NCBI RefSeq assembly: GCF_016811235.1
Contig: NZ_JAFBID010000006.1
Location: 94,857-158,856, forward strand
DNA: 64,000 nucleotides
Source of the DNA: Microvirga arabica
GTDB taxonomy: Bacteria; Pseudomonadota; Alphaproteobacteria; Rhizobiales; Beijerinckiaceae
Direction of reading: 5' to 3'
The notes under the pieces were generated by a model that ran no database searches, was not told the origin of the DNA, and saw nothing but the letters and a program-made list of their open reading frames with translations. How positions within the stretch are numbered: position 1 is the stretch's first letter; every line of letters starts with the position of its first letter. Of this stretch, positions 1 through 64,000 are shown piece by piece. Position numbers and translations under genes: made by a program.

Positions 1-2
1 TG

Positions 3-248
3 CAGTCGCGGCAACACATCGATCTGCTCGTCACGGATGTCGGTTTGCCCGGTATCAATGGGCGACAACTCGCCGATGCCGCGCGAGAGACGCGACCCCA
101 CCTGAAGGTGCTTTTCATCACCGGCTATGCCGAGAATGCCACACTGGCAAACGGCTTCCTTAATCCGGGGATGGAGATGATCACTAAGCCCTTTGCGGTT
201 GAAGCTTTAGCAAATCGCATCCGGAATATTATCCAGGGCACGAGGTAA
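3..248 (+). CDS. Response-regulator receiver domain, C-terminal part (5' end outside window)
   Basis: The open frame enters from the left edge and ends at 248. The visible part is the second half of a CheY-like receiver domain: a hydrophobic strand ending in TDVGLPG, which supplies the phospho-acceptor Asp, then LFITGYA and the conserved ITKPF lysine motif before a last amphipathic helix. Nothing follows the receiver domain, so this is either a stand-alone regulator or, as is common for this sequence type, the C-terminal receiver of a hybrid sensor kinase. A TTG at 45 could be read as a start but would cut off the phospho-acceptor Asp, so the frame is treated as truncated by the window. Confidence 0.8.
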   Translation, partial: QSRQHIDLLVTDVGLPGINGRQLADAARETRPHLKVLFITGYAENATLANGFLNPGMEMITKPFAVEALANRIRNIIQGTR

Positions 249-603
249 GTGAACCTGTTTCCTCAGAAATTTGGCGATCCTGCCTTAGACTTGAGAATCC
301 GGTGCCGGCACGCTCGGGTCGTCGGTCGTTTGGCTGCTTAAGCCTCAGGTCCGTACCTTGCCGTTAATAGACAGGCCGTACGCTCTTGCCAGATCCGATA
401 GTTTAGTCGGCCGCAACTGGCGGAGTTGTGACAGGTCAGACGGCCATACTGGGGATAGTTACCCAAGTTGTCTTGTGAGTGCCTGAGGAATTCAGACACG
501 TACTCAACCTGCCCCAGGCTTGCGGACAAGCCGCAATCCTGTGGCGAAATGGGTCTGATCAGAATCTTCCCGATTGACGTGTTCGACTGACCTGGCCCAA
601 CGA
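249..603. other. Intergenic region with no recognised feature
   Basis: These 355 bp lie between the end of the receiver gene and the end of the leftward ABC operon. Short open frames exist on both strands but have no recognisable protein character. No RNA gene or clear terminator was seen. Confidence 0.5.
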
Positions 604-1626
604 CTAGCTCGCGGCCTGCTTCACGAAGCGGTCTTCAAACGTTGCAGAGAGATCAACCTTGGCATCTTTCAGCTCAGGGTCGAGCTGCTTCAGCATATCC
701 ATGACGCTCTTCATGCCATCGGGCGGGACAATGCCGTCACGCGAATAGCTCTCGAGAGAATTCTGCACAGCCTTGAGGTACAATGGGCGATCGCCGAGAT
801 GGTACTCTGGCGGAACTGTTGCGGCGACATCCTCCGGCTTCGCTGTCTGGAGCCATTTGAGCGACTTCATGAAGGCGTTCACGAGGCGCTGGGTCGTCAC
901 TGGGTTGGCGTCGATGAAGTCCTTCTTGGTGTAGAGGGTTGCTGCCGGGTTCGAGCCGCCGAAGAGCGCCCGCGTTCCAGCCTCTGTGCGCGTGTCGATC
1001 AGGATCATGATATCTCCTTCCGACTCGAGCTTGGAAATGACTGGATCGAGATGTGAGATCACGTCGATCTCACCCTTCTGCATGGCGGCAACGGCGCTCG
1101 CACCGGAGCCGACGCCGATGAAGGCGGCGTCAGTTGGCTTCAGCCCCGCCTTCACCATGGCATATTGTGCGGTCAGCGCGGTGGAGGATCCCGGGGCTGT
1201 CACGCCAATCTTGAGACCCTTGAAATCGGCCGCGGATTTGATCTGCCCAGCTTTGTCTTTCTTTGCTGCGATCACGATGGCTGGAAATCGGCCTAGTTCG
1301 GTGATGGCGCGAACATCCTGACCTTTGGCTTGCATGCGAATGGTATGTTCATAGGCCCCGGTGACGATGTCGACGGAGCCGCCGATCAGGGCCTGGAGCG
1401 ACTTGGCGCCGCCGCCGAAATCGTTGATCTCCACCTCGAGCCCTTCTTCCTTGAAGAACCCCTTCCGTTCAGCAATGGTCAGCGGAAGGTAATAAAGTAG
1501 CGGTTTGCCGCCCACACCCAGCGTGACCTTGCTCTTTTCCGGCTTCGCCTGTGCGAAGGCGCTGCGACTCAGCCCGGTGGACAGAGCAACAGCGCCCGTC
1601 CCAATGAGAAATGTACGGCGTTCCAT
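604..1626 (-). CDS. ABC transporter substrate-binding protein, NMT1/SsuA-like
   Basis: Periplasmic binding protein of a nitrate/sulfonate/taurine/thiamine-precursor type importer, 340 aa. The start at 1626 (MERRTFLIG) gives a signal peptide with a twin-Arg-like ERRTF stretch and an Ala-rich cleavage region ending in AFAQA; a GGGAG ribosome site lies just upstream. The mature part reads as an NMT1/THI5-like fold (LYYLPLTIAERKGFF, then LIGGSVDIVTGAYEH). It is the last gene of a leftward operon after the ATPase and permease. The longer frame up to 1749 runs into the permease gene and would bury the signal peptide, so it was not used. The substrate cannot be told from sequence. Confidence 0.85.
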   Translation of the reverse strand: MERRTFLIGTGAVALSTGLSRSAFAQAKPEKSKVTLGVGGKPLLYYLPLTIAERKGFFKEEGLEVEINDFGGGAKSLQALIGGSVDIVTGAYEHTIRMQAKGQDVRAITELGRFPAIVIAAKKDKAGQIKSAADFKGLKIGVTAPGSSTALTAQYAMVKAGLKPTDAAFIGVGSGASAVAAMQKGEIDVISHLDPVISKLESEGDIMILIDTRTEAGTRALFGGSNPAATLYTKKDFIDANPVTTQRLVNAFMKSLKWLQTAKPEDVAATVPPEYHLGDRPLYLKAVQNSLESYSRDGIVPPDGMKSVMDMLKQLDPELKDAKVDLSATFEDRFVKQAAS

Positions 1627-1672
1627 CCTCGTTCTCCCTGCTTCGATGCAGATTGTGGACGAGAAGGATTGC

Positions 1673-2464
1673 TTAACCTTGCCCGTTTGTCGATGGGGCA
1701 GGGCGCCAGACCAGGAGGCGCCTCTCGATAAGAGTGACCACGTAGTCAATGAGAATGACGAAGATCGACAGGATTACCATGCCGGCGAAGACTCCGGTGA
1801 CGTCGAACACGCTCTCGGCCTCATGGATCTTATAGCCGAGCCCTGCGGAGGAGCCGAGATACTCACCCACGACCGCGCCGACGAGGGCGAACCCCACAGA
1901 GGTGTGCAGGGAAGAGAACATCCATGTCAGCGCTGCCGGCCAATAGACGTGCCGCAGCAGCTGACGCTCGTTCATGCCGAGCATCCTGGCATTCGCCAGC
2001 ACGACCGGGCTCACCTCGCGCACGCCCTGGTACACGTTGAAGAAGACAATGAAGAAGACCAGCGTGAAGCCAAGAGCCACCTTTGACCAGATCCCAAGGC
2101 CGAACCAGAGGGCAAAAATCGGCGCGAGCACCACCCGCGGCAGCGCGTTTGCCGCCTTGATATAGGGGTCAAACACGGCAGCCAGGAGTTCGCGGCGGGC
2201 GAACAGGAAGCCGAACAGGATCCCCCCGCCTGCACCGAAGGCGAAAGCCAGAATAGTCTCCACAAGCGTGATCCAGAGATGCCGCCATATCTCGCCGGAA
2301 GCGAACTCCTTCCAGACCCTCGTCAGCACGTCGAGAGGAGTCGAGAAGAAGAACTGGGTCTGACGCGTCGGCGCGAGAATGGGGTAGGCGGTCAAGACAT
2401 GCCAGAGCAACAGGAAGCCAAGGCCTACGGCAACCTGGAGGAGAATGAGCTTCAAGCGGTTCAT
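1673..2464 (-). CDS. ABC transporter permease, SsuC/TauC type
   Basis: Inner-membrane permease of 263 aa with about six hydrophobic segments and the BPD_transp_1 fold. The EAA loop, which contacts the ATPase, is seen as ANARMLGMNERQLLRHVYWP around residues 157-176. The ATG at 2464 overlaps the TGA of the upstream ATPase gene (ATGA), showing translational coupling. It should form the membrane channel for the binding protein encoded next in the operon. Confidence 0.88.
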   Translation of the reverse strand: MNRLKLILLQVAVGLGFLLLWHVLTAYPILAPTRQTQFFFSTPLDVLTRVWKEFASGEIWRHLWITLVETILAFAFGAGGGILFGFLFARRELLAAVFDPYIKAANALPRVVLAPIFALWFGLGIWSKVALGFTLVFFIVFFNVYQGVREVSPVVLANARMLGMNERQLLRHVYWPAALTWMFSSLHTSVGFALVGAVVGEYLGSSAGLGYKIHEAESVFDVTGVFAGMVILSIFVILIDYVVTLIERRLLVWRPAPSTNGQG

Positions 2465-3279
2465 GAGGAGGCTCCCTCTCCCTGTGCGTAGGCCTTCTGC
2501 ACCTCGGTGCGAAGGCTCGCCCAGATCTCCTTGTGAATGTGATGGAAGGCGGGTTCGAGCCGCACCTCCGCGATGTCGCGCGGGCGCGGCAGCGGCACGG
2601 GAAACTCCCCGATGATACCGGCCGCAGGGCCGGCCGACATCACCACCACCCTGTCGGCGAGGGCAATCGCCTCCTCGAGGTCGTGCGTGACGAAGAGAAC
2701 GGCCTTGCGATTGGCTGCCCAGAGCTCCAGCAGCAGGTTGCCCATGATCTGCCGGGTCTGGGCATCCAGCGGGCCGAAAGGCTCGTCCATCAGAAGGATC
2801 TCAGGATCGCGGATCAGCATCTGTGCCAAGGCGACCCGCTTTCGTTGGCCGCCTGAAAGCATATGCGGGTAGCGGTCGACGAAGGCAGCAAGCCCGACCC
2901 GTCGCAGCCAGTCCCGGGCTTTCGCCTCGGCCTCCTTTCGGGAAACGCCCTTGGGCTCCAGGGCGACGGCCACGTTCTGGAGGGCTGTCTTCCAGGGCAT
3001 CAGGGCGTCCTGCTGAAAGAGATAACCCGCACGGCCGTTGAGGCCATGCAGGCGCGCACCGAAGATCTCGACCTCGCCATAGGACGGCTTAAGCAGCCCC
3101 GCGGCTGCGTTGAGCAGGGTAGATTTTCCGCATCCGGTCGGCCCGACGATCGCGATGAATTCCCCAGGGGATGCTGTAAGGTCAATATTCTGAACGGCCG
3201 TGTAGCCACCCACTTTTGGCCCGAAGGTGATGGCCACGCTGCGGAGCGAAACGGCTGCGGTACTCGGTGATGCAGGCAT
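2461..3279 (-). CDS. ABC transporter ATP-binding protein, SsuB/TauB type
   Basis: Cytoplasmic ATPase of 272 aa that powers the importer encoded downstream. Walker A is GPTGCGKST, the ABC signature is LSGGQRKR, Walker B is ILLMDEPF, and the H-loop is FVTHDLEEA. Its length is normal for a nitrate/sulfonate/taurine-type ATPase. First gene of the leftward operon ATPase-permease-binding protein; its stop overlaps the permease start by 4 bp. Confidence 0.92.
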   Translation of the reverse strand: MPASPSTAAVSLRSVAITFGPKVGGYTAVQNIDLTASPGEFIAIVGPTGCGKSTLLNAAAGLLKPSYGEVEIFGARLHGLNGRAGYLFQQDALMPWKTALQNVAVALEPKGVSRKEAEAKARDWLRRVGLAAFVDRYPHMLSGGQRKRVALAQMLIRDPEILLMDEPFGPLDAQTRQIMGNLLLELWAANRKAVLFVTHDLEEAIALADRVVVMSAGPAAGIIGEFPVPLPRPRDIAEVRLEPAFHHIHKEIWASLRTEVQKAYAQGEGASS

Positions 3280-3541
3280 GAGAGTTGATCGTTCCCTGCG
3301 CCTGTGAGCGGCGCTTCGAGCTATCCTAATGGCTCAGCCTTCCATAGCAAGAGCAGGGCAGATCCTTGATCAAGCTGACAAGGACCTTACAGCATCAGCA
3401 GGCGACACCGCAGGCTTAAGTCGAGGCATACGCCATAGCGGCGTGTCAGCCCCGACTGACGTCACCCAGTAATTCGATGAATGCCAGGCCCGCGTCTGCA
3501 GACGTTTGACCATCTTGGTCGGCGAGAACACGCGCGCGGCC

Positions 3542-3697
3542 TTAGTCCTTAGGATCTACAAGAGTCGCGCGCAGCAACGGTAGATCACGCTCCGACAGGG
3601 AGAACGAAACCTGCAAGGGTGACATCAGTGTGATGGTGACCAGTCCACCCCCGGTCAGATCGGAGCCGAGCACGACATGACCCTTGCTATCCTGCAC
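3542..3697 (-). CDS. Possible small hypothetical ORF or gene remnant
   Basis: A GTG-started frame of 51 codons with protein-like composition (VVLGSDLTGGGLVTITLMSP, then LSERDLPLLRATLVDP). The same frame stays open upstream to a TAG near 3750. There is no good ribosome site and no recognised family, so it could be the tail of a decayed gene. It lies alone between two leftward operons. Confidence 0.2.
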   Translation of the reverse strand: MQDSKGHVVLGSDLTGGGLVTITLMSPLQVSFSLSERDLPLLRATLVDPKD

Positions 3698-3777
3698 GGT
3701 GCCGTGATCCTGATGTGCTCCAGCTTCAGGGAATAACCCAGAGCAGACCTACTAATCTCGTGAGAGAAACCCTCAAT

Positions 3778-3815
3778 CGTTGGAGAACCACTTCGAGTGC
3801 AGTGGTTCTCCAACG
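3778..3815 (-). terminator. Long perfect inverted repeat after the TRAP permease gene
   Basis: Arms of 14 bp (CGTTGGAGAACCAC and its complement) are separated by 10 nt. The element lies about 45 bp beyond the stop of the leftward TRAP permease gene. The position fits a transcription terminator or mRNA 3'-end stabiliser, but no T-run follows, so factor-independent termination is not certain. Confidence 0.5.
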
Positions 3816-3859
3816 TGCTCCCGCCTTACGGCAGTCGCATGGAGATCTTTTAGCGGACT

Positions 3860-5728
3860 CTAAAGGAAAGCCGTCGACAGCCCCGGGATCATGGCGATGA
3901 CGAGGAGTCCCACGAAGAGCGCTCCAATGTATGGCCAGATGGCACCCATCGCTTCATCCGGAGAGACGTTGCCGATCTTGCAGGCAATATAGAAGCCGAT
4001 GCCGATGGGCGGCGCCATTAGGCCCACATTCATGGCCGTCACGACGACCATGGAATAATGGATGTCATTAATTCCGAGGTTCTTCGCAATTGGGAACATA
4101 ATAGGCGCCATCAGCACGATGGCCGGCAGGCCCTCGAGCACGCAGCCGAGCACCATGAAGACTGCGATCGTCACCAGCATGTAGGTCACCCAGCCGCCCG
4201 GCAGGTCGGTGACGATCGCCGCCATCTTGAAGGCGAAGCCGGTCTGGGTCAGCGCCCAAGCCATGGCCGAGGCGGTGCCAAGGATGATCAGAATCGCGCC
4301 TGAGAGAGCCGCTGTTTCGACCAGCATGTCGTAGATCTTGCCGGGGCGGATGCCACCGTAGAGTACCATGCCGATGATCAGGGCGTAGAGCACGGCAATA
4401 GTTGAAACTTCAGTCGCTGTTGCCACGCCGCCGCCGACAGCGCTCCGGATCAGGAATGGCAGCACGAGTGCTGGGCCGGCGACCGCAAGCGCCTTGCCTA
4501 CAGTTCGTAGGGGAGCGCGCCGGATGCCATCCATAACCTCGCCGCGTGCCTTCCAGCGCGCGAGGATGGCGAGAACGAGGAGGAGCACCATTGCGATAAC
4601 AAAACCGGAGGTGAACAGACCTGCGATGGAGACGCCCGCCACCGAGCCGAGAACGATAAGGACAATCGACGGCGGCACCGTGTCGGCCATGGCGGCACCG
4701 GTCGCCAGCAGCGCAATCATCTCCTTCGGCTTGTGGCCGCGACGCTTCATCTCAGGGAAGAGGGCCGGTGCGACCGTGGCCATGTCGGATACCTTGGAAC
4801 CGGAAATGCCGGAGACCAGGAAGAGCGAACCGAGGAGCACATAGGACATACCCGCCTTCACGTGGCCGAGCAGAGACGCGAGAAACTCAACGATAGCCCG
4901 ACCCATGCCGGTCGCGTCGAGGATGCAGCCCAGGAACACAAAGATGGGAACTGACAGGAGGATGAGGCTGGACATGCCCTCGTCGATGCGCCCGATCATC
5001 ACCATCGTCGGCACGGAACTGGTGAAGGTCAGGAAAGTGAAGGCACCGAGGCCGAAGCAGAAGGCGATCGGCACGCCTATGACAAGGAAGAACGCAACGA
5101 AGCCGACCAGGAAGATGAGGATGTTGATGTTGCCCAGCGACGGCAGGGACGGGGAGGCGAGCCACAGCAACCCACCGACGGCCAAGATCACGGCCGCCGC
5201 CATGGAGATTTCCGAAGCTCTGGCTGCCCGCACTGTTTCCCTGAGCGCCAGGAGCGCCATCAAACCAATGCCGACTGGAAGAGCGGCCACGCGCCAACTC
5301 ATGGGGATGTTGAGCGCGGCCGAGGTGATATAGGATTCCTCAATCACATACTCGATAGCAGGCGAGAGCATTCCGACCAGAAACACTGCGACGAGAAGCG
5401 GTCCCAATGCGCCGAAGAAGCCGCGCAGTCTTTCCGGGAGCATGTGGAGGAACAGGGTCAGGCGGAGGTGCTCGTTGCGGTCGATGGCGATGACTGCGCC
5501 AAGCATGGCCAGCCAGAGGAAGCAGAAGGCAGCCGCCTCATCGATCCAGACGATCGGCAGAGAGAGCACGTAGCGTGAGGTCACGCCCATCAGGAGCAGG
5601 ACGATGATCACCACCAAGATGCCGGAGGCGATCATCTCGATGGGCTTAAGGAGCGCCGACCCGCTTTTCAGGCCGGTCGGCATGTCCTCGATCTCGCCGA
5701 CGCCGATGCTCTCTGTTGCCACGGTCAT
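3860..5728 (-). CDS. TRAP transporter fused permease (DctQ-DctM)
   Basis: Inner-membrane protein of 622 aa. Residues about 25-175 are the small four-helix DctQ part (SRYVLSLPIVWIDEAAAFCF, then IDRNEHLRL). Residues about 195-620 are the large DctM part with many hydrophobic helices (PTMVMIGRIDEGMSSLILLSVP, GSKVSDMATVAPALFPEM). DctQ and DctM are often separate genes; here they are one polypeptide. TRAP systems are ion-gradient-driven importers of carboxylates and sugar acids that need a periplasmic DctP protein; one is encoded at 6957 on the other strand. Probably serves the sugar-acid pathway at 8-11 kb and is probably controlled by the adjacent LacI gene. Confidence 0.9.
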   Translation of the reverse strand: MTVATESIGVGEIEDMPTGLKSGSALLKPIEMIASGILVVIIVLLLMGVTSRYVLSLPIVWIDEAAAFCFLWLAMLGAVIAIDRNEHLRLTLFLHMLPERLRGFFGALGPLLVAVFLVGMLSPAIEYVIEESYITSAALNIPMSWRVAALPVGIGLMALLALRETVRAARASEISMAAAVILAVGGLLWLASPSLPSLGNINILIFLVGFVAFFLVIGVPIAFCFGLGAFTFLTFTSSVPTMVMIGRIDEGMSSLILLSVPIFVFLGCILDATGMGRAIVEFLASLLGHVKAGMSYVLLGSLFLVSGISGSKVSDMATVAPALFPEMKRRGHKPKEMIALLATGAAMADTVPPSIVLIVLGSVAGVSIAGLFTSGFVIAMVLLLVLAILARWKARGEVMDGIRRAPLRTVGKALAVAGPALVLPFLIRSAVGGGVATATEVSTIAVLYALIIGMVLYGGIRPGKIYDMLVETAALSGAILIILGTASAMAWALTQTGFAFKMAAIVTDLPGGWVTYMLVTIAVFMVLGCVLEGLPAIVLMAPIMFPIAKNLGINDIHYSMVVVTAMNVGLMAPPIGIGFYIACKIGNVSPDEAMGAIWPYIGALFVGLLVIAMIPGLSTAFL

Positions 5729-5793
5729 TGTCTCCTCCGTTGTCTCTGAATGTTCTTGGCGTTCTTGTTCTTTGTTGTTGTGATTGCTTGCCG

Positions 5794-6849
5794 TCAGGGG
5801 AGATTTTCCCTGAAGACCACTTCGATGCGCATGGGATCAGCTAGGTTGCCGATCTTGTGCCCCTCCCTTAGGTCACGGAACAGGGCTGCGCATTTGGCGA
5901 TGGTGTCTTCGGCGCTCTGGGTGATGACAGCATCCATCGTGCCGTCGAGAAGGAATTCGCGGGTGTCGCTGGTCAGGCCATGGCCGACGAACACCACGTC
6001 CCTCTCACGCCGCGCATCCTTCAGCGCGCGCCCGATGCCTGATGCGCCGCCGCCAATGTTGTAGATCCCATCCAAGTCCGGGTGGTGAGACAGGAGTGCC
6101 CTCATCTGCCGGTAGTTGAGCGCCTCGTCGTCATGCCCCTCACGCAGCCCGACCACTTCGATGTCGGGGTAGAGCTCCTGTAAGATATCGAGGAAGCCCA
6201 TCTCGCGCTCTCCGTGAGCACGGTAGCTGAGGCTGCCCGCGATCATGGCGACCTTGGCAGGGTGCTTGCTGATGAAGCGGGCAAGAAGATAGCCCGCCAT
6301 GCGCCCGGCCGCCCGGTTGTCGAGGCCGAAATAAGCCATCCGCCCCGGGCTTGCCACATCGGAGATCAAGGTCACCACAGGCTTTCCTGCTGCGGCGATG
6401 CGGGTGACGGCCTCGCGCACGACGGGATGTTCGATAGCCATGAACGCGATACCGTCCGCATGCTTGGCATGGCGGCGCAGGGCCTTGGCGAGCAGATCGG
6501 GATTGAAGCTGTCGATGTATTCTACCGTGGGCTTGATCGAGAAGCGCTCCAGTTGCGGCGCCGTCTCGGTGATCATGCGGCCGAGCATGGTGATGTAGCG
6601 GTTGGTGCCCTGGGGGAGGATGAACGAAATTTGGGTGAGAGGTCTCACATCCCGCGCCCGCTCGTCGCTCTCGTCAACATATCCAAGCTCCGCAGCGGCC
6701 TTCATGACACGCTTGACCGTTGCAGCCTTAACCCCCTGCCGGCCGTTCAGAACCCGGTCGACGGTGGCTGTCGAAACATCGGCAAGCCGTGCGATGTCCA
6801 CGATGGTGGCGCGTCGGCTGAGGGGATGGGTATCGACCAGAATGCTCAT
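5794..6849 (-). CDS. LacI-family transcriptional regulator
   Basis: DNA-binding repressor-type protein of 351 aa. The N-terminal helix-turn-helix (residues about 14-40, TIVDIARLADVSTATVDRVL) and hinge are typical of LacI/PurR, followed by a periplasmic-binding-protein-like sensor domain (residues about 70-345). It sits between the TRAP permease (same strand, 65 bp downstream) and the divergent TRAP binding protein. It most likely controls the whole locus in response to a sugar-acid ligand; a candidate operator lies at 6868-6881. Confidence 0.9.
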   Translation of the reverse strand: MSILVDTHPLSRRATIVDIARLADVSTATVDRVLNGRQGVKAATVKRVMKAAAELGYVDESDERARDVRPLTQISFILPQGTNRYITMLGRMITETAPQLERFSIKPTVEYIDSFNPDLLAKALRRHAKHADGIAFMAIEHPVVREAVTRIAAAGKPVVTLISDVASPGRMAYFGLDNRAAGRMAGYLLARFISKHPAKVAMIAGSLSYRAHGEREMGFLDILQELYPDIEVVGLREGHDDEALNYRQMRALLSHHPDLDGIYNIGGGASGIGRALKDARRERDVVFVGHGLTSDTREFLLDGTMDAVITQSAEDTIAKCAALFRDLREGHKIGNLADPMRIEVVFRENLP

Positions 6850-6867
6850 ATGATTACATCAAAAAAC

Positions 6868-6881
6868 ATCAAAACTTTGAT
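6868..6881. promoter_or_regulatory. Candidate LacI-family operator
   Basis: An inverted repeat ATCAAA-AC-TTTGAT lies in the 107-bp divergent region between the LacI gene (start 6849) and the dctP gene (start 6957). Size and symmetry fit LacI-family half sites. A TTGACC at 6882-6887 directly beside it could be a -35 element for dctP, with only a weak -10 (GATTTT at 6905). Assignment is by position and symmetry. Confidence 0.45.
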
Positions 6882-6956
6882 TTGACCACATCATCAATAT
6901 GACTGATTTTCTCATTCGGGAAGAGCAAAACCATCTTTTCGGGAGAAAATTACGCC

Positions 6957-7973
6957 ATGACCATCAGCAGAAGGACACTTCTCAAAGGCCTCGGGGCTGC
7001 TCCGGCTGCCATCAGCCTTTTCTCGATTCCGCGCTATGCTCACGCTGCCGAGATCACCCTGCGATACGGCAACAACCTACCCCTCAGCCATCCCCTCAAT
7101 ATCCGCGCAAAGGAAGCTGCTGATCGGATCGCCAAGGAGACGAACGGGCGTGTCGAGATGCTGATCTTCCCAGCCAATCAGCTCGGCGGCGATACGGATA
7201 TGCTCTCCCAAGTGCGCAACGGCGCTCTGACCTTCTTCACCCCGTCGGCACTGGTGATCGCAACCCTTGTTCCCGTCGCGGCGATCAATGCCGTGGGCTT
7301 CGCGTTCAAGGATTACAACCAAGTTTGGGCCGCCATGGATGGCCCCGTTGGGGCCTTCGTGCGCAAGGCGATTGCCGACTCCCGGCTGCACGCGCTTGAA
7401 ACCATGTGGGACAACGGCTTCCGCCAGATGACCACGAGCGGTGCGCCGATCCAGAGCGCGGACTCGATGAAGGGGCTGAAGATCCGCGTGCCCGTGAGCC
7501 CGATCAGCATCTCCATGTTCTCCGGCCTCGGCGCGGCGCCGGCCAGCCTGCAGTTCAGCGAGGTCTACACCGCCCTCCAGACCAAGGTGGTCGACGCGCA
7601 GGAGAACCCGCTCCCGATCATTCAGGTCGCGAAGCTCTATGAAGTGCAGTCCTCCTGCGCGCTCACGAATCATATCTGGGACGGCTACTGGTTCATCGCG
7701 AATGGCCGCCAGTGGGCAGGCATGCCTGCGGACGTGCAGGAGGTCGTCTCGCGCGCTATTAACGAGGCGGGCTTGAAGCAACGCGAGGACATCAAGACTC
7801 TCAACGAATCGGTGCAGACCGATCTGCAGAGCAAGGGATTGTCCTTCAATCAATGCGACACGGATAGCTTCCGGGCGAAACTGCGCGAAGCCGGCTTCTA
7901 CAAGGAGTGGAAGCAGAAGTTCGGCCCAGAGGCCTGGGGGCATCTCGAGAGCGTCGTCGGAACGCTCGCCTGA
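6957..7973 (+). CDS. TRAP transporter substrate-binding protein, DctP family
   Basis: Periplasmic binding protein of 338 aa. Residues 1-30 are a Tat-type signal (SRRTLLKG, hydrophobic stretch, YAHAAE). The mature part has DctP features: RYGNNLPLSHP at the start and SMKGLKIRVPVSP in the middle, where the Arg is expected to bind the ligand carboxylate. It is transcribed away from the LacI gene, followed by a terminator-like hairpin, then the VOC, RuBisCO-like and DUF1537 genes. It should deliver a carboxylated substrate to the fused permease at 3860-5728. Confidence 0.9.
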   Translation: MTISRRTLLKGLGAAPAAISLFSIPRYAHAAEITLRYGNNLPLSHPLNIRAKEAADRIAKETNGRVEMLIFPANQLGGDTDMLSQVRNGALTFFTPSALVIATLVPVAAINAVGFAFKDYNQVWAAMDGPVGAFVRKAIADSRLHALETMWDNGFRQMTTSGAPIQSADSMKGLKIRVPVSPISISMFSGLGAAPASLQFSEVYTALQTKVVDAQENPLPIIQVAKLYEVQSSCALTNHIWDGYWFIANGRQWAGMPADVQEVVSRAINEAGLKQREDIKTLNESVQTDLQSKGLSFNQCDTDSFRAKLREAGFYKEWKQKFGPEAWGHLESVVGTLA

Positions 7974-7986
7974 CGAACGCCGTGCG

Positions 7987-8010
7987 ATCCGATGGCTTAC
8001 ATCGGATTTT
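7987..8010 (+). terminator. Terminator-like hairpin between dctP and the VOC gene
   Basis: An ATCCGATG stem with a GCTTA loop and exact complement CATCGGAT is followed by TTT. It starts 14 bp after the dctP stop. It could lower read-through so that dctP is made in excess over the downstream enzymes, a usual arrangement for binding proteins. Confidence 0.55.
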
Positions 8011-8067
8011 CCTCTTCATCGGGCGCGGTTCAAATGGCTGCGCCCTCATTAGACTTGCAGGTAGGAT

Positions 8068-8607
8068 ATGAGCCGATTTCTCGGGGAGATCAGGCAGGCT
8101 GGCTATGTTGTCGACGACATCGAGGCAGCCATGGATTATTGGTCGCGTGTTCTCGGCGTGGGACCATTCTTCTACAAGGAGCAGGTGCCGATCGAGAACT
8201 ACACATACAGAGGCGAGACTTATCGACCGCATAATTCTGTGGCTTTGGCCAATTCCGGTTCTCTCCAGATCGAACTCATCCAAACCCGCAACGATGCGCC
8301 GTCCATGTACCGCGATTTCAAGCAGGCCGGTCATCGGGGCCTGCAGCATGTCGCCTACTGGACGGACAATTACGATGCCGATCTGGAACGGTTGATGAAG
8401 CAGGGTTTCGCTCCCGTCATGAGCGGCGAGGTAGGCGAGCGCGGCCGCTTCGTCTATTTCGACACCGAATATCATCCGGGCACCGTGATCGAGTTGTCGG
8501 AGGTGGCCGGGCCAAAGGGAAAGATGTTTCAGCTGATCAGGGAAGCTTCGGAAGGCTGGGATGGACGCGACCCGGTCCGGCCGTTCCCTGATCTCTCCCG
8601 GCTTTGA
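8068..8607 (+). CDS. VOC superfamily (glyoxalase-fold) protein
   Basis: Protein of 179 aa with two beta-alpha-beta-beta-beta modules, as in methylmalonyl-CoA epimerase and glyoxalase relatives. Expected metal ligands are visible at Glu69 (LQIEL), His94 (LQHVAYW) and Glu142 (VIELSEV). The usual first His is replaced by Gln10 (IRQAGYVVDD). An AGGTAGGA site precedes the ATG. The stop at 8605-8607 lies 8 bp before the RuBisCO-like gene, so the two are co-transcribed. A role as isomerase or epimerase on the sugar-acid substrate is plausible but is inference only. Confidence 0.85.
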   Translation: MSRFLGEIRQAGYVVDDIEAAMDYWSRVLGVGPFFYKEQVPIENYTYRGETYRPHNSVALANSGSLQIELIQTRNDAPSMYRDFKQAGHRGLQHVAYWTDNYDADLERLMKQGFAPVMSGEVGERGRFVYFDTEYHPGTVIELSEVAGPKGKMFQLIREASEGWDGRDPVRPFPDLSRL

Positions 8608-8615
8608 GGTCTGCC

Positions 8616-9881
8616 ATGCCGGATGCATTCTATGAGGCGATCTATCTTGTTGAAACGCCTCTGCCGCTTGAGGCAGTGGCCGAGGTGATGGCTGGCGAGC
8701 AATCCTGCGGAACCTTCACTCGGGTGGAAGGTGAGACCGACGAGTTGCGGGAGCGCGCTCGCGCGGATGTCGTCGCGATCCGTGACCTGGGCGAGGTTGC
8801 GCAGCCCTCCCTTCGCAGCTCTTGGCTTGACCGCAAGAGCCTATCGGCGTCCCCGCACCTTGGCGAGGTGGTCGTGCGGTTTCCGGTCGCGAATGTAGGG
8901 GTCAATCTGTCGACGCTTGCCGCGACTGTGGCTGGCAATCTCTTCGATCTCGGCGAGGTGACTGGCCTGCGGCTCCAGTCCCTCAAGCTGCCTGGCACCT
9001 ATCGAAAACAGTATCCATTGCCGCAGCATGGCATTGATGGAACGCGACGCTTGACGGGCGTCGCTCACGGCGCACTGATCGGATCGATCATCAAGCCGAA
9101 TGTCGGACTACGTTCCGAGGAGATTGCCTCGTTGGTGGAGCGCCTGTGCTCTGCTGGGCTCGACTTCATCAAGGACGATGAAATCGCCTCTAATCCCACC
9201 CATGCGCCACTGTCTACCCGTGTTCCAGCCGTGATGGCCGCCGTGCGCCGACACCAGGATCGAACCGGCAAGCATGTCATGGTCGCCTTTAATATCACCG
9301 ACGAGACGGACGCCATGCGCCGTCATGCGGATCTGGTGGCAAAGGAAGGGGGAAGCTGCGTCATGGCCAGTCTGAACTGGTGCGGCTTCTCGGGTATCGA
9401 GACCCTGAGGCGCAGCAGCGATCTGGTGGTCCATGGCCACCGAAACGGCTATGGCGCGCTCTCGCGACATCCCGCGCTCGGGATCGGTTTTCAAGCCTAC
9501 CAGACGCTCTGGCGCCTAGCCGGCGTCGACCACATGCATGTGCACGGCCTCGGGGGAAAATTCGCGCAGGCCGACGAGGAGGTAGTGGAGAGCGCAAAAG
9601 ATTGTTTGGAATCGCTCTGCGACGTGGACGACCGGGTCATGCCAGCCTTCTCTTCCGGTCAATGGGCGGGAACGGTGGAGCAGACCTATCGCGCCGTGAA
9701 CACGTCTGACCTTCTTTTCATGGCAGGCGGTGGAGTGATGGCCCACCCGGGCGGTCCTGCAGAAGGGGTAGCGAGCATTCGTGAAGCCTGGCGAGCCGTG
9801 GAAGCGGGAGAAAGCATCGACAGCGCGCGTGCCAGGCATCGCTCGCTTTCGGATGCCTTCAGCTTCTTCGGCAAGCCTTAG
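8616..9881 (+). CDS. RuBisCO-like protein (form IV), possible 3-oxo-isoapionate-4-phosphate decarboxylase or hydrolase
   Basis: RuBisCO large-subunit superfamily protein, 421 aa from the ATG at 8616 (a TTG 12 bp upstream is in frame; GAGG lies before the ATG). Active-site elements are kept: Lys160 (GSIIKPNVGL), the carbamylation segment GLDFIKDDE with Lys186-Asp187-Asp188-Glu189, His275-Arg276 (HGHRNG), loop-6-like Lys315 (GLGGKF), and the phosphate-binding glycines in MAGGGVMAHPGG. It is much shorter than true RuBisCO. The next gene is a DUF1537 kinase. In known apionate catabolism, OiaK (DUF1537) feeds the RuBisCO-like OiaX (decarboxylase) or OiaT (transcarboxylase/hydrolase); this pairing suggests one of those roles. 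MtnW-type enolase is less likely because no methionine-salvage genes are present. Confidence 0.85.
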   Translation: MPDAFYEAIYLVETPLPLEAVAEVMAGEQSCGTFTRVEGETDELRERARADVVAIRDLGEVAQPSLRSSWLDRKSLSASPHLGEVVVRFPVANVGVNLSTLAATVAGNLFDLGEVTGLRLQSLKLPGTYRKQYPLPQHGIDGTRRLTGVAHGALIGSIIKPNVGLRSEEIASLVERLCSAGLDFIKDDEIASNPTHAPLSTRVPAVMAAVRRHQDRTGKHVMVAFNITDETDAMRRHADLVAKEGGSCVMASLNWCGFSGIETLRRSSDLVVHGHRNGYGALSRHPALGIGFQAYQTLWRLAGVDHMHVHGLGGKFAQADEEVVESAKDCLESLCDVDDRVMPAFSSGQWAGTVEQTYRAVNTSDLLFMAGGGVMAHPGGPAEGVASIREAWRAVEAGESIDSARARHRSLSDAFSFFGKP

Positions 9882-9897
9882 AGGGGCGGAGGTCATC

Positions 9898-11184
9898 GTG
9901 ACCCCGTCCTATGGCTGGTACGGAGACGATTTCACCGGAGCAACGGATACGCTCGCGACAGTGGCGCGGCGCGGTCGCCGCGCGTTCCTCTTCCTGCGCG
10001 TGCCTGATCCGCAGCGGCTGGCTCAGGTCGGAGACTTGGATGCCATAGGCATTGCAGGCGCTGCGCGTGCGATGGAGCCGGACGAGATGCAGGCCGAGCT
10101 CGCGCCCGTTGGCGCATTCTTCCGCAATCTCGGCGTTCGCATCCTGCATTACAAGTGCTGCTCGACCTTCGACAGTGCTCCGGCGCGCGGGAACATCGCG
10201 GTGGCAGCCGCGATCCTGCATGAGTATGTCGCGCACAAAACCGTCGCCATTGTCGGCGGTCAGCCATCGCTCGGTCGCTACTGCGCCTTTTCCAATCTTT
10301 TCGCGTCATTCGGCACCGATGGAGGTGTGTTCCGGCTCGACCGTCACCCAACCATGAGCCGCCATCCGGCAACACCGATGACCGAGGCAGATCTTCGGCA
10401 GCATCTTGCCACCCTCGGCATGCCCGGAGTGGAGGCGATTCACTGGCCTCTGCTGATTGGGGACACGGAGTCCCTCGCCGCCGAATGGAAGCGACTGTCG
10501 GGCGTGGCGCCGGCGGTGCTGCTCGACGCGTGCGACACGCAGCATGTCGACACCATCGGTCACTTGCTCCGAACCGAAAGCCAGCGGCATCCGCTGTTGG
10601 CGGTGGGCTCTAGCAGCGTCGCACAAGCTTTCTTCGAGGAAGGGCAGCCGCTGGCGAATTCTCTGCCGACGCCGGCAGATGGGCCTGTGCTTGCATTTGT
10701 GGGAAGCCTTTCTCCGACAACGAGGATGCAGGTAGCAGCCACACGGTCCTACACGCGCCTGAATGTGGATCCTGCCAGCATCCTGTCGAGTTCAGGTGCG
10801 CGCGAGCGGATCATCGAAAGTGCCGCTGCTGCGTTGGCTCGAGGCGAGCACGTCATGCTCTCGACGGCCCCTGAGACCGGCGATGCTCCGCATTCCTTGG
10901 CTGGCGATCTCGCAACTGCCAGCGCCTCTCTCGTCGAAGAGGTTCTCAAGCGTCGTCCGATCCGGCGGCTGGCGATTGCCGGGGGCGACACGTCGAGCCG
11001 GATCGTCGGTCATCTCGGCTATTGGGGGCTTGGCTATCATAGCCGGATCAGCAACGGGGTCACCGTCAGCCTCGCGCGGAGCGATGACTCATCGCGCGAT
11101 GGGATGCTCGTGATGCTCAAAGGAGGCCAGATGGGACACGAGCAGCTGTTCGAGTCATTCCTGGACAACAAAACCGCTTCGTGA
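9898..11184 (+). CDS. DUF1537 four-carbon acid sugar kinase family protein, OiaK-like
   Basis: Kinase of 428 aa from a GTG at 9898 preceded by GAGGGGCGGAGG; the longer frame from 9781 lies inside the RuBisCO-like gene and was rejected. The N-terminal YGDDFTGATDTL (residues 8-19) is the substrate-domain signature of the family; the C-terminal IAGGDTSSRIVGHLG (about residue 360) belongs to the nucleotide-binding domain. Known members phosphorylate tetronates and other sugar acids, including 3-oxo-isoapionate (OiaK). The RuBisCO-like gene 16 bp upstream makes OiaK-like activity the best guess. An oxidoisomerase (ApnO-like) is not seen in the window. Confidence 0.83.
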   Translation: MTPSYGWYGDDFTGATDTLATVARRGRRAFLFLRVPDPQRLAQVGDLDAIGIAGAARAMEPDEMQAELAPVGAFFRNLGVRILHYKCCSTFDSAPARGNIAVAAAILHEYVAHKTVAIVGGQPSLGRYCAFSNLFASFGTDGGVFRLDRHPTMSRHPATPMTEADLRQHLATLGMPGVEAIHWPLLIGDTESLAAEWKRLSGVAPAVLLDACDTQHVDTIGHLLRTESQRHPLLAVGSSSVAQAFFEEGQPLANSLPTPADGPVLAFVGSLSPTTRMQVAATRSYTRLNVDPASILSSSGARERIIESAAAALARGEHVMLSTAPETGDAPHSLAGDLATASASLVEEVLKRRPIRRLAIAGGDTSSRIVGHLGYWGLGYHSRISNGVTVSLARSDDSSRDGMLVMLKGGQMGHEQLFESFLDNKTAS

Positions 11185-11422
11185 GCAAGAGCGCACAGTC
11201 GCATTCCTTGGCCGGTTGAGGTGAGAGCGTCTGCAACTGGCACTACTCCGAAGTAACTTGGTTGTCAGCTTTGGTCGCGCGTACCGGACGTTCCGAAGGA
11301 GCAAGGGAACTGCCGTGCCTGACCCAAAGCCGACCTCCGCCAGCTTGAGGACGTCTGTACGAGCCGTTCCGATGTCTAAGATTTCATTCCCGTAGGAGAG
11401 AATGGATTAAAGGATTATCATC

Positions 11423-11445
11423 GCATGAACCCAAGGGGTTCATGC
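11423..11445 (+). promoter_or_regulatory. Perfect 10-bp hairpin abutting a start codon
   Basis: Arms GCATGAACCC and GGGTTCATGC with loop AAG end one base before the GTG start at 11447. There is no T-run, so it is not a standard terminator. It would hide the ribosome-binding region of the FecR/VWA gene and could be a translational switch or a dimeric operator. Confidence 0.5.
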
Positions 11446-11446
11446 T

Positions 11447-14155
11447 GTGTACCAATCTGGGGACGGCGCTACCGTATTCGACATCCAGATTGACGCTGCC
11501 GAGGCAGCGAGCCGTCGTGCTGACACCGAACCCTCGATCGTTTTTCCCGACAAGGACATACTCTTTACTGCCCAATTCAAGAGATCCGGAGCTGATCTCC
11601 TGCTCGCAAGCCAGGAGACAACGGCAGTGATCCTGGGCTATTTCAGGGACGAGCGGCGCCTGAGCATCATGACTCCTGAAGGTGCGAGCCTCACAGGTGC
11701 CACCATCGAGACGCTGGCGGGCCCTGATCATTCAGATCAGTATGCGCAGGTGAGCAATGCACCGCCAACCCGAACGACGATCGGTCGTGTCGAGAAAGTA
11801 TCCGGTTCCGCAACCGTGTTGCGGAACGGCGTTTCGGTCGAGTTGCGCCTCGGCGACATGGTAGCTAAAGGCGACGTCGTGCAGACGGGAGCGGATTCCT
11901 CGCTGACGATCAAATTCAACGACGGAACAGTCTTTAGCCTATCTTCCAGCGCCCGCATGGTGCTGAACGATATGGTGTACGACGCAGATTCAAATGCGAA
12001 CTCGGCCCTGTTCACCCTCATCCAAGGCGTAATCGGCTTCGTCGCCGGGCGGGTAGCCAAGTCCGGCGACCTCAAGGTGGATACCCCAGTCGCGACCATG
12101 GCGATCAGAGGTACGGCCGTCCAGACCGAAATCGCAGCATTCAGCGGAACCACGAAGTTCTCGCTTTTGACCGAGCCGGATGGAACCGTGGGCTCGTTTG
12201 TCCTTCTGGATAAGAACAACCCGGCCCGTGTGATCACGTCGCTGTCGGATGCCCGCGTTACGACTCTCTTGACGCCCGTCCCCGGCTCCGACCCGCGCAT
12301 CACACAGATTGCGAAGACCGCTGATGACATCCGCGGCGAGAACGCGTTCGCGCGGGAAATATTCCAGTTCTATTCTACTGAGAACCGCCAGCCCAGGGGC
12401 AGCAGTGATTTCGACGACGCGCCTATCATTCCCGTGAACCTGCCTCAGCGGGTCGATCTGCCAGACTCAAGGCAATTTGCCATCACACCAGTTGTCCAGG
12501 AGCGTGTCGCGGAGCGTGACATTGTTCTTCCATCCGTCACGATAGTACCGGCGCCGATCCGCGGCTCGGCTTTTGAGGACGGGCCACTGGCACGGCTCAG
12601 CGCACTGATGGACGCGGCCACACCGGCTGGCACGACCTTGCCTCTTGTAATCGTCCCAGCTTTCTTGCCTCCTGGCGTGCGATATCTCGATGGAGCACGG
12701 AGTTTCTCTCTGGACCCATCGCATCCGGCCTATCAGCACCTGGGTGAGGGAGAGACCGAGACGGTCAGGGTCGACTACAATCTGCTGGTCGATGGTGCCA
12801 TTCGGGTTCCGGCGTCGATCTCGTGGATCGTTGCTGGCCGAAACGATGCTCCCACTGCAACGGGCGATCGCATTATTGGCGCAAGCGAGGCTGGTGTCAG
12901 GGTCTTGACGGTGCTTGCAAACGACCGCGACATCGACGGCGATCCACTCAACGTTATCCGCTGGACGAGCCCGCTCGAAGGCTCCGTCTTCCGCAACTCC
13001 TCCGGCGAGTTGGTATTCGACCCTGGCGACGATTTCCACGCTCTCAGCGCCGGTGAAACTGCGACGGTGTCCTTCGCCTATACGGTCTCCGACGGCAACG
13101 GAGGAGCCGATACTGCAAACATCACGGTGCAAGTCCGCGGCACCGGGACGTTTACGTCTCCTGACCAAGCAACTTCGAGCAGCGGCATCCTCGACTATAA
13201 CGATCAGCCCGTCTCTCTTACCATCGAGGCGCCCTCCGCCACCACGGCTGCAAATGCCGATCTCAGGCTGAGTGTCAACCTCGGGACGTTCCTGCAGCCG
13301 CAGATGAACATCCTTTACCTCATCGACATCTCGGGCAGCACGTCGGAACAATTCAGCGGGGCGTCTGTCGGCGATCTTAACAGCGACGGACGTGCCAATA
13401 CCATCCTGGATGCAGAGATTGCCGGTCTCATCGCGCTGACGGAGCGTGTGAGAGGGATCGGCTTTTCGCCTGCCGATCTCACGGTCACGATCATCCCATT
13501 CAACGGCAGCGCCGATCCTGCCGATCCTACGGGTGGAGGCATTGTGAATGCGGAGACGTTCAGCCTTGGTCAAACCGGGGAGGATATGATCGCGAACTAC
13601 CTGGGAGGGCTCAGCTCTAATGGATTGACGAATTTCACCAACGCCTTGCGAGCGGCCAACGATCGTTTGCGGATCTTGGATCAGGGGAATGAGAAAAACT
13701 TTCTCTACTTTCTTTCGGATGGCAGAGGACAGGGCGCAATTGATGATGAGCTTGCAACGCTAAACAACGTATATGGCACGAAAATCACGGCTCTCGGCGT
13801 CGGCGAGGGCGCGAACCTCTCTCAGCTGAATGAAATCGACAACACGGGCGGAGCATCGCTGCTGATTTCATCAGACCAGATCGACATCTCTGTCCTCGGA
13901 TCGCCAGTTTCTGGTGGGGCGGTCACCGATGTCGATCTCTTTGTGAACGGCATGGAGATCGTCGGGATTGGCCCCGAGGATTTCGTCTCTACGCCGACTG
14001 GGCTTGCCCTAGACACTTCGATCGGAGGGTTGAGGCGGCTCGTGGGGGAGGGGAATACGGTGTCGGCCGTTGTCAGGTTCGCGAGTGAGGAGGTCTTGGC
14101 GGCAGAGTTGACCATTGCAGGCGCCTTACCCCGTTCCACAGATCAAATCCTGTGA
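11447..14155 (+). CDS. FecR-domain, cadherin-like and VWA surface or secreted protein
   Basis: Protein of 902 aa. Residues about 1-100 resemble the N-terminal module of large RTX-type adhesins (DILFTAQFKRSGADLLLAS). Residues about 108-215 are a FecR-like domain (IGRVEKVSGSATVLRNG, GDVVQTGADSSLTIKFNDGT). Residues about 466-565 are a cadherin-like tandem module (NDAPTATGD, VLANDRDIDGDPLNVI, FAYTVSDGNGG). Residues about 620-820 are a von Willebrand A domain with the MIDAS motif DISGSTS. No Sec signal is seen, which fits type I secretion, but no RTX nonapeptides are present. The only start is the GTG at 11447, because a TGA lies 7 codons upstream. The cyclase gene follows 138 bp later. Cell-surface adhesion or sensing is inferred. 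Confidence 0.82.
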   Translation: MYQSGDGATVFDIQIDAAEAASRRADTEPSIVFPDKDILFTAQFKRSGADLLLASQETTAVILGYFRDERRLSIMTPEGASLTGATIETLAGPDHSDQYAQVSNAPPTRTTIGRVEKVSGSATVLRNGVSVELRLGDMVAKGDVVQTGADSSLTIKFNDGTVFSLSSSARMVLNDMVYDADSNANSALFTLIQGVIGFVAGRVAKSGDLKVDTPVATMAIRGTAVQTEIAAFSGTTKFSLLTEPDGTVGSFVLLDKNNPARVITSLSDARVTTLLTPVPGSDPRITQIAKTADDIRGENAFAREIFQFYSTENRQPRGSSDFDDAPIIPVNLPQRVDLPDSRQFAITPVVQERVAERDIVLPSVTIVPAPIRGSAFEDGPLARLSALMDAATPAGTTLPLVIVPAFLPPGVRYLDGARSFSLDPSHPAYQHLGEGETETVRVDYNLLVDGAIRVPASISWIVAGRNDAPTATGDRIIGASEAGVRVLTVLANDRDIDGDPLNVIRWTSPLEGSVFRNSSGELVFDPGDDFHALSAGETATVSFAYTVSDGNGGADTANITVQVRGTGTFTSPDQATSSSGILDYNDQPVSLTIEAPSATTAANADLRLSVNLGTFLQPQMNILYLIDISGSTSEQFSGASVGDLNSDGRANTILDAEIAGLIALTERVRGIGFSPADLTVTIIPFNGSADPADPTGGGIVNAETFSLGQTGEDMIANYLGGLSSNGLTNFTNALRAANDRLRILDQGNEKNFLYFLSDGRGQGAIDDELATLNNVYGTKITALGVGEGANLSQLNEIDNTGGASLLISSDQIDISVLGSPVSGGAVTDVDLFVNGMEIVGIGPEDFVSTPTGLALDTSIGGLRRLVGEGNTVSAVVRFASEEVLAAELTIAGALPRSTDQIL

Positions 14156-14293
14156 GGGGATCATGCATCTGCCGACGATCCTGTCCGGTCCCTTTCCTCA
14201 CGGTCTGACCCGATGGGAGGCGCGATCCCATCGTGACGACCAGGGTGCGAAGTTCATCGCAGCTTATGCCCACACCCCACCGGAGCGAGGGCT

Positions 14294-16474
14294 GTGACCG
14301 CTCTCCTGAAGAGGATGCACCGCTTCGGGATCGGGCGGATCGTCGGCCTCCTGCTTCTCGTCGGACTGCTCGCCTTGCGGATCTGGGATCCTGGACCTAT
14401 CGAAGCTCTCCGTCAGCGATCGTTTGACATCTACCAGCTGATGCATCCGCGTGCCGTGCGCCAGGATCTTGTCACCGTCATAGACATCGACGAGAAGAGC
14501 CTGCGGGCATTGGGCCAATGGCCTTGGCCACGCACTGTCATGGCCGAGATGCTCTCAAGGATCGTCAAACAAGGTGGCACTGTCATTGGCTTCGACGTCC
14601 TCTTTCCCGAGCCGGACCGAAGCTCACCAGAGGTCGCCGCCGAGACATTCCGGGGGTTGGACAACGCAACACGGGAAAGGCTCCTGCGCCTGCCCGGCAA
14701 CGACGCCGTCTTCGCGGACGCCATTCGGGTGTCGAAGGTGGTGCTTGGGCAGTCGGGGTATCGCGTCTCCGGCACGGCGCCAATCGAGCGGCCGACTACC
14801 CAGACGGGGATCGCGATCATCGGGTCCGACCCGCGTCCTTTCCTCGTCGACTTTCCGCATCTCCTGCGCAATCTTCCCATCCTTGACGAGGCCGCTCAGG
14901 GCCAGGGTATCTTTTCTATTATTCCTGAACAGGATGGCACTGTCCGCCGTGTCCCGGTAGTGGCGGTCGCAGATGGTACCGTTGTTCCGTCTCTTTCCCT
15001 TGAGATGCTGCGGGTCGCCACCAGATCGGGAGCCATCCTGATCAAGTCGGACGCAAGCGGCGTCCAGAGCGTCGGTGTTGATGATCTTGAAATTCCGACG
15101 GACGGCAAAGGCCGGGTGTGGATCCATTTCTCTTCCCCCAATCCTGGGAGGTATGTTTCCGCCATCGACCTCCTGCAGGGCAGGGTGCCCACGGACCGCC
15201 TCGTGGGCAAGATGGTGTTGATCGGGACCTCCGCCGCTGGCCTTCTCGATCTCAAGGTCACTCCAGTTCACCCGGCGCTGCCAGGGGTCGAGTTGCATGC
15301 CCAACTTCTGGAAAGCGCCCTCACGGGAGAGACTCTGAGCCGGCCGACCTACACGGCCTCCGTCGAGATCGTGCTTGCGATGCTGCTGAGCCTGACCCTG
15401 GTCACACTGGTGCCTCGGGTGAATGCCGGAATTCTTTTCGTACTTGGGGGGGCCACCGCCGCCATAACTTTGGGCGTGTCCTGGTTCTGCTTCTCTTTTC
15501 TCGATCTCCTGATCGACTACACCTTCCCACTGATCTCCAGCCTACTCGTCTACGCTGTTCTGGTGTTCACGAATTACGTGACCGTTTCCGCGGACCGCTA
15601 TCGGATCAGGTCAGCGTTCAGCCAGTATCTCTCACCCGATCTCGTCGAACAACTGGCGCAATCACCCGAAAAATTGACCCTCGGCGGAGAGCAGCGTGTG
15701 CTGACCGTCCTCTTCTCGGACATTCGGGGCTTCACGACGATTTCCGAGTTGTACAAGGACGATCCGAAGGGTTTGACGACCCTTATCAATCGGCTCTTTA
15801 CTCCGCTGACCAAGGACATCATGGAGCGCCGCGGGACAATCGATAAATACATGGGCGATGCCATCATGGCTTTCTGGAACGCCCCGCTCGACGATCCGCG
15901 TCATGAGATGAATGCGTGCGAGGCCGCGTGCGCGATGCTTGACAGTCTCAAAGTGCTGAACGAACAACGCCAGCGTGAAGCCGATCAGCCGGTTCCGCCG
16001 CTCAGGATCGGAATTGGTCTCAATACCGGCCTCTGTGCCGTCGGCAACTTTGGATCCGATCTGCACTTCAACTACTCGGCCCTGGGAGACACGGTCAATC
16101 TGGCGTCCCGCCTTGAGGGAATGACAAAGCACTACGGTGTTCCCATCATCATCGGCGAGCGGACCGCGCAGGCAGTTCTGACCCATTTCGCCGTTCTCGA
16201 AATCGACCATCTGCAGGTCAGAGGAAAACGGGAGCTGGAGAGGATCTTCACTGTTCTAGGGCGTGCCGATGTGGCCACGGGCCGTGACTTCGCGGAACTG
16301 AACGAACGGAACGGCATGATGCTGACCGCCTATCGATGCCGCGAGTGGTCCCAGGCGCTCGAGATGATCCTTCTCTGTCGAGAGTTAGGCAAGAAGTTCG
16401 GCCTCGATGACTATTTCGAGCTTTACATTCAGCGGATCCGCCACCTGATCGACACACCGGCATCATCCAGCTAA
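14294..16474 (+). CDS. CHASE2-domain adenylate cyclase (class III)
   Basis: Membrane-bound sensor cyclase of 726 aa, GTG start with GGAGCGAGGG upstream. One helix near residues 12-30, an extracytoplasmic CHASE2 sensor at about 35-345, three helices at about 350-435, then a cytoplasmic class III cyclase domain. Metal-binding Asp476 (LFSDIRGF) and Asp522 (KYMGDAIMAF) and the transition-state Asn/Arg (GDTVNLASRLEG) are all present. Lys518 fits ATP rather than GTP preference. Expected to make cAMP on an outside signal. The upstream FecR/VWA protein may be its partner; FecR-type proteins with CHASE2 cyclases are a recurrent pairing, to my knowledge. Confidence 0.9.
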   Translation: MTALLKRMHRFGIGRIVGLLLLVGLLALRIWDPGPIEALRQRSFDIYQLMHPRAVRQDLVTVIDIDEKSLRALGQWPWPRTVMAEMLSRIVKQGGTVIGFDVLFPEPDRSSPEVAAETFRGLDNATRERLLRLPGNDAVFADAIRVSKVVLGQSGYRVSGTAPIERPTTQTGIAIIGSDPRPFLVDFPHLLRNLPILDEAAQGQGIFSIIPEQDGTVRRVPVVAVADGTVVPSLSLEMLRVATRSGAILIKSDASGVQSVGVDDLEIPTDGKGRVWIHFSSPNPGRYVSAIDLLQGRVPTDRLVGKMVLIGTSAAGLLDLKVTPVHPALPGVELHAQLLESALTGETLSRPTYTASVEIVLAMLLSLTLVTLVPRVNAGILFVLGGATAAITLGVSWFCFSFLDLLIDYTFPLISSLLVYAVLVFTNYVTVSADRYRIRSAFSQYLSPDLVEQLAQSPEKLTLGGEQRVLTVLFSDIRGFTTISELYKDDPKGLTTLINRLFTPLTKDIMERRGTIDKYMGDAIMAFWNAPLDDPRHEMNACEAACAMLDSLKVLNEQRQREADQPVPPLRIGIGLNTGLCAVGNFGSDLHFNYSALGDTVNLASRLEGMTKHYGVPIIIGERTAQAVLTHFAVLEIDHLQVRGKRELERIFTVLGRADVATGRDFAELNERNGMMLTAYRCREWSQALEMILLCRELGKKFGLDDYFELYIQRIRHLIDTPASSS

Positions 16475-16884
16475 CTCCTGTCTCAGGAAGGGAGGGGAGG
16501 CCATGCGGCATTGGTCGTTCTGAGCGGTAGTTTCCTCCCCGTCTCGCGAGCTTTCACAATGGGCACTGACTCGGTGGTCGGTCCAACGGGAAGATCCGTC
16601 GATGGCTAATCGGTATCGGCTTACTGTGGAGCAATGAAGGCGTTTATACCGAGATGCGTCCGAGTCCGGCCGCCTATGGCTCGCGGATGACACGCCGCAA
16701 ATCGTGAATGCTACGAGGCGATTCAACTTCCTTGAGCAGGCACTATCAGGCTCAAGGCCAAGGAAGCTGGTGTGTTCGTAGTGAGTTCCTGAACCGGTGC
16801 AGGTGGCGCCGCTAGGGGCCTTGCTGGGACCACTCAGACGAGCGCTGCGGATAGCGCAATGCCAACAATAGCTTAGAGCGGAAT
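16475..16884. other. Intergenic region at the left island edge
   Basis: These 410 bp between the cyclase stop and the left 147-bp repeat show no convincing gene; the short frames have no family features. No terminator with a T-run was found after the cyclase gene. Confidence 0.5.
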
Positions 16885-17031
16885 AATGGCGGAGAGGGGG
16901 AGATTCGAACTCCCGATACGGTTGCCCGTATGCCGCATTTCGAGTGCGGTGCATTCAACCACTCTGCCACCTCTCCGGGGTGCGAAGGCCGTCAGGCCCG
17001 CTGGTTGAGGCGGGGTGGATATCATGGGCTT
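16885..17031. repeat. 147-bp direct repeat, left copy (island boundary, putative att)
   Basis: Identical base for base to 47575-47721 and in the same orientation. It covers the whole tRNA-Ser gene plus 55 bp beyond its 5' end; identity stops sharply on both sides. The two copies enclose about 30.7 kb of mainly defence-type genes. Confidence 0.9.
16887..16976 (-). tRNA. tRNA-Ser(CGA), left copy
   Basis: Read on the minus strand this is a 90-nt class II tRNA with encoded CCA. The acceptor stem GGAGAGG pairs with CCTCTCC; the anticodon arm CCGCA-CTCGAAA-TGCGG gives anticodon CGA (codon TCG); there is a long variable arm and a GTTCGAATC T-loop. Identical to the copy at 47577-47666. Both copies look intact and share 55 bp of 5' flank, so both may be transcribed. 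Confidence 0.95.
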
Positions 17032-17210
17032 CTTCAGTAGACGTGCAAGCGGCTGAGGCGTGCCGGACGCGCCGCAGAAGTGCCGCTAAGCTCTCTAGCC
17101 CAGCACTGGCTTACCGAGAGAGCAATTCAGGGAGATATACCAGAGATGCAAGCGTTATGCAATAACATTGCCATATCGTTTCCGTTTCCTTGCGACCCTG
17201 CTTAGCTTAT

Positions 17211-17238
17211 GTTCGAGCCAAGACTCGAACAAAGGTTC
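17211..17238 (+). promoter_or_regulatory. Overlapping inverted repeats upstream of hsdM
   Basis: GTTCGAG-CCAAGA-CTCGAAC (17211-17230) overlaps GAAC-AAAG-GTTC (17227-17238), ending 8 bp before the hsdM ATG. These mutually exclusive stems, or a dimer operator, could control methylase expression. A smaller repeat GTTAT-GCA-ATAAC lies at 17154-17166. Confidence 0.4.
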
Positions 17239-17246
17239 AGGGGCTA

Positions 17247-18812
17247 ATGCTTACGGGTGAACTAAGAAACAAGATTGACCGTATTTGGGACGCCTTCTGG
17301 GCCGGAGGTATCGCCAATCCCCTCGAGGTGATCGAGCAAATCACTTACCTGCTCTTTATCCGTGGCCTCGACGACGTGCACACGCGGGAGGAGAACAAGG
17401 CAAATCGGCTCCGGCGCCCTATGGAAAGGGTGATCTTTCCGGGAGGGAAGGACGAGCGCGGCCTTACCTTTGAGGAGATGCGCTGGTCGCGCTTCCGCAA
17501 CAAGGCCCCGGCCGAGATGTTCAATATCGTCGGCGAGCATGTCTTCCCTTTCATCCGCTCTATGGCGGACGCGGACACCGCCCATGGGGCGCACATGAAG
17601 GGCGCGCGTTTTACCATCCCGACGCCCGCACTCCTCGCTAAAGTGGTCGACCTTCTAGCAGAGATCCCGATGGATGACCGGGACACCAAAGGCGACCTCT
17701 ACGAATACATGCTCTCGAAGATCGCGAGCGCCGGTCAGAACGGGCAGTTCCGCACGCCGCGCCAAATCATCGCGCTCATGGTCGAGATGACGGCGCCGGG
17801 GCCCAGGGACGAGATCTGCGACCCAGCCGCGGGCACCTGCGGGTTCTTGGTTGGAGCCGGGGAGTATCTTCGTGACAACCACCCGGAGATCTTCCGGGAC
17901 GAAGCCCTACGCCGTCATTTTCACGACAGCATGTTCCATGGCTTCGACTTCGATGGCACCATGCTGCGGATCGGCTCTATGAACATGATCCTGCACGGAG
18001 TCGAGAACCCAGACATCCGCTATCGGGACTCGCTCGCGCAGGACAACAACGGTGATGCAGAGCGCTACAGCCTAGTCCTCGCCAATCCTCCCTTTGCGGG
18101 ATCGCTCGATTACGAGACGACGTCTAAGGACCTGCTGAAAGTCATCAAGACGAAGAAGACTGAGTTGCTGTTCCTCGTCCTCTTTCTCAAGCTCCTGAAG
18201 CCCGGCGGACGCGCCGCCGTGATCGTGCCGGATGGGGTGTTGTTCGGCTCCTCCACTGCGCACAAGACGATCCGAAAGATGTTAGTTGAGGACCACCGCC
18301 TCGACGGCATCGTGAAGCTGCCGTCGGGCGTGTTCCGCCCCTATGCGGGTGTCTCAACCGCCATCCTGCTCTTCACCAAGACCAATTCAGGCGGCACCGA
18401 CCAGGTCTGGTTCTACGACTGCCAGGCCGATGGCTTCTCCCTCGATGACAAGCGCGTCCCACTGCTACCAGACGAGAAGCTTGGGCCGACGCCGAGCCGG
18501 AGTGAGGGCTCAAATTTCGTTAGTATCCCGCTGACCAATGACGAGCAGGCGAAGAACAACCTACCTGACATTGCAGCTCGCTGGCGCGAGCGGACCGGCA
18601 CTGAGCGGAAGCGCAGCCGCACGGCACAAAGCTTCTGCGTGCCGAAGGCTGAAATCGCAGCGGCCGACTACGACCTCTCGCTCAACCGCTACAAAGAGGT
18701 GGTGCACGAAGCGGCTGAGCACCGCCCACCGCAGGAGATCATTGCCGAACTGAAAATGCTCGAGGCTGAGATCGCCGAGGGATTGTTGGAGTTGGAGGCC
18801 ATGCTGCCGTGA
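17247..18812 (+). CDS. hsdM: Type I restriction-modification DNA methyltransferase subunit
   Basis: N6-adenine methylase subunit of a type I R-M complex, 521 aa. The N-terminal HsdM helical domain (LRNKIDRIWDAFWAGG) is followed by the SAM-binding motif DPAAGTCGFLVGA near residue 192 and the catalytic NPPF at Asn280. The ATG at 17247 was chosen because the family begins near it (LTGELRNKID); an in-frame start at 17190 adds 19 residues without family character. It overlaps hsdS by 4 bp (GTGA) and is the first gene of the island's leftmost operon. Confidence 0.95.
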   Translation: MLTGELRNKIDRIWDAFWAGGIANPLEVIEQITYLLFIRGLDDVHTREENKANRLRRPMERVIFPGGKDERGLTFEEMRWSRFRNKAPAEMFNIVGEHVFPFIRSMADADTAHGAHMKGARFTIPTPALLAKVVDLLAEIPMDDRDTKGDLYEYMLSKIASAGQNGQFRTPRQIIALMVEMTAPGPRDEICDPAAGTCGFLVGAGEYLRDNHPEIFRDEALRRHFHDSMFHGFDFDGTMLRIGSMNMILHGVENPDIRYRDSLAQDNNGDAERYSLVLANPPFAGSLDYETTSKDLLKVIKTKKTELLFLVLFLKLLKPGGRAAVIVPDGVLFGSSTAHKTIRKMLVEDHRLDGIVKLPSGVFRPYAGVSTAILLFTKTNSGGTDQVWFYDCQADGFSLDDKRVPLLPDEKLGPTPSRSEGSNFVSIPLTNDEQAKNNLPDIAARWRERTGTERKRSRTAQSFCVPKAEIAAADYDLSLNRYKEVVHEAAEHRPPQEIIAELKMLEAEIAEGLLELEAMLP

Positions 18813-20014
18813 ATACTCACAGCAAAATCATCACGGACGTCGCCCGAAGCCGACCATTAGGGGAGCTCCTCGAATTCAGGAACGAGATCGTTCACCCGAA
18901 AGATAAGCCAGTCGGACAGGCCGTGTTCGTTGGCTTGGAACATGTTGAGAGAGATACGGGGATACGCATCGGTTCCGAGCAGATTGAACTGGGCGGGATG
19001 ACGGGACGACGCGCGCGCTTCAAAGAAGGAGACATCGTCTACGGGTATTTGAGACCATATCTCAATAAAGTGTGGATTGCTGAATTCGACGGCATATGTT
19101 CAGTCGACCAGTATGTCTTCAAGGTGAGTAGTAGCGTTGACCGAAACTATGTCGCGCATTTCCTGCGAAGCGATGCCTTTTTAAGAACCGCTCCGATCGA
19201 CGCAGCTCCGGGGCAACTACCTCGCATACGATCAGGCGAGATTGCAGCTACTCCGATCCCACTCCCGCCGCTCGATGAGCAGCGTCAGATCGCAACTATC
19301 CTAGACAAGGCGGACGCGCTTCGCCGGAAGCGCAGGCGCACACTGAAGTTACTCAACGAACTGCTCCATTCAACTTTTATGGAAGTCTTTGGAAACGAAA
19401 TTTTTGGCGCAGACCCAGAACGCTTTCAGCCGATTGCAAGCATTTCTACACTCCAAAATGGGGCTTATTTCCCTAAAGAGAAATACAGCTTATCCAAGTC
19501 TGGAGTAGAGATGGTTCATATGAGCGATGCGTTCAATGGTATCGTCAGTAGAGGGGAACTCAAGCGGGTAAATTGTAGCGCCGCAGATGTCGCAAAGTAT
19601 GGCCTGCTCAACACAGATCTCCTGATTGCACGGCGATCGCTAAATTTTGAGGGTGCGGCCAAACCGTGTTTGATTCCAAACTCCGAAGAACCTCTAATCT
19701 ATGAATCATCGTTTATCAGGATACGCCCTCATTCAGAAGCCGTAAGGGCGGAATATCTGTTTTACTATTTATCAAATTCCTACGTGCGCCAAAAATACAT
19801 TCTGCCATACATTACACAGTCGACTATATCCGGAATAAACCAGTCAAACTTATCTAAGATTCCAACTCTTGTGCCGACCATAGGAGAGCAAGAACGGTTT
19901 ATTAATGCTCTGAATTCGATCCAGCGCCAGCGAACGAAGTCGTTATCCGCACTTCCTGCTGCAAACGAGCTGTTCTCATCGCTTCAGCAACGCGCTTTTT
20001 CTCAGACGCCTTGA
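18809..20014 (+). CDS. hsdS: Type I restriction-modification specificity subunit
   Basis: DNA-recognition subunit, 401 aa, GTG start overlapping the hsdM stop. Two target-recognition domains (about 10-150 and 200-350) are each followed by a conserved coiled-coil spacer. The first spacer contains LPPLDEQRQIATILDKADAL, the second PTIGEQERFINALNSI. Base composition is more AT-rich in the second half, as is usual for swapped recognition domains. With HsdM and HsdR it sets the bipartite recognition site, which cannot be predicted by eye. Confidence 0.93.
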   Translation: MNTHSKIITDVARSRPLGELLEFRNEIVHPKDKPVGQAVFVGLEHVERDTGIRIGSEQIELGGMTGRRARFKEGDIVYGYLRPYLNKVWIAEFDGICSVDQYVFKVSSSVDRNYVAHFLRSDAFLRTAPIDAAPGQLPRIRSGEIAATPIPLPPLDEQRQIATILDKADALRRKRRRTLKLLNELLHSTFMEVFGNEIFGADPERFQPIASISTLQNGAYFPKEKYSLSKSGVEMVHMSDAFNGIVSRGELKRVNCSAADVAKYGLLNTDLLIARRSLNFEGAAKPCLIPNSEEPLIYESSFIRIRPHSEAVRAEYLFYYLSNSYVRQKYILPYITQSTISGINQSNLSKIPTLVPTIGEQERFINALNSIQRQRTKSLSALPAANELFSSLQQRAFSQTP

Positions 20015-20031
20015 ACAGATGACGCCATAGC

Positions 20032-23000
20032 ATGTCTAACTTCACCTTCCTCGCGGCCGAATTTGGAAACATTCATGATGCGGCGGTCGCAGCGGAGCGG
20101 CATGTAATTTCCGATCCGACAGCGGCAGCTTTTTTCGCAGGCAAGACTGTTGAGATCGCCGTCAAATGGACGTTCCGGAACGATCCAGGGCTCTCCCTGC
20201 CTTACCAGGACAACATCGCCGCGCTGCTGCACGAGCCGAGCTTCAAGCGGCTCGCGGGCGAGGCGGTGTTCGCCAAGGCGAAGTTCATCAACCGACTGCG
20301 CAACCGAGCTGTGCATGAGGAGAAGACGATCACGGTGGCTGATGCACTCGGCGCCGTGAAGGAGCTCTTTCATGTCTGTTTCTGGCTCGCCCGCACCTAT
20401 GGCAAGGTCACGCGGCCGGCGGACGGCCTCGCCTTCGACCCCAAGCACCTGACTCGGCGCGAGGATGCGCTACGCACCGCCTTTGTGCACCTCAAACAGC
20501 AGCAGGCGGCGTTAGAGGCCAAGGACGGTGAGCTCACTGCACTCCTGCGGGACAAGACCCATCTCGACGTGGAGCTGAAGCGTCTTCGCGCCGAGGTAGA
20601 GGCGGCCCGAAGAGCTAACGTGGCAATCCCTGACCGGCACGACTACAATGAGGCCGAGACCCGCGACCGCTTCATCGATTTGCTTCTCAGAGAAGCTGGC
20701 TGGGCGCTGGACCGGCCAGAGGATACTGAGTTCGAAGTCCAGGGCATGCCGAATGCCCAGGGCATCGGCTATGTGGATTACGTGCTCTGGGGCGTGGACG
20801 GCAAGCCGCTCGGCCTCGTCGAGGCTAAGGCGACGAAGCACAGCGCCCAGAAAGGTCAGCAGCAGGCGAAGCTCTACGCTGACTGCCTCGAGAAGCGCTT
20901 CGGCCAGCGCCCAGTGATCTTCCTCTCCAACGGCTACGAGCACTGGATTTGGGACGACACCCGCTACCCGCCGCGCCAGATCGGTGGCTTTTACAAGCGT
21001 GACGAGCTCGAATTACTGATCCAGCGCCGCACGAGCCGCAAGGTTCTCGCCGCAGAGCGCATTGATCGCAAAATCGTCGAACGACCCTATCAGCACCGCG
21101 CTATCCGCGCCATCGCGAAAAGCTTCGAGGAGCATTTGGAGCGCAAAGCGTTGCTCGTGATGGCGACCGGCTCCGGCAAGACCCGCACGGTGATTGCCCT
21201 CGTGGACTTGATGATGCGGGCCGGTTGGGTGAAGCGCGTTCTTTTCCTGGCGGACCGGGTTTCCCTCGTGAACCAGGCAGTCGGCGCCTTCAAGGCGCAC
21301 TTGCCGGATTCTGCACCGGTGAACCTCGTGACGGAACGGACGGTGGAGGGGCGGGTCTTCCTCTCCACATATCCGACCATGATGAACCTCATAGACGGGA
21401 AGGCACAAGGCACGCGCCAGTTCGGCCCCGGCCATTTCGATCTCGTTGTCATCGACGAGGCCCACCGCTCCGTCTATCAGCGTTACCGCGCCATCTTCGA
21501 GTATTTCGACAGCTTCCTCGTCGGCCTCACCGCGACGCCGAAGGAGGACATCGACCGGAACACCTATGCATTGTTCGACCTGGAGGATGGCGTGCCTACG
21601 GACGCCTATACCCTCGACGAGGCGGTGGCTGATGGGCACCTGGTGCCGCCGCAGGCCATCTCCGTCCCGCTGAAGATCATACGCTCCGGCCTGCGCTACG
21701 ATGACCTCTCGGAGGAGGAGAAAGATCAGTGGGACGCGCTCGAATGGGGCGAGGAGGAGATCCCCGACAGCGTTGAAGCCGCTGAAGTCAACAAGCGGCT
21801 GTTCAATGAGGACACGGCCGACCAGGTCATCGCCCACTTTATGGAAAAGGGCGTGAAGGTCGAGGGTGGTGACCGCATTGGGAAGACCATCATCTTCGCG
21901 AAGAACCAGCCCCATGCCGAATTCATCGAGAAGCGCTTCAATGCCGCCTATCCGCATTTTGCCGGGCACTTCACCCGCGTCATCACCTACAAGACCGACT
22001 ACGCGCAAAGCCTGATCGATGACTTTTCCGAGAAGGACAAGGCTCCGCACGTGGCGATCTCAGTCGATATGCTGGATACGGGCATCGATGTGCCGGAGGT
22101 GGTGAACCTCGTCTTCTTCAAGCCCGTGCGCTCCAAGACCAAGTTCTGGCAGATGATGGGTCGTGGCACGCGACTCTGCCCCGACCTCTTCGGCCCCGGG
22201 CAGGACAAGGAGTTCTTCCGCGTCTTCGACTATTGCGCGAACCTCGAGTTCTTTGGCGCCAACCCGGAGCTGAAGGACGCGTCCGCAGGTAAGTCCCTGT
22301 CCGAGCGGCTGTTCCAAGCCCGGCTCGATTTGGTGCGGGCACTTGATGAAAAGCAGAGCAAGAGCAACGGCGCCGTGGAAGGCGAGGTCGAGGTGCGTCA
22401 GGATGCGCTCCGAGTTCTGCAGGAGACCGTTGCCGGGATGAACCCGGACAACTTTATCGTCCGCCAGCGCCGACGCACGGTTGAGAAATATGCCCGCGCC
22501 GAGGCCTGGGCAGTTATTGACGCCTCGGCGCACGATGAACTCGTGACCGAGCTCGCGCCGCTGCCAAGCGCGATACGGCACGGAACTGAAGAGGCCAAGC
22601 GTTTCGACCTGCTGATGTTCTCCCTTAAGCTCGCGCTTCTGCAGGGCTCGAAGCGATTCGACGGGCTGAGGAAGCAGCTAATCCAAATCGCGTCCGCACT
22701 AGAGGATCAATCCGGCATTCCGGGTATCGCCGCCCAGGCGGAGCTGATCGAGGCCGTGCAAACCGACCACTGGTGGGAGGGCGTGACGGTGCCTCTCCTA
22801 GAGTTGGTTCGTCTGCGCCTTCGTGATCTCGTCCAGCATATCGAGAAATGCTCGCGGGCAATTGTCTACTCGAACTTCGCCGATGAAGTCGGAGAAGAGG
22901 TTGAGCATACATTGCCGCAGGTTGGGGAGGTTGATTTCGTGCGCTTTAAGCAGAAGGCGAGGGCCTTTCTGAAGCAGCACGAGGACCATATCGCTCTCCG

Positions 23001-23403
23001 TAAGTTGCGCTACGGCAAACCACTGACATTGACGGACCTCTCGGAACTCGAATCCATGCTAGTCACAGCAGGCATCGCCCGCACGGAGGACATCGCGCGC
23101 GCTAAGGAGACGAGCCAGGGTCTCGGCCGGTTCATCCGGTCCTTAGTGGGGTTAGAGCGCAAGGCTGTCAGTGAAACATTCTCGGCCTTCATCGCTAACA
23201 GCATGGCGACCAAGGACCAGATCGAGTTCATCAGCATGGTCGTGGAGCACCTAACCGCGCGCGGCGTGATGGAGCCAAGTTCACTCTACGAGAGTCCCTT
23301 CACGGACATTGCGCCGCAAGGCCCGGAGCAAGTGTTTGATGAAAGCACAGTGACCCAGCTGTTTCGGACGATCGAGCAGCTCAACGATGCCGCAGTCGCC
23401 TGA
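20032..23403 (+). CDS. hsdR: Type I restriction endonuclease, motor subunit (with N-terminal DUF4145-like domain)
   Basis: Restriction and translocation subunit, 1123 aa. Residues about 15-120 look like a DUF4145-type helical domain (FFAGKTVEIAVKWTF, FINRLRNRAVHEEKT). Residues about 205-305 are the HSDR_N nuclease with a PD-(D/E)XK core (GYVDYVLWGVDGKPLGLVEAK). The SF2 motor follows with Walker A ATGSGKT near 380, DEAHR near 474 and a helicase C part (DMLDTGIDVPEVVN, MMGRGTRLCPD). The end is an EcoEI-type C-terminal region. Separated from hsdS by 17 bp; the operon ends here with no clear terminator. Confidence 0.94.
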   Translation: MSNFTFLAAEFGNIHDAAVAAERHVISDPTAAAFFAGKTVEIAVKWTFRNDPGLSLPYQDNIAALLHEPSFKRLAGEAVFAKAKFINRLRNRAVHEEKTITVADALGAVKELFHVCFWLARTYGKVTRPADGLAFDPKHLTRREDALRTAFVHLKQQQAALEAKDGELTALLRDKTHLDVELKRLRAEVEAARRANVAIPDRHDYNEAETRDRFIDLLLREAGWALDRPEDTEFEVQGMPNAQGIGYVDYVLWGVDGKPLGLVEAKATKHSAQKGQQQAKLYADCLEKRFGQRPVIFLSNGYEHWIWDDTRYPPRQIGGFYKRDELELLIQRRTSRKVLAAERIDRKIVERPYQHRAIRAIAKSFEEHLERKALLVMATGSGKTRTVIALVDLMMRAGWVKRVLFLADRVSLVNQAVGAFKAHLPDSAPVNLVTERTVEGRVFLSTYPTMMNLIDGKAQGTRQFGPGHFDLVVIDEAHRSVYQRYRAIFEYFDSFLVGLTATPKEDIDRNTYALFDLEDGVPTDAYTLDEAVADGHLVPPQAISVPLKIIRSGLRYDDLSEEEKDQWDALEWGEEEIPDSVEAAEVNKRLFNEDTADQVIAHFMEKGVKVEGGDRIGKTIIFAKNQPHAEFIEKRFNAAYPHFAGHFTRVITYKTDYAQSLIDDFSEKDKAPHVAISVDMLDTGIDVPEVVNLVFFKPVRSKTKFWQMMGRGTRLCPDLFGPGQDKEFFRVFDYCANLEFFGANPELKDASAGKSLSERLFQARLDLVRALDEKQSKSNGAVEGEVEVRQDALRVLQETVAGMNPDNFIVRQRRRTVEKYARAEAWAVIDASAHDELVTELAPLPSAIRHGTEEAKRFDLLMFSLKLALLQGSKRFDGLRKQLIQIASALEDQSGIPGIAAQAELIEAVQTDHWWEGVTVPLLELVRLRLRDLVQHIEKCSRAIVYSNFADEVGEEVEHTLPQVGEVDFVRFKQKARAFLKQHEDHIALRKLRYGKPLTLTDLSELESMLVTAGIARTEDIARAKETSQGLGRFIRSLVGLERKAVSETFSAFIANSMATKDQIEFISMVVEHLTARGVMEPSSLYESPFTDIAPQGPEQVFDESTVTQLFRTIEQLNDAAVA

Positions 23404-23500
23404 GGAAGCCAGATATTACTACTGTTGCATCTTCGGCGCTCAATGAGGTTGCGCCACCATAGACCTTATAAGCTCAATAGTTTGGGAGATTGCTTCGCAC

Positions 23501-23938
23501 CTAAACCTCGCCGGGAACTTCTAGCTTCCTTTGGTCGATTTGCCCCTCGACTACCTTCGCCAATGGGTTCCTCATCAGAGCATGCCTTGGGTCCTGCATG
23601 ATTGCGAGGAGCTCACCTTTGAGTTCTCTCCATGGTTTCGGCCAAGACTGACCAGCAGGCCTCGTTATGCCGCAGTCCCGAAGTTCTCGTTTGAAAATGT
23701 CGGTGACATAGCTCTCAAGCTCGAGGCGGGAGCGAACGCCGGTATAAGCAACCCAACTGCCATCCTTAAAGATTGATACCGTCGATTGGGGACCTATACG
23801 GGCGAATGTCCGAGGGTCGTAATGAGCAGTGGTCATATACGTCGTCTTCTTGCCCTGCCTCGTCTCATCATTGATCCATGCGCCAATCTGAATAGAGTCG
23901 TAATGTAGAGCTATCCAGTTCCATTTGGCGATTTTCAT
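23501..23938 (-). CDS. Hypothetical protein
   Basis: A 145-aa frame, ATG start, on the strand opposite to hsdMSR. Sequence is plausible for a soluble protein (WNWIALHYDSIQIGAW, YVTDIFKRELRDCG) with a beta-rich first half and helical second half, but no family is recognised. It is co-directional with the next unknown gene at 23994, 55 bp away, so the two may be one transcript. It converges on hsdR. Confidence 0.5.
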   Translation of the reverse strand: MKIAKWNWIALHYDSIQIGAWINDETRQGKKTTYMTTAHYDPRTFARIGPQSTVSIFKDGSWVAYTGVRSRLELESYVTDIFKRELRDCGITRPAGQSWPKPWRELKGELLAIMQDPRHALMRNPLAKVVEGQIDQRKLEVPGEV

Positions 23939-23993
23939 ATCGAGTCTCCCAGCAGCGCACAGCTGACCTTATCGCTTCAAGCTCGAGTGGTAT

Positions 23994-24668
23994 TTAGTCA
24001 GAAGCCTCATCGTCTCCGCTGTAAAGAGCACGATATTGGTCTACAAATTTCTGAACACGATGGCGGGAGAAGTCGTGGATGCGTTCCTCTAGGTGCGTGA
24101 TTGCATTCTCCCGAGCTTCACCCTCAAATCCGGTATGCACGATCCACTGAGCTACGTTGCCCTCTGGTGTTGCGCCAGCAGTCTGGAGAGCGCCAGAGAC
24201 GAGCGGCAAGCCATGCATGTGCGACCATTGCCTAGTCCACACTCGCCACCTTGTGCGCTCAATGTGATCGCGGGGTAGGCCAGAAAACGCTCCTGGCGGC
24301 AGAAAACCAACAGCGACATTGAGGATAGGAGGGCTAGTTGGGTCGCTCAGTGGCACATCCCAGAGGATGACAGCGTCTTCTCGTCCGATGCACCCATTCT
24401 GCAATCTGTCGGCAAAGCGCTCAGTAAGAAGTGTTGGGCAGCGGTCTGAGCTTTTACCGAGACCAGTCCAGCGCTCGGGCCAATCTGATGGGGGCAGCGA
24501 TTCAAGCAGTTCCACAATAGCCTCCAATGAGCTGGATGTTCCTTCGCCAGCTCCGATCTCGCGAGCACGGCGACGAGAAAGGATGCCAGCATGGTCTAGA
24601 GCGGCCTGCCACACAGGACCGAATAAGGTTTCTAGCCGGGTTTTGACGTCAGGCATTTCAGTAGTCAT
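23994..24668 (-). CDS. Hypothetical protein
   Basis: Frame of 224 aa from ATG 24668 (MTTEMPDVKTRLETLFG); an alternative start at 24749 adds 27 basic residues of low plausibility. The protein looks globular and acidic (LESLPPSDWPERWTGLGK, DAVILWDVPLSDP, RWRVWTRQWSHMHGLPLV) with no membrane segment and no recognised motif. A frame of 215 codons on the opposite strand overlaps it and is considered a shadow. Function unknown; its place between hsdR and the helicase fusion suggests a defence-island accessory gene. Confidence 0.5.
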   Translation of the reverse strand: MTTEMPDVKTRLETLFGPVWQAALDHAGILSRRRAREIGAGEGTSSSLEAIVELLESLPPSDWPERWTGLGKSSDRCPTLLTERFADRLQNGCIGREDAVILWDVPLSDPTSPPILNVAVGFLPPGAFSGLPRDHIERTRWRVWTRQWSHMHGLPLVSGALQTAGATPEGNVAQWIVHTGFEGEARENAITHLEERIHDFSRHRVQKFVDQYRALYSGDDEASD

Positions 24669-25226
24669 CGCAGCTATCCTAGGCGGGAGGCGCCTAGGTG
24701 TCAACGGCCGCGCGCCCGTCATAAAGCGCTTGAACAATGACGTTTGCACTAAGCTCCGCTGCTTCGACGAAGTGACCGCTCAACAGAGATCTGCGCCTTG
24801 CGATTCCTTTGGTTGGGATAAAAAGCTTTGGCAGGAGTCGCAGAGCCATCTTAATATGCCAGCACCACGCGCTGTTGCTGATACTTCCGTAAAAGAACTT
24901 GAGGAATTGAAGCGCACCAGTCATGAGCGCTTCAGCTTGTTGGATAAGAAGAACATTCAAATCTAATGCTGTTAGGAATAAGTGCTCCGGTCACGTGTTG
25001 CACTGGGGATGGCGGCCAGTAAGCTCGCTTCAAGCGTATAGCTGATCGCGGAGTGTTTAGACCAAAGTCTCAATTGCATGAACAGCGGCACCTCAACTTC
25101 CTTAAGCGAAAATAACCATATCTCGCTAAGCTTTGTCGCAACGATGTTTTATCTCTGGCGCCCATTCATCTGTCGTGCTTATTTCGTAAAATCAGGCACT
25201 TAATATCGTAGACAGAAGACAGGCGC
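24669..25226. other. Intergenic region upstream of the helicase fusion gene
   Basis: A 558-bp, relatively AT-rich gap. Frames on both strands are short and not protein-like with confidence. It should hold divergent promoters for the unknown gene at 23994-24668 and the large helicase gene, but no clear -35/-10 pair was seen. Confidence 0.45.
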
Positions 25227-28200
25227 ATGGATGGAGCCACAACCGGGCACATTGATGATTTTCTGCTGAACCGCTGCCTTTCGATCGACCTTGAGGTTGA
25301 TCCGGGTCAAGCGAAGATTTTCGCCTTTGCCGCCGTTCGCCGCCAAGACCAGGAGAAGGTGGTATTCCGAAATGGGAACCAGGCGGTCGCCCTTGACCGG
25401 CTCGAAAGCCTCGCCTCCGGTGCCGACTTCCTGCTTGGTCACAACATTATCCGATTTGATCTCCCTCACCTCGTAGCGGTGAGGCCCCGCCTCGCGCGAC
25501 TAGCCACAAAGCCAATAGACACACTTTGGCTGAACCCGCTAGCTTTCCCGCGCAATCCATACAACCATCTAGTCAAACACCATCACGATGGGCGGTTGCA
25601 CGCAGGGCATGTAAATGACCCGGAGCTCGACGCGCGCCTTGTGCTCGATGTGCTGGCCAACCAGATCGCAGCCTTTGCAACCCTGGCGAAGGAGAGGCCT
25701 GCCGCTCTTATCGCCTATCACTACCTGACCACTTGCATGCAGGGGAGTGACGGGTTCGACGCACTATTTACCGACATACGCAAAGCACCTCGACCCGGCG
25801 TGGCACAGGCCGAGAAGGCGATGAAGGAGCTGCTTGATGGTCAGGCATGCGCTTCGCGTATCCACCAAACATTGAATCGCCTGTCCTCACCACAACTCAG
25901 TTGGCCGATGGCCTATGCACTTTCGTGGATCTCGGTCGCAGGCGGGGATTCCGTTATGCCACCCTGGGTGCGGGCGCAGTTCCGTGAGGCCTCGCTAATC
26001 GTTAGGCATTTGCGCGACCGCGCGTGCGACGACCCAGGCTGCCATTGGTGCCGCGAGAAGAACAATCCGAAGAAAGCCCTATCGCGCTGGTTCGGCTTCG
26101 ACAGCTTCCGACCGGAGCCAAAGGACGATGTCGGTCGCCCGCTGCAGGAGCGCATTGTCGCCGAAGCAATGGGAGGGAAATCCGTTCTCGGTATCCTGCC
26201 CACTGGCACCGGGAAGTCCGTCTGTTACCAGATTCCGGCGCTGGCGCGGTTCGACAAGATCGGCGCACTTTCCGTCGTCATCTCGCCTCTGGTCGCACTG
26301 ATGGCCGATCAAGTGCAAGGCCTTGCGCGTCACGGAATCAGTGGCTGCGTTACGATCAACGGGCTTCTCTCAATGCCAGAGCGCCATGCTGCGTTGGATC
26401 AGGTGCGGTTGGGCGAAGCGGCCATGCTGCTGATATCACCCGAGCAGCTACGCAGCCCCTCAGTGCGTGCAGTCCTGGCGCAGCGCGAGGTCGGCTACTG
26501 GATCCTGGATGAAGCCCACTGTGTCTCAAAATGGGGGCATGATTTCCGGCCCGATTATCGTTACGTCTCGCGCTTCATCCGTGAGTATTCCGGGGATCAA
26601 GAGCCCGCGCCGGTGATCTGCCTGACTGCGACGGCAAAGCCGGAGGTGGTGCGCGACATCCGTGATCACTTCCAGTCCCGCCTGGGAGTGGAACTGCTTC
26701 TGCTCGACGGCGGTGCGACCCGCCAGAACCTCGCCTTCGAGGTGCACGAGACCCACCGCAGCCGTAAGCTCGCCGACATTCTTGATATGATTGAACGCGC
26801 CCTGCCGCGCGATGGTGCGTCAGGCGCCGTGGTTTATTGCGCCACGCGTGCTACGACTGAACGCGTCGCGAGCTTCCTGCAACAACAGGGGTTAGCAGCG
26901 GACTTCTTCCATGCTGGCCTGACGCCCGAACGCAAGCACGAGGTGCAGGAGCGTTTCCGTGTCGGTGAGCTGCGGGTCATTGCGGCCACCAACGCCTTCG
27001 GTATGGGGATCGACAAACCCGATATCAGGCTGGTGGTGCATGGCGACATTCCGGGCTCCCTTGAGAATTACCTGCAGGAGGCCGGCCGGGCCGGACGTGA
27101 CCGCGATCCGGCGGTCTGCGTGCTTTTGTTCACTACCGAGGATGTCGAACGGCAATTCTCTCTCAGCGCCCGCTCGCGTCTGGCGCGCCATGAGATCAGC
27201 GCGATCCTGAAGGCGCTCCGGCGCTTGGATACCCGTGGAAAGCACAATGGTGAGGTCGTCGCCACCCCGGGCGAGATAGTTCGGGAAGAGACGGCGCAGG
27301 AATTCGAGCGCGATAACGCCACTGACGACACGCGGGTCAAGACCGCCGTTGCCTGGCTCGAAGAATCAACTCTGCTGACCCGGGAGGAAAACCGGGTGCA
27401 GGTCTTCCCTTCCTCGCTGCGTATCCGCACGCTGACAGAGGCCGAGGAAATTCTCTCCAAGATTGAGCTGACCAGAACTCGGCGTAAGCAACTACTGGAT
27501 TTGGTGCGGCATCTAATGACGGCCTCCCCCGATGCTGGTGTCTCGACCGACGAGCTTTCCGGCGCCAGTGGTCTGACCGGTGGCGCACTTCGGAAGGCAT
27601 TGTCCGATCTCGAAGCACTTGGTATCGCGACGGACGATACGGCCATTACGATCTTCGTTCATGTCGGGGTCGAGGGGGCGTCGAAACAGCGGTTCCAGGT
27701 CGCTTCGGCATTGGAGGCCGCGTTGATCGACGCTATGCGCGAGGCGTCGCCAGATGCTGAGGGCGGCGAAGCGCAGCCTCTGCATCTTGCCGCGACCTGT
27801 CAGGTTCTACGCGATCAGGGCCATCTCGGCGTGCGCCCGGACCTGGTTGAGGCGCATCTGCGAAGCTTGGCGCAGGACGGGCGCGACGAGGACGGCGGAC
27901 GCGGCAACATTCATTTGCGCAAGGTGAATCGAAACACTTGCTTCGTGCGACTGCAGCGGTCATGGGAAATGGTGAGCCGGACGGCGGAGATCAGGCGTCG
28001 AGGGGCGGAGCTTTTAATCCAACATCTCGAAGCGCTAGTGGCAAAAGGCACGCGCGGTAAAGATGTCCGGGTCGAGACCACGATGGGCAAGATGCAGTCC
28101 GCCATCACAGGGGACGTTTTCCTGAAGGGTTCAGTCCGGGATGTGACTAAGTTGCTCGGCAGGGCACTCATGTGGCTCCATGAACAGGGCGTGATCACCC

Positions 28201-30350
28201 TTGGACGAGGCCTGACGATCTTCCGCCCCGCGATTACCGTTCACCTGCGCCCCGGGGGTGGACAGTTTACTCAGAAGGATTTCCTCCCTCTCGAGGATCA
28301 TTACTGCGAACAGACCGTCCAGACCCATATCATGGCGGCCTATGCCGAGCGCGGGCTGACCTCGATGAAAGAGGCAGAGAGGCTCGCGCAGGACTATTTC
28401 CAGCTGGACAAAGGAGCCTTCCTGAAGCGCTGGTTGCCGCATCGAGCGGGCGATTTGGACCGTCAAACCACACCGGAAAGCTGGCGGCAGATTGTTGAAA
28501 GTCTCGGAAATTCCGTGCAGTCGAAGATCGTTGCCGATGATCGCGAACAGACCAACGTGCTGGTGCTCGCAGGACCCGGCTCCGGAAAAACACGGGTGCT
28601 GGTGCATCGCGTTGCCTATCTGATCCGGGTCAAGCGTGAAGATCCGCGTGGCATACTTGTTCTAACATACAACCGCCATGCCGCAGTCGAGATCCGCAAG
28701 CGGCTGAAGGAGCTGATCGGCGATGATGCCAACAGCGTAACCGTCTCGACCTGTCACGCTCTAGCGATGCGACTAGTCGGTGCAAGCTTTGCGGGACAGG
28801 TCGAGGCGGATACCCCACATGACTTCGACAAAATTGTAATGGAGGCCGTCACCCTGCTGAAAGGCGAAGGCCTATCGAAGGTCGAGGCCGAGGCGCTCCG
28901 CGAAACCCTGATTCAGGGCTATCGCTGGATCCTCGTTGACGAATATCAGGACATCGGCCCCGAGGAATATGCCCTGATCGCCGCCGTAGCAGGCCGCTCG
29001 TTCGATGACCCGGACCAGCGCCTGAGCCTTTTTGCCGTGGGTGATGACGACCAGAACATCTATGCCTTCGCAGGTGCCTCGATCGATTACATCCGGCGCT
29101 TCGAAGCGGATTACTCAGCGAAGCCCACCTATCTGATTGAGAACTACCGTTCGACGCGGGCAATTATCGATGCAGCAAACCGCGTGATTGCGCCAGCCGC
29201 TAATCGGATGAAGACTGGCCATGACATCACCATCAATCGCGCCCGCGCTAAAGCCCCTGAAGGCGGCGTGCTGGCCTCGCAGGATCCGGTCGCGCAGGGC
29301 CGGGTTCAGCTTTTGCGCACAGCACCGGGCCTTGCAGCGCAGGCCAACGCCGCCGTCGATGAACTGGTCCGTCTGTCACAACTGGTCCCCGACTGGTCTT
29401 GGTCAAAGGCCGCGATCATCGCACGGGAATGGCGGCTTCTAGAGCCAGTGCGGAGCTATTGTGAGGCGCTCGACATCCCGGTTCAACTCGCAAGCGAGGC
29501 CATGCCTCCATTCTGGCGTTTACGGGAAGCTCAGGAATTCCTCAACTTCCTCAAGGCGGAGCCTGCGAAGATGATTGCGGCCGAGGCCGTGAGAGGGTTT
29601 ATCTCCAGGCAGCCTTCGAACCATTGGTGGGATCGGATCTCGGACGGTATCACGGCACTCGACGCCGAACTCGATGGGAAAGCTGTTCCGGTCGCAGATA
29701 TCATCGAGCTGGTGGTCGAATGGACTCGGGACACTCGTCAGGAGCAACGAGGATTGCTGCTTTTGACCGCGCATCGCGCCAAAGGCCTAGAGTTTGACGA
29801 TGTCGTCATCCTTGACGGCGGCTGGGATCGATCCTCGAAGGGGGAGGACCGCGATGCCCCACTCCGGCTGTTTTACGTCGCCATGACGCGGGCAAAGCGC
29901 AGCCTCGCGATCGTTTCAATGCAGGGTCGGCATCCGATCTTGCAAGATGCCGCAGCAACCTTACTGCAGCGGCAGATCACCCCAGATGAGAGAGCCCAGG
30001 CGGATTGTGGTTTGCAGTATCAGACCGTAGAACCACGCATGGTGGATCTGTCCTGGGTAGGCAGGCAGGCGGCAAACCACCCGGCCCATCAGGCTCTCGC
30101 TCGGATACAAACCGGTGATCCTATCGAACTGATAAAGTGCGATGGACGCTGGGAGATTCGCAATGAAAAGGGAGTGACTATTGGACGGATGGCTCAGAGC
30201 TACACGCCGCCCACCGGCTCGCGCTTCATTCGAGGCAAGGCCAGCGCAATCATCCGTTGGCGTAAGGTCGACAACGCAGAGGATTTCCGCGGCGCTCTTC
30301 GGCGCGAAGCTTGGGAGGTTGTCCTCCCAGAGTTGGTTTTCCGGCATTGA
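25227..30350 (+). CDS. DEDD exonuclease-RecQ-UvrD multidomain helicase
   Basis: A very large protein of 1707 aa. Residues about 15-145 resemble a DEDD-type 3'-5' exonuclease: Asp21/Glu23 (LSIDLEVD), Asp78 (GHNIIRFDLPH), Asp135 (NDPELDARLVLDVL), although the usual His or Tyr of motif III is not evident. Residues about 300-660 are a RecQ helicase: Walker A LPTGTGKSVCYQ near 323-330, LDEAHCVSKWGHDFRPDY, and motif VI EAGRAGRDRDP. Residues about 1100-1590 are a UvrD/PcrA-type SF1 helicase: AGPGSGKT near 1115, DEYQD near 1238, VGDDDQNIYAF, ENYRSTRAI, TAHRAKGLEFDDVV, YVAMTRAKRSL. All helicase motors look intact. It stands alone as a single-gene unit, probably acting on foreign or damaged DNA. Confidence 0.9.
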   Translation: MDGATTGHIDDFLLNRCLSIDLEVDPGQAKIFAFAAVRRQDQEKVVFRNGNQAVALDRLESLASGADFLLGHNIIRFDLPHLVAVRPRLARLATKPIDTLWLNPLAFPRNPYNHLVKHHHDGRLHAGHVNDPELDARLVLDVLANQIAAFATLAKERPAALIAYHYLTTCMQGSDGFDALFTDIRKAPRPGVAQAEKAMKELLDGQACASRIHQTLNRLSSPQLSWPMAYALSWISVAGGDSVMPPWVRAQFREASLIVRHLRDRACDDPGCHWCREKNNPKKALSRWFGFDSFRPEPKDDVGRPLQERIVAEAMGGKSVLGILPTGTGKSVCYQIPALARFDKIGALSVVISPLVALMADQVQGLARHGISGCVTINGLLSMPERHAALDQVRLGEAAMLLISPEQLRSPSVRAVLAQREVGYWILDEAHCVSKWGHDFRPDYRYVSRFIREYSGDQEPAPVICLTATAKPEVVRDIRDHFQSRLGVELLLLDGGATRQNLAFEVHETHRSRKLADILDMIERALPRDGASGAVVYCATRATTERVASFLQQQGLAADFFHAGLTPERKHEVQERFRVGELRVIAATNAFGMGIDKPDIRLVVHGDIPGSLENYLQEAGRAGRDRDPAVCVLLFTTEDVERQFSLSARSRLARHEISAILKALRRLDTRGKHNGEVVATPGEIVREETAQEFERDNATDDTRVKTAVAWLEESTLLTREENRVQVFPSSLRIRTLTEAEEILSKIELTRTRRKQLLDLVRHLMTASPDAGVSTDELSGASGLTGGALRKALSDLEALGIATDDTAITIFVHVGVEGASKQRFQVASALEAALIDAMREASPDAEGGEAQPLHLAATCQVLRDQGHLGVRPDLVEAHLRSLAQDGRDEDGGRGNIHLRKVNRNTCFVRLQRSWEMVSRTAEIRRRGAELLIQHLEALVAKGTRGKDVRVETTMGKMQSAITGDVFLKGSVRDVTKLLGRALMWLHEQGVITLGRGLTIFRPAITVHLRPGGGQFTQKDFLPLEDHYCEQTVQTHIMAAYAERGLTSMKEAERLAQDYFQLDKGAFLKRWLPHRAGDLDRQTTPESWRQIVESLGNSVQSKIVADDREQTNVLVLAGPGSGKTRVLVHRVAYLIRVKREDPRGILVLTYNRHAAVEIRKRLKELIGDDANSVTVSTCHALAMRLVGASFAGQVEADTPHDFDKIVMEAVTLLKGEGLSKVEAEALRETLIQGYRWILVDEYQDIGPEEYALIAAVAGRSFDDPDQRLSLFAVGDDDQNIYAFAGASIDYIRRFEADYSAKPTYLIENYRSTRAIIDAANRVIAPAANRMKTGHDITINRARAKAPEGGVLASQDPVAQGRVQLLRTAPGLAAQANAAVDELVRLSQLVPDWSWSKAAIIAREWRLLEPVRSYCEALDIPVQLASEAMPPFWRLREAQEFLNFLKAEPAKMIAAEAVRGFISRQPSNHWWDRISDGITALDAELDGKAVPVADIIELVVEWTRDTRQEQRGLLLLTAHRAKGLEFDDVVILDGGWDRSSKGEDRDAPLRLFYVAMTRAKRSLAIVSMQGRHPILQDAAATLLQRQITPDERAQADCGLQYQTVEPRMVDLSWVGRQAANHPAHQALARIQTGDPIELIKCDGRWEIRNEKGVTIGRMAQSYTPPTGSRFIRGKASAIIRWRKVDNAEDFRGALRREAWEVVLPELVFRH

Positions 30351-30707
30351 GGGGCGCATCATGATCTCGTTGGAACGACGAAGTGGCTGGTTGCAATTGT
30401 CAGAGTTATGAATGAGACCATGCCGCGAGAAAGATTGTGGATGAATCTAACCAATATAAAACGTCTAGAGCCTCACCAGATTGTCCGGATCCGACAGGGC
30501 TTAACTTGCGCCAACTTCGACTCCCGCGAGAATGACTTTTTTCTGGCAATTTCCACGTGACTACCGAGTGTGACGCAGGGCATGAGCGAGAACAATCAAC
30601 GGCGCGCCCGAATTAAGGCTATATTGGAGCTGAGCGAGATCCTTCATGAACCGCTTTGATCGCTACTCGTGTTAACCTATTTCACCTGAATACCGCTTCG
30701 TTTCATC
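30351..30707. other. Intergenic region with a degenerate dispersed repeat
   Basis: This 357-bp gap contains two short blocks (30470-30503 and about 30581-30611) that match blocks at 34671-34705 and about 34791-34820 with similar spacing. They look like remnants of one decayed gene or element copied twice. Confidence 0.5.
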
Positions 30708-31610
30708 ATGCTGTCGTTGCCAGCAGAAGCCGGCTACGGCTTTAATGAGCCACTTAAGCTAGATAAATTACAATCAGGTAAGATTATGCCGTGGGGACCT
30801 TTCCAAGAGCAACAACTCTACAATCGGCGACGTGATATCCACGCCGTCTATGGAGGACAACAACAAGGCGGCATCTGCACGCCGGGTGAGCACACCGTCG
30901 TAATCGTCTTCACTGGCGAGAGCGGTGAGCAGCACGGCTATGCGGACGGCTGGACGAACGAAGGCACCTTTCGCTACTTTGGCGAGGGTCAAGTTGGGGA
31001 AATGGTCTTCCAACGTGGCAATCGCGCCATCCGCGACCATCTCATGGACGGCAAGGACCTCCTCGTCTTCCAGACGAGGGGCCGGGAAGGAGTGCGGTTT
31101 CTAGGGCAGTTCGAATGTGCTGGTTACAGCTTCGAGATGGCACCAGACCGGGAAGGCAATCAGCGTCGGGCTATTGTATTCGAGCTCGTTCCTAGTAGCG
31201 CCACAGACGATCTGATCGAAACAGAACAGCTGCCCGACCAAGCTGAGACCGACCTCTCAGCTCTGCGCCGACGGGCTTTCATTGCCGCACAAAGCACGCC
31301 TCAGACCACTGGCGCCGAGGCTCGGCGCAGCCTTTACCGTCGGTCAGAAGCCGTGCGTCGCTACGTCCTCGCGAGAGCAGCAGGTGTATGTGAAAGCTGT
31401 GAGAAGCCAGCCCCGTTCATGACCTTGAAAGGGCAGCCCTATTTGGAGCCTCATCATACGCGTCGACTTAGTGATGGTGGGCCGGACGATCCTCGCTTTG
31501 TCGGAGCAGTTTGTCCAAGCTGCCATCGAGAAATTCACCATGGTGTTCATGGGTCAGCGAAGAACGACGTTTTGATTGAAGTTATCCGACGGAAGGAGGC
31601 TGGCGCTTAA
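30708..31610 (+). CDS. SRA-like/HNH endonuclease, type IV restriction-like
   Basis: Protein of 300 aa. Residues about 30-165 match the ScoMcrA-type SRA-like domain that reads modified bases (LYNRRRDIHAVYGGQQQGG, ICTPGEHTVVIVFTGESGEQ, HGYADGW). Residues about 215-285 are an HNH nuclease with zinc-binding Cys228/Cys231 and Cys269/Cys272, catalytic-region His249-His250 and His277. The predicted role is cutting DNA carrying modified cytosines or other modified bases. The start is uncertain: ATG 30708 or ATG 30786, the latter just before the conserved part. The stop overlaps that of the converging gene at 31607 (shared TTAA). Confidence 0.83.
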   Translation: MLSLPAEAGYGFNEPLKLDKLQSGKIMPWGPFQEQQLYNRRRDIHAVYGGQQQGGICTPGEHTVVIVFTGESGEQHGYADGWTNEGTFRYFGEGQVGEMVFQRGNRAIRDHLMDGKDLLVFQTRGREGVRFLGQFECAGYSFEMAPDREGNQRRAIVFELVPSSATDDLIETEQLPDQAETDLSALRRRAFIAAQSTPQTTGAEARRSLYRRSEAVRRYVLARAAGVCESCEKPAPFMTLKGQPYLEPHHTRRLSDGGPDDPRFVGAVCPSCHREIHHGVHGSAKNDVLIEVIRRKEAGA

Positions 31611-32041
31611 CCGTTGGCTGCGATTAGCGGTATCCGTCGACAAACCCTTGGATCATCGCGGTCACATACCCAAACCTCAACCTCCGGGAACGGAGTAAGC
31701 AGCGGCATGAGCGCCGCATCTGTCTCGTGGCACAAGAGAATGGAGCGGACGGTTGCCGCTCCAGCTGCCTGAGCCAGGCGGGCAGAGAACAATGCCTGCC
31801 CCATTAGATACATGCCCATCCGGCCAGTCTTTGTCTGCACCACGATTACGTTAAGCCCAGCAAACGAAGGATAGTTAGCAACTCGGGCCCGGCCCCGAGG
31901 CTCGTCTGGTAGAATCACTGCATCGGCTCGGCGAGGAACCCTGTCAAACGACCCTCGCACCAAGGGGTATTCTGGAATGAAAGCTCCACGCTCTAATGTC
32001 GCCCAGAACCCCTCAGTCATAGGCGTTTCATGCTTACTCAT
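31607..32041 (-). CDS. Hypothetical protein in the HNH-methyltransferase operon
   Basis: Frame of 144 aa, ATG start. Last gene of a leftward set starting at 33646 (HNH protein, methyltransferase, this gene), only 5 bp after the methyltransferase stop. Parts such as LNVIVVQTKTGRMGMYLMGQALFSARLA and VRSILLCHETDAALMPLL suggest an alpha/beta fold; the VQTKTG stretch is reminiscent of nuclease-like or sensor domains but is not diagnostic. No family recognised. Confidence 0.6.
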   Translation of the reverse strand: MSKHETPMTEGFWATLERGAFIPEYPLVRGSFDRVPRRADAVILPDEPRGRARVANYPSFAGLNVIVVQTKTGRMGMYLMGQALFSARLAQAAGAATVRSILLCHETDAALMPLLTPFPEVEVWVCDRDDPRVCRRIPLIAANG

Positions 32042-32046
32042 AAGGC

Positions 32047-32631
32047 TTACTCTGCTCGCCGCGAAAGAGCACTGAGCCAGCGCTCCCCCGTTCGTCCGGG
32101 CCTAACGTCCTCTGAGGTCCAGATCTCAATGAGGTTAAGGTCACCTGCTCGTCTAAGCTCAGTCTGAAGAGCTTCCTCATTCATATCTGTGAAGCGCCTT
32201 CCATCCTTCTCACGGTCGTCCATTCCGTATTTGAAGGAAAGATACAGAATCCCCTCAGGTTTCAGAGCCCGTCGAAGCTTAGCGATAATGCGTGACAAGT
32301 CGGAGCGAGGAACATGGAGTAGAGAGGCGCTTGCCCAAATACCATCGAAGTGATTGTCCCAGTCAACCTGCTCAAATGTCATTTGCCGGACTGGTAAGCC
32401 GCTATGTTCGGAGGACATACGAACCATCTCTGCGGACGCATCGAAAGCTTCAACCTCGTAGCCTCGCTCCACGAAGGCTTTAGCATCTCGGCCCGATCCA
32501 CAGCCTGCGTCGAGAATGCGCCCAGCCTTCGGCACATGGCACAGAAAACGATTTTGAGCCTCACTCATGTCCGCGGCGACCGTCAGGGCGAAAAAGCTGC
32601 CTGCATTCAGGTTGTAGAATTCAACTGACAT
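32047..32631 (-). CDS. Class I SAM-dependent methyltransferase
   Basis: Protein of 194 aa from ATG 32631, overlapping the upstream HNH gene by 11 bp; a longer frame to 32721 would sit inside that gene. Motif I is ILDAGCGSGRDAKAF, the acidic motif II is YEVEAFDASAEM, and a post-motif strand is FDGIWASASLLHVPRSDL. The (N/D)PP(Y/F) motif of DNA adenine/cytosine-N4 methylases is absent, and no 5mC Cys motif is seen, so the target may be a small molecule, RNA or protein rather than DNA. Tight coupling to a nuclease gene makes a protective or activating role possible. Confidence 0.85.
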   Translation of the reverse strand: MSVEFYNLNAGSFFALTVAADMSEAQNRFLCHVPKAGRILDAGCGSGRDAKAFVERGYEVEAFDASAEMVRMSSEHSGLPVRQMTFEQVDWDNHFDGIWASASLLHVPRSDLSRIIAKLRRALKPEGILYLSFKYGMDDREKDGRRFTDMNEEALQTELRRAGDLNLIEIWTSEDVRPGRTGERWLSALSRRAE

Positions 32632-33646
32632 CAAAAACTGGCCTCCCTTGCTGCTCTGGCTCCCAATCATGGATCCGCAAACGTTTCGCCTCCGAGTGCA
32701 CCGTCTGGAGATAACTAGCACGTTCCGGTGTTGATCGGCCTGTTTGCATTATGAGAGTTTCCCGAAGTGGATGATGGCTCTGGATCAGGTATTCATTGCG
32801 AGCGTGAAGCCGCCCCAGCGACGCGATGGATGGGATCCTGTCTGACTTGCCTTCCATGCCACGATTGCAGCCAACACACGCAAGCACAAGGTTCCAGACT
32901 CCATCTAGATTGCCGGGAAGGAATGGTTTGAGAACATGCGGGATAAAATGATCGACGTCAGCCAATGCTGAGTCGCCTGGAACAATAGAGATAGGCGCAT
33001 AGCAGTAGAAGCAGTGCCCTTTCTGATAACCATTCAAAGCATGACGGCAAGAGGTAACAGCCTGCCGTCTATGAGATTGACTGACGAAGAGGTCCTCTGT
33101 CTGGGCATCGAAAGCGATTAACGAGCGATTAAGTCCAAGCTCCCAAGCAGTCTCAACCAGCCGCCAACGAGATTCTGTTTCATGTTTTAGCCCCTCGGGT
33201 GATGAGGCAGCGTTGAGACGCCAGAAATCGTCTGTTAAGCGAATGCCGCCATTGGTTCGTCGCTCATCGACAAAGAATCGATTTGGAAGTTTGCGAGCAT
33301 CGAGATTGTGGAAGGCATCTATGACGTTCACGAACCCGAGTTTCGCTGTCGCGTTTCGCAGTTGATCGTCTGTTAGCTCCCTGGCGTTCCATTGCTTGCA
33401 CGCCTCTAGGAAGCGGCTCGAGGAGTTTGTTGCCTGGCGCGGTGCAATCCTGAGGTGAGCACAAACCTCACGTGCGAAGGGTAGTGCAAGCTCTTCCAAC
33501 TTGATCAAGTCACTGGACGGCGAGAGCGACAGCAGCACTTTCGAGAGGGCAAACTTGTATGAGGCCGCGTTGCGCCCAAAGAGGATGATCGCTCGCCATT
33601 GGTTTGCGAGCGTGGGCTCAACATCAAGAAAGTGTATCATCATCAA
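32621..33646 (-). CDS. HNH endonuclease-domain protein
   Basis: Protein of 341 aa. The N-terminal 200 residues are of unknown family. The C-terminal part has a beta-beta-alpha-metal HNH fold: Cys212/Cys215 (CFYC), Asp232-His233 (DVDHFIPH), Asn252, Cys257/Cys260 (CVGCN). First gene of the leftward nuclease-methyltransferase-unknown operon; the methyltransferase start lies within its last codons. The long N-terminal domain probably decides target or trigger. It could be a restriction or abortive-infection nuclease; not assignable to a named system by eye. Confidence 0.8.
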   Translation of the reverse strand: MMMIHFLDVEPTLANQWRAIILFGRNAASYKFALSKVLLSLSPSSDLIKLEELALPFAREVCAHLRIAPRQATNSSSRFLEACKQWNARELTDDQLRNATAKLGFVNVIDAFHNLDARKLPNRFFVDERRTNGGIRLTDDFWRLNAASSPEGLKHETESRWRLVETAWELGLNRSLIAFDAQTEDLFVSQSHRRQAVTSCRHALNGYQKGHCFYCYAPISIVPGDSALADVDHFIPHVLKPFLPGNLDGVWNLVLACVGCNRGMEGKSDRIPSIASLGRLHARNEYLIQSHHPLRETLIMQTGRSTPERASYLQTVHSEAKRLRIHDWEPEQQGRPVFDVS

Positions 33647-33767
33647 GCCAGCCGCATTGAAATTGATTTAGGCAAGTTAGACCCGCCATACGGCCTGCTG
33701 CCCCGCCGAAGCTGTGGAACACTTGTGAAGGTGCATGAACATTATTGTTCAATCCAGCGGAATCTAA

Positions 33768-34406
33768 CTAGAGCTTTTTGAGGGCCTTCAATCTTTCGTG
33801 GACCTCCTCGATTCTTAGACGCCGCAGGTTTTGGTTCAGCCATTTACCCTGAGCCGTTGGATGTGGTAGATCATCATCAAAAGGTATATTGTATTTGGTC
33901 ATCCCGTCGCGAGCAACGCTTCCATAAGCGATGATGATCTGAGGCTGCCAAAAGGCGATCTCTCTCTTGAGCCAGTTAGCACCCAGCTCGATCGCTTCGG
34001 CATTGGGCTTTTCGGCATTCTGCCCTACCTTTTTGAATGTTGTGCAGCGAACTAGATTCGTGAAAATGGCGTGCCGTGTAAGCTCTAATGGTGATAAGCG
34101 GGACAAGCGGCATGCCTCGATTCGAGCCGTTGAAAGTGTATCAGAGAACGGACTATCCCTCTCTAGGATTTCCCCAGAAAGCATCCAGAGCCTCTCAACT
34201 AACTGACGGGGTGTTGCTCCAGCTTCGAGACTCTTCTCTTTCGCGACAGGATCACCAGGATTCTGTAGAACGAACATCCACTTGAGAGATCCTGGTTTCG
34301 CGCGGGTGAAGGTGCCCCTGGGCCGACAGCCTGGCTCATTTCTGACCTTCGCACCGTGGTATCCCTCAAGTATCTCCGTATAGAAGTCGTGAAACGGAAG
34401 TGCCAT
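33768..34406 (-). CDS. Uracil-DNA glycosylase superfamily protein
   Basis: Protein of 212 aa from ATG 34406 (MALPFHDFYTEI); an upstream start at 34433 is possible. UDG-fold features: strand and loop MFVLQNPGDP (water-activating loop position), FTNLVRCTTFKK, a helix followed by QPQIIIAYGSVARDG, and the HPTAQGKW segment that matches the HPS/HPT leucine-loop motif. The four Fe-S cysteines of family 4 are absent. It could excise uracil or another altered base, or act in defence against base-modified DNA. It lies 121 bp upstream of the HNH gene on the same strand and may share its transcript. Confidence 0.72.
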   Translation of the reverse strand: MALPFHDFYTEILEGYHGAKVRNEPGCRPRGTFTRAKPGSLKWMFVLQNPGDPVAKEKSLEAGATPRQLVERLWMLSGEILERDSPFSDTLSTARIEACRLSRLSPLELTRHAIFTNLVRCTTFKKVGQNAEKPNAEAIELGANWLKREIAFWQPQIIIAYGSVARDGMTKYNIPFDDDLPHPTAQGKWLNQNLRRLRIEEVHERLKALKKL

Positions 34407-35659
34407 CCTAAGCCCCGAAAGTCGTCGTTGCACCTTCCGACGTTGCCATAGCTCAGATCCTAGGCCAAGGTCCCTAAGGGACTATGCCATACGCCGTCAC
34501 GTGGTTCGATATCCAGCAAGGGAGATATCGGGCATCTCTGGGCTATATGGGTCTCGCGGAGACCGGGGGTTCATGGCAGCGAGCGGAAGCAACCGAACCA
34601 AGTCCGAAGCGGTCAAAATACCTCGGAGAGGCTGTTTGAACTTAACTTGCCTCCGACCCGCTTTGACCGGATAGAGCCTCGCCAAATTGTCCGGATCAGA
34701 CAGGATCAAGACAGAAGGTGCCTTTTATAACCTGGTGCGCTCGTCGGAATGGCTTGTTTCTGGTCTTTTCGGCGTTCGTGCAGGACGAGACGCTCGGCAT
34801 CGGCGAGGACAATCAATGGCGCGCCCGCTCAGAGGTATTCCCTAAGCGGAGGTGGTATTTTCCCGCAGTCTTTTTAACCGTGACTAGCGTTAACCAGCTT
34901 CAACTAGTGGCTCGTTCGACGGTTCGAAGACGCCGCTTGCCAGCTTCCTGCTGAAGATGACATCCCAGGACGAGCGTCGAGGTGTAGCCGACACAGAATG
35001 GAAGGCCTCCGAGGGGCATCGATCCTTCTAGGACTTCGCCTTCATGGGTGCACGTGAGGGTGAGTGGGCAATTGAGCTATGCTCCGAGATTAGACGCGTT
35101 GCAGAGTCCCCTCCGAAGCCCGCTGGTGGCGGTTTAGGGGATTTAGGCTACTGGCTAGCCGGAGAAGAAGAGGGCCCTCCGTGGACTTCTTTGAGGCTCC
35201 TTCCGCGCGAGGGCGCCCTCCCTCGAGGTGCTGGAGGAGCATGGGTCCCACGAGCCGGGAGTGGAGATTGGAAGGCCAGTGATACGTGGCGGCCGGTATT
35301 CCGGAGGGGCGCCACTTGCGATCCGGAGATCAAGCAGGCGAAGCCCACAAGGAGATCCGTGGCGTCTCTTCCTTCTATCCCTGCTTTTTCTTTACCCTGG
35401 TAATCCTCTCCGGAGAGGGAGCTCAAAGGCATGACGATCCGGGAGCGAAGCGACCAGGATCGTCGTAGGCGAGCGGAGCTCGCCGTGAAAGGGAAACGTC
35501 GTTAATATACTTATATACTCTATATATTGATTACATCCTCTATATAGAGGAATGGCGAACATCCGGTATTCCAAAAAAGCTACGTGGCCCAGGGACTTGC
35601 TTGTCTTGGACCACGCAAGGTTTGAAAGAGCCTTTAAGATCAGGCTGCGCGGGGCTGCG
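34407..35659. other. Long noncoding region: repeat remnants and dense palindromes
   Basis: This 1253-bp stretch has no convincing gene. The left part (34671-34820) carries the second copy of a degenerate repeat also seen near 30.5 kb. The right part (35170-35550) contains many perfect palindromes and inverted repeats, several built from CCTC/GAGG arms, ending in a very AT-rich block (35504-35545). A 119-codon frame at 35044-35403 has low-complexity composition and is not called. Confidence 0.5.
35170..35550. repeat. Cluster of palindromes with CCTC/GAGG arms
   Basis: Perfect palindromes at 35170-35179 (GAGGGCCCTC), 35209-35220 (GAGGGCGCCCTC), 35221-35228 (CCTCGAGG), 35405-35418 (CCTCTCCGGAGAGG) and 35537-35550 (CCTCTATATAGAGG). 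Inverted repeats GACGATCC/GGATCGTC (35433-35464) and GGCGAGC-GGA-GCTCGCC (35468-35484) lie between them. Together with the AT-rich block this looks like a replication/transfer origin, a multi-operator region, or a structured RNA; which one cannot be decided here. Confidence 0.5.
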
Positions 35660-36364
35660 TCATTTGGATAACGCAGCTTTGCCCTTCTCGAGACGAGCGA
35701 TCAGACAGTCCGGAGCCCAGACACCGCCCGGCTGCTCCAGCTCATTGATCGTCTTGCTCCACGTGCGGATCTGATGACGAGTAACTGCCTCGCCCGGGAA
35801 ATGCTCACTATAGCGCGCTGCGATCTTCGCGGCGCTCACCCCCGGACCGAACGTCAGGTTAGCGAGCTGAGTAGCTGTCCATGTTTTGACGTAGACCTCT
35901 TCCTGGCCCCGCAACTGCTCCAAGCGTTTGTCGCTGCGAGGCTTCTTCGTGCCTGCGCGAAGAAGCTTCAGACGTAGCGCACCTTCTTGCTTGATCGCAT
36001 CAAGAGCTTTAAATCCTTCTGACTCTCGCTCAGCACGCTTGGCCGCATGACGAGCTGCATCTTTCCACGCTTTACGGCGCTTCGTCTTGGCCTCCTGTTC
36101 TGAGCGCCACAAAGCGTAATAATTGATCCTTGGCAGTTTGTTCTGATCAGCAGCCGTGTGCCAGGTATCTGTAGAATTGGCTGTGTCGGGAAAAATGGCC
36201 TTGATCATCCGGCTCACACCGCGGTTCCACATCCACGCTTGATGTTCTCCAAGCGGCAAATCAAGGCGGTCAACCTCGCAAACATCTTCCTCGGTCAAGA
36301 AGCTGAATGGATGCGAAGACAAACGCTTGGAGTTACCATGGTTGTGATCAGAGTCATCATTCAT
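35660..36364 (-). CDS. Hypothetical basic DNA-binding-like protein
   Basis: Protein of 234 aa, ATG start overlapping the previous gene's TGA (ATGA). The middle (residues about 85-145) is a charged, Lys/Arg/Glu-rich probable coiled coil (EQEAKTKRRKAWKDAARHAA). The end contains a helix-turn-helix-like stretch, SAAKIAARYSEHFPGEAVTR. No family recognised. Coupling to the preceding gene and closeness to the integrase suggest a plasmid- or element-maintenance or regulatory role. Confidence 0.6.
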   Translation of the reverse strand: MNDDSDHNHGNSKRLSSHPFSFLTEEDVCEVDRLDLPLGEHQAWMWNRGVSRMIKAIFPDTANSTDTWHTAADQNKLPRINYYALWRSEQEAKTKRRKAWKDAARHAAKRAERESEGFKALDAIKQEGALRLKLLRAGTKKPRSDKRLEQLRGQEEVYVKTWTATQLANLTFGPGVSAAKIAARYSEHFPGEAVTRHQIRTWSKTINELEQPGGVWAPDCLIARLEKGKAALSK

Positions 36365-36861
36365 GGCGTCCGCCTCTTGCTAGCTCTTGGGTTTGATCTA
36401 CGCTTATCGTTTGGGGGACTGGTCTCCTCAGACGGGCCCTGAGCGGCTTTGAGCGCGCCTTTGAGCTGCCTAGAGGCTGCCCGCTCACGCGCATCCTTTC
36501 TCCTCTGACGACGCCTAGCATTGCGCCGCTCGCGGACTTCAGCCTCATACTCGGCTAAGAGTCTTCCTTGTTCTTTAATAGACATGAACGGCTCGGATGA
36601 TTTCTTGGCCGAAATTGCTCCATCCACCCCGTTCGTCAGGTGCCGCAACTTTGCTTGTAAAGCGGATAATAAAAAGAGCACTTCTAGCGAACTGTCGTCA
36701 TCCTCCTGGTAGTCTCGTTGGCAGACATAGATCGCTTGATCGATCTCTTTCCCCGAGAATTGCTTCCATATGTGCTCGATCGCGTCATTGAACTCTCGGA
36801 CGATTGCGATCGCCTCCGCTACAGCGCAACGTTGAGGTGCAGTTTCGTCGCCTTCAGTCAT
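36361..36861 (-). CDS. Hypothetical protein, acidic N-terminus and basic C-terminus
   Basis: Protein of 166 aa. ATG 36861 is preferred because GGGGAGCC lies upstream; a TTG at 36885 is in frame. The first half is acidic and helical (VREFNDAIEHIWKQFSGKEID, YQEDDDSSLEVLFLLSALQAKL). The second half is Arg/Lys-rich (YEAEVRERRNARRRQRRKDA), suggesting nucleic-acid contact. Coupled by a 4-bp overlap to the next unknown gene. Its upstream region carries the AAATAAT repeat and the 40-bp palindrome. Confidence 0.6.
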   Translation of the reverse strand: MTEGDETAPQRCAVAEAIAIVREFNDAIEHIWKQFSGKEIDQAIYVCQRDYQEDDDSSLEVLFLLSALQAKLRHLTNGVDGAISAKKSSEPFMSIKEQGRLLAEYEAEVRERRNARRRQRRKDARERAASRQLKGALKAAQGPSEETSPPNDKRRSNPRASKRRTP

Positions 36862-36945
36862 GATGGCTCCCCATGATGACAGCAAGATGGGTTTTATTGC
36901 TGTCTAATTGGGGTAGCTTAATGACCAAACAAGCTCTTATTCCAG

Positions 36946-36962
36946 AAATAATGGAATTATTT
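36946..36962. promoter_or_regulatory. AT-rich inverted repeat, candidate operator
   Basis: AAATAAT-GGA-ATTATTT lies 85 bp upstream of the ATG of the 36361-36861 gene, in the gap shared with the integrase 3' end. Symmetry and position fit a repressor site. Confidence 0.4.
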
Positions 36963-36975
36963 GGAAAATATGAAG

Positions 36976-37015
36976 CAGATGTAAAGTAAATCAATATTGA
37001 TTTACTTTACATCTG
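36976..37015. repeat. Perfect 40-bp palindrome next to the integrase gene
   Basis: Two 18-bp arms (CAGATGTAAAGTAAATCA and its exact complement) meet at a central ATAT, so all 40 bp are symmetric. It starts 17 bp after the integrase stop (integrase reads leftward). No T-run follows on either strand. It may be a bidirectional 3'-end hairpin, an operator for the downstream gene pair, or a recombination-related site. Confidence 0.8.
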
Positions 37016-37032
37016 AATGCTGCAATTTAGGT

Positions 37033-38025
37033 TCAATTCAGGCGGGTAGCAAGATCTGTTGCGCGAAGATGGGTGTATCTAGAGAGCATTCGGAGTTCTT
37101 TATGTCCGGAGATCGCGCTGACCTCAATGGTGCTCAGGCCTTTCTCGAATAGGCGAGAGACAGCTTCGTGACGAAGGTCATGGAGACGAAGGCCTGCTAC
37201 ATTGGCTCTGGCCTTTAGGCGAGTCCATGCCTGCTCGAGGGCTCCAGGCGTCAAGGGAAACAAGCGCTCCGTAGATAACGTATTGGTGGACCTGAGGGCT
37301 TGTATTGCTTTGATGGCACGCGACGACAGTGGCACATCGCGAGATTCACCATTCTTAGTTCGCGTTAGGTGCACGATGCGGGCATTGAGATCTACATCGG
37401 CCCATGTGATCGAGAGAAGTTCGCCCCGTCGCATCCCGGTCTCAATCGCGACGATCAGCAGCGACTTGAGACAAGGTGTCCGACCCGTCTCGCACGCGTC
37501 GAGAAGGCGCTGCTCTTCTTCGCCTTCCAATCTCCGGCTGCGTGCATTTGCAACGATGGGGCGGCGAACCCGCTTTACTGGATTAAAGGCGAGGTGATAG
37601 CCCCATTCACGCTGAGCGACCTCGATTGCGTGAGAAATAATCGCGAGTTCGCGAACGACGGTAGAGGATGCAACTTTCTTCATACGCTCGTCACGATAAC
37701 TGGCGATGTCAGCGCTGCTAAGACCTGCCAGTGTGCGATGACAGATGTCGTGCCGAACAAGGACGTCGATGCGCTGAATCTCCTGGAGGGCGCCTCTCTT
37801 GGTTGGTGAGACCTCATCGCGATAGCGACGAAGGAGGGCGCCTAGGGTGATGTTCTCGGCAGGACGAGTGTCAGACGCGCGCCCGAAGCGATCGACTTCC
37901 GCTTCAAGCTCACGGGCCCAGCGCTCAGCCTCTGCCTTTGTGTCAAATGACTTGGCCCTTGGCTTCATGCCTTTGCGTCGAACCGCAGCCTGCCAGCGCC
38001 CACGTAGCTTTCGAATTGTCGCCAT
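37033..38025 (-). CDS. Tyrosine recombinase/integrase
   Basis: Phage-type integrase of 330 aa. Residues about 1-50 are an arm-binding-like domain, 55-150 a SAM-like core-binding domain, and 160-325 the catalytic domain. Catalytic residues are all visible: Arg199 (TGMRRGE), Lys224 (RTKNGES), His282 and Arg285 (HDLRHEA), His308 (SGHKE), nucleophile Tyr317 (SRYTHL). It should be able to move the island or a part of it. It is odd that it lies about 20 kb from the left repeat and 9.5 kb from the right one rather than at an island end. Confidence 0.93.
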   Translation of the reverse strand: MATIRKLRGRWQAAVRRKGMKPRAKSFDTKAEAERWARELEAEVDRFGRASDTRPAENITLGALLRRYRDEVSPTKRGALQEIQRIDVLVRHDICHRTLAGLSSADIASYRDERMKKVASSTVVRELAIISHAIEVAQREWGYHLAFNPVKRVRRPIVANARSRRLEGEEEQRLLDACETGRTPCLKSLLIVAIETGMRRGELLSITWADVDLNARIVHLTRTKNGESRDVPLSSRAIKAIQALRSTNTLSTERLFPLTPGALEQAWTRLKARANVAGLRLHDLRHEAVSRLFEKGLSTIEVSAISGHKELRMLSRYTHLRATDLATRLN

Positions 38026-38309
38026 CGCACCCTCAACGGATCAGTTCAGAATGCGTAGGACACCGGTGCAGGCCCGCCAAGGGCTTTCAGGATTTTTAAC
38101 CTATGAACTTGCTGCTTTCTGAGATTGCTTCCTAGGCAGGGGGCGCTTACCTGTAGGGTAACATTGGGCAGTGTCACTTGCTCAAGGTCGGCTGAACTAA
38201 AACGTGACTCGAACGTTTTCGATTGCGCACCCCCGCTGGGTGCGATATATAAGACTCACTCCGGCGTGCCCTGCTACTTCTACTTCACTGAGGCCGCGCC
38301 GGCATACAA

Positions 38310-38331
38310 AAGGGCTCCTGCGGGAGCCCTT
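38310..38331 (+). terminator. GC-rich hairpin upstream of the NYN gene
   Basis: AAGGGCTCC-TGCG-GGAGCCCTT is a strong stem-loop 21 bp before the ATG of the NYN gene. T-content after it is weak (TGCTATTTCT). It may be a terminator of something upstream or a 5'-UTR structure of the NYN gene. Confidence 0.5.
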
Positions 38332-38351
38332 GCTATTTCTGGTGGGCGTGT

Positions 38352-39200
38352 ATGGATCGCGTGGCTGTTTTCGTCGATGCTGGCTACCTATTTGCACAGG
38401 GAAGCGTAGCAATCGCAGGCAGTAAGCGGTCCCGCCCTGATCTTGTTCTTGATGCTCCCGCTGTCGTGCAAGAGTTTAAGCGCGTTGCTGAGACACGTGC
38501 CGCAAATTGTTCACTACTTAGAATATACTGGTATGATGGCACGGCAACTGGGAGTAGGCCAACTGCTGAACAGGCACTCATGGCGCATCAAGATGATGTT
38601 AAGCTCCGCTTGGGATTTCTCAACAGTGTGGGGCAGCAGAAGGGTGTCGATTCTCTGATCGTCACTGATTTGATCGAACTCGCTCGGCAGAAGGCCATCT
38701 GTGATGCTGTCCTTATCTCTGGAGATGAGGATGTCCGGGTAGGCGTTCAAATAGCCCAGAACTATGGGGTAAGGGTCCATTTGCTTGGCATTGAGCCGAG
38801 CCGAGCCAATCAATCACAGCAGTTGCTGCAAGAAGCAGATACAACTACTGAATGGCCTGCGGAAACGGTCAGGCGCTTTCTCGCGCTGCGCCCTCAGCAG
38901 GAACATGAAGCTGTGAGTGAGCCAGCTGTCGACCGAGCGCGCGAGCAATCTGCAGGGCAGCTCTGCGAAGATCATCGACTTGAAGCTGAAGTAAGGCTGC
39001 TTGTCGAGGCTTTGGAGGCGACTGAGCTCGAGGCAATTCGAGTATATTGGAGAACAGACCGCGGGGTGCCATCCGAGTTCGACCGGAAGCTGTTACCGCG
39101 GTGCCGGGATGCAATTGGTCGTGACCTTGCCATCGATGAGAAGAGGCAGATCAGGGCTGCGTTTCAAACCCTCGTCCGAGTGCGCCTCAAAAGTCACTAA
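38352..39200 (+). CDS. NYN-domain (LabA/DUF88-like) putative ribonuclease
   Basis: Protein of 282 aa. Residues 1-165 form a NYN/PIN-like domain: Asp9 in VFVDAGYLF, KGVDSLIVTDLIELA, and AVLISGDEDV, all supplying acidic residues for metal binding. The C-terminal 110 residues are charged with a LabA-C/OST-HTH-like flavour (LLVEALEATELEAIRVYWR) but are not firmly assigned. NYN proteins cleave or bind RNA. Single gene between the integrase and the nuclease pair; a defence or toxin role is possible. Confidence 0.83.
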   Translation: MDRVAVFVDAGYLFAQGSVAIAGSKRSRPDLVLDAPAVVQEFKRVAETRAANCSLLRIYWYDGTATGSRPTAEQALMAHQDDVKLRLGFLNSVGQQKGVDSLIVTDLIELARQKAICDAVLISGDEDVRVGVQIAQNYGVRVHLLGIEPSRANQSQQLLQEADTTTEWPAETVRRFLALRPQQEHEAVSEPAVDRAREQSAGQLCEDHRLEAEVRLLVEALEATELEAIRVYWRTDRGVPSEFDRKLLPRCRDAIGRDLAIDEKRQIRAAFQTLVRVRLKSH

Positions 39201-39564
39201 GGTTAATGCCCCTGGTGAATTTTGCTCTCTTCATCACTGGTATGCGGGTGCGCCGCTAATGCGCCGCTCGATCGATGGAGATTCTCCCAGCTTCGCACAT
39301 TCAATTGCTTTCTGAGCTGTGAAAAATTGTAACTTACTGAAAATATGAAGAAATTTTGCCAGGAATAGTGAGCTCAAACCCTTTATGGGACCGCACGTAG
39401 GCCGCACTACGAATGCGGTTTACGCGCTTGCCTATAAAGTGCTGGCCAAAGCGCAAGTTACAGGCTGTTACCGAAACGATATATAAGTATTGCCTATCAG
39501 CGGCTTGGTCCGCTTCTATTCGTCTGTCACCGAAGGCTTTCAGCTGCAGCGGGTCATATGACGG
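39201..39564. other. Intergenic region with a possible structured element
   Basis: This 364-bp gap between convergent genes has no gene. At 39381-39439 a 9-bp stem (CTTTATGGG with CCTATAAAG, one G-T pair) encloses a 5-bp hairpin with a 7-nt loop (CCGCA-CTACGAA-TGCGG). The inner hairpin resembles the anticodon arm of the flanking tRNA-Ser. Confidence 0.35.
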
Positions 39565-40095
39565 TCAGACGCTGGCCTTTAGGTCGCATAGCTTGTCGAT
39601 CATCATCTCGACGAGCACTTTCGAAGAAGTAATGGCGCTAATATCAGAAAGATCAAATACAAGGATATGGATTCCCTTGTTCACTAATGCCAGCCTAATC
39701 TTGTCCTGCGCTCTAGACCAGTCTGTTGGATCCCCAGTCACGCCATTTGCAGCAAATAGAAATCCGTGGTCGAGGTGTCTCCGTTCCACTTTATCTACAA
39801 AAGCAGCGACATCCTGGCTGGTTACAGCAGATGACCAATTCTTGCATTCAACTAGTAGATAAAACGGTAAGAAGTAAAAACCAGCCTTTGATGGAACATT
39901 GAAGAAGAAGAGATCTATCTCCTCACTCCCCGGTCCATTGAGGAGGTCACGCTTTTTTAGCGTTACTCCTGGAACGCTGCCGAATATTGCTGCCGTTAAG
40001 TCCTCAAAGAGTGCCCCCTTTTGCTGCGAATCGAGCGTAGCATCTTGTGACCGGTTCAGGAGGCCAGTTACTCGTGAAGCAGGGAATCGAGGCAT
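39565..40095 (-). CDS. Mrr-like PD-(D/E)XK endonuclease
   Basis: Protein of 176 aa. The restriction-endonuclease-like core is visible: Glu31 (GALFEDLTAAIFG), Asp61 (SEEIDLFFF) and the Glu83-x-Lys85 motif (LVECKNW), followed by SSAVTSQDVAAFVDKVERR, which is typical of Mrr_cat-like domains. There is no extra DNA-binding domain. Its ATG directly abuts the stop of the upstream gene (40096), so the two are one operon. Likely the effector or partner of the upstream deoxyribosyltransferase-like protein. Confidence 0.8.
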   Translation of the reverse strand: MPRFPASRVTGLLNRSQDATLDSQQKGALFEDLTAAIFGSVPGVTLKKRDLLNGPGSEEIDLFFFNVPSKAGFYFLPFYLLVECKNWSSAVTSQDVAAFVDKVERRHLDHGFLFAANGVTGDPTDWSRAQDKIRLALVNKGIHILVFDLSDISAITSSKVLVEMMIDKLCDLKASV

Positions 40096-41040
40096 TTAGA
40101 ACGGACCGTGAGCCGCGCGGTTGCGAATGCTACGCAGTAGTTCCGGCAGTCTCTTGCCGCTTACTGCATCAAGCAAAGCTTCGACCGAAAGAACGAATAC
40201 ATAACCACTGCCCGTATACTCAAGCTGGCGAGCCGGCTCTCTATTAACGGCCAAAATTCCTGTCCTTAGGTGAGACGCAGAGAGGTATTCGGATAACTGT
40301 CTTTTAGCGGCAATGTCCAGCTTATCATCAGAACCGTGCTTTATTTCAACAACTAGCAAGTTCCCGAAGTCAGAGGGTAATCTCGAATCCCATACAAGAA
40401 GATCTGGACGGAACGTGTCATTTTTATCCTTTGACTTGGGTTCCAGTGTAACTGTAGCTCCTGATGAGACGAAAGCTTGGGATAGGCGTTCGAGCGTCTC
40501 TCGCTCCACCAGCTTAACCTGCATGCCACCCGAGGGCGGCTCTGCCTGGGCTATCCCGCTGTGCCCGCTTTTAATCAATCGGGAGCCATGAGGATCTACA
40601 CCTTTGGCCTGGCGTCGCGCGATTGCTCGTGGCTTCAGCTTGTTCAAATTCTCCGTTAGCGGCAGCAAGGCAGATGCTAGTGCGTCATCATCTTCCAAGT
40701 AGGGAGCTCGGATGTAAGGTAAGCCTTTCAATGTTGAAGGCAGATCCCGCGGCTCGGAGACGATCAAGAAAACTGGCTTATTGAGTCCAACTGCCACTCC
40801 GACTTCGAATAGGACGTTCGCTGCTTCAGGAGGGGAGGGCACTATCGCCAATACAAGGTCGGCCCTTCGGAGAACGTTTCCTATGGCGTCCAACGACATC
40901 GCACCTGCAGGAGCAGGCACTTGCTGTCTCGCTAACTGGAATCCAGCTTTTTCTAGAGCGCTCCGGATGCCGCCTAAGTCAACCCCAAATGGAGCTGAGA
41001 CAAAGCACGTCGGTGGTTTTGTAGGGGTGTCTATCATCAA
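40096..41040 (-). CDS. Nucleoside deoxyribosyltransferase/TIR-like protein with C-terminal PD-(D/E)XK domain
   Basis: Protein of 314 aa. Residues about 10-125 have the flavodoxin-like fold of nucleoside 2-deoxyribosyltransferases and related TIR-like sensors (TCFVSAPFG, LRRADLVLAIVPS). The catalytic-Glu motif NVLFEVGVAVGLNKPVFLIV is kept with Glu79. Residues about 205-300 hold a second nuclease-like core: Asp213 (RPDLLVWD) and Glu232-x-Lys234 (LLVVEIKHG). Such sensors bind or cleave nucleotides or NAD-like ligands. The gene is divergent from the ATPase pair at 41324-43904 and abuts the Mrr-like gene. Not assignable to a named defence system by eye. Confidence 0.75.
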   Translation of the reverse strand: MMIDTPTKPPTCFVSAPFGVDLGGIRSALEKAGFQLARQQVPAPAGAMSLDAIGNVLRRADLVLAIVPSPPEAANVLFEVGVAVGLNKPVFLIVSEPRDLPSTLKGLPYIRAPYLEDDDALASALLPLTENLNKLKPRAIARRQAKGVDPHGSRLIKSGHSGIAQAEPPSGGMQVKLVERETLERLSQAFVSSGATVTLEPKSKDKNDTFRPDLLVWDSRLPSDFGNLLVVEIKHGSDDKLDIAAKRQLSEYLSASHLRTGILAVNREPARQLEYTGSGYVFVLSVEALLDAVSGKRLPELLRSIRNRAAHGPF

Positions 41041-41323
41041 ACGTTATTTATAACCAGCTAAGGGAAATTTCGCACGGGTTCCATAGACATACAAGAGTCC
41101 GGAGCCCTCATATGTGGATAAGCCAACCCAAGTGAGGCGTAGCCTTGAAACACGTGCCAGTCTGCTCCCCAGCGGCAGATTAGAACATTTCGTGAATCGA
41201 GATTCGCTGGTCCATAGTCCTCCGCAGCGTGTTCAGGGTGGGGTTACCGTAGGGGCCAACCAGTTCTGAAGCGCCTAAAATATAAGGGTATGAAGGACCC
41301 GTCGTGGGTCGAGGCTGGGGCAT

Positions 41324-41578
41324 ATGGAGCTTGATAAAGTATCTGAACTGCAGGCGGATGAGCCCGAACTGCAAAGTGAGGTCCGTATTACTGACTGGGT
41401 TGAGCGTCGAGTTGCTGCCGCTCGCTCGAAAGTGCACGTATCAGATGAGGTGGTCTCCAGACTGGTAGAACTCACGCGAGAAAAGTTTTCGTCTGGCATG
41501 ATTACAGCCGCAGAGGTGACGACGATTGCAAGAGAGTTGTTGGCAGTAGTCAACGGTGAGACTGATAATGCCGATTGA
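41324..41578 (+). CDS. Small hypothetical protein coupled to the Rad50-like ATPase
   Basis: Protein of 84 aa, ATG at 41324 after GGCTGGGG. Acidic and helical (ELDKVSELQADEPELQSEV, DEVVSRLVELTREKFSSG, AAEVTTIARELLAVV). It overlaps the ATPase start by 11-23 bp depending on which start is used, so the two proteins are made together. Size and coupling resemble the small accessory subunits of SMC-type defence complexes, but the family is not recognised. Confidence 0.7.
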   Translation: MELDKVSELQADEPELQSEVRITDWVERRVAAARSKVHVSDEVVSRLVELTREKFSSGMITAAEVTTIARELLAVVNGETDNAD

Positions 41579-43904
41579 CACCATAACTCTCGAGTGGTTC
41601 CGCGGTGCAGCCACGGGGATTACTCTAGATACCCGTGGCCGCAGCGTTGCCGTTTATGGTCCCAACGGATCCGGCAAATCATCATTCGTGGATGGAGTCG
41701 AGTTCATAATATCAGGCGGGAAGATCGGGCACCTGGCTCACGAGTATAGTGGTCGTAAGCTCGAGAAGGCGGTTATCAACACCCACGCCTCTGACGCCAC
41801 ATCAAGAGTTCATATCAGGATCGGAAGCGCAGATGTCAGTGCTTCTATCGGTCCAACTGGCCGGACAACTTTTGCGAACCGAGACACGTTAGGTAACTGG
41901 GACTTGAAGCGCATTGTCTTAAGGCAAGAGGATGTCTCCAATTTCATAAACGCCAACAAGTCGACCAAATACTCAGCCGTCCTCCCTCTCCTTGGTTTAG
42001 GCTCGTTTGACACGACTGCTCACGCTGTTCGCTCTATAGCCCGGAAAATAAAGGACGAGGTAAGCCTCGATCATATAAAGGGGCAGATTGATCAGATCCG
42101 GAAGCGCCTATATGCGGCCTTCGGATCAACTGAGTGGGATTCTATTGGTAGCGCCATTAAGGACCTGCATCGCACCTATTTTCCTGCGTCTGCAGCGCCA
42201 GTCAGTTTAAAGTCGGCGCTCCCAGCGCTATCAGCCGAAGTTTCTCGACGCATAGGCGAACTCGATGCTGAAAAAGCCTGCCTGTTAGCGCTGCGGAATG
42301 CTTGTGATGCGAATGTCAGAGACGCCCTGTCTCAGGCCATCTCTGCTGATGGAAAAGTAGCAGGTCACAGCGAGCCCTTCTTGATGGAGCGGCTCTCCGT
42401 GCTACGTGCCGCGGCACGATTCAATACAGGTCTTGGCTCGAGCGGAGAGGTTCAGTGTCCTGCATGTGGCAGTAACGTCGAAGCGAGCCAATTCAAAACA
42501 CATATCACTCGAGAACTTGATCGGCTCGAAGCGGCAGCACTAGCTTATGACGCGCGTCGAGCTGCGTATAGGAAGCTCGCAGATGCTCTGTCACATTTCA
42601 AGGCAGCCTTGAATCGCCCGTCAGTCGATGCTTGGCGAGCGCATTCCAATCAGGAAAGGCTTAAAAGTCAAGTTGAAGCGATCATGGCCTTTGATCAAAA
42701 CATACTTTTGAATGAGGCTGTGCTCCCCAACCTGAGCTCCCTTGTTGCGAGCGTTCCGTTGTTGTGCTCGCACGTTGAGGAGGCGGCTAAACGAACTGCA
42801 CCATCGGTTGAGCAGCTTTTCCGCGAACAGAGAATGGTAGAAGCTGCTTGCGGTATTCCTGAGCTGCGAGCTCTTGAGAGGCATGTTGAAAAGATTGAGC
42901 CGCTGGTTGCCTTTCTTGGGCATTTCGAGAGTGAAGTCAGAAAGGAAGTAAATGCGAGGACCCAGACCCTCATTGATGAACTTAGCTCAGATATACAGCG
43001 GATATGGGGGCTACTTCACCCAGGAGAGCCAATAGACGAAGTTAAGTTGTGCCTCGGTGATAATGACGATGATAAGGCAATCGATGTTGGCCTGAGATTC
43101 CATGGCAAGGAGCAGGCCAGCCCTCGCATCACCCTTTCGGAGGGGCATCGCAACAGTCTCGGACTTGCAATCTTCTTCGCGTTTGCGAAACGGGCTCAAC
43201 CTGAACATCCGCTTATTTTGGACGATGTAGTTACGAGCTTTGATAGGGAGCACAGATGCTTTGTTGCCAATGTGATTGCGTCGGAGTTTGGCGATCGGCA
43301 AGTGCTTGTCTTCACCCATGATGATCAGTGGTTTACTGAGCTGAGTTATAGACTCCCGCGTGATAAGTGGAGCTTCAAGACCTTGATTCCATGGCAGTCG
43401 CCCTCATTAGGATCGTCGTGGGATACCCGGGGTGAGGAATTTAGTGTTGCTCGTGCCCTGCTAGATGCAGACCCGTCTGCTGCGGCCAACAAAGCGCGCG
43501 GACTTATGGATGTGCATATGGCAATAATTGCCGAGTTGCTTGAGGTGCCAGTCCCTCACATTAGAGGCTCCCGAAATGAGCTGCGAAATGCTCTTGACCT
43601 TCTGAATCGATTCAGAGGTCGGGCGAACGATAAGCTCAAATGCTATGAGGCAGATGGGTCGTGTAAAAAATGGCAGGCACCAATAGAGGCTGCACAAGCG
43701 GCCGCCACACTTTTGGTGCCTTGGGGGAATTCAGCTTCTCATGGAAGACGTGTAGCTCGTGCTGAAGCGGAACAGCTGATCAACCAATGTGAAGCCGTAA
43801 TCTCGACGCTCGCTTGTGTGGCGTGCAAGACGCCCGTATGGCATGCGAAAGTCCCGGGCCAACATCTTCGGTGCTCCTGTGGCTCAGTTCGCTGGCTATC
43901 ATAG
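41568..43904 (+). CDS. Rad50/SMC-like ATPase with zinc hook and C-terminal zinc ribbon
   Basis: Protein of 778 aa from ATG 41568 (GTG 41556 is also in frame). Walker A is GPNGSGKSS (residues 31-39); the Q-loop region has LRQEDVSNFIN. A zinc-hook-like CPACG (Cys297, Cys300) sits between helical arms. The ABC-type signature region is LSEGHRNSLGLAIFFAFAKR, Walker B is LILDDVVTSFD near 550, and the H-loop is VFTHDDQWF. The C-terminus adds a helical domain with WGNSASHGRR and a Cys-x2-Cys...Cys-x-Cys ribbon. Coiled coils are much shorter than in true SMC proteins. DNA-end or structure sensing in defence is likely; similarity to Lamassu-type ATPases should be tested. Confidence 0.85.
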   Translation: MPIDTITLEWFRGAATGITLDTRGRSVAVYGPNGSGKSSFVDGVEFIISGGKIGHLAHEYSGRKLEKAVINTHASDATSRVHIRIGSADVSASIGPTGRTTFANRDTLGNWDLKRIVLRQEDVSNFINANKSTKYSAVLPLLGLGSFDTTAHAVRSIARKIKDEVSLDHIKGQIDQIRKRLYAAFGSTEWDSIGSAIKDLHRTYFPASAAPVSLKSALPALSAEVSRRIGELDAEKACLLALRNACDANVRDALSQAISADGKVAGHSEPFLMERLSVLRAAARFNTGLGSSGEVQCPACGSNVEASQFKTHITRELDRLEAAALAYDARRAAYRKLADALSHFKAALNRPSVDAWRAHSNQERLKSQVEAIMAFDQNILLNEAVLPNLSSLVASVPLLCSHVEEAAKRTAPSVEQLFREQRMVEAACGIPELRALERHVEKIEPLVAFLGHFESEVRKEVNARTQTLIDELSSDIQRIWGLLHPGEPIDEVKLCLGDNDDDKAIDVGLRFHGKEQASPRITLSEGHRNSLGLAIFFAFAKRAQPEHPLILDDVVTSFDREHRCFVANVIASEFGDRQVLVFTHDDQWFTELSYRLPRDKWSFKTLIPWQSPSLGSSWDTRGEEFSVARALLDADPSAAANKARGLMDVHMAIIAELLEVPVPHIRGSRNELRNALDLLNRFRGRANDKLKCYEADGSCKKWQAPIEAAQAAATLLVPWGNSASHGRRVARAEAEQLINQCEAVISTLACVACKTPVWHAKVPGQHLRCSCGSVRWLS

Positions 43905-43928
43905 TAAGGTCGGAGTTCTTAGATCTAC

Positions 43929-44096
43929 ATAGTCGATCCGGCCAAGGTCGTCCGCACGGCTCTGCAGAATGCAGCGTCGGTCGCTGGTCTCGTGGTCACC
44001 ACGGAGGCCATGGTGGCCGACGCTCCGAAGAAGGAATCTGCTTCGGCTATGCCAGGTGGTGGCATGGGCGGCGGCATGGGAGGTATGGACTTCTAA
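43929..44096 (+). pseudogene. groL: groEL 3'-terminal fragment (55 codons)
   Basis: In frame to TAA 44096 the sequence reads [20 protein letters not shown], then [11 protein letters not shown], and ends in repeated GGGMGG units with MDF. This is the unmistakable C-terminus of GroEL. An in-frame stop lies two codons before the fragment and the other 490 or so codons are missing. The native terminator is kept right after it. The scrap starts 24 bp after the ATPase stop, so the ATPase cassette or another element replaced the rest of a groEL copy. Confidence 0.92.
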
Positions 44097-44119
44097 GTCT
44101 TGCTCCCACCATCCCGACG

Positions 44120-44149
44120 AAAAAGCCCCGGATTACTCCGGGGCTTTTT
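44120..44149 (+). terminator. Intrinsic terminator of the former groEL gene
   Basis: GCCCCGG-ATTACT-CCGGGGC flanked by AAAAA and TTTTT, 24 bp after the groEL fragment stop. A classic bidirectional rho-independent terminator. It can now serve the Rad50-like ATPase gene. Confidence 0.92.
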
Positions 44150-44281
44150 CGTTTGTGTTGTGAATTCTCTATAGGCGATCACACAGGCGAAGATTGGATG
44201 GGTAGGTGCGCCGCACTGCGCGGGCTGTGAGATCCGGTCGCTAAGGTTCTTCGTCCAACCACGCCCGAGGCAATCGTCGCG

Positions 44282-44602
44282 TCAGCGCTTATTCAGCGGG
44301 ACCACGTTGGATCCGGCCGTGTTGTTGCCCTTGGGTGGTTTGACCTTGCTGAGGAGGGTGGGCGAGACATTCCACTTCTGCCCAGTATCGGTGATTACCG
44401 TCACTGTCTTCTTGTTGTAGCGCGTCAACATGCCCTCAAGTGGGCCCTGGCCAGGAGGCTGGAAGGTGACCCGGTCCCCAATCTTGAAATCCAGCATCTC
44501 CACATGAGCGCGCATCTGGTCGAGAAAGCGCAGGCGCTCGACGATGCGGTGATTGAGATCGATCAGCTCGGCCTCGGTCAGCTGGTCAATGTCGATCGTC
44601 AT
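44282..44602 (-). CDS. Small KOW/SH3-like hypothetical protein
   Basis: Protein of 106 aa, ATG start. The N-terminal helix is ELIDLNHRIVERLRFLDQM. A compact beta-barrel-like part follows: FKIGDRVTFQPPGQGPLEG, then a stretch with VTVITDTGQKWNVSP, which resembles KOW or SH3-like modules that bind RNA or protein. No family name can be given. It lies 162 bp downstream of the topoisomerase gene on the same strand. Confidence 0.6.
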   Translation of the reverse strand: MTIDIDQLTEAELIDLNHRIVERLRFLDQMRAHVEMLDFKIGDRVTFQPPGQGPLEGMLTRYNKKTVTVITDTGQKWNVSPTLLSKVKPPKGNNTAGSNVVPLNKR

Positions 44603-44764
44603 AGCAGTGCCCTCGGTGAAAACTGGGCTGGGGCCAATGAGCGACTGTCTGGCCAGAGATTCTGCATGTCAAGGGCGCGATGCGCCCTCCAAGCGTTGTC
44701 GCGCAGAGAGGCTGTGATACAGGAATTGGAGCAGCAGGTCCGTAAGTGCCGTCAGAGAATTTGG

Positions 44765-47215
44765 CTATTCGTCCCTGCCGGAAGCTACAGTGCGTGCTCG
44801 TGTGCGACGACGAGGGGCCTCAGTTCTTGTATCTGCAGGTCTTCTCGCAGACGCAGACAACCGCTTATGCCCATCACTAGCACTGCCCATCCGGACAGCG
44901 GGAAGTCGGCCTTTGGGAGTGACAGTCCGGTTCATTTCGTGAGGACGCTGTGCTTTTGATGAGTGCTCGTCGAGAAAAGTTCGACAAGCGGCAAAGTCAG
45001 CTAACACTGCTGGTGGACATTCAATCCCCTGCTGCTCGGCAAGCGACCGAGCATAGCGCACCATTGCTTCACTCGGAGGACGCGGCCCCGCCTGCGGAGC
45101 ATCCTTTGCAGGCCCAGATGATCGTTGCGGGACATGCTGGTCAAGGAAGGCTCGACAGATTGCACTATTGCTTTTGAGCCCGCGGGGGAGCTTGAGGCCA
45201 CGCTGGGCAGCAATGGAGGTCGCGAAAGTGATCATCGCCTTGGTTGGCGGCTTCCCATCCGTTGCGGAGAGCGTTGGGATAGAAGCTGGATCGAGAGCAA
45301 CCGCGTCCGATTGGCCGATCGTCGTGATCAGCTCCCTGACACGGCTGCGGGTTCGCTCCTGATAGGCTGTGGCTCTGCCGATCGCCTCAGTTCGCGTGGA
45401 TGCACGCCCGATCTCAGCCAGATCCGCCTCGAACATCGCCCGGCCGACCGGGTCGCCATAGGCGGGAAAAACACGCCGGACGGCTGCAATGAATGCGAGA
45501 CCAACTTCCGTCACCTGGATCGGCGGATCCTTACCCTTCAGCAACTCAACATATTGGCTCTTCTGGAGCTTCGGCAGGATCGTGTCGCGGGTTGCGGCAG
45601 TCCCGAGTCCCTTGGGCTCATTTGGGTTGGCCGGGTTCTCGAGAGCCGCTTTGAGTTTGGGGTCTTCCACCTGATCGACGAGGCGACCCATCACGACCGG
45701 CAACTCGCCGCGTGTGATCCGGCGTGGTGGTTCAGTTTTCGCTGTCTCGATCCGAGCGTCGGCTGCCTTTCCAGGCTCGTTGTCGCGGATCGGCGGGAGA
45801 CGTCCGGTGGTGGGCTCTTCGTCCGGCTTGGCCTTGCCTGGGACAGCCTCGTTCTCCTCGTCAGCCTCGGCTCCATACACTGCCCGCCAGCCAGGCGACT
45901 TGATCACGCTGCCGCTGACCGAGAAGCGCTTCTGACCAAGTGGTGTTGGGACCTGAACAACGACCGTAGTGCGAGCGTCGATGCCGTCGGGCAGGTGCGC
46001 TGCTAGAAAGCTCTTGGCGACCAGCTCCCAGAGGCGAAGATGATCTCCGCTAATGCTCCCTAGCTGGGGCACCTTGCGCAGCGGCACGATGGCGTGGTGC
46101 TCGCCGGGATCCTTGACGTAATGGCCCTTGTTGCCCTTTCGGAACACGAGGTTGCTCGCGGCTGGCACAAGGCTGGCAAGATCGGACAGGGCGCCGACGA
46201 CGCTCTCAATAACCGCGCTGGCATCACCTGTCTGACTCTCAGGCAGGTGCTCGGATTCAGTGCGAGGATAGGTCAGGTAGCCCTGATCGTAGAGCTCCTG
46301 AGCGAGTTTCGCCGTATGCTGTGGATCCCAGCCGAAGCGCTTGGCGCAGCGACGTGCGAGAGTGTCCTTGGAGAACAAGCGAGGGGGCGATCGACGCACG
46401 TCCTTCTGGTCGACGCCAAGCGGGCCCGACCAGATTGCGGCCGCCTGCTGAACCGTTTCGGCCACCTGCTTGTCGAGGATCTTGTCCTTTGGCGCATGCC
46501 AGAGGGTGATCTCAGCTCCGCCATCTGTCGCGACAGTCAGAGCAATCTTGAAATAATCTTGCGGGATGAAATCACGGATGCGCTTCTCGAGGTCAGCCAG
46601 GATCGCGAGCGTCGGAGTCTGCACACCACCGAAGCGCCAGGGCTGTCTGAAAGCTGGCGGCCGGAGCCTTAAAGAGATGGCGCGCGTGCCGTTGAGCCCC
46701 AGGTGATAGTCCTCATATTGGCGGCATAGGGCCTCTAGATAGGCAGCATAGTCCCGCTCGCCGGAATCGGGCTCCTTGGCCATCGCCGCAAAGGCACGTC
46801 GGATTGAGACTTCATCGAGAGCACCCAGCTTGAGGCGATCTACCCGACCTCGATAGCCAAGATGCTCAAGCACCTCCCAAGCAATCATCGAGCCCTCGCG
46901 GCCTGGGTCGGTGGCGATGATGACGCGCTCCACGCCCTGAAGAGCTTGCTTGATTGCCTCGATTTTCGGCTTGTGCGACTGGCCGGAGCGGCTGGTGCCG
47001 TATGTAACAGGAATACGCTCGAGCACAATCGGCAGCGTATCAAGGCGCCAAGACTTCCATTCATCCCGAACATTGCCGGGTTCCTCGGCAGCCAAGAGAT
47101 GGCCCTCGGCGGAGACGCAGACCGTGCTCGGTGATTTGAAGAACCGCTGCAGCTGGCGCATGGCTGAGGGCTTCTCAAAGAAGAACAGCGTGCGTGAGGC
47201 TGATTGAGCGGTCAT
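44765..47215 (-). CDS. Type IA DNA topoisomerase (TopB-like) with altered TOPRIM motif
   Basis: Protein of 816 aa. The TOPRIM domain is at residues about 8-130: Glu14 (FFEKPSAM), then ATDPGREGS at 101-109. The topoisomerase core follows with FGGVQTPTLAIL near 195 and nucleophile Tyr316 (YLTYPRTESEHL). The usual TOPRIM DxDREGE reads D-P-G-R-E-G-S here, so the second metal-binding Asp (Gly105) and a Glu (Ser109) are replaced. The C-terminus carries two copies of a roughly 45-residue module (starting at PPTKAMITFATSIAAQRG and PPSEAMVRYARSLAEQQG) and a very basic tail. Topo III-like genes are common on plasmids and integrative elements. Last gene before the right island repeat. Confidence 0.9.
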   Translation of the reverse strand: MTAQSASRTLFFFEKPSAMRQLQRFFKSPSTVCVSAEGHLLAAEEPGNVRDEWKSWRLDTLPIVLERIPVTYGTSRSGQSHKPKIEAIKQALQGVERVIIATDPGREGSMIAWEVLEHLGYRGRVDRLKLGALDEVSIRRAFAAMAKEPDSGERDYAAYLEALCRQYEDYHLGLNGTRAISLRLRPPAFRQPWRFGGVQTPTLAILADLEKRIRDFIPQDYFKIALTVATDGGAEITLWHAPKDKILDKQVAETVQQAAAIWSGPLGVDQKDVRRSPPRLFSKDTLARRCAKRFGWDPQHTAKLAQELYDQGYLTYPRTESEHLPESQTGDASAVIESVVGALSDLASLVPAASNLVFRKGNKGHYVKDPGEHHAIVPLRKVPQLGSISGDHLRLWELVAKSFLAAHLPDGIDARTTVVVQVPTPLGQKRFSVSGSVIKSPGWRAVYGAEADEENEAVPGKAKPDEEPTTGRLPPIRDNEPGKAADARIETAKTEPPRRITRGELPVVMGRLVDQVEDPKLKAALENPANPNEPKGLGTAATRDTILPKLQKSQYVELLKGKDPPIQVTEVGLAFIAAVRRVFPAYGDPVGRAMFEADLAEIGRASTRTEAIGRATAYQERTRSRVRELITTIGQSDAVALDPASIPTLSATDGKPPTKAMITFATSIAAQRGLKLPRGLKSNSAICRAFLDQHVPQRSSGPAKDAPQAGPRPPSEAMVRYARSLAEQQGIECPPAVLADFAACRTFLDEHSSKAQRPHEMNRTVTPKGRLPAVRMGSASDGHKRLSASARRPADTRTEAPRRRTRARTVASGRDE

Positions 47216-47574
47216 AACCTACAATATTGCAATAAGATTGCGGTCTTCAGTCCAAAGCGGACGCGAGCCTGCAATCGAGAACGGATAGAGAACACTACTC
47301 GCAGTGACATTGCTGGTCAACGGAAGGATAGGACTGGAGGCTGAGCAGCGCTAACGGCACTCTCACCTAACCGGAGACAGGGCGCTCTCTGATGTCTTCA
47401 GAGCCTGCACGGCAGAAGCAGCGTTGTCCGGCTAGGGGGAATAGCCGGGCAGGAACCAGGTTAGAGGACGAGTGCCGCGATTGTGACCGTCACACTTTAT
47501 CCAAGAAACAGCAGCTCGCACTTCAATCCAGCAGCGGAAGTTGAGGCAGCTAAGTTGTTATTTTGATTGAATTA
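47216..47574. other. Intergenic region at the right island edge
   Basis: This 359-bp gap is upstream of the topoisomerase gene and ends at the right 147-bp repeat. It should hold the topoisomerase promoter; a small palindrome ATTGCAAT lies close to its ATG. No gene seen. Confidence 0.45.
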
Positions 47575-47721
47575 AATGGCGGAGAGGGGGAGATTCGAAC
47601 TCCCGATACGGTTGCCCGTATGCCGCATTTCGAGTGCGGTGCATTCAACCACTCTGCCACCTCTCCGGGGTGCGAAGGCCGTCAGGCCCGCTGGTTGAGG
47701 CGGGGTGGATATCATGGGCTT
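47575..47721. repeat. 147-bp direct repeat, right copy (island boundary, putative att)
   Basis: Identical to 16885-17031. The right-hand neighbour is the rplU promoter and the conserved core block, so this copy is probably the native tRNA locus. The left copy would then be the one brought in or duplicated with the island. Confidence 0.9.
47577..47666 (-). tRNA. tRNA-Ser(CGA), right copy
   Basis: Same 90-nt tRNA as at 16887-16976: anticodon arm CCGCA-CTCGAAA-TGCGG, long variable arm, encoded CCA. The two genes are identical including 55 bp of 5' flank. Confidence 0.95.
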
Positions 47722-47756
47722 TGCGGCTCTTCAAGCGCCAAAAGCAAGGTTTTTGA

Positions 47757-47785
47757 TTGACAAAGGCCGGGGTCGCCCGTAGATA
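47757..47785 (+). promoter_or_regulatory. Sigma-70-type promoter of the rplU operon
   Basis: TTGACA (47757-47762), a 17-bp spacer, then TAGATA (47780-47785), about 148 bp upstream of the rplU ATG. This is a near-consensus housekeeping promoter, fitting a ribosomal protein operon. Confidence 0.75.
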
Positions 47786-47799
47786 GGCGTCCTCTATGA

Positions 47800-47902
47800 G
47801 CGGGCACGCGTGCCCGCTTGTATCCATGCGGCAAGCTTGAGCGTGCCGTGAACCGAAGCCGGAAACTGCCAAAAAGCCAATCCGGCGGGGGGCTTTCCCC
47901 GC
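47800..47902 (+). promoter_or_regulatory. Structured 5' leader of rplU-rpmA
   Basis: The leader holds a perfect 20-bp palindrome (arms AGCGGGCACG and CGTGCCCGCT, 47800-47819) and a second hairpin GCGGGG-GGCTTT-CCCCGC (47885-47902) just ahead of the ribosome site. Ribosomal protein operons often use such leaders for autogenous control; an L21-leader function is inferred, not shown. Confidence 0.45.
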
Positions 47903-47932
47903 TGAGAATTGGGTTTGAACACGAGGATCAAG

Positions 47933-48325
47933 ATGTTCGCAGTGATCAAGACCGGCGGCAAGCAGTATCGCGTTGCCGCCAACGACGTCATCACCGTCGC
48001 CACGCTCGCAGGCGAGCCGGGCACCGCCGTCACGTTCGACCAGGTTCTCATGGTCACGAACGACGGCTCGACCCAGGTTGGCGCCCCCCTCATCGAGGGC
48101 GTGACCGTGGCAGGCGAAGTGGTGGAACACACCCGCGGCGAGAAGGTCATCTCCTTCAAGAAGCGCCGTCGCCAGAATTCGCGCCGCAAGCGCGGGCATC
48201 GCCAGGACTATACCGTGGTGCGGATCACCGAGATCCTCGCCGGTGGCGAAAAGCCCACGAAGGCTGCGGCCAAGAAGACCACCAAGGCTGCGGCTGACGA
48301 AGCTGCGCCGGCCACCGCTGAATAA
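47933..48325 (+). CDS. rplU: 50S ribosomal protein L21
   Basis: Large-subunit protein of 130 aa. The conserved start FAVIKTGGKQYRV and the 23S rRNA-binding signature FKKRRRQNSRRKRGHRQ are present. It has an Ala/Lys-rich C-terminal extension (about 25 residues) common in alphaproteobacteria. The ATG at 47933 follows GAGGA by 5 nt; an in-frame ATG at 47909 is not used because it lies before the ribosome site. Co-transcribed with rpmA 34 bp downstream. Confidence 0.97.
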   Translation: MFAVIKTGGKQYRVAANDVITVATLAGEPGTAVTFDQVLMVTNDGSTQVGAPLIEGVTVAGEVVEHTRGEKVISFKKRRRQNSRRKRGHRQDYTVVRITEILAGGEKPTKAAAKKTTKAAADEAAPATAE

Positions 48326-48359
48326 GCGTTCGGCTTCACACAGGACACGGGAGTAACCC

Positions 48360-48626
48360 ATGGCTCACAAAAAAGCAGGCGGTTCGTCTCGCAACGGTCG
48401 CGACTCGGCAGGCCGTCGCCTGGGCGTCAAGCGCTTCGGCGATCAGCAGGTTGTCGCCGGCAACATCATTATTCGTCAGCGTGGCACCAAATGGCATGCC
48501 GGCGCGAATGTCGGCATGGGCAAAGACCACACCCTCTTTGCCACGGCCAATGGCCGAGTCCGATTCCTGACGCGTCAAGGCCGAGCTTTTGTATCGGTCG
48601 TACCGGCCCAAGAGGCAGCAGAATAA
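48360..48626 (+). CDS. rpmA: 50S ribosomal protein L27
   Basis: Large-subunit protein of 88 aa, start [16 protein letters not shown], whose N-terminus reaches the peptidyl-transferase centre. Normal length. Conserved order rplU-rpmA-obgE is kept, with one acetyltransferase gene inserted before obgE. Confidence 0.98.
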
Positions 48627-48733
48627 ACGGCGAGAGCAAAACGAAGGAGCTCCCGCCGGCATCACACCGACCCGGCGGATCAGAAGCTCCGAAGTAGGCC
48701 TGAAAAGGCCAAGCTCAGATCCAAGAACCGACA

Positions 48734-48768
48734 GGGGAGGTGGGATGTCCACCTCCCCTTCGTGTTTT
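48734..48768 (+). terminator. Terminator after rpmA
   Basis: GGGGAGGTGG-GATGT-CCACCTCCCC followed by TTCGTGTTTT, about 108 bp after the rpmA stop. It separates the ribosomal pair from the acetyltransferase gene. Confidence 0.75.
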
Positions 48769-48805
48769 CCGGGCCAGGGAGGCCCATTCGGATCGGAGCA
48801 AGACG

Positions 48806-49456
48806 ATGTTTCCCGACCTCACCCGTGACGATGTTTTCCGCCTCGAGACCCGTGGCCTGTGGCTGCGCTGGGCCCGTCTTGCGGATGCTCAAGCCATCGT
48901 ACGCCTCGCCGGGGAGAAAGCGGTCGCGGAGATGACGGCGCGAATTCCGCATCCGTACCACCCGGACGATGCCGAGCGGTTCATCTTCCAGTCCCGGCGG
49001 TCCAATGCGGACGGCCATGGCCTGCAGCTCGCCATCACGCCGAAGGGCAAGCCCAACAGCCTCATCGGCATGGTGGGGATCGGTCCGAGCCCGGACACCG
49101 GCAAGCCCGACCTGGGCTACTGGCTCGGCACTCCCTACTGGGGCAAGGGCTATGCCACGGAGGCCGCCCGCGCGCTGATCGACGCCTTCTTCGCCTATGG
49201 CGAGGAGGACGAGGTCACGGCCTGCGCCCGGGTGATCAATCCCGGCTCCCGGCGGGTGCTGGAGAAGTGCGGTTTCGCCTATCAGGGTGCCGGGCTCTCC
49301 GAGCTGCCGGCCCGGTGCGGCCTCTATCCGGTGGATCACTTCCGGCTCGACCGGCGCACCTGGGAGAGCCTGAAGGCCTGGGGTCAGACCGGCTTCGTCC
49401 GTGAGCCTCTTTCCGTTGAGGTCGAGGTGGAGCGGGGGGTGTCCCTCGCCAGCTAA
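48806..49456 (+). CDS. GNAT-family N-acetyltransferase (RimJ-like)
   Basis: Protein of 216 aa from ATG 48806 with CGGAGC upstream; the in-frame start at 48740 would lie in the terminator. Acetyltransf_3-type features: RGLWLRWARLADAQAIVRLA, IGMVGIGPSPDTGKPDLGYWLG, the acetyl-CoA loop YWGKGYATEAARALID, and NPGSRRVLEKCGF. It may acetylate a ribosomal or other protein N-terminus; the substrate is not known. It sits between rpmA and obgE, as in many related genomes. Confidence 0.88.
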   Translation: MFPDLTRDDVFRLETRGLWLRWARLADAQAIVRLAGEKAVAEMTARIPHPYHPDDAERFIFQSRRSNADGHGLQLAITPKGKPNSLIGMVGIGPSPDTGKPDLGYWLGTPYWGKGYATEAARALIDAFFAYGEEDEVTACARVINPGSRRVLEKCGFAYQGAGLSELPARCGLYPVDHFRLDRRTWESLKAWGQTGFVREPLSVEVEVERGVSLAS

Positions 49457-49462
49457 TATCGG

Positions 49463-49500
49463 AGCGCTCCCGAGAAGTCTTTCGGGAGCGCTTCTCTTTT
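49463..49500 (+). terminator. Terminator after the acetyltransferase gene
   Basis: AGCGCTCCCGA-GAAGTCTT-TCGGGAGCGCT followed by TCTCTTTT: a strong stem with a T-rich tail 7 bp after the stop. Confidence 0.88.
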
Positions 49501-49591
49501 GTCCGCGTTGCTCCCGCATGAGAGACGTGGATGGCCGCATTTTAACCGCGAGAGCAGATCCGCTTTTGCGAAAACTGCGACAGTCCCGTAA

Positions 49592-51750
<2,159 letters not shown>

Positions 51751-52575
51751 TCCTCATCCAGAAGCCTCAGCAGGGTCTGCGCGTCGCCGGGGGCGGCGCT
51801 CTTGATGTCGTTGTCGAAATACACATAGACGCTGCGATCGTCCCTGCGCCAGCCGGCGATGTGGTGGGTCCAGTCCTGCAGCGTCTCGGCCGAGTAACTG
51901 CCCGCATAGCGCCCGTTGGTGCCGTGCGCGCGCACATAGACGAAATCGGCGGTGGCCTCCCAGGGTGCAGGCGCATCCGCATGGTCGGAGATGCACAAAG
52001 CGGCGTTGTGATCGCGCAGGATCCGGAAGGTGTCCTCCTCATACCAGCTCGGGTGGCGGAACTCGAAGGCGCAGCGGCGTCCCTGCGGCACGAGGGACAG
52101 GCAGCGGGCCACCCGCTCCCGCGTCTCGGCATCGGCCTTGAAGGTGGGCGGCAGCTGGAACAGGACCGGGCCGAACTTCTCGCTCAAGCTGCTCATGCGG
52201 CCGAACACGAGATCGATGCTGTCCTCGATTTCCTTCAGCCGTTTCATGTGGGTGATGAAGCGCGAAGCCTTCCAGGCGAACAGGAACCCCTTGGGCGTGG
52301 AATCGTGCCAGGCCTGCACGGCCCGCTCGGTAGGGAGGCGATAAAAGGAGTTGTTGATCTCCGCCGTGTCGAAGCGCTGGACGTAGTAGGACAGGAAATC
52401 CTTGATCTTCAGGCGCGCCGGGTAGAAAGGTCCATGCCAGGATCGATAGTGCCAGCCCGAGGTTCCGATGCGGATCTCAGGCAAGGTGGAGCGGCTTGGC
52501 TCCAAGGCTGCCTGCCGTGCTATGGGTTCCGAATGAGGCATTCCCCCTGAGGCCATCAGGGGCTGGGACTTGGAC

Positions 52576-53913
52576 ATGGACGACATTCGCGCCTTGATTT
52601 CTGAAGTGCTCGCCGACTATCTCAACGCGCCAGGTGCGGCTTCGGTCGGAAATCCGGACGTTCCCGCTCTCATGCGCGAAATCGGCCGCCGTGCGCGGGT
52701 GGCCGCCAGGCAGGTGGCACTTGCCACCCCCGAGCACAAGAATGCTGCATTGCGCGCTATGGCCGCCCGCATCCGGGCTCAGGCCGGTGCGATCCTCACC
52801 GCCAATGAGCAGGATCTGGCCGAGGCGCAGGCCAAGGGGCAGCCTGCCTCCTTCATCGACCGGCTCATGCTGAACCCGGAGCGGCTGGAGGCCATTGCGG
52901 CTGCGGTCGAGAGCATCGCCGACCTGCCCGATCCGGTCGGGCGGGTGCTGGCGCGCTTCGAGCGCCCGAACGGTCTGCAGATCGAACGCGTGGCGACGCC
53001 GCTCGGGGTCGTCGGCGTGATCTTCGAAAGCCGCCCGAACGTGACGGCGGATGCGGGGGCGCTGTGCCTCAAAGCCGGCAATGCCGCGATCCTGCGCACC
53101 GGCTCGGAAAGCTTCCGCACGTCGCTCACCATTGCGCAGGCCATGGGCGAGGGGCTGGAGCAGGCGGGTCTCCCGGCCGACGCGATCCGTCTCGTTCCGA
53201 CCCGCGACCGGGCCGCGGTGGGCGCCATGCTGTCGGGTCTCGACGGCAACATCGATGTAATCGTGCCGCGCGGTGGCAAAAGCCTTGTGGCGCGGGTGCA
53301 GGAGGAGGCTCGGGTGCCGGTCTTCGCGCATCTGGAGGGCATCTGCCACGTCTTCGTGCATGCTCAAGCCGATCTGGATATGGCCAAGGCCATCGTGCTG
53401 AACGCCAAGCTGCGCCGCACCGGCGTCTGCGGCTCGGCCGAGACGCTGCTGGTGGACCGCGCCTGCGCAGCCACCCACCTGAAGCCGTTGGTGGCGATGC
53501 TGCTCGATGCCGGTTGCGCCGTGCGCGGGGACGAGGCGGTGCAGGCGGTTGATCCACGCGTTGCCCCGGCGACGGAGGAGGATTGGCGCACCGAGTATCT
53601 CGACGCCATCATCTCCGTGCGCGTCGTTGATGGGCTCGACGAGGCTATCGCCCATATCGAATCTTATGGCTCCCACCACACCGATTCCATCGTGACGAAC
53701 GACGAGGCCGCGGCCGAGCGCTTCCTGGCCGAGGTGGATTCAGCCATCGTGCTCCACAACGCCTCGACCCAGTTCGCCGATGGCGGCGAGTTCGGCTTCG
53801 GGGCCGAGATCGGCATCGCCACCGGGCGCATGCATGCCCGTGGGCCAGTGGGGGTCGAGCAACTGACCTCGTTCAAGTACCGCATCCGTGGCTCGGGCCA
53901 GACGCGTCCGTGA
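52576..53913 (+). CDS. proA: Gamma-glutamyl phosphate reductase
   Basis: Second enzyme of proline synthesis, NADPH-dependent; 445 aa. Aldehyde-dehydrogenase-like fold: [40 protein letters not shown], catalytic Cys in [10 protein letters not shown], and [14 protein letters not shown] 52576 chosen (MDDIRALI follows); a TTG six bases upstream is in frame. Its stop overlaps the nadD GTG start by 4 bp. Confidence 0.96.
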
Positions 53914-54566
53914 AGCCTTCGACTTCCCGCTTCCGCATCAGGCCCTCAGGCCTGGCCCGTCTGCCGCGGGTGGCTCCCGGCATGCGCATCGGCCTCTATG
54001 GCGGCTCCTTCAACCCGGCCCATGCCGGGCACCGCCATGTGAGCGAAATGGCCCTGAAGCGGCTCGGGCTCGACCGGATCTGGTGGATCGTCACGCCGGG
54101 AAACCCCCTCAAGGATACGGGGGAGCTCGCCACCACGGCCATGCGGGTGGAGGAAGCCCGGGCTGTGGCCGATCACCCCCGCATCGACGTGACCGCCTTC
54201 GAGGAGGAGATCGGCGCCCGCTATACCGTCGATACCCTGTCCTACCTCAAGCGACGCTACCCGAACGTCCGGTTCGTGTGGATCATGGGGGCGGACAATC
54301 TGGCGAGCTTCCACCGCTGGCGGGGCTGGCGGCGCATCGCCCGGATGATGCCGATGGCCATCATCGACCGGCCGGGCTGGACCCTGAAGGCCACCCGCTC
54401 CCGCAGCGCCGTGGCTCTGGCCAAAGGACGGATCGCCGAGGCCGATGCCCTCGCCCTGCCGGGCCTGAAGCCGCCCGCCTGGGCGTTCCTGCACGGGCCC
54501 AGGTCACATCTGTCATCCACAGAGCTGCGCCGGTTGCGACGAACTTCTCCCATCGGGGGACGTTGA
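53910..54566 (+). CDS. nadD: Nicotinate-nucleotide adenylyltransferase
   Basis: NAD synthesis enzyme, 218 aa, joining nicotinate mononucleotide and ATP. The nucleotidyltransferase motif [14 protein letters not shown] (HxGH-type) is near residue 27, with [16 protein letters not shown] and the ISSTxxR-like [11 protein letters not shown] near the end. GTG start overlaps the proA stop. The order nadD-rsfS-rlmH is conserved. Confidence 0.95.
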
Positions 54567-54664
54567 AAAATGGGGCCTTCCCGCATTATCTTAAGGGTCG
54601 GCACCTCCGAGTGCCGCTGAGAAAGGGTCTGAACCTGAACCGACTATCTTCCGTCGAAGCGGAC

Positions 54665-55045
54665 ATGAACCCGCTTCCTCCTCTCGCCGGAGCGGACGCT
54701 CCTGCCGCAGAGGACATCCGGGCCGCTGCCCTGGCCTCCCTCGAGGACATGAAGGCCGAAAACACGGTCGAGATCGACCTGGCCGGAAAGACCTCGCTTG
54801 CTGACACCATGATCGTCACCTCGGGCCGCTCCGACCGCCATGTCGGCGCGATCGCTGAGCGCGTCATCAAGGACCTCAAGGACAAGGGGTTCGGAAACGC
54901 GCGCGTCGAAGGCCTGCCGGCCTGCGATTGGGTGCTCATCGATGCCGGCGACGTGCTGATCCACGTTTTCCGCCCCGAGGTTCGTGGCTTCTACAACCTC
55001 GAGAAGATGTGGGGCGCCGATCGTCCCCAGGATCGCGCCAGCTAG
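54665..55045 (+). CDS. rsfS: Ribosomal silencing factor RsfS
   Basis: Binds ribosomal protein L14 and blocks subunit joining in starvation; 126 aa from ATG 54665. Features: SLEDMKAENTVEIDLAGKTS, DTMIVTSGRSDRHVGAIAE, CDWVLIDAGDVLIHVF and RGFYNLEKMWG. A GTG at 54611 would add 18 residues (PLRKGLNLNRLSSVEAD) and cannot be excluded. Confidence 0.93.
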   Translation: MNPLPPLAGADAPAAEDIRAAALASLEDMKAENTVEIDLAGKTSLADTMIVTSGRSDRHVGAIAERVIKDLKDKGFGNARVEGLPACDWVLIDAGDVLIHVFRPEVRGFYNLEKMWGADRPQDRAS

Positions 55046-55060
55046 CATAAGGCATCTATC

Positions 55061-55555
55061 GTGCGACTGAGCTTGCTGGCCGTGGGCCGTCTCAAGAGCG
55101 GCCCCGAGCGGGATCTGGTCGAGCGATACCGGCAGCGGGTCGAGGGCATGGGCCGGACCTTGGGTCTGGCCGGGCTCGACATGGTCGAGCTGCCGGAAAG
55201 CCGCGCGCGACGGGACGACGACCGGCGCGCCGAAGAGGCCGCGGCCCTGCTCGAAAAGGTCGGCTCCTCCGTGCTGATCGCCTTCGACGAGCGCGGCAAG
55301 AGCCCCTCCAGCGAGGCTTTCGCGGAAAAAGTTAGGCAGTGGCGGGACGAGGGCCGCGCCGGAATTGCCTGCGTCATCGGCGGGCCCGACGGCCTCGATC
55401 CCAAGCTGCGCCAGCGCGCCGACCTCGTGGTGTCCTTCGGGGCGCTCACGATGCCGCATCAGATTGTGCGGGCGCTTGTGGCCGAACAGCTCTATAGGGC
55501 CCTGACAATCATTGCCGGACACCCTTATCATCGCGCCGGCCACGATGATTCCTGA
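55061..55555 (+). CDS. rlmH: 23S rRNA (pseudouridine1915-N3)-methyltransferase
   Basis: SPOUT-class methyltransferase of 164 aa. The knot region includes LIAFDERGKSPSSEAFA, CVIGGPDGLDP and the C-terminal LSFGxxTxPHQ-type motif, here VVSFGALTMPHQIVR, then LVAEQLYRALTI. GTG start 15 bp after rsfS. Confidence 0.95.
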   Translation: MRLSLLAVGRLKSGPERDLVERYRQRVEGMGRTLGLAGLDMVELPESRARRDDDRRAEEAAALLEKVGSSVLIAFDERGKSPSSEAFAEKVRQWRDEGRAGIACVIGGPDGLDPKLRQRADLVVSFGALTMPHQIVRALVAEQLYRALTIIAGHPYHRAGHDDS

Positions 55556-55557
55556 GG

Positions 55558-56901
55558 ATGATCCGCTTCAAATCCCTTCTGTCCCGCAAGGTTTTCGCCC
55601 TTGCTGCCCTGATGGTTGCTGCCAGCCTGAGCCCCGCCGGAGCCCAGCAGCCCGCGCCTGCGCCTGCAGTTCCGGCTGAAACGGCCGAGGAAAAGACGCG
55701 CCGGGAGCAGGATCTGAAGGTTCTGGAGGAGGCGATCACGGCCAATGCCGAGGCCCGCCGACGCCTGGAGGCCGAGATCGAGTCCATCAAGGCGGACCGG
55801 GCCAAGCTCAATGCGGCTCTGATCGGCACGGCCGAGCGCGTGCGCGGCACCGAAGACCGGATCCGGAGCCTGGAGCAGCGGCTTCAGACCCTGACTTCCA
55901 GCGAAGCGGCCATTCGTCGCTCCCTGCAGAGCCGCCGGGGTGTCATCATCGAGGTTTTCGCCGCCCTGCAGCGGATGGGCCGCCGCCCGCCGCCGGCCGT
56001 GCTGGTGCGGCCCGAGGACATGCTTGAGGCGGTGCGCGCCTCGATCATGCTGGGGGCCGTTCTTCCCGAACTGCGCGTCGAGGCCGAGATCCTGGCCACG
56101 GACCTGACCGAGCTGGTGCGCCTGAAGGAGGCGATCACCGCGGACCGCACGACCCTGAATGGGGAGCTGACGGCGCTCACCCGCGAGCAGGAGCGCGTCG
56201 CCGCCCTCATGGAGGCCCGCCAGGGCCGCATCGCCGAGGTGGAGCGCGATGCGGGTGCCGAGCGTCAAAAGGCCGAGGAGCTGGCCCGGCAGGCCGGAAC
56301 GCTGAAAGAGCTCATCGACCGCATGGAAGCGGAAATCGCAGGGGCGCAAAGAGCCTCGGAGGAGGCCCGCAGGGCCGCCGAGGCCCAGGAGCGCCAGACC
56401 CGCGAGAAGTTCGCCCAGCTGGCCTTCCGGGACCCGGCCAGGCTGGCCCCGAAGATCCCGTTTGCGGAAGCCAGGGGCCTGCTGCCGCGCCCCGTCAGCG
56501 GCGAGACCACCCTGGAGTTCGGCGCCTCCGACGGGTACGGCGGAACGACGCGTGGCATTTCGATCACGACGCGGCAGAATGCAACCGTGGTATCACCGGC
56601 GGACGGGTGGGTGGCCTTCGCGGGCCCCTTCCGCTCCTATGGTCGACTCTTGATCATCAATGCCGGTGGGGGATACTATGTTCTTCTGGCCGGTATGGAC
56701 CAAATCAACGTCGATGTCGGGCAGTTCGTGCTCGCCGGCGAGCCCGTTGCGACCATGGGAGAGGCTCCTCTCATGAGTTTGATCGGTGCCGCCATAGAAA
56801 AGAACAATCCCGTCCTCTATGTTGAGTTCAGGAAAGACGGCGGTTCGATTGACCCAAGTCCCTGGTGGGCAAAATCGCAAAGCGAAAAGGTTCGCGGATA
56901 A
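55558..56901 (+). CDS. EnvC-like murein hydrolase activator (degenerate M23 domain)
   Basis: Exported protein of 447 aa. Residues 1-29 are a Sec signal (FALAALMVAASLSPAGA). Residues about 40-120 and 175-300 are long coiled coils; 320-440 is a LytM/M23 domain (GYGGTTRGISITTRQNATVV, GGYYVLLAGMDQINVDVGQF). The zinc-binding His residues of active M23 peptidases are not seen, for example YVLLAGM replaces the HxH strand, so it probably activates amidases rather than cutting murein. Its stop overlaps the ctpA ATG (TAATG), tying it to the protease. Confidence 0.9.
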   Translation: MIRFKSLLSRKVFALAALMVAASLSPAGAQQPAPAPAVPAETAEEKTRREQDLKVLEEAITANAEARRRLEAEIESIKADRAKLNAALIGTAERVRGTEDRIRSLEQRLQTLTSSEAAIRRSLQSRRGVIIEVFAALQRMGRRPPPAVLVRPEDMLEAVRASIMLGAVLPELRVEAEILATDLTELVRLKEAITADRTTLNGELTALTREQERVAALMEARQGRIAEVERDAGAERQKAEELARQAGTLKELIDRMEAEIAGAQRASEEARRAAEAQERQTREKFAQLAFRDPARLAPKIPFAEARGLLPRPVSGETTLEFGASDGYGGTTRGISITTRQNATVVSPADGWVAFAGPFRSYGRLLIINAGGGYYVLLAGMDQINVDVGQFVLAGEPVATMGEAPLMSLIGAAIEKNNPVLYVEFRKDGGSIDPSPWWAKSQSEKVRG

Positions 56902-58223
56902 TGCGCAAACTATCACTGTTGATTCTCGGTGCGGCCATCGGTGCGGGTAGCGCGACCATGGTGTCGCAGACGAGCCTCCTGTCCGGCATGAGCGCGGTTG
57001 CCGCCTCGGCCGACACGTACCGTCAGCTGAGCCTTTTCGGAGACGTCTTCGAGAAGGTCCGCACGGACTACGTCGAAAAGCCTGAAGAGGCCAAGCTGGT
57101 CGAGGCTGCCATCAACGGCATGCTGACCTCCCTGGACCCGCATTCGAGCTTCATGGATGCCAAGAGCTTCCGCGACATGCAGGTGCAGACCCGCGGCGAG
57201 TTCGGCGGCCTCGGCATCGAGGTCACCATGGAGGAAGGCCTCGTCAAGGTCGTGACCCCGATCGACGAGACCCCGGCCTCCCGGGCCGGCGTTCTGGCCA
57301 ACGACATCATCACCCACATCAACGACGAGCCGGTCCAGGGCCTCAACCTGAACCAAGCGGTCGACAAGATGCGCGGCCCGGTCAATTCCTCCGTCACCCT
57401 CAAGATCCAGCGCAAGGAAGCCAAGGATCCAGTGGTGGTGAAGCTGACCCGCGAGACCATCAAGGTGCGGCCGGTCCGCGCCCGCGTGGAAGGCGATATC
57501 GGCGTGCTGCGCGTGACTCAGTTCAACGAGCAGACCTACGAAAACCTGCGCACCGGCATCGAGAAGCTCACCAGCGACATCGGCGCCGACAAGGTGGCGG
57601 GCTTCGTGATCGACCTGCGCAACAACCCGGGCGGCCTGCTCGATCAGGCGATCATGGTCTCCGACGCCTTCCTAGATCGCGGTGAGATCGTCTCGACCCG
57701 CAGCCGGAACGCCGAGGACACCCAGCGCTTCAGCGCCAAGGCTGGCGACCTGACCAAGGGCAAGCCCCTGGTGGTGCTCGTGAACGGCGGCTCGGCCTCG
57801 GCGTCCGAGATCGTGGCCGGCGCCCTGCAGGACCACAAGCGTGCAACGGTTCTCGGAACCCGCTCCTTCGGCAAGGGCTCCGTGCAGACCATCATTCCGC
57901 TCGGCGGCAACGGGGCCGTGCGCCTGACGACGGCGCGCTACTACACCCCGGCCGGCCGTTCGATCCAGGCCAAGGGCATCGATCCCGACGTCGAGGTGCT
58001 GCAGGACATCCCCGAGGAGCTCAAGGGCAAGGACGAGACCAAGGGCGAAGCCGGTCTGCGCGGCCACCTGAGCAATGGCGGCGACAAGGAAGAGCGCGGT
58101 GGATCCTCCGCCTACATCCCGCCGGATGCGAGCAAGGACAAGCAGCTCATCGCCGCCTACGACCTGCTGCGCGGCGTCCGAAAGGATGCGACCAACACGA
58201 CTGCGCGACCAAATCCGAACTAA
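56901..58223 (+). CDS. ctpA: Carboxy-terminal processing protease (S41)
   Basis: Periplasmic serine protease of 440 aa. A signal/anchor helix at 1-30; N-terminal helical part with SLDPHSSFMD; PDZ domain about 85-175 (GGLGIEVTMEEGLVKVV); S41 domain with FVIDLRNNPGGLLDQA, catalytic Ser in NGGSASASEIVAGAL and Lys in RSFGKGSVQT. ATG 56901 overlaps the envC-like stop; an in-frame start at 56865 lies within that gene. Likely processes envelope proteins and may be controlled by, or act with, the EnvC-like protein. Confidence 0.95.
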   Translation: MRKLSLLILGAAIGAGSATMVSQTSLLSGMSAVAASADTYRQLSLFGDVFEKVRTDYVEKPEEAKLVEAAINGMLTSLDPHSSFMDAKSFRDMQVQTRGEFGGLGIEVTMEEGLVKVVTPIDETPASRAGVLANDIITHINDEPVQGLNLNQAVDKMRGPVNSSVTLKIQRKEAKDPVVVKLTRETIKVRPVRARVEGDIGVLRVTQFNEQTYENLRTGIEKLTSDIGADKVAGFVIDLRNNPGGLLDQAIMVSDAFLDRGEIVSTRSRNAEDTQRFSAKAGDLTKGKPLVVLVNGGSASASEIVAGALQDHKRATVLGTRSFGKGSVQTIIPLGGNGAVRLTTARYYTPAGRSIQAKGIDPDVEVLQDIPEELKGKDETKGEAGLRGHLSNGGDKEERGGSSAYIPPDASKDKQLIAAYDLLRGVRKDATNTTARPNPN

Positions 58224-58263
58224 GGGCGGCTCGTCCTTTCGTTCGAGAAACAGTAATGCAAAG

Positions 58264-58302
58264 TGGGCCCGGCGGGATGGAAACCTGCCGGGCCCATTTC
58301 TG
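58264..58302 (+). terminator. Terminator after ctpA
   Basis: TGGGCCCGGC and its exact complement GCCGGGCCCA enclose 13 nt, followed by TTTCTGTT, starting about 40 bp after the ctpA stop. Confidence 0.8.
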
Positions 58303-58448
58303 TTGCGGCATCCACAGCCCTGCGGAAAGGCTTGTGCAGGGGCCGATGAAGCGGCACTCTCTCGGCTTGCTTCGGAACCATGACCAAGCACCGGCACTAA
58401 TAAGAACCGGCCGCACCTGAGTTCCGTCACCGAGGGAGAGAGTGTCTG

Positions 58449-58997
58449 ATGAGGAGCGCAAGAGGATCACAGGCCAGAAAGGATCTGCCCTACCGCTCCT
58501 GCGTCGGCGTGATGCTGATCAACAAGGAAGGCTTGGTTTTCATCGGCCGGCGCCGATCCGAGGCCGATGCGGCGTCCGACGGCTATTCCTGGCAGATGCC
58601 CCAGGGCGGGATCGACCCGGGCGAGGAGCCCTATAGGGCTGCCCTGCGCGAACTCTATGAGGAGACCAGCGTCCGTTCCGTGAGCCTCATGGCCGAGGCG
58701 CCGGAATGGTACGCCTACGATCTGCCCACCATGGTGGCAGGGCGTGCCTGGCGTGGGCGCTACCGCGGGCAGAACCAGAAGTGGTTCGCCTTCCGGTTCG
58801 AAGGCCACGACAGCGAGATCAACATCCACCAGCCGGGCGGAGGCGGTCACAGGCCCGAATTCGACGAATGGCGCTGGGAAGACATGCGCCGCCTCCCGGA
58901 GCTGATCATCCCATTCAAGCGACCTGTTTACGAGAAGGTGGTAACGGCTTTTGCGCCGCTCGTGCCGGACCGTCTGCACAGCACCGCTCATCCCTGA
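58449..58997 (+). CDS. rppH: RNA pyrophosphohydrolase (Nudix)
   Basis: Removes pyrophosphate from mRNA 5' ends to start decay; 182 aa. Start region [19 protein letters not shown], Nudix box beginning GGIDPGEEP and ending RELYEETS, then the RppH-type WYAYDLPT and QKWFAFRF segments. ATG 58449 follows GGGAGAGAG. Confidence 0.93.
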
Positions 58998-59166
58998 CGA
59001 ACCTGTCTTCACGGACCCGGATCCACGCCGACCGGCACGGCGCGTAGAGCAGAAAAGCCCGCTTTTTCAGGTTTTTCGTTCATGTTCATGAACCGCAGAT
59101 GTACGCCGCCAACACTTAAGGATGGGAACGGAACCCTAGCTTCAAACCCCCGTTGACAGGCATGCA

Positions 59167-59186
59167 GAGGGCCATTGTCGGCCCTC
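59167..59186 (+). promoter_or_regulatory. Hairpin in the 5' leader of the DUF1236 gene
   Basis: GAGGGCC-ATTGTC-GGCCCTC lies 22 bp before the ATG and just upstream of the AGGGAGGT ribosome site. It may stabilise the mRNA or attenuate transcription. Confidence 0.4.
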
Positions 59187-59208
59187 CATCATAGGGAGGT
59201 TTCATCCA

Positions 59209-59955
59209 ATGCGTGTCACTTTACTGGCCGGCGTAGCGGCAGCGACCCTTTCCCTGAGCGTGGCTGCGATGGCCCAGACGAGCGGCAGCTCGAGCGGTAG
59301 CAGCACCGGCGGCGCTTCGGGCGGTGCCTCGGGCGGCTCCACGATCATGACGCCCGGCGGTTCGTCCGGCGGAGCCGCGGGATCGACCTCGGGCGGTGCA
59401 TCCGGCTCGACCAGCGGAACGACCTCATCTGGCTCCGCTTCCAGCAGCACCGGCGGCTCCTCCGGCACCTCGACCACGGGCGGCAGCTCCACCGACAGCG
59501 CCCAGTCGGGCACGTCCGGTACTTCCGGCACCTCCGGCACAGCGCAAGGGACGACGCAGGGCACGACGTCCGGCACGGCCTCCAGCGGCACGAGCGGCAG
59601 CCAGAGCACCACGGGCAATGCGTCCAACAGCACCGGCAATGCCGCCAACACCAACACGACGGGCAGCACGAACTCGTCAAGCTCCACGAGCGTGAACGTG
59701 ACCTCGGAGCAGCGGACGCAGATCTCGCGGTCGTTTACCAGCGTGAACGTGCAGCCGCTCACCAATGTGGAGTTCAGCGTCAGCGTCGGCTCGACCATCC
59801 CGGCCTCGGTGACGACCCTGTACGACTGCCCGGATACGGTCGAGCGCATCCTGACCGGCCTGCCGGAGTGCAAATATATCGTCGTGCGCGATCAGGTCGT
59901 GATCCTCGAGCCCCGCACCCGTCGCATCGTGACGGTGATCGAGCGTCGCGGCTGA
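59209..59955 (+). CDS. Ser/Gly/Thr-rich exported DUF1236 protein
   Basis: Protein of 248 aa. Residues 1-22 are a Sec signal ending AAMAQ. Residues about 23-160 are extreme low complexity built from SGS, TSG and GGAS units. Residues about 163-248 are a DUF1236-type domain (SVNVTSEQRTQISRSF, PECKYIVVRDQVVILEP, RRIVTVIERRG). Function unknown; secreted or periplasmic location is likely. Strong AGGGAGGT ribosome site. Confidence 0.88.
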   Translation: MRVTLLAGVAAATLSLSVAAMAQTSGSSSGSSTGGASGGASGGSTIMTPGGSSGGAAGSTSGGASGSTSGTTSSGSASSSTGGSSGTSTTGGSSTDSAQSGTSGTSGTSGTAQGTTQGTTSGTASSGTSGSQSTTGNASNSTGNAANTNTTGSTNSSSSTSVNVTSEQRTQISRSFTSVNVQPLTNVEFSVSVGSTIPASVTTLYDCPDTVERILTGLPECKYIVVRDQVVILEPRTRRIVTVIERRG

Positions 59956-59989
59956 TCAGCAGCACAGCGACGACGCTTCTGAAACCAGG

Positions 59990-60024
59990 CGCCCGCGGCT
60001 CACTCGAGCCGCGGGCGTTCTCAT
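59990..60024. terminator. Bidirectional-looking terminator between convergent genes
   Basis: CGCCCGCGGCT-CACTCG-AGCCGCGGGCG followed by TTCTCATT, between the DUF1236 gene and the small leftward gene at 60090. The stem is very stable and could stop transcription from both sides. Confidence 0.78.
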
Positions 60025-60089
60025 TGTGGATGCGATGACGCTGTTCGTCTCAGGTGTTGGAAACGCTCCACTGCAATGGGCGCAGGAGC

Positions 60090-60284
60090 CTATGCGGCAT
60101 AGGGAAAAACCACAGCCTGCCTGTCGTAGCGCTCCTGCCTGCGCTGTTGCGCCAGCATCGCCAGGGCGGTTCGTGCAAACTCCCTGAATTCTTGCTTGAT
60201 GACCTCCGGTTCGCAATCCCACACCTGAGCATCATCTTCGGCAGAATACAGCGCACGCGCGACGGCTTCGATTTCATGGTCCAT
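60090..60284 (-). CDS. Small hypothetical acidic protein
   Basis: Protein of 64 aa from ATG 60284 with GGGAGGGG six bases upstream. Sequence is well formed (HEIEAVARALYSAEDDAQVW, KQEFREFARTALAML) and ends in a short basic/aromatic tail (RYDRQAVVFPYAA). The longer frame up to 60584 has no protein character and overlaps the tRNA-Leu gene. Helical; function unknown. Confidence 0.65.
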   Translation of the reverse strand: MDHEIEAVARALYSAEDDAQVWDCEPEVIKQEFREFARTALAMLAQQRRQERYDRQAVVFPYAA

Positions 60285-60554
60285 GATAGCCCCTCCCGGC
60301 TTGGTTCGACTGCGTTCTTCATGCAGCGTGGTCTCTGTCCAAGACCTCACTCGCATCCGGCATCCCCAGCGCGGGCATTTGTTCCAAACGTAGCCGCCTG
60401 TGCAACGTGGAACATGAGGTAGCCCGAAAGGAATAATCCATAGAGATGAGCAAGGCGGCGGCCATGCGCGGCGCAGCCCCAAGAGCGGTGGGAGCTCAAC
60501 GTCTCGTTTTCTCTGAATTTGTGTCGGCGTTCTGCCGTGCCACTTGAAGGCAAG

Positions 60555-60639
60555 TGGTGCCCCTGGCCGGGATCGAACCAGCACTCCTTGCGGAACTCGA
60601 TTTTGAGTCGAGCGCGTCTACCAATTCCGCCACAGGGGC
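60555..60639 (-). tRNA. tRNA-Leu(CAA)
   Basis: An 85-nt class II tRNA on the minus strand with encoded CCA. Acceptor GCCCCTG pairs with CAGGGGC; the anticodon arm CTCGA-CTCAAAA-TCGAG gives anticodon CAA (codon TTG); variable arm present; T-loop GGTTCGATCC. Confidence 0.95.
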
Positions 60640-60782
60640 AAGGACCTGCGACGTACCATGAGGCATTGAGGCTGGTCAATGTGCCAGATGTGAAGGGAAG
60701 CCGCAGGCTGGCCTCTCGCCTTTCGGAGCGTCGTGTGCTCAAAGGGCGCGGGCGTTAAGCCCCTCAACCCGGTCGGATCCCC

Positions 60783-61364
60783 ATGCTCAGACGTCTCTAC
60801 GATTGGACCCTCTCCCTCGCCGCGCGGCCCAGGGCGCCCTATGCGCTGGCGGCCGTGTCCTTCTCGGAAAGCTCCTTCTTTCCGGTCCCACCGGACGTGA
60901 TGCTCGTTCCGATGATGCTCGCCCGTCCGGAAAGGGCTTGGCTCTATGGTACCATCTGCACCGTCACATCGGTTCTGGGCGGGGTGTTCGGCTACCTGAT
61001 CGGCTTGCTGATGTACGATACGGTCGGCCTCTGGCTGATCGAGTTCTACGGGCTCTCCGGCAAGGTGGAGCTCTTCCGGGCGTGGTATGAGGAATATGGG
61101 TCCTGGGTGATCCTGCTCGGCGGGCTGACGCCGCTCCCCTACAAGCTCGTGACCATCATGTCGGGACTCGCAGGCTACAACCTGCTGTGGTTTATCCTGC
61201 TCTCGATCCTGGCCCGGGGCGCACGCTTCTACTTCATCGCCTTGCTGATGAGCCAGTTCGGCCCGACCATCAAGGCGTTGATCGACCGCCATTTCAACCT
61301 GCTTGCCGCGCTGGGCGTCGTCCTGTTCATCGGCGGTTTTGCCGCGATCAAGTTTCTCCTTTAA
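60783..61364 (+). CDS. YqaA/DedA-type (VTT-domain) membrane protein
   Basis: Inner-membrane protein of 193 aa with four to five hydrophobic segments. VTT-type features: FSESSFFPVPPDVMLVPMML near the start, LGGVFGYLIGLLMYD, and GLTPLPYKLVTIMSGLAGYN, then ARGARFYFIALLM. Relatives act in lipid handling or membrane homeostasis; the exact role here is unknown. The dsbB-like gene follows 68 bp later. Confidence 0.9.
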   Translation: MLRRLYDWTLSLAARPRAPYALAAVSFSESSFFPVPPDVMLVPMMLARPERAWLYGTICTVTSVLGGVFGYLIGLLMYDTVGLWLIEFYGLSGKVELFRAWYEEYGSWVILLGGLTPLPYKLVTIMSGLAGYNLLWFILLSILARGARFYFIALLMSQFGPTIKALIDRHFNLLAALGVVLFIGGFAAIKFLL

Positions 61365-61432
61365 GCCTGCAGCAGGCATTGCGGGGAGCGGGCTCTTCCC
61401 CACCTTCATGCACGAGGTTATCGAGGTTTCGA

Positions 61433-61933
61433 ATGTGGGTTCAGCTCAAGGTCAGGCAGGCCGCTCTCGCGGTCGCATTGGCAGCGGCGGCTACCGTCGG
61501 TGGCGCGCTCGTATTCGAACACGTCTTCGGCTATGTGCCCTGCAAGCTCTGCCTCATCCAGCGCAATCCCTACTACATCGCCATTCCGCTCGGGGTTGTA
61601 GCGGCCCTCCTGCCGCCGCGCTGGACCAGGGCGGGCCTGTGGCTCCTCGCCCTGGTCTTCGTCGTGAGCGCGGGGCTCGGCGCTTACCATTCCGGCGTCG
61701 AGTGGGGTGTCTTCGCGGGGCCCAGCGATTGCGGCGGCGGGGCGGGCCAGGGCGCGGGCAATGTGGGCGATTTCCTGAACCAGTTGCAGAATACCCGCGT
61801 GGTCAGCTGCACGGAGGCCGCGTGGCGCTTTCTCGGCCTCTCGCTGGCGGGATGGAACGTGCTGATCTCGCTGGCGCTTGCGGCCTTCGCCGCCAAGGCG
61901 GCGGCCGGCAAGGGATTTTTCCTCGGCCGCTGA
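61433..61933 (+). CDS. DsbB-family disulfide bond formation protein
   Basis: Membrane protein of 166 aa with four helices. The first redox pair Cys37-x-x-Cys40 (PCKLCLIQR) and the second pair Cys100 (PSDCGGG) and Cys126 (VVSCTEA) are in the DsbB arrangement. It would reoxidise a DsbA-type protein and pass electrons to quinone. ATG 61433 chosen; the longer upstream frame is a shadow of the DedA-type gene. Confidence 0.88.
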   Translation: MWVQLKVRQAALAVALAAAATVGGALVFEHVFGYVPCKLCLIQRNPYYIAIPLGVVAALLPPRWTRAGLWLLALVFVVSAGLGAYHSGVEWGVFAGPSDCGGGAGQGAGNVGDFLNQLQNTRVVSCTEAAWRFLGLSLAGWNVLISLALAAFAAKAAAGKGFFLGR

Positions 61934-61952
61934 TGGCCTGCAGGCCAGGGCC

Positions 61953-62522
61953 TTACGGCTCCAGTTCGCTGTCCCAGTAGAGATAGTCCATCCAGCTGTC
62001 GTGGAGATAGTTCGGCGGGAACAGGCGTCCGTTGGAATGGAGGTCGTGGATCGTGGGGGCGAAGGGGCTCTGCCGCGGCCACATCTCAACCTCGCGGGGC
62101 AGCTTGTCCCCCTTCTTGAGGTTGCAGGGCGCGCAGGCGGCGACGACATTTTCCCAGGTGGTCTGCCCGCCCTTGGAGCGGGGAATGACGTGGTCGAAGG
62201 TGAGGTCCTCGCGGATGCCGCAATATTGGCAGCTGAAACGGTCGCGCAGGAAGACGTTGAAGCGGGTGAAGGCCGGGTGCCGGGACGGCTTGACGTAGGT
62301 TTTCAAGGAGATGACCGAGGGGAGGCGAAATTCGAAGGTCGGACTTCGCACGACCTTGTCGTATTCCGACACGATGTTGACCCGGTCGAGGAACACCGCC
62401 TTGATCGCATCCTGCCAGCTCCAGATGGACAGGGGGTAGTAACTCAAAGGCCGGTAATCAGCATTGAGCACGAGGGCCGGGCAGGCCTCCGGTCGCACAA
62501 CAGGTTGGACGTGTATCGTCAC
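61953..62522 (-). CDS. HNH endonuclease family protein (chromosomal type)
   Basis: Protein of 189 aa. The N-terminal part ALVLNADYRPLSYYPLSIWS and the HNH core with FSCQYCG, FDHVIPRSKGG, TWENVVAACAPCNLKKG are typical of a widespread core-genome HNH family, distinct from the defence HNH genes in the island. Metal-binding Cys pairs and catalytic His are present. Cellular role not established. Confidence 0.9.
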   Translation of the reverse strand: MTIHVQPVVRPEACPALVLNADYRPLSYYPLSIWSWQDAIKAVFLDRVNIVSEYDKVVRSPTFEFRLPSVISLKTYVKPSRHPAFTRFNVFLRDRFSCQYCGIREDLTFDHVIPRSKGGQTTWENVVAACAPCNLKKGDKLPREVEMWPRQSPFAPTIHDLHSNGRLFPPNYLHDSWMDYLYWDSELEP

Positions 62523-62677
62523 CTCACCTCCTCTTGGGAAAAAGAGAAGACTGTTATCCCGTCTGATTAGACTATAGGCAGTGTGACGCTGTTGTGAAGA
62601 TCAAAGGCTAGGACGTCTGTGACGCACCCACAGGATGTGGATGCGCCGCTCGCCGAATTGAGAGCCTCGGGCGAGGT

Positions 62678-63559
62678 TTAGCGGGTCGGAACCGGCTTCT
62701 CGCCCCGGTAATCGTAGAAGCCGCGCTTGGTCTTGCGGCCGAGCCAGCCGGCCTCGACGTATTTCACTAGGAGCGGGCAGGGGCGGTATTTGGAATCGGC
62801 CAGGCCCTCGTGCAGCACCTGCATGATCGACAGGCAGGTGTCGAGGCCGATGAAGTCGGCGAGCTGGAGCGGCCCCATGGGATGATTGGCGCCGAGCCGC
62901 ATGGCCGTGTCGATGGCCTCCACGGAGCCCACGCCCTCGTAGAGGGTATAGATCGCCTCGTTGATCATCGGCAGCAGGATGCGGTTGACGATGAAGGCCG
63001 GGAAGTCCTCGGCAGCCGTCGAGGTCTTGCCGAGCTTGTGGATGAATTCCTTGGACGATTCGTAGGTCGCGTCATCGGTGGCGATGCCGCGGATCAGCTC
63101 GACGAGCTGCATCACCGGCACCGGGTTCATGAAATGAATGCCGATAAACTTCTCGGGCCGGTCCGTGGCGGCCGCGAGCCTCGTGATGGAGATCGACGAG
63201 GTGTTGGTGGCCACCATGGCGTCGGGCCGGAGCGACGGGCAGAGATTGGTGAAGATCTTGCGCTTCACCTCCTCGTTTTCCGTTGCTGCCTCGATGACGA
63301 TATCGCAGGTGCCCAGGTCGTCATAGGAGCGTGCCGGCTTGATGCGCTCGAGCGCCGCCTGCCGATCGGCCTCGGTGATGGCTCCCTTGGAGACCTGACG
63401 GGCCATGTTGCCGTTGATGGTGGCGAGGCCGGTATTGATCCGCTCCTCGGCGAGATCGTTGAGCCGGACGTTGAACCCCGCAATCGAACAGACATGGGCA
63501 ATGCCGCTGCCCATCTGTCCCGCGCCGATCACGCCAACCGTCTTGATCTCAATGCCCAT
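62678..63559 (-). CDS. hbd: 3-hydroxybutyryl-CoA dehydrogenase
   Basis: NAD(P)-dependent dehydrogenase of 293 aa acting in butyrate/PHB or fatty-acid metabolism. Rossmann motif VGVIGAGQMGSGIAHV; CoA/substrate-site features MVATNTSSISITRLA and HFMNPVPVMQLVELI; C-terminal ANHPMGPLQLADFIGLDTCL and GFYDY. ATG 63559 is used; ATG/GTG-type starts farther upstream add non-conserved residues. It follows etfA on the same strand, a common pairing in Rhizobiales. Confidence 0.93.
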   Translation of the reverse strand: MGIEIKTVGVIGAGQMGSGIAHVCSIAGFNVRLNDLAEERINTGLATINGNMARQVSKGAITEADRQAALERIKPARSYDDLGTCDIVIEAATENEEVKRKIFTNLCPSLRPDAMVATNTSSISITRLAAATDRPEKFIGIHFMNPVPVMQLVELIRGIATDDATYESSKEFIHKLGKTSTAAEDFPAFIVNRILLPMINEAIYTLYEGVGSVEAIDTAMRLGANHPMGPLQLADFIGLDTCLSIMQVLHEGLADSKYRPCPLLVKYVEAGWLGRKTKRGFYDYRGEKPVPTR

Positions 63560-63631
63560 CGATTGCTGCCTGCATTCAACCGTCACAACGGCCGGGCGGA
63601 GGTTCCGCCCGGTCCGTCACTATTCCTGACC

Positions 63632-64000
63632 TTATTGACCGGCTTTGGTCAACTCCTCCTTCAGTTCAGGGAGGATGGTGAAGAGGTCGCCGACGAGGCC
63701 GTAATCGGCCACCTGGAAGATCGGAGCCTCCTCGTCCTTGTTGATCGCCACGATCACCTTGGAGTCCTTCATACCGGCCAGGTGCTGAATGGCGCCTGAA
63801 ATACCCACCGCAATGTAGAGATCGGGCGCCACCACCTTACCGGTCTGGCCCACCTGCCAGTCGTTGGGAGCATAGCCCGCGTCCACCGCGGCGCGCGACG
63901 CGCCCATGGCGGCGCCGAGTTTATCGGCGATCGGCTCGATGTACTGCTTGAAGGCATCGGCCGAACCCAGCGATCGCCCGCCCGAGATAATGATCTTAGC
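63632..64000 (-). CDS. etfA: Electron transfer flavoprotein alpha subunit, C-terminal part (5' end outside window)
   Basis: The last 122 residues of EtfA. The FAD-binding segment is clear: [48 protein letters not shown], then [20 protein letters not shown] and [10 protein letters not shown]. With EtfB it passes electrons from acyl-CoA dehydrogenases to the quinone pool. The gene runs off the right edge. Confidence 0.95.

Follow-up and report, generated by a model that had tools for sequence, protein, structure and literature searches.

The 64-kb stretch of Microvirga arabica DNA analysed here (positions 94,857-158,856 of its contig; hereafter the window) contains a 30.7-kb island between two copies of tRNA-Ser(CGA). 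Judged from sequence, this island is quite probably an integrative element, which its own tyrosine recombinase would insert into the tRNA-Ser(CGA) gene beside rplU and whose attP likely carries the complete gene together with its upstream flank. Related islands in many rhizobia share this layout, so the integrase likely uses a whole-gene attachment site. The long attachment region looks like a habit of a clade of integrases and not like an oddity of a single island.

The two repeat copies (Table 1) are direct and identical in 147 of 147 positions, without one further matching base on either side, as the initial annotation had described, including the abrupt end of identity. Each copy holds a complete tRNA-Ser(CGA) gene, located by ARAGORN at 16887-16976 and 47577-47666 on the minus strand and scoring 60.1 bits against Rfam RF00005 (gathering score 29). 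The 3' ends of both genes point to the left. Besides the tRNA gene, the repeat takes in 2 bp after its 3' end and, as first reported, 55 bp before its 5' end. A repeat of this kind is far above chance level: the runner-up direct repeat in the window is 36 nt at 75%. The next-best matches in the source genome, a 6.67-Mb draft of 246 contigs, reach 82% and 78% over about 90 nt and are tRNA-Ser(TGA) and tRNA-Ser(GGA). Direct repeats including tRNA sequence thus stand at both ends of the island and a tyrosine integrase gene lies inside it; the distal repeat is not the tRNA fragment of an Islander-type island, both copies being complete.

Table 1. Features of the island and its borders in the window
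Feature	Position	Strand	Basis
Distal repeat copy, full tRNA-Ser(CGA) and 55 bp of 5' flank	16885..17031	-	ARAGORN, Rfam, repeat alignment
Left-end motif, putative integrase arm site	17049..17065	-	11/13 to CGGCRCN4CGGCCAC; shuffle fraction 0.023
hsdM, hsdS, hsdR (type I restriction-modification)	17190-18812, 18809-20014, 20032-23403	+	domain matches; hsdM start uncertain
1707-aa protein, RecQ-like half and UvrD-like helicase half	25227..30350	+	domain matches
HNH nuclease	30708..31610	+	matches type IV restriction models
Methyltransferase	32047-32721	-	domain match
Unnamed protein	32621-33646	-	weak PtuB-like match
UDG-like protein	33768-34433	-	domain match
Tyrosine recombinase (integrase), 330 aa	37033..38025	-	domain match, uninterrupted frame
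NYN protein	38352-39200	+	domain match
Mrr-like nuclease	39565-40095	-	domain match
Deoxyribosyltransferase-like protein	40096-41040	-	below Pfam cut-off
SMC-like ATPase	41556-43904	+	domain match
Topoisomerase III-like gene, right end of island	44765..47215	-	also present in relatives
Right-end motif, putative integrase arm site	47472..47488	-	11/12 to GGCCACN5CGGCRC
Proximal (native, rplU-side) repeat copy, full tRNA-Ser(CGA)	47575..47721	-	ARAGORN, Rfam, relatives
rplU, native neighbour of the tRNA	47933..48325	+	protein sequence

The tRNA copy at 47575 is the native one. It stands beside a gene which, from its protein sequence, we take to be rplU, and the DNA on this side is conserved in 36 same-genus relatives. 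Named relatives of the source genome are M. vignae (G019), M. lotononidis (G017) and Microvirga sp. VF16 (G020). Pairwise comparison with 14 of the 36 (with only 347 bp on the rplU side in G013) shows that conservation begins at the 3' end of the tRNA or, in a few pairs, up to 250 bp earlier. These early starts aside, no collinear match of at least 200 bp was found to the left of this copy in the 14 relatives. Some non-collinear matches do occur. A second repeat copy of at least 130 bp is missing from 44 of the 48 Microvirga genomes, the source genome being counted among the 48 and G024, whose sole long copy is cut by a contig end, among the 44. More than one such copy is found only in the source genome (G000), G018, G019 and G035. 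The island is absent from relatives at this site, where one tRNA adjoins rplU and is preceded on the left by other DNA.

An empty site with one tRNA-Ser(CGA) between rplU and the cyclase region had been predicted. The single tRNA beside rplU was found as expected, but the cyclase gene (14294-16474, left of the island) does not adjoin it: 24 relatives have a long match to this gene, and in all of them it is either on a different contig or separated from the tRNA by 400 kb or more. No exact empty site of this island turned up in the relatives searched. Likewise, none was found for the island of R. johnstonii 3841 by a joined-flank search of 397 genomes of the order, in which 74 genomes match at E <= 1e-30 and homology breaks off, among the matches listed, no more than about 11 bp from the 3' end of the tRNA. 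Six relatives (G006, G008, G011, G014, G027 and G028) have blocks of the left arm, from the window or from further left on the contig, 1.1-29.7 kb to the left of a single tRNA-rplU; hence the left arm belongs to the tRNA-rplU locus but is mosaic. A search further left on the window's contig for a tRNA remnant, the sign of a second nested island, gave no significant match.

Concerning the cargo, domain matches reveal a type I restriction-modification system, proteins matching type IV restriction-like models and further nuclease domains, as in a defence island. By their domains these are likely anti-phage genes, and an element with so many restriction and nuclease genes is likely to spread phage defence. 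Several small island proteins are without any match. Pfam domains of a relaxase or of type IV secretion are absent from the 20 island proteins scanned. In the sibling islands of R. johnstonii 3841 and Rhizobium sp. LC145, of which ten proteins were scanned, a type IIG-like restriction-methyltransferase is found in each, and other proteins match CapP/RmrA-like, PD-T4-3 and PD-Lambda-2 models. All three clade members examined for cargo carry restriction and other likely defence genes. The fused helicase is also found, at 95% identity, on plasmid pMVF16-5 of Microvirga sp. VF16, together with a 105-bp identical piece of the tRNA; the genes annotated in the 30 kb inspected there, in an incomplete gene table, include no integrase.

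The integrase has residues of the RxxR...HxxR...H...Y type. Its gene lies 9.5 kb inside the island and is not terminal, in contrast to its tRNA-adjacent relatives. Matches at E <= 1e-20 occur in 22 of the 48 Microvirga genomes, the only close one (83% identity) being that of M. vignae, which itself lies between two full tRNA-Ser(CGA) genes 19.6 kb apart. At 15 of 30 Microvirga integrase loci a tRNA gene (Ala, Thr, Arg, Ser or Pro) is found within about 4 kb, typically about 110 bp away. Among homologues in named genomes, of which 79 loci were kept, those with at least 63% integrase identity have a tRNA-Ser(CGA) gene of the same direction 0.9-6.3 kb upstream in 32 of 39 cases; three of the remaining seven have less than 3.3 kb of upstream DNA. 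Some loci at 55-61% identity lie near tRNA-Arg(CCG). A tree of 81 integrases, partial loci being left out, places all 32 tRNA-Ser(CGA) rows in one group with support 100/97. Concerning the distant homologues (39-46% identity), we make no claim, since nine of the 11 loci with an adjacent tRNA have no distal repeat in the DNA examined and the other two show only a partial distal repeat and a 23-bp match of the upstream flank, respectively.

The whole-gene layout follows this close group of integrases. We searched 37 genomes with an integrase of at least 63% identity (locus L137 was left out), and in 22 of them the integrase is enclosed by two full tRNA-Ser(CGA) genes on the same contig; R. johnstonii 3841, with a complete chromosome, is among them. 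In Allorhizobium the distal copy is a tRNA piece of 80 nt, and four genomes (G446, G464, G467 and G472) have no second full copy around the integrase on long contigs. In the other ten, contig edges intervene, the copies are on separate contigs or there is no full tRNA match. Together with this island and that of M. vignae, the 22 genomes yield 24 pairs of copies, mostly from Hyphomicrobiales. The tRNA body is identical in 90 of 90 positions in 19 pairs; the other five comprise 89/90, 87/90, 81/90 and two with a length difference of 1 nt. Homology ends 0-7 bp past the tRNA on the 3' side in the 24 pairs. On the 5' side it extends for 39 bp or more in 20 pairs, 16 of which reach 50 bp or more, at lower identity in some; the remaining four have only 4, 8, 24 and 29 bp. 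Apparently decayed distal genes also occur: that of A. salinitolerans has a deletion of 1 nt, and the G018 and G035 copies carry changes. A sister type of element was seen in Microvirga at tRNA-Ala, -Thr and -Arg (ten elements, integrase about 49% identical): the distal tRNA is full in seven, full but interrupted by a short insertion in another and reduced to a fragment (positions 30-77) in the ninth, while the tenth has no distal tRNA in the DNA examined. The initial annotation had offered an unusually long att region as one of two explanations of the repeat, and the two-gene layout around homologous integrases, along with the tree, speaks for it.

Two-part motifs recur at the ends of these islands. 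They were derived from the ends of 21 sequences, the right one, GGCCACN5CGGCRC, to the right of the proximal tRNA and the left one, CGGCRCN4CGGCCAC, to the left of the distal flank. At 10/12 positions or better the right motif is present in 23 of the 24 pairs, at +79 to +100, and at 11/13 or better the left motif is present in 14 of 24, at -89 to -137. Twenty of the pairs had been used in finding the motifs. Among the four pairs held out, right and left motif each occur in three. Further right ends held out came from 13 loci, one of which had the distal copy only and one no tRNA; all 11 usable ends carry the right motif at 10/12 or better, at +81 to +93, which makes 14 of 15 held-out right ends overall. 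As background, 37 of 127,966 positions in the window reach 10/12 for this motif. The two-part motifs may be the arm sites of the integrase. The middle of the tRNA is about equally far from both arms, a spacing that would fit, without showing it, strand exchange in the anticodon region. The tRNA copies of isolate AFS049984 differ only at positions 46-62, and it is the rplU-side copy that has the unusual type, which hints at exchange in the 5' half of the tRNA. Differences between the M. vignae copies can be read either way as to the crossover position.

Another line of evidence comes from the 5' flanks. All 39 rplU-linked tRNA bodies in the Microvirga DNA examined are identical, so within this genus identity of the body says little and it is the 55-bp flank that is informative. 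Of 65 bases in the distal flank of R. wenxiniae, 63 agree with the resident flank of AFS049984, and only the last 18 agree with the resident flank of R. wenxiniae itself. The distal flank of AFS049984 agrees with R. daejeonense's in the last 40 bases and with its own in the last 4, and the extra copy in G035 agrees with the resident flank of the M. arabica genome studied here in the last 40 bases and with its own in 3. Some distal copies hence bear the 5' flank of another species, which suggests that the whole tRNA gene travels in attP. In Phyllobacterium, Ensifer and Rhizobium RCAM05350 host-specific tRNA bodies adjoin foreign flanks, and from this we infer gene conversion or a similar process.

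In the mechanism that we propose, the tyrosine recombinase would insert the element into the tRNA-Ser(CGA) gene beside rplU, and attP would bring the same gene in full, upstream flank included, leaving two full genes around the island. The integrase would act at the island ends with the motifs as putative arm sites, a link made by association, and strand exchange would take place within the tRNA, possibly in the anticodon half. In this way the resident gene would keep its own promoter and the distal copy would arrive with the element; later the two gene bodies may stay alike through youth or through gene conversion. More tentatively, a whole clade of integrases might move a complete, promoter-bearing tRNA gene in its attachment site, so that each insertion would add a working tRNA gene and a fresh target, and a foreign distal 5' flank would record an earlier host.

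The origin of the island can be explained without the other process first offered, recombination between two tRNA copies, even though this may keep the copies alike. In its full form, homologous recombination of two pre-existing tRNA-Ser(CGA) genes made the island and the integrase is a passenger. This we consider unlikely: 147 identical bp do suffice for homologous recombination, and host-specific tRNA bodies beside foreign flanks in several species suggest that copies recombine or are converted, but a second copy of at least 130 bp is found in only four of 48 Microvirga genomes, the two-copy layout tracks one integrase clade across genera and the end motifs stand at fixed distances.

Quite improbable, too, is an attP with a short 3' part of the tRNA only, the longer match having arisen once the element was in place, when the native gene converted the distal one. 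Some homogenising process is indeed required where identical bodies adjoin foreign flanks; such conversion, however, cannot supply the flank of another species, as seen at the distal ends in R. wenxiniae and AFS049984, and seven of the ten sister-type elements also have full distal genes. Assembly error at the 147-bp repeat, conceivable in a draft of 246 contigs, is very improbable, since the layout recurs in M. vignae and in the complete R. johnstonii 3841 chromosome, end motifs are present at both island ends and the same topoisomerase end is joined to tRNA-rplU in G009. An integrative element with a whole-gene attP remains our preferred reading.

Attachment blocks spanning complete tRNA genes are known from SLP1 and phage HP1, which are different elements in different hosts. 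Long attachment blocks have been published before, as has one tRNA-duplicating prophage, and the island is a variant of tRNA-targeting islands. In the Islander model, as its description of the search sets out, one intact tRNA is accompanied by a displaced fragment, and hits inside a full-length tRNA are rejected (PMC4383910). With the islands described there it shares the tRNA target, the tyrosine integrase, the bounding direct repeats and the intact resident gene, but here a full gene stands at both ends and the integrase is internal. One complete and one partial tRNA copy are described as the typical outcome (PMC9897764). Identity blocks between attL and attR of up to about 250 bp appear among the sites described in PMC10111431; here, in comparison, the block comprises the whole tRNA and its upstream flank across an integrase clade and, if exchange occurs inside the tRNA, exceeds what repair of the resident gene needs. 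One published whole-gene case is a Paracoccus yeei prophage beside two tRNA-Pro(TGG) genes, whose integration is proposed to have duplicated the tRNA gene in its entirety (PMC6209633); it is a single prophage with 52-nt repeats at the gene starts, and the account of it describes no clade-wide pattern. ICEs of Mesorhizobium belong to the same bacterial order and likewise lie beside tRNA genes, including tRNA-Ser, but the ones described have short core sequences (PMC8627217), and no conjugation domain is found in the 20 proteins scanned here. In the open-licence literature we found no paper on this integrase clade or on whole-tRNA-flanked islands as a group.

The Hyphomicrobiales clade and the Microvirga group at tRNA-Ala, -Thr and -Arg often break the fragment rule, and such islands would therefore escape the full-length filter of Islander. 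Part of the tRNA gene duplication in these genomes probably reflects island ends and not growth of the host gene set. Moreover, the distal flank may offer a way to name the earlier hosts of an island from its sequence alone.

The integrase of the island has a relative in the same genome, where a second element (G000:C164:8600-28599, locus L324) is found. Sequence comparison shows that its integrase, which adjoins tRNA-Thr(GGT), is 48% identical to that of the window, and at a distance of about 9.3 kb there is a perfect 80-bp repeat that includes the whole tRNA-Thr gene. Three consecutive full copies of tRNA-Ala(CGC) are present at an element with a related integrase in another Microvirga genome (G068:C1, locus L310), an arrangement that suggests tandem insertion into the duplicated gene.

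Pieces matching the island (L117, L327) are found at approximately 117-127 kb on pMVF16-5 (NZ_CP069359.1), a plasmid from Microvirga sp. VF16. The fused helicase of the island has a 95% match on this plasmid, which also harbors the topoisomerase end and, perfectly over 105 bp, the tRNA end of the 147-bp repeat. Relatives of the fused helicase occur in 35 plasmid records, eight of them with at least 80% query coverage.

Features of the window and of locus L310
Feature	Location	Positions
Left arm: ABC and TRAP transporters, RuBisCO-like protein, FecR and CHASE2-cyclase proteins	window	1-16884
RecQ-like and UvrD-like helicase fusion, 1707 aa	window	25227-30350
tRNA-Ala(CGC), three copies	G068:C1, L310	70-145, 7751-7826, 7946-8021

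The left arm is, by sequence comparison, a mosaic whose blocks vary in position from species to species. At the tRNA-Ser(CGA) site (L258-L287), homology stops at or just past the 3' end of the tRNA in the matches listed from 74 genomes of the order, which gives this site the look of a long-standing and much-used insertion hotspot.
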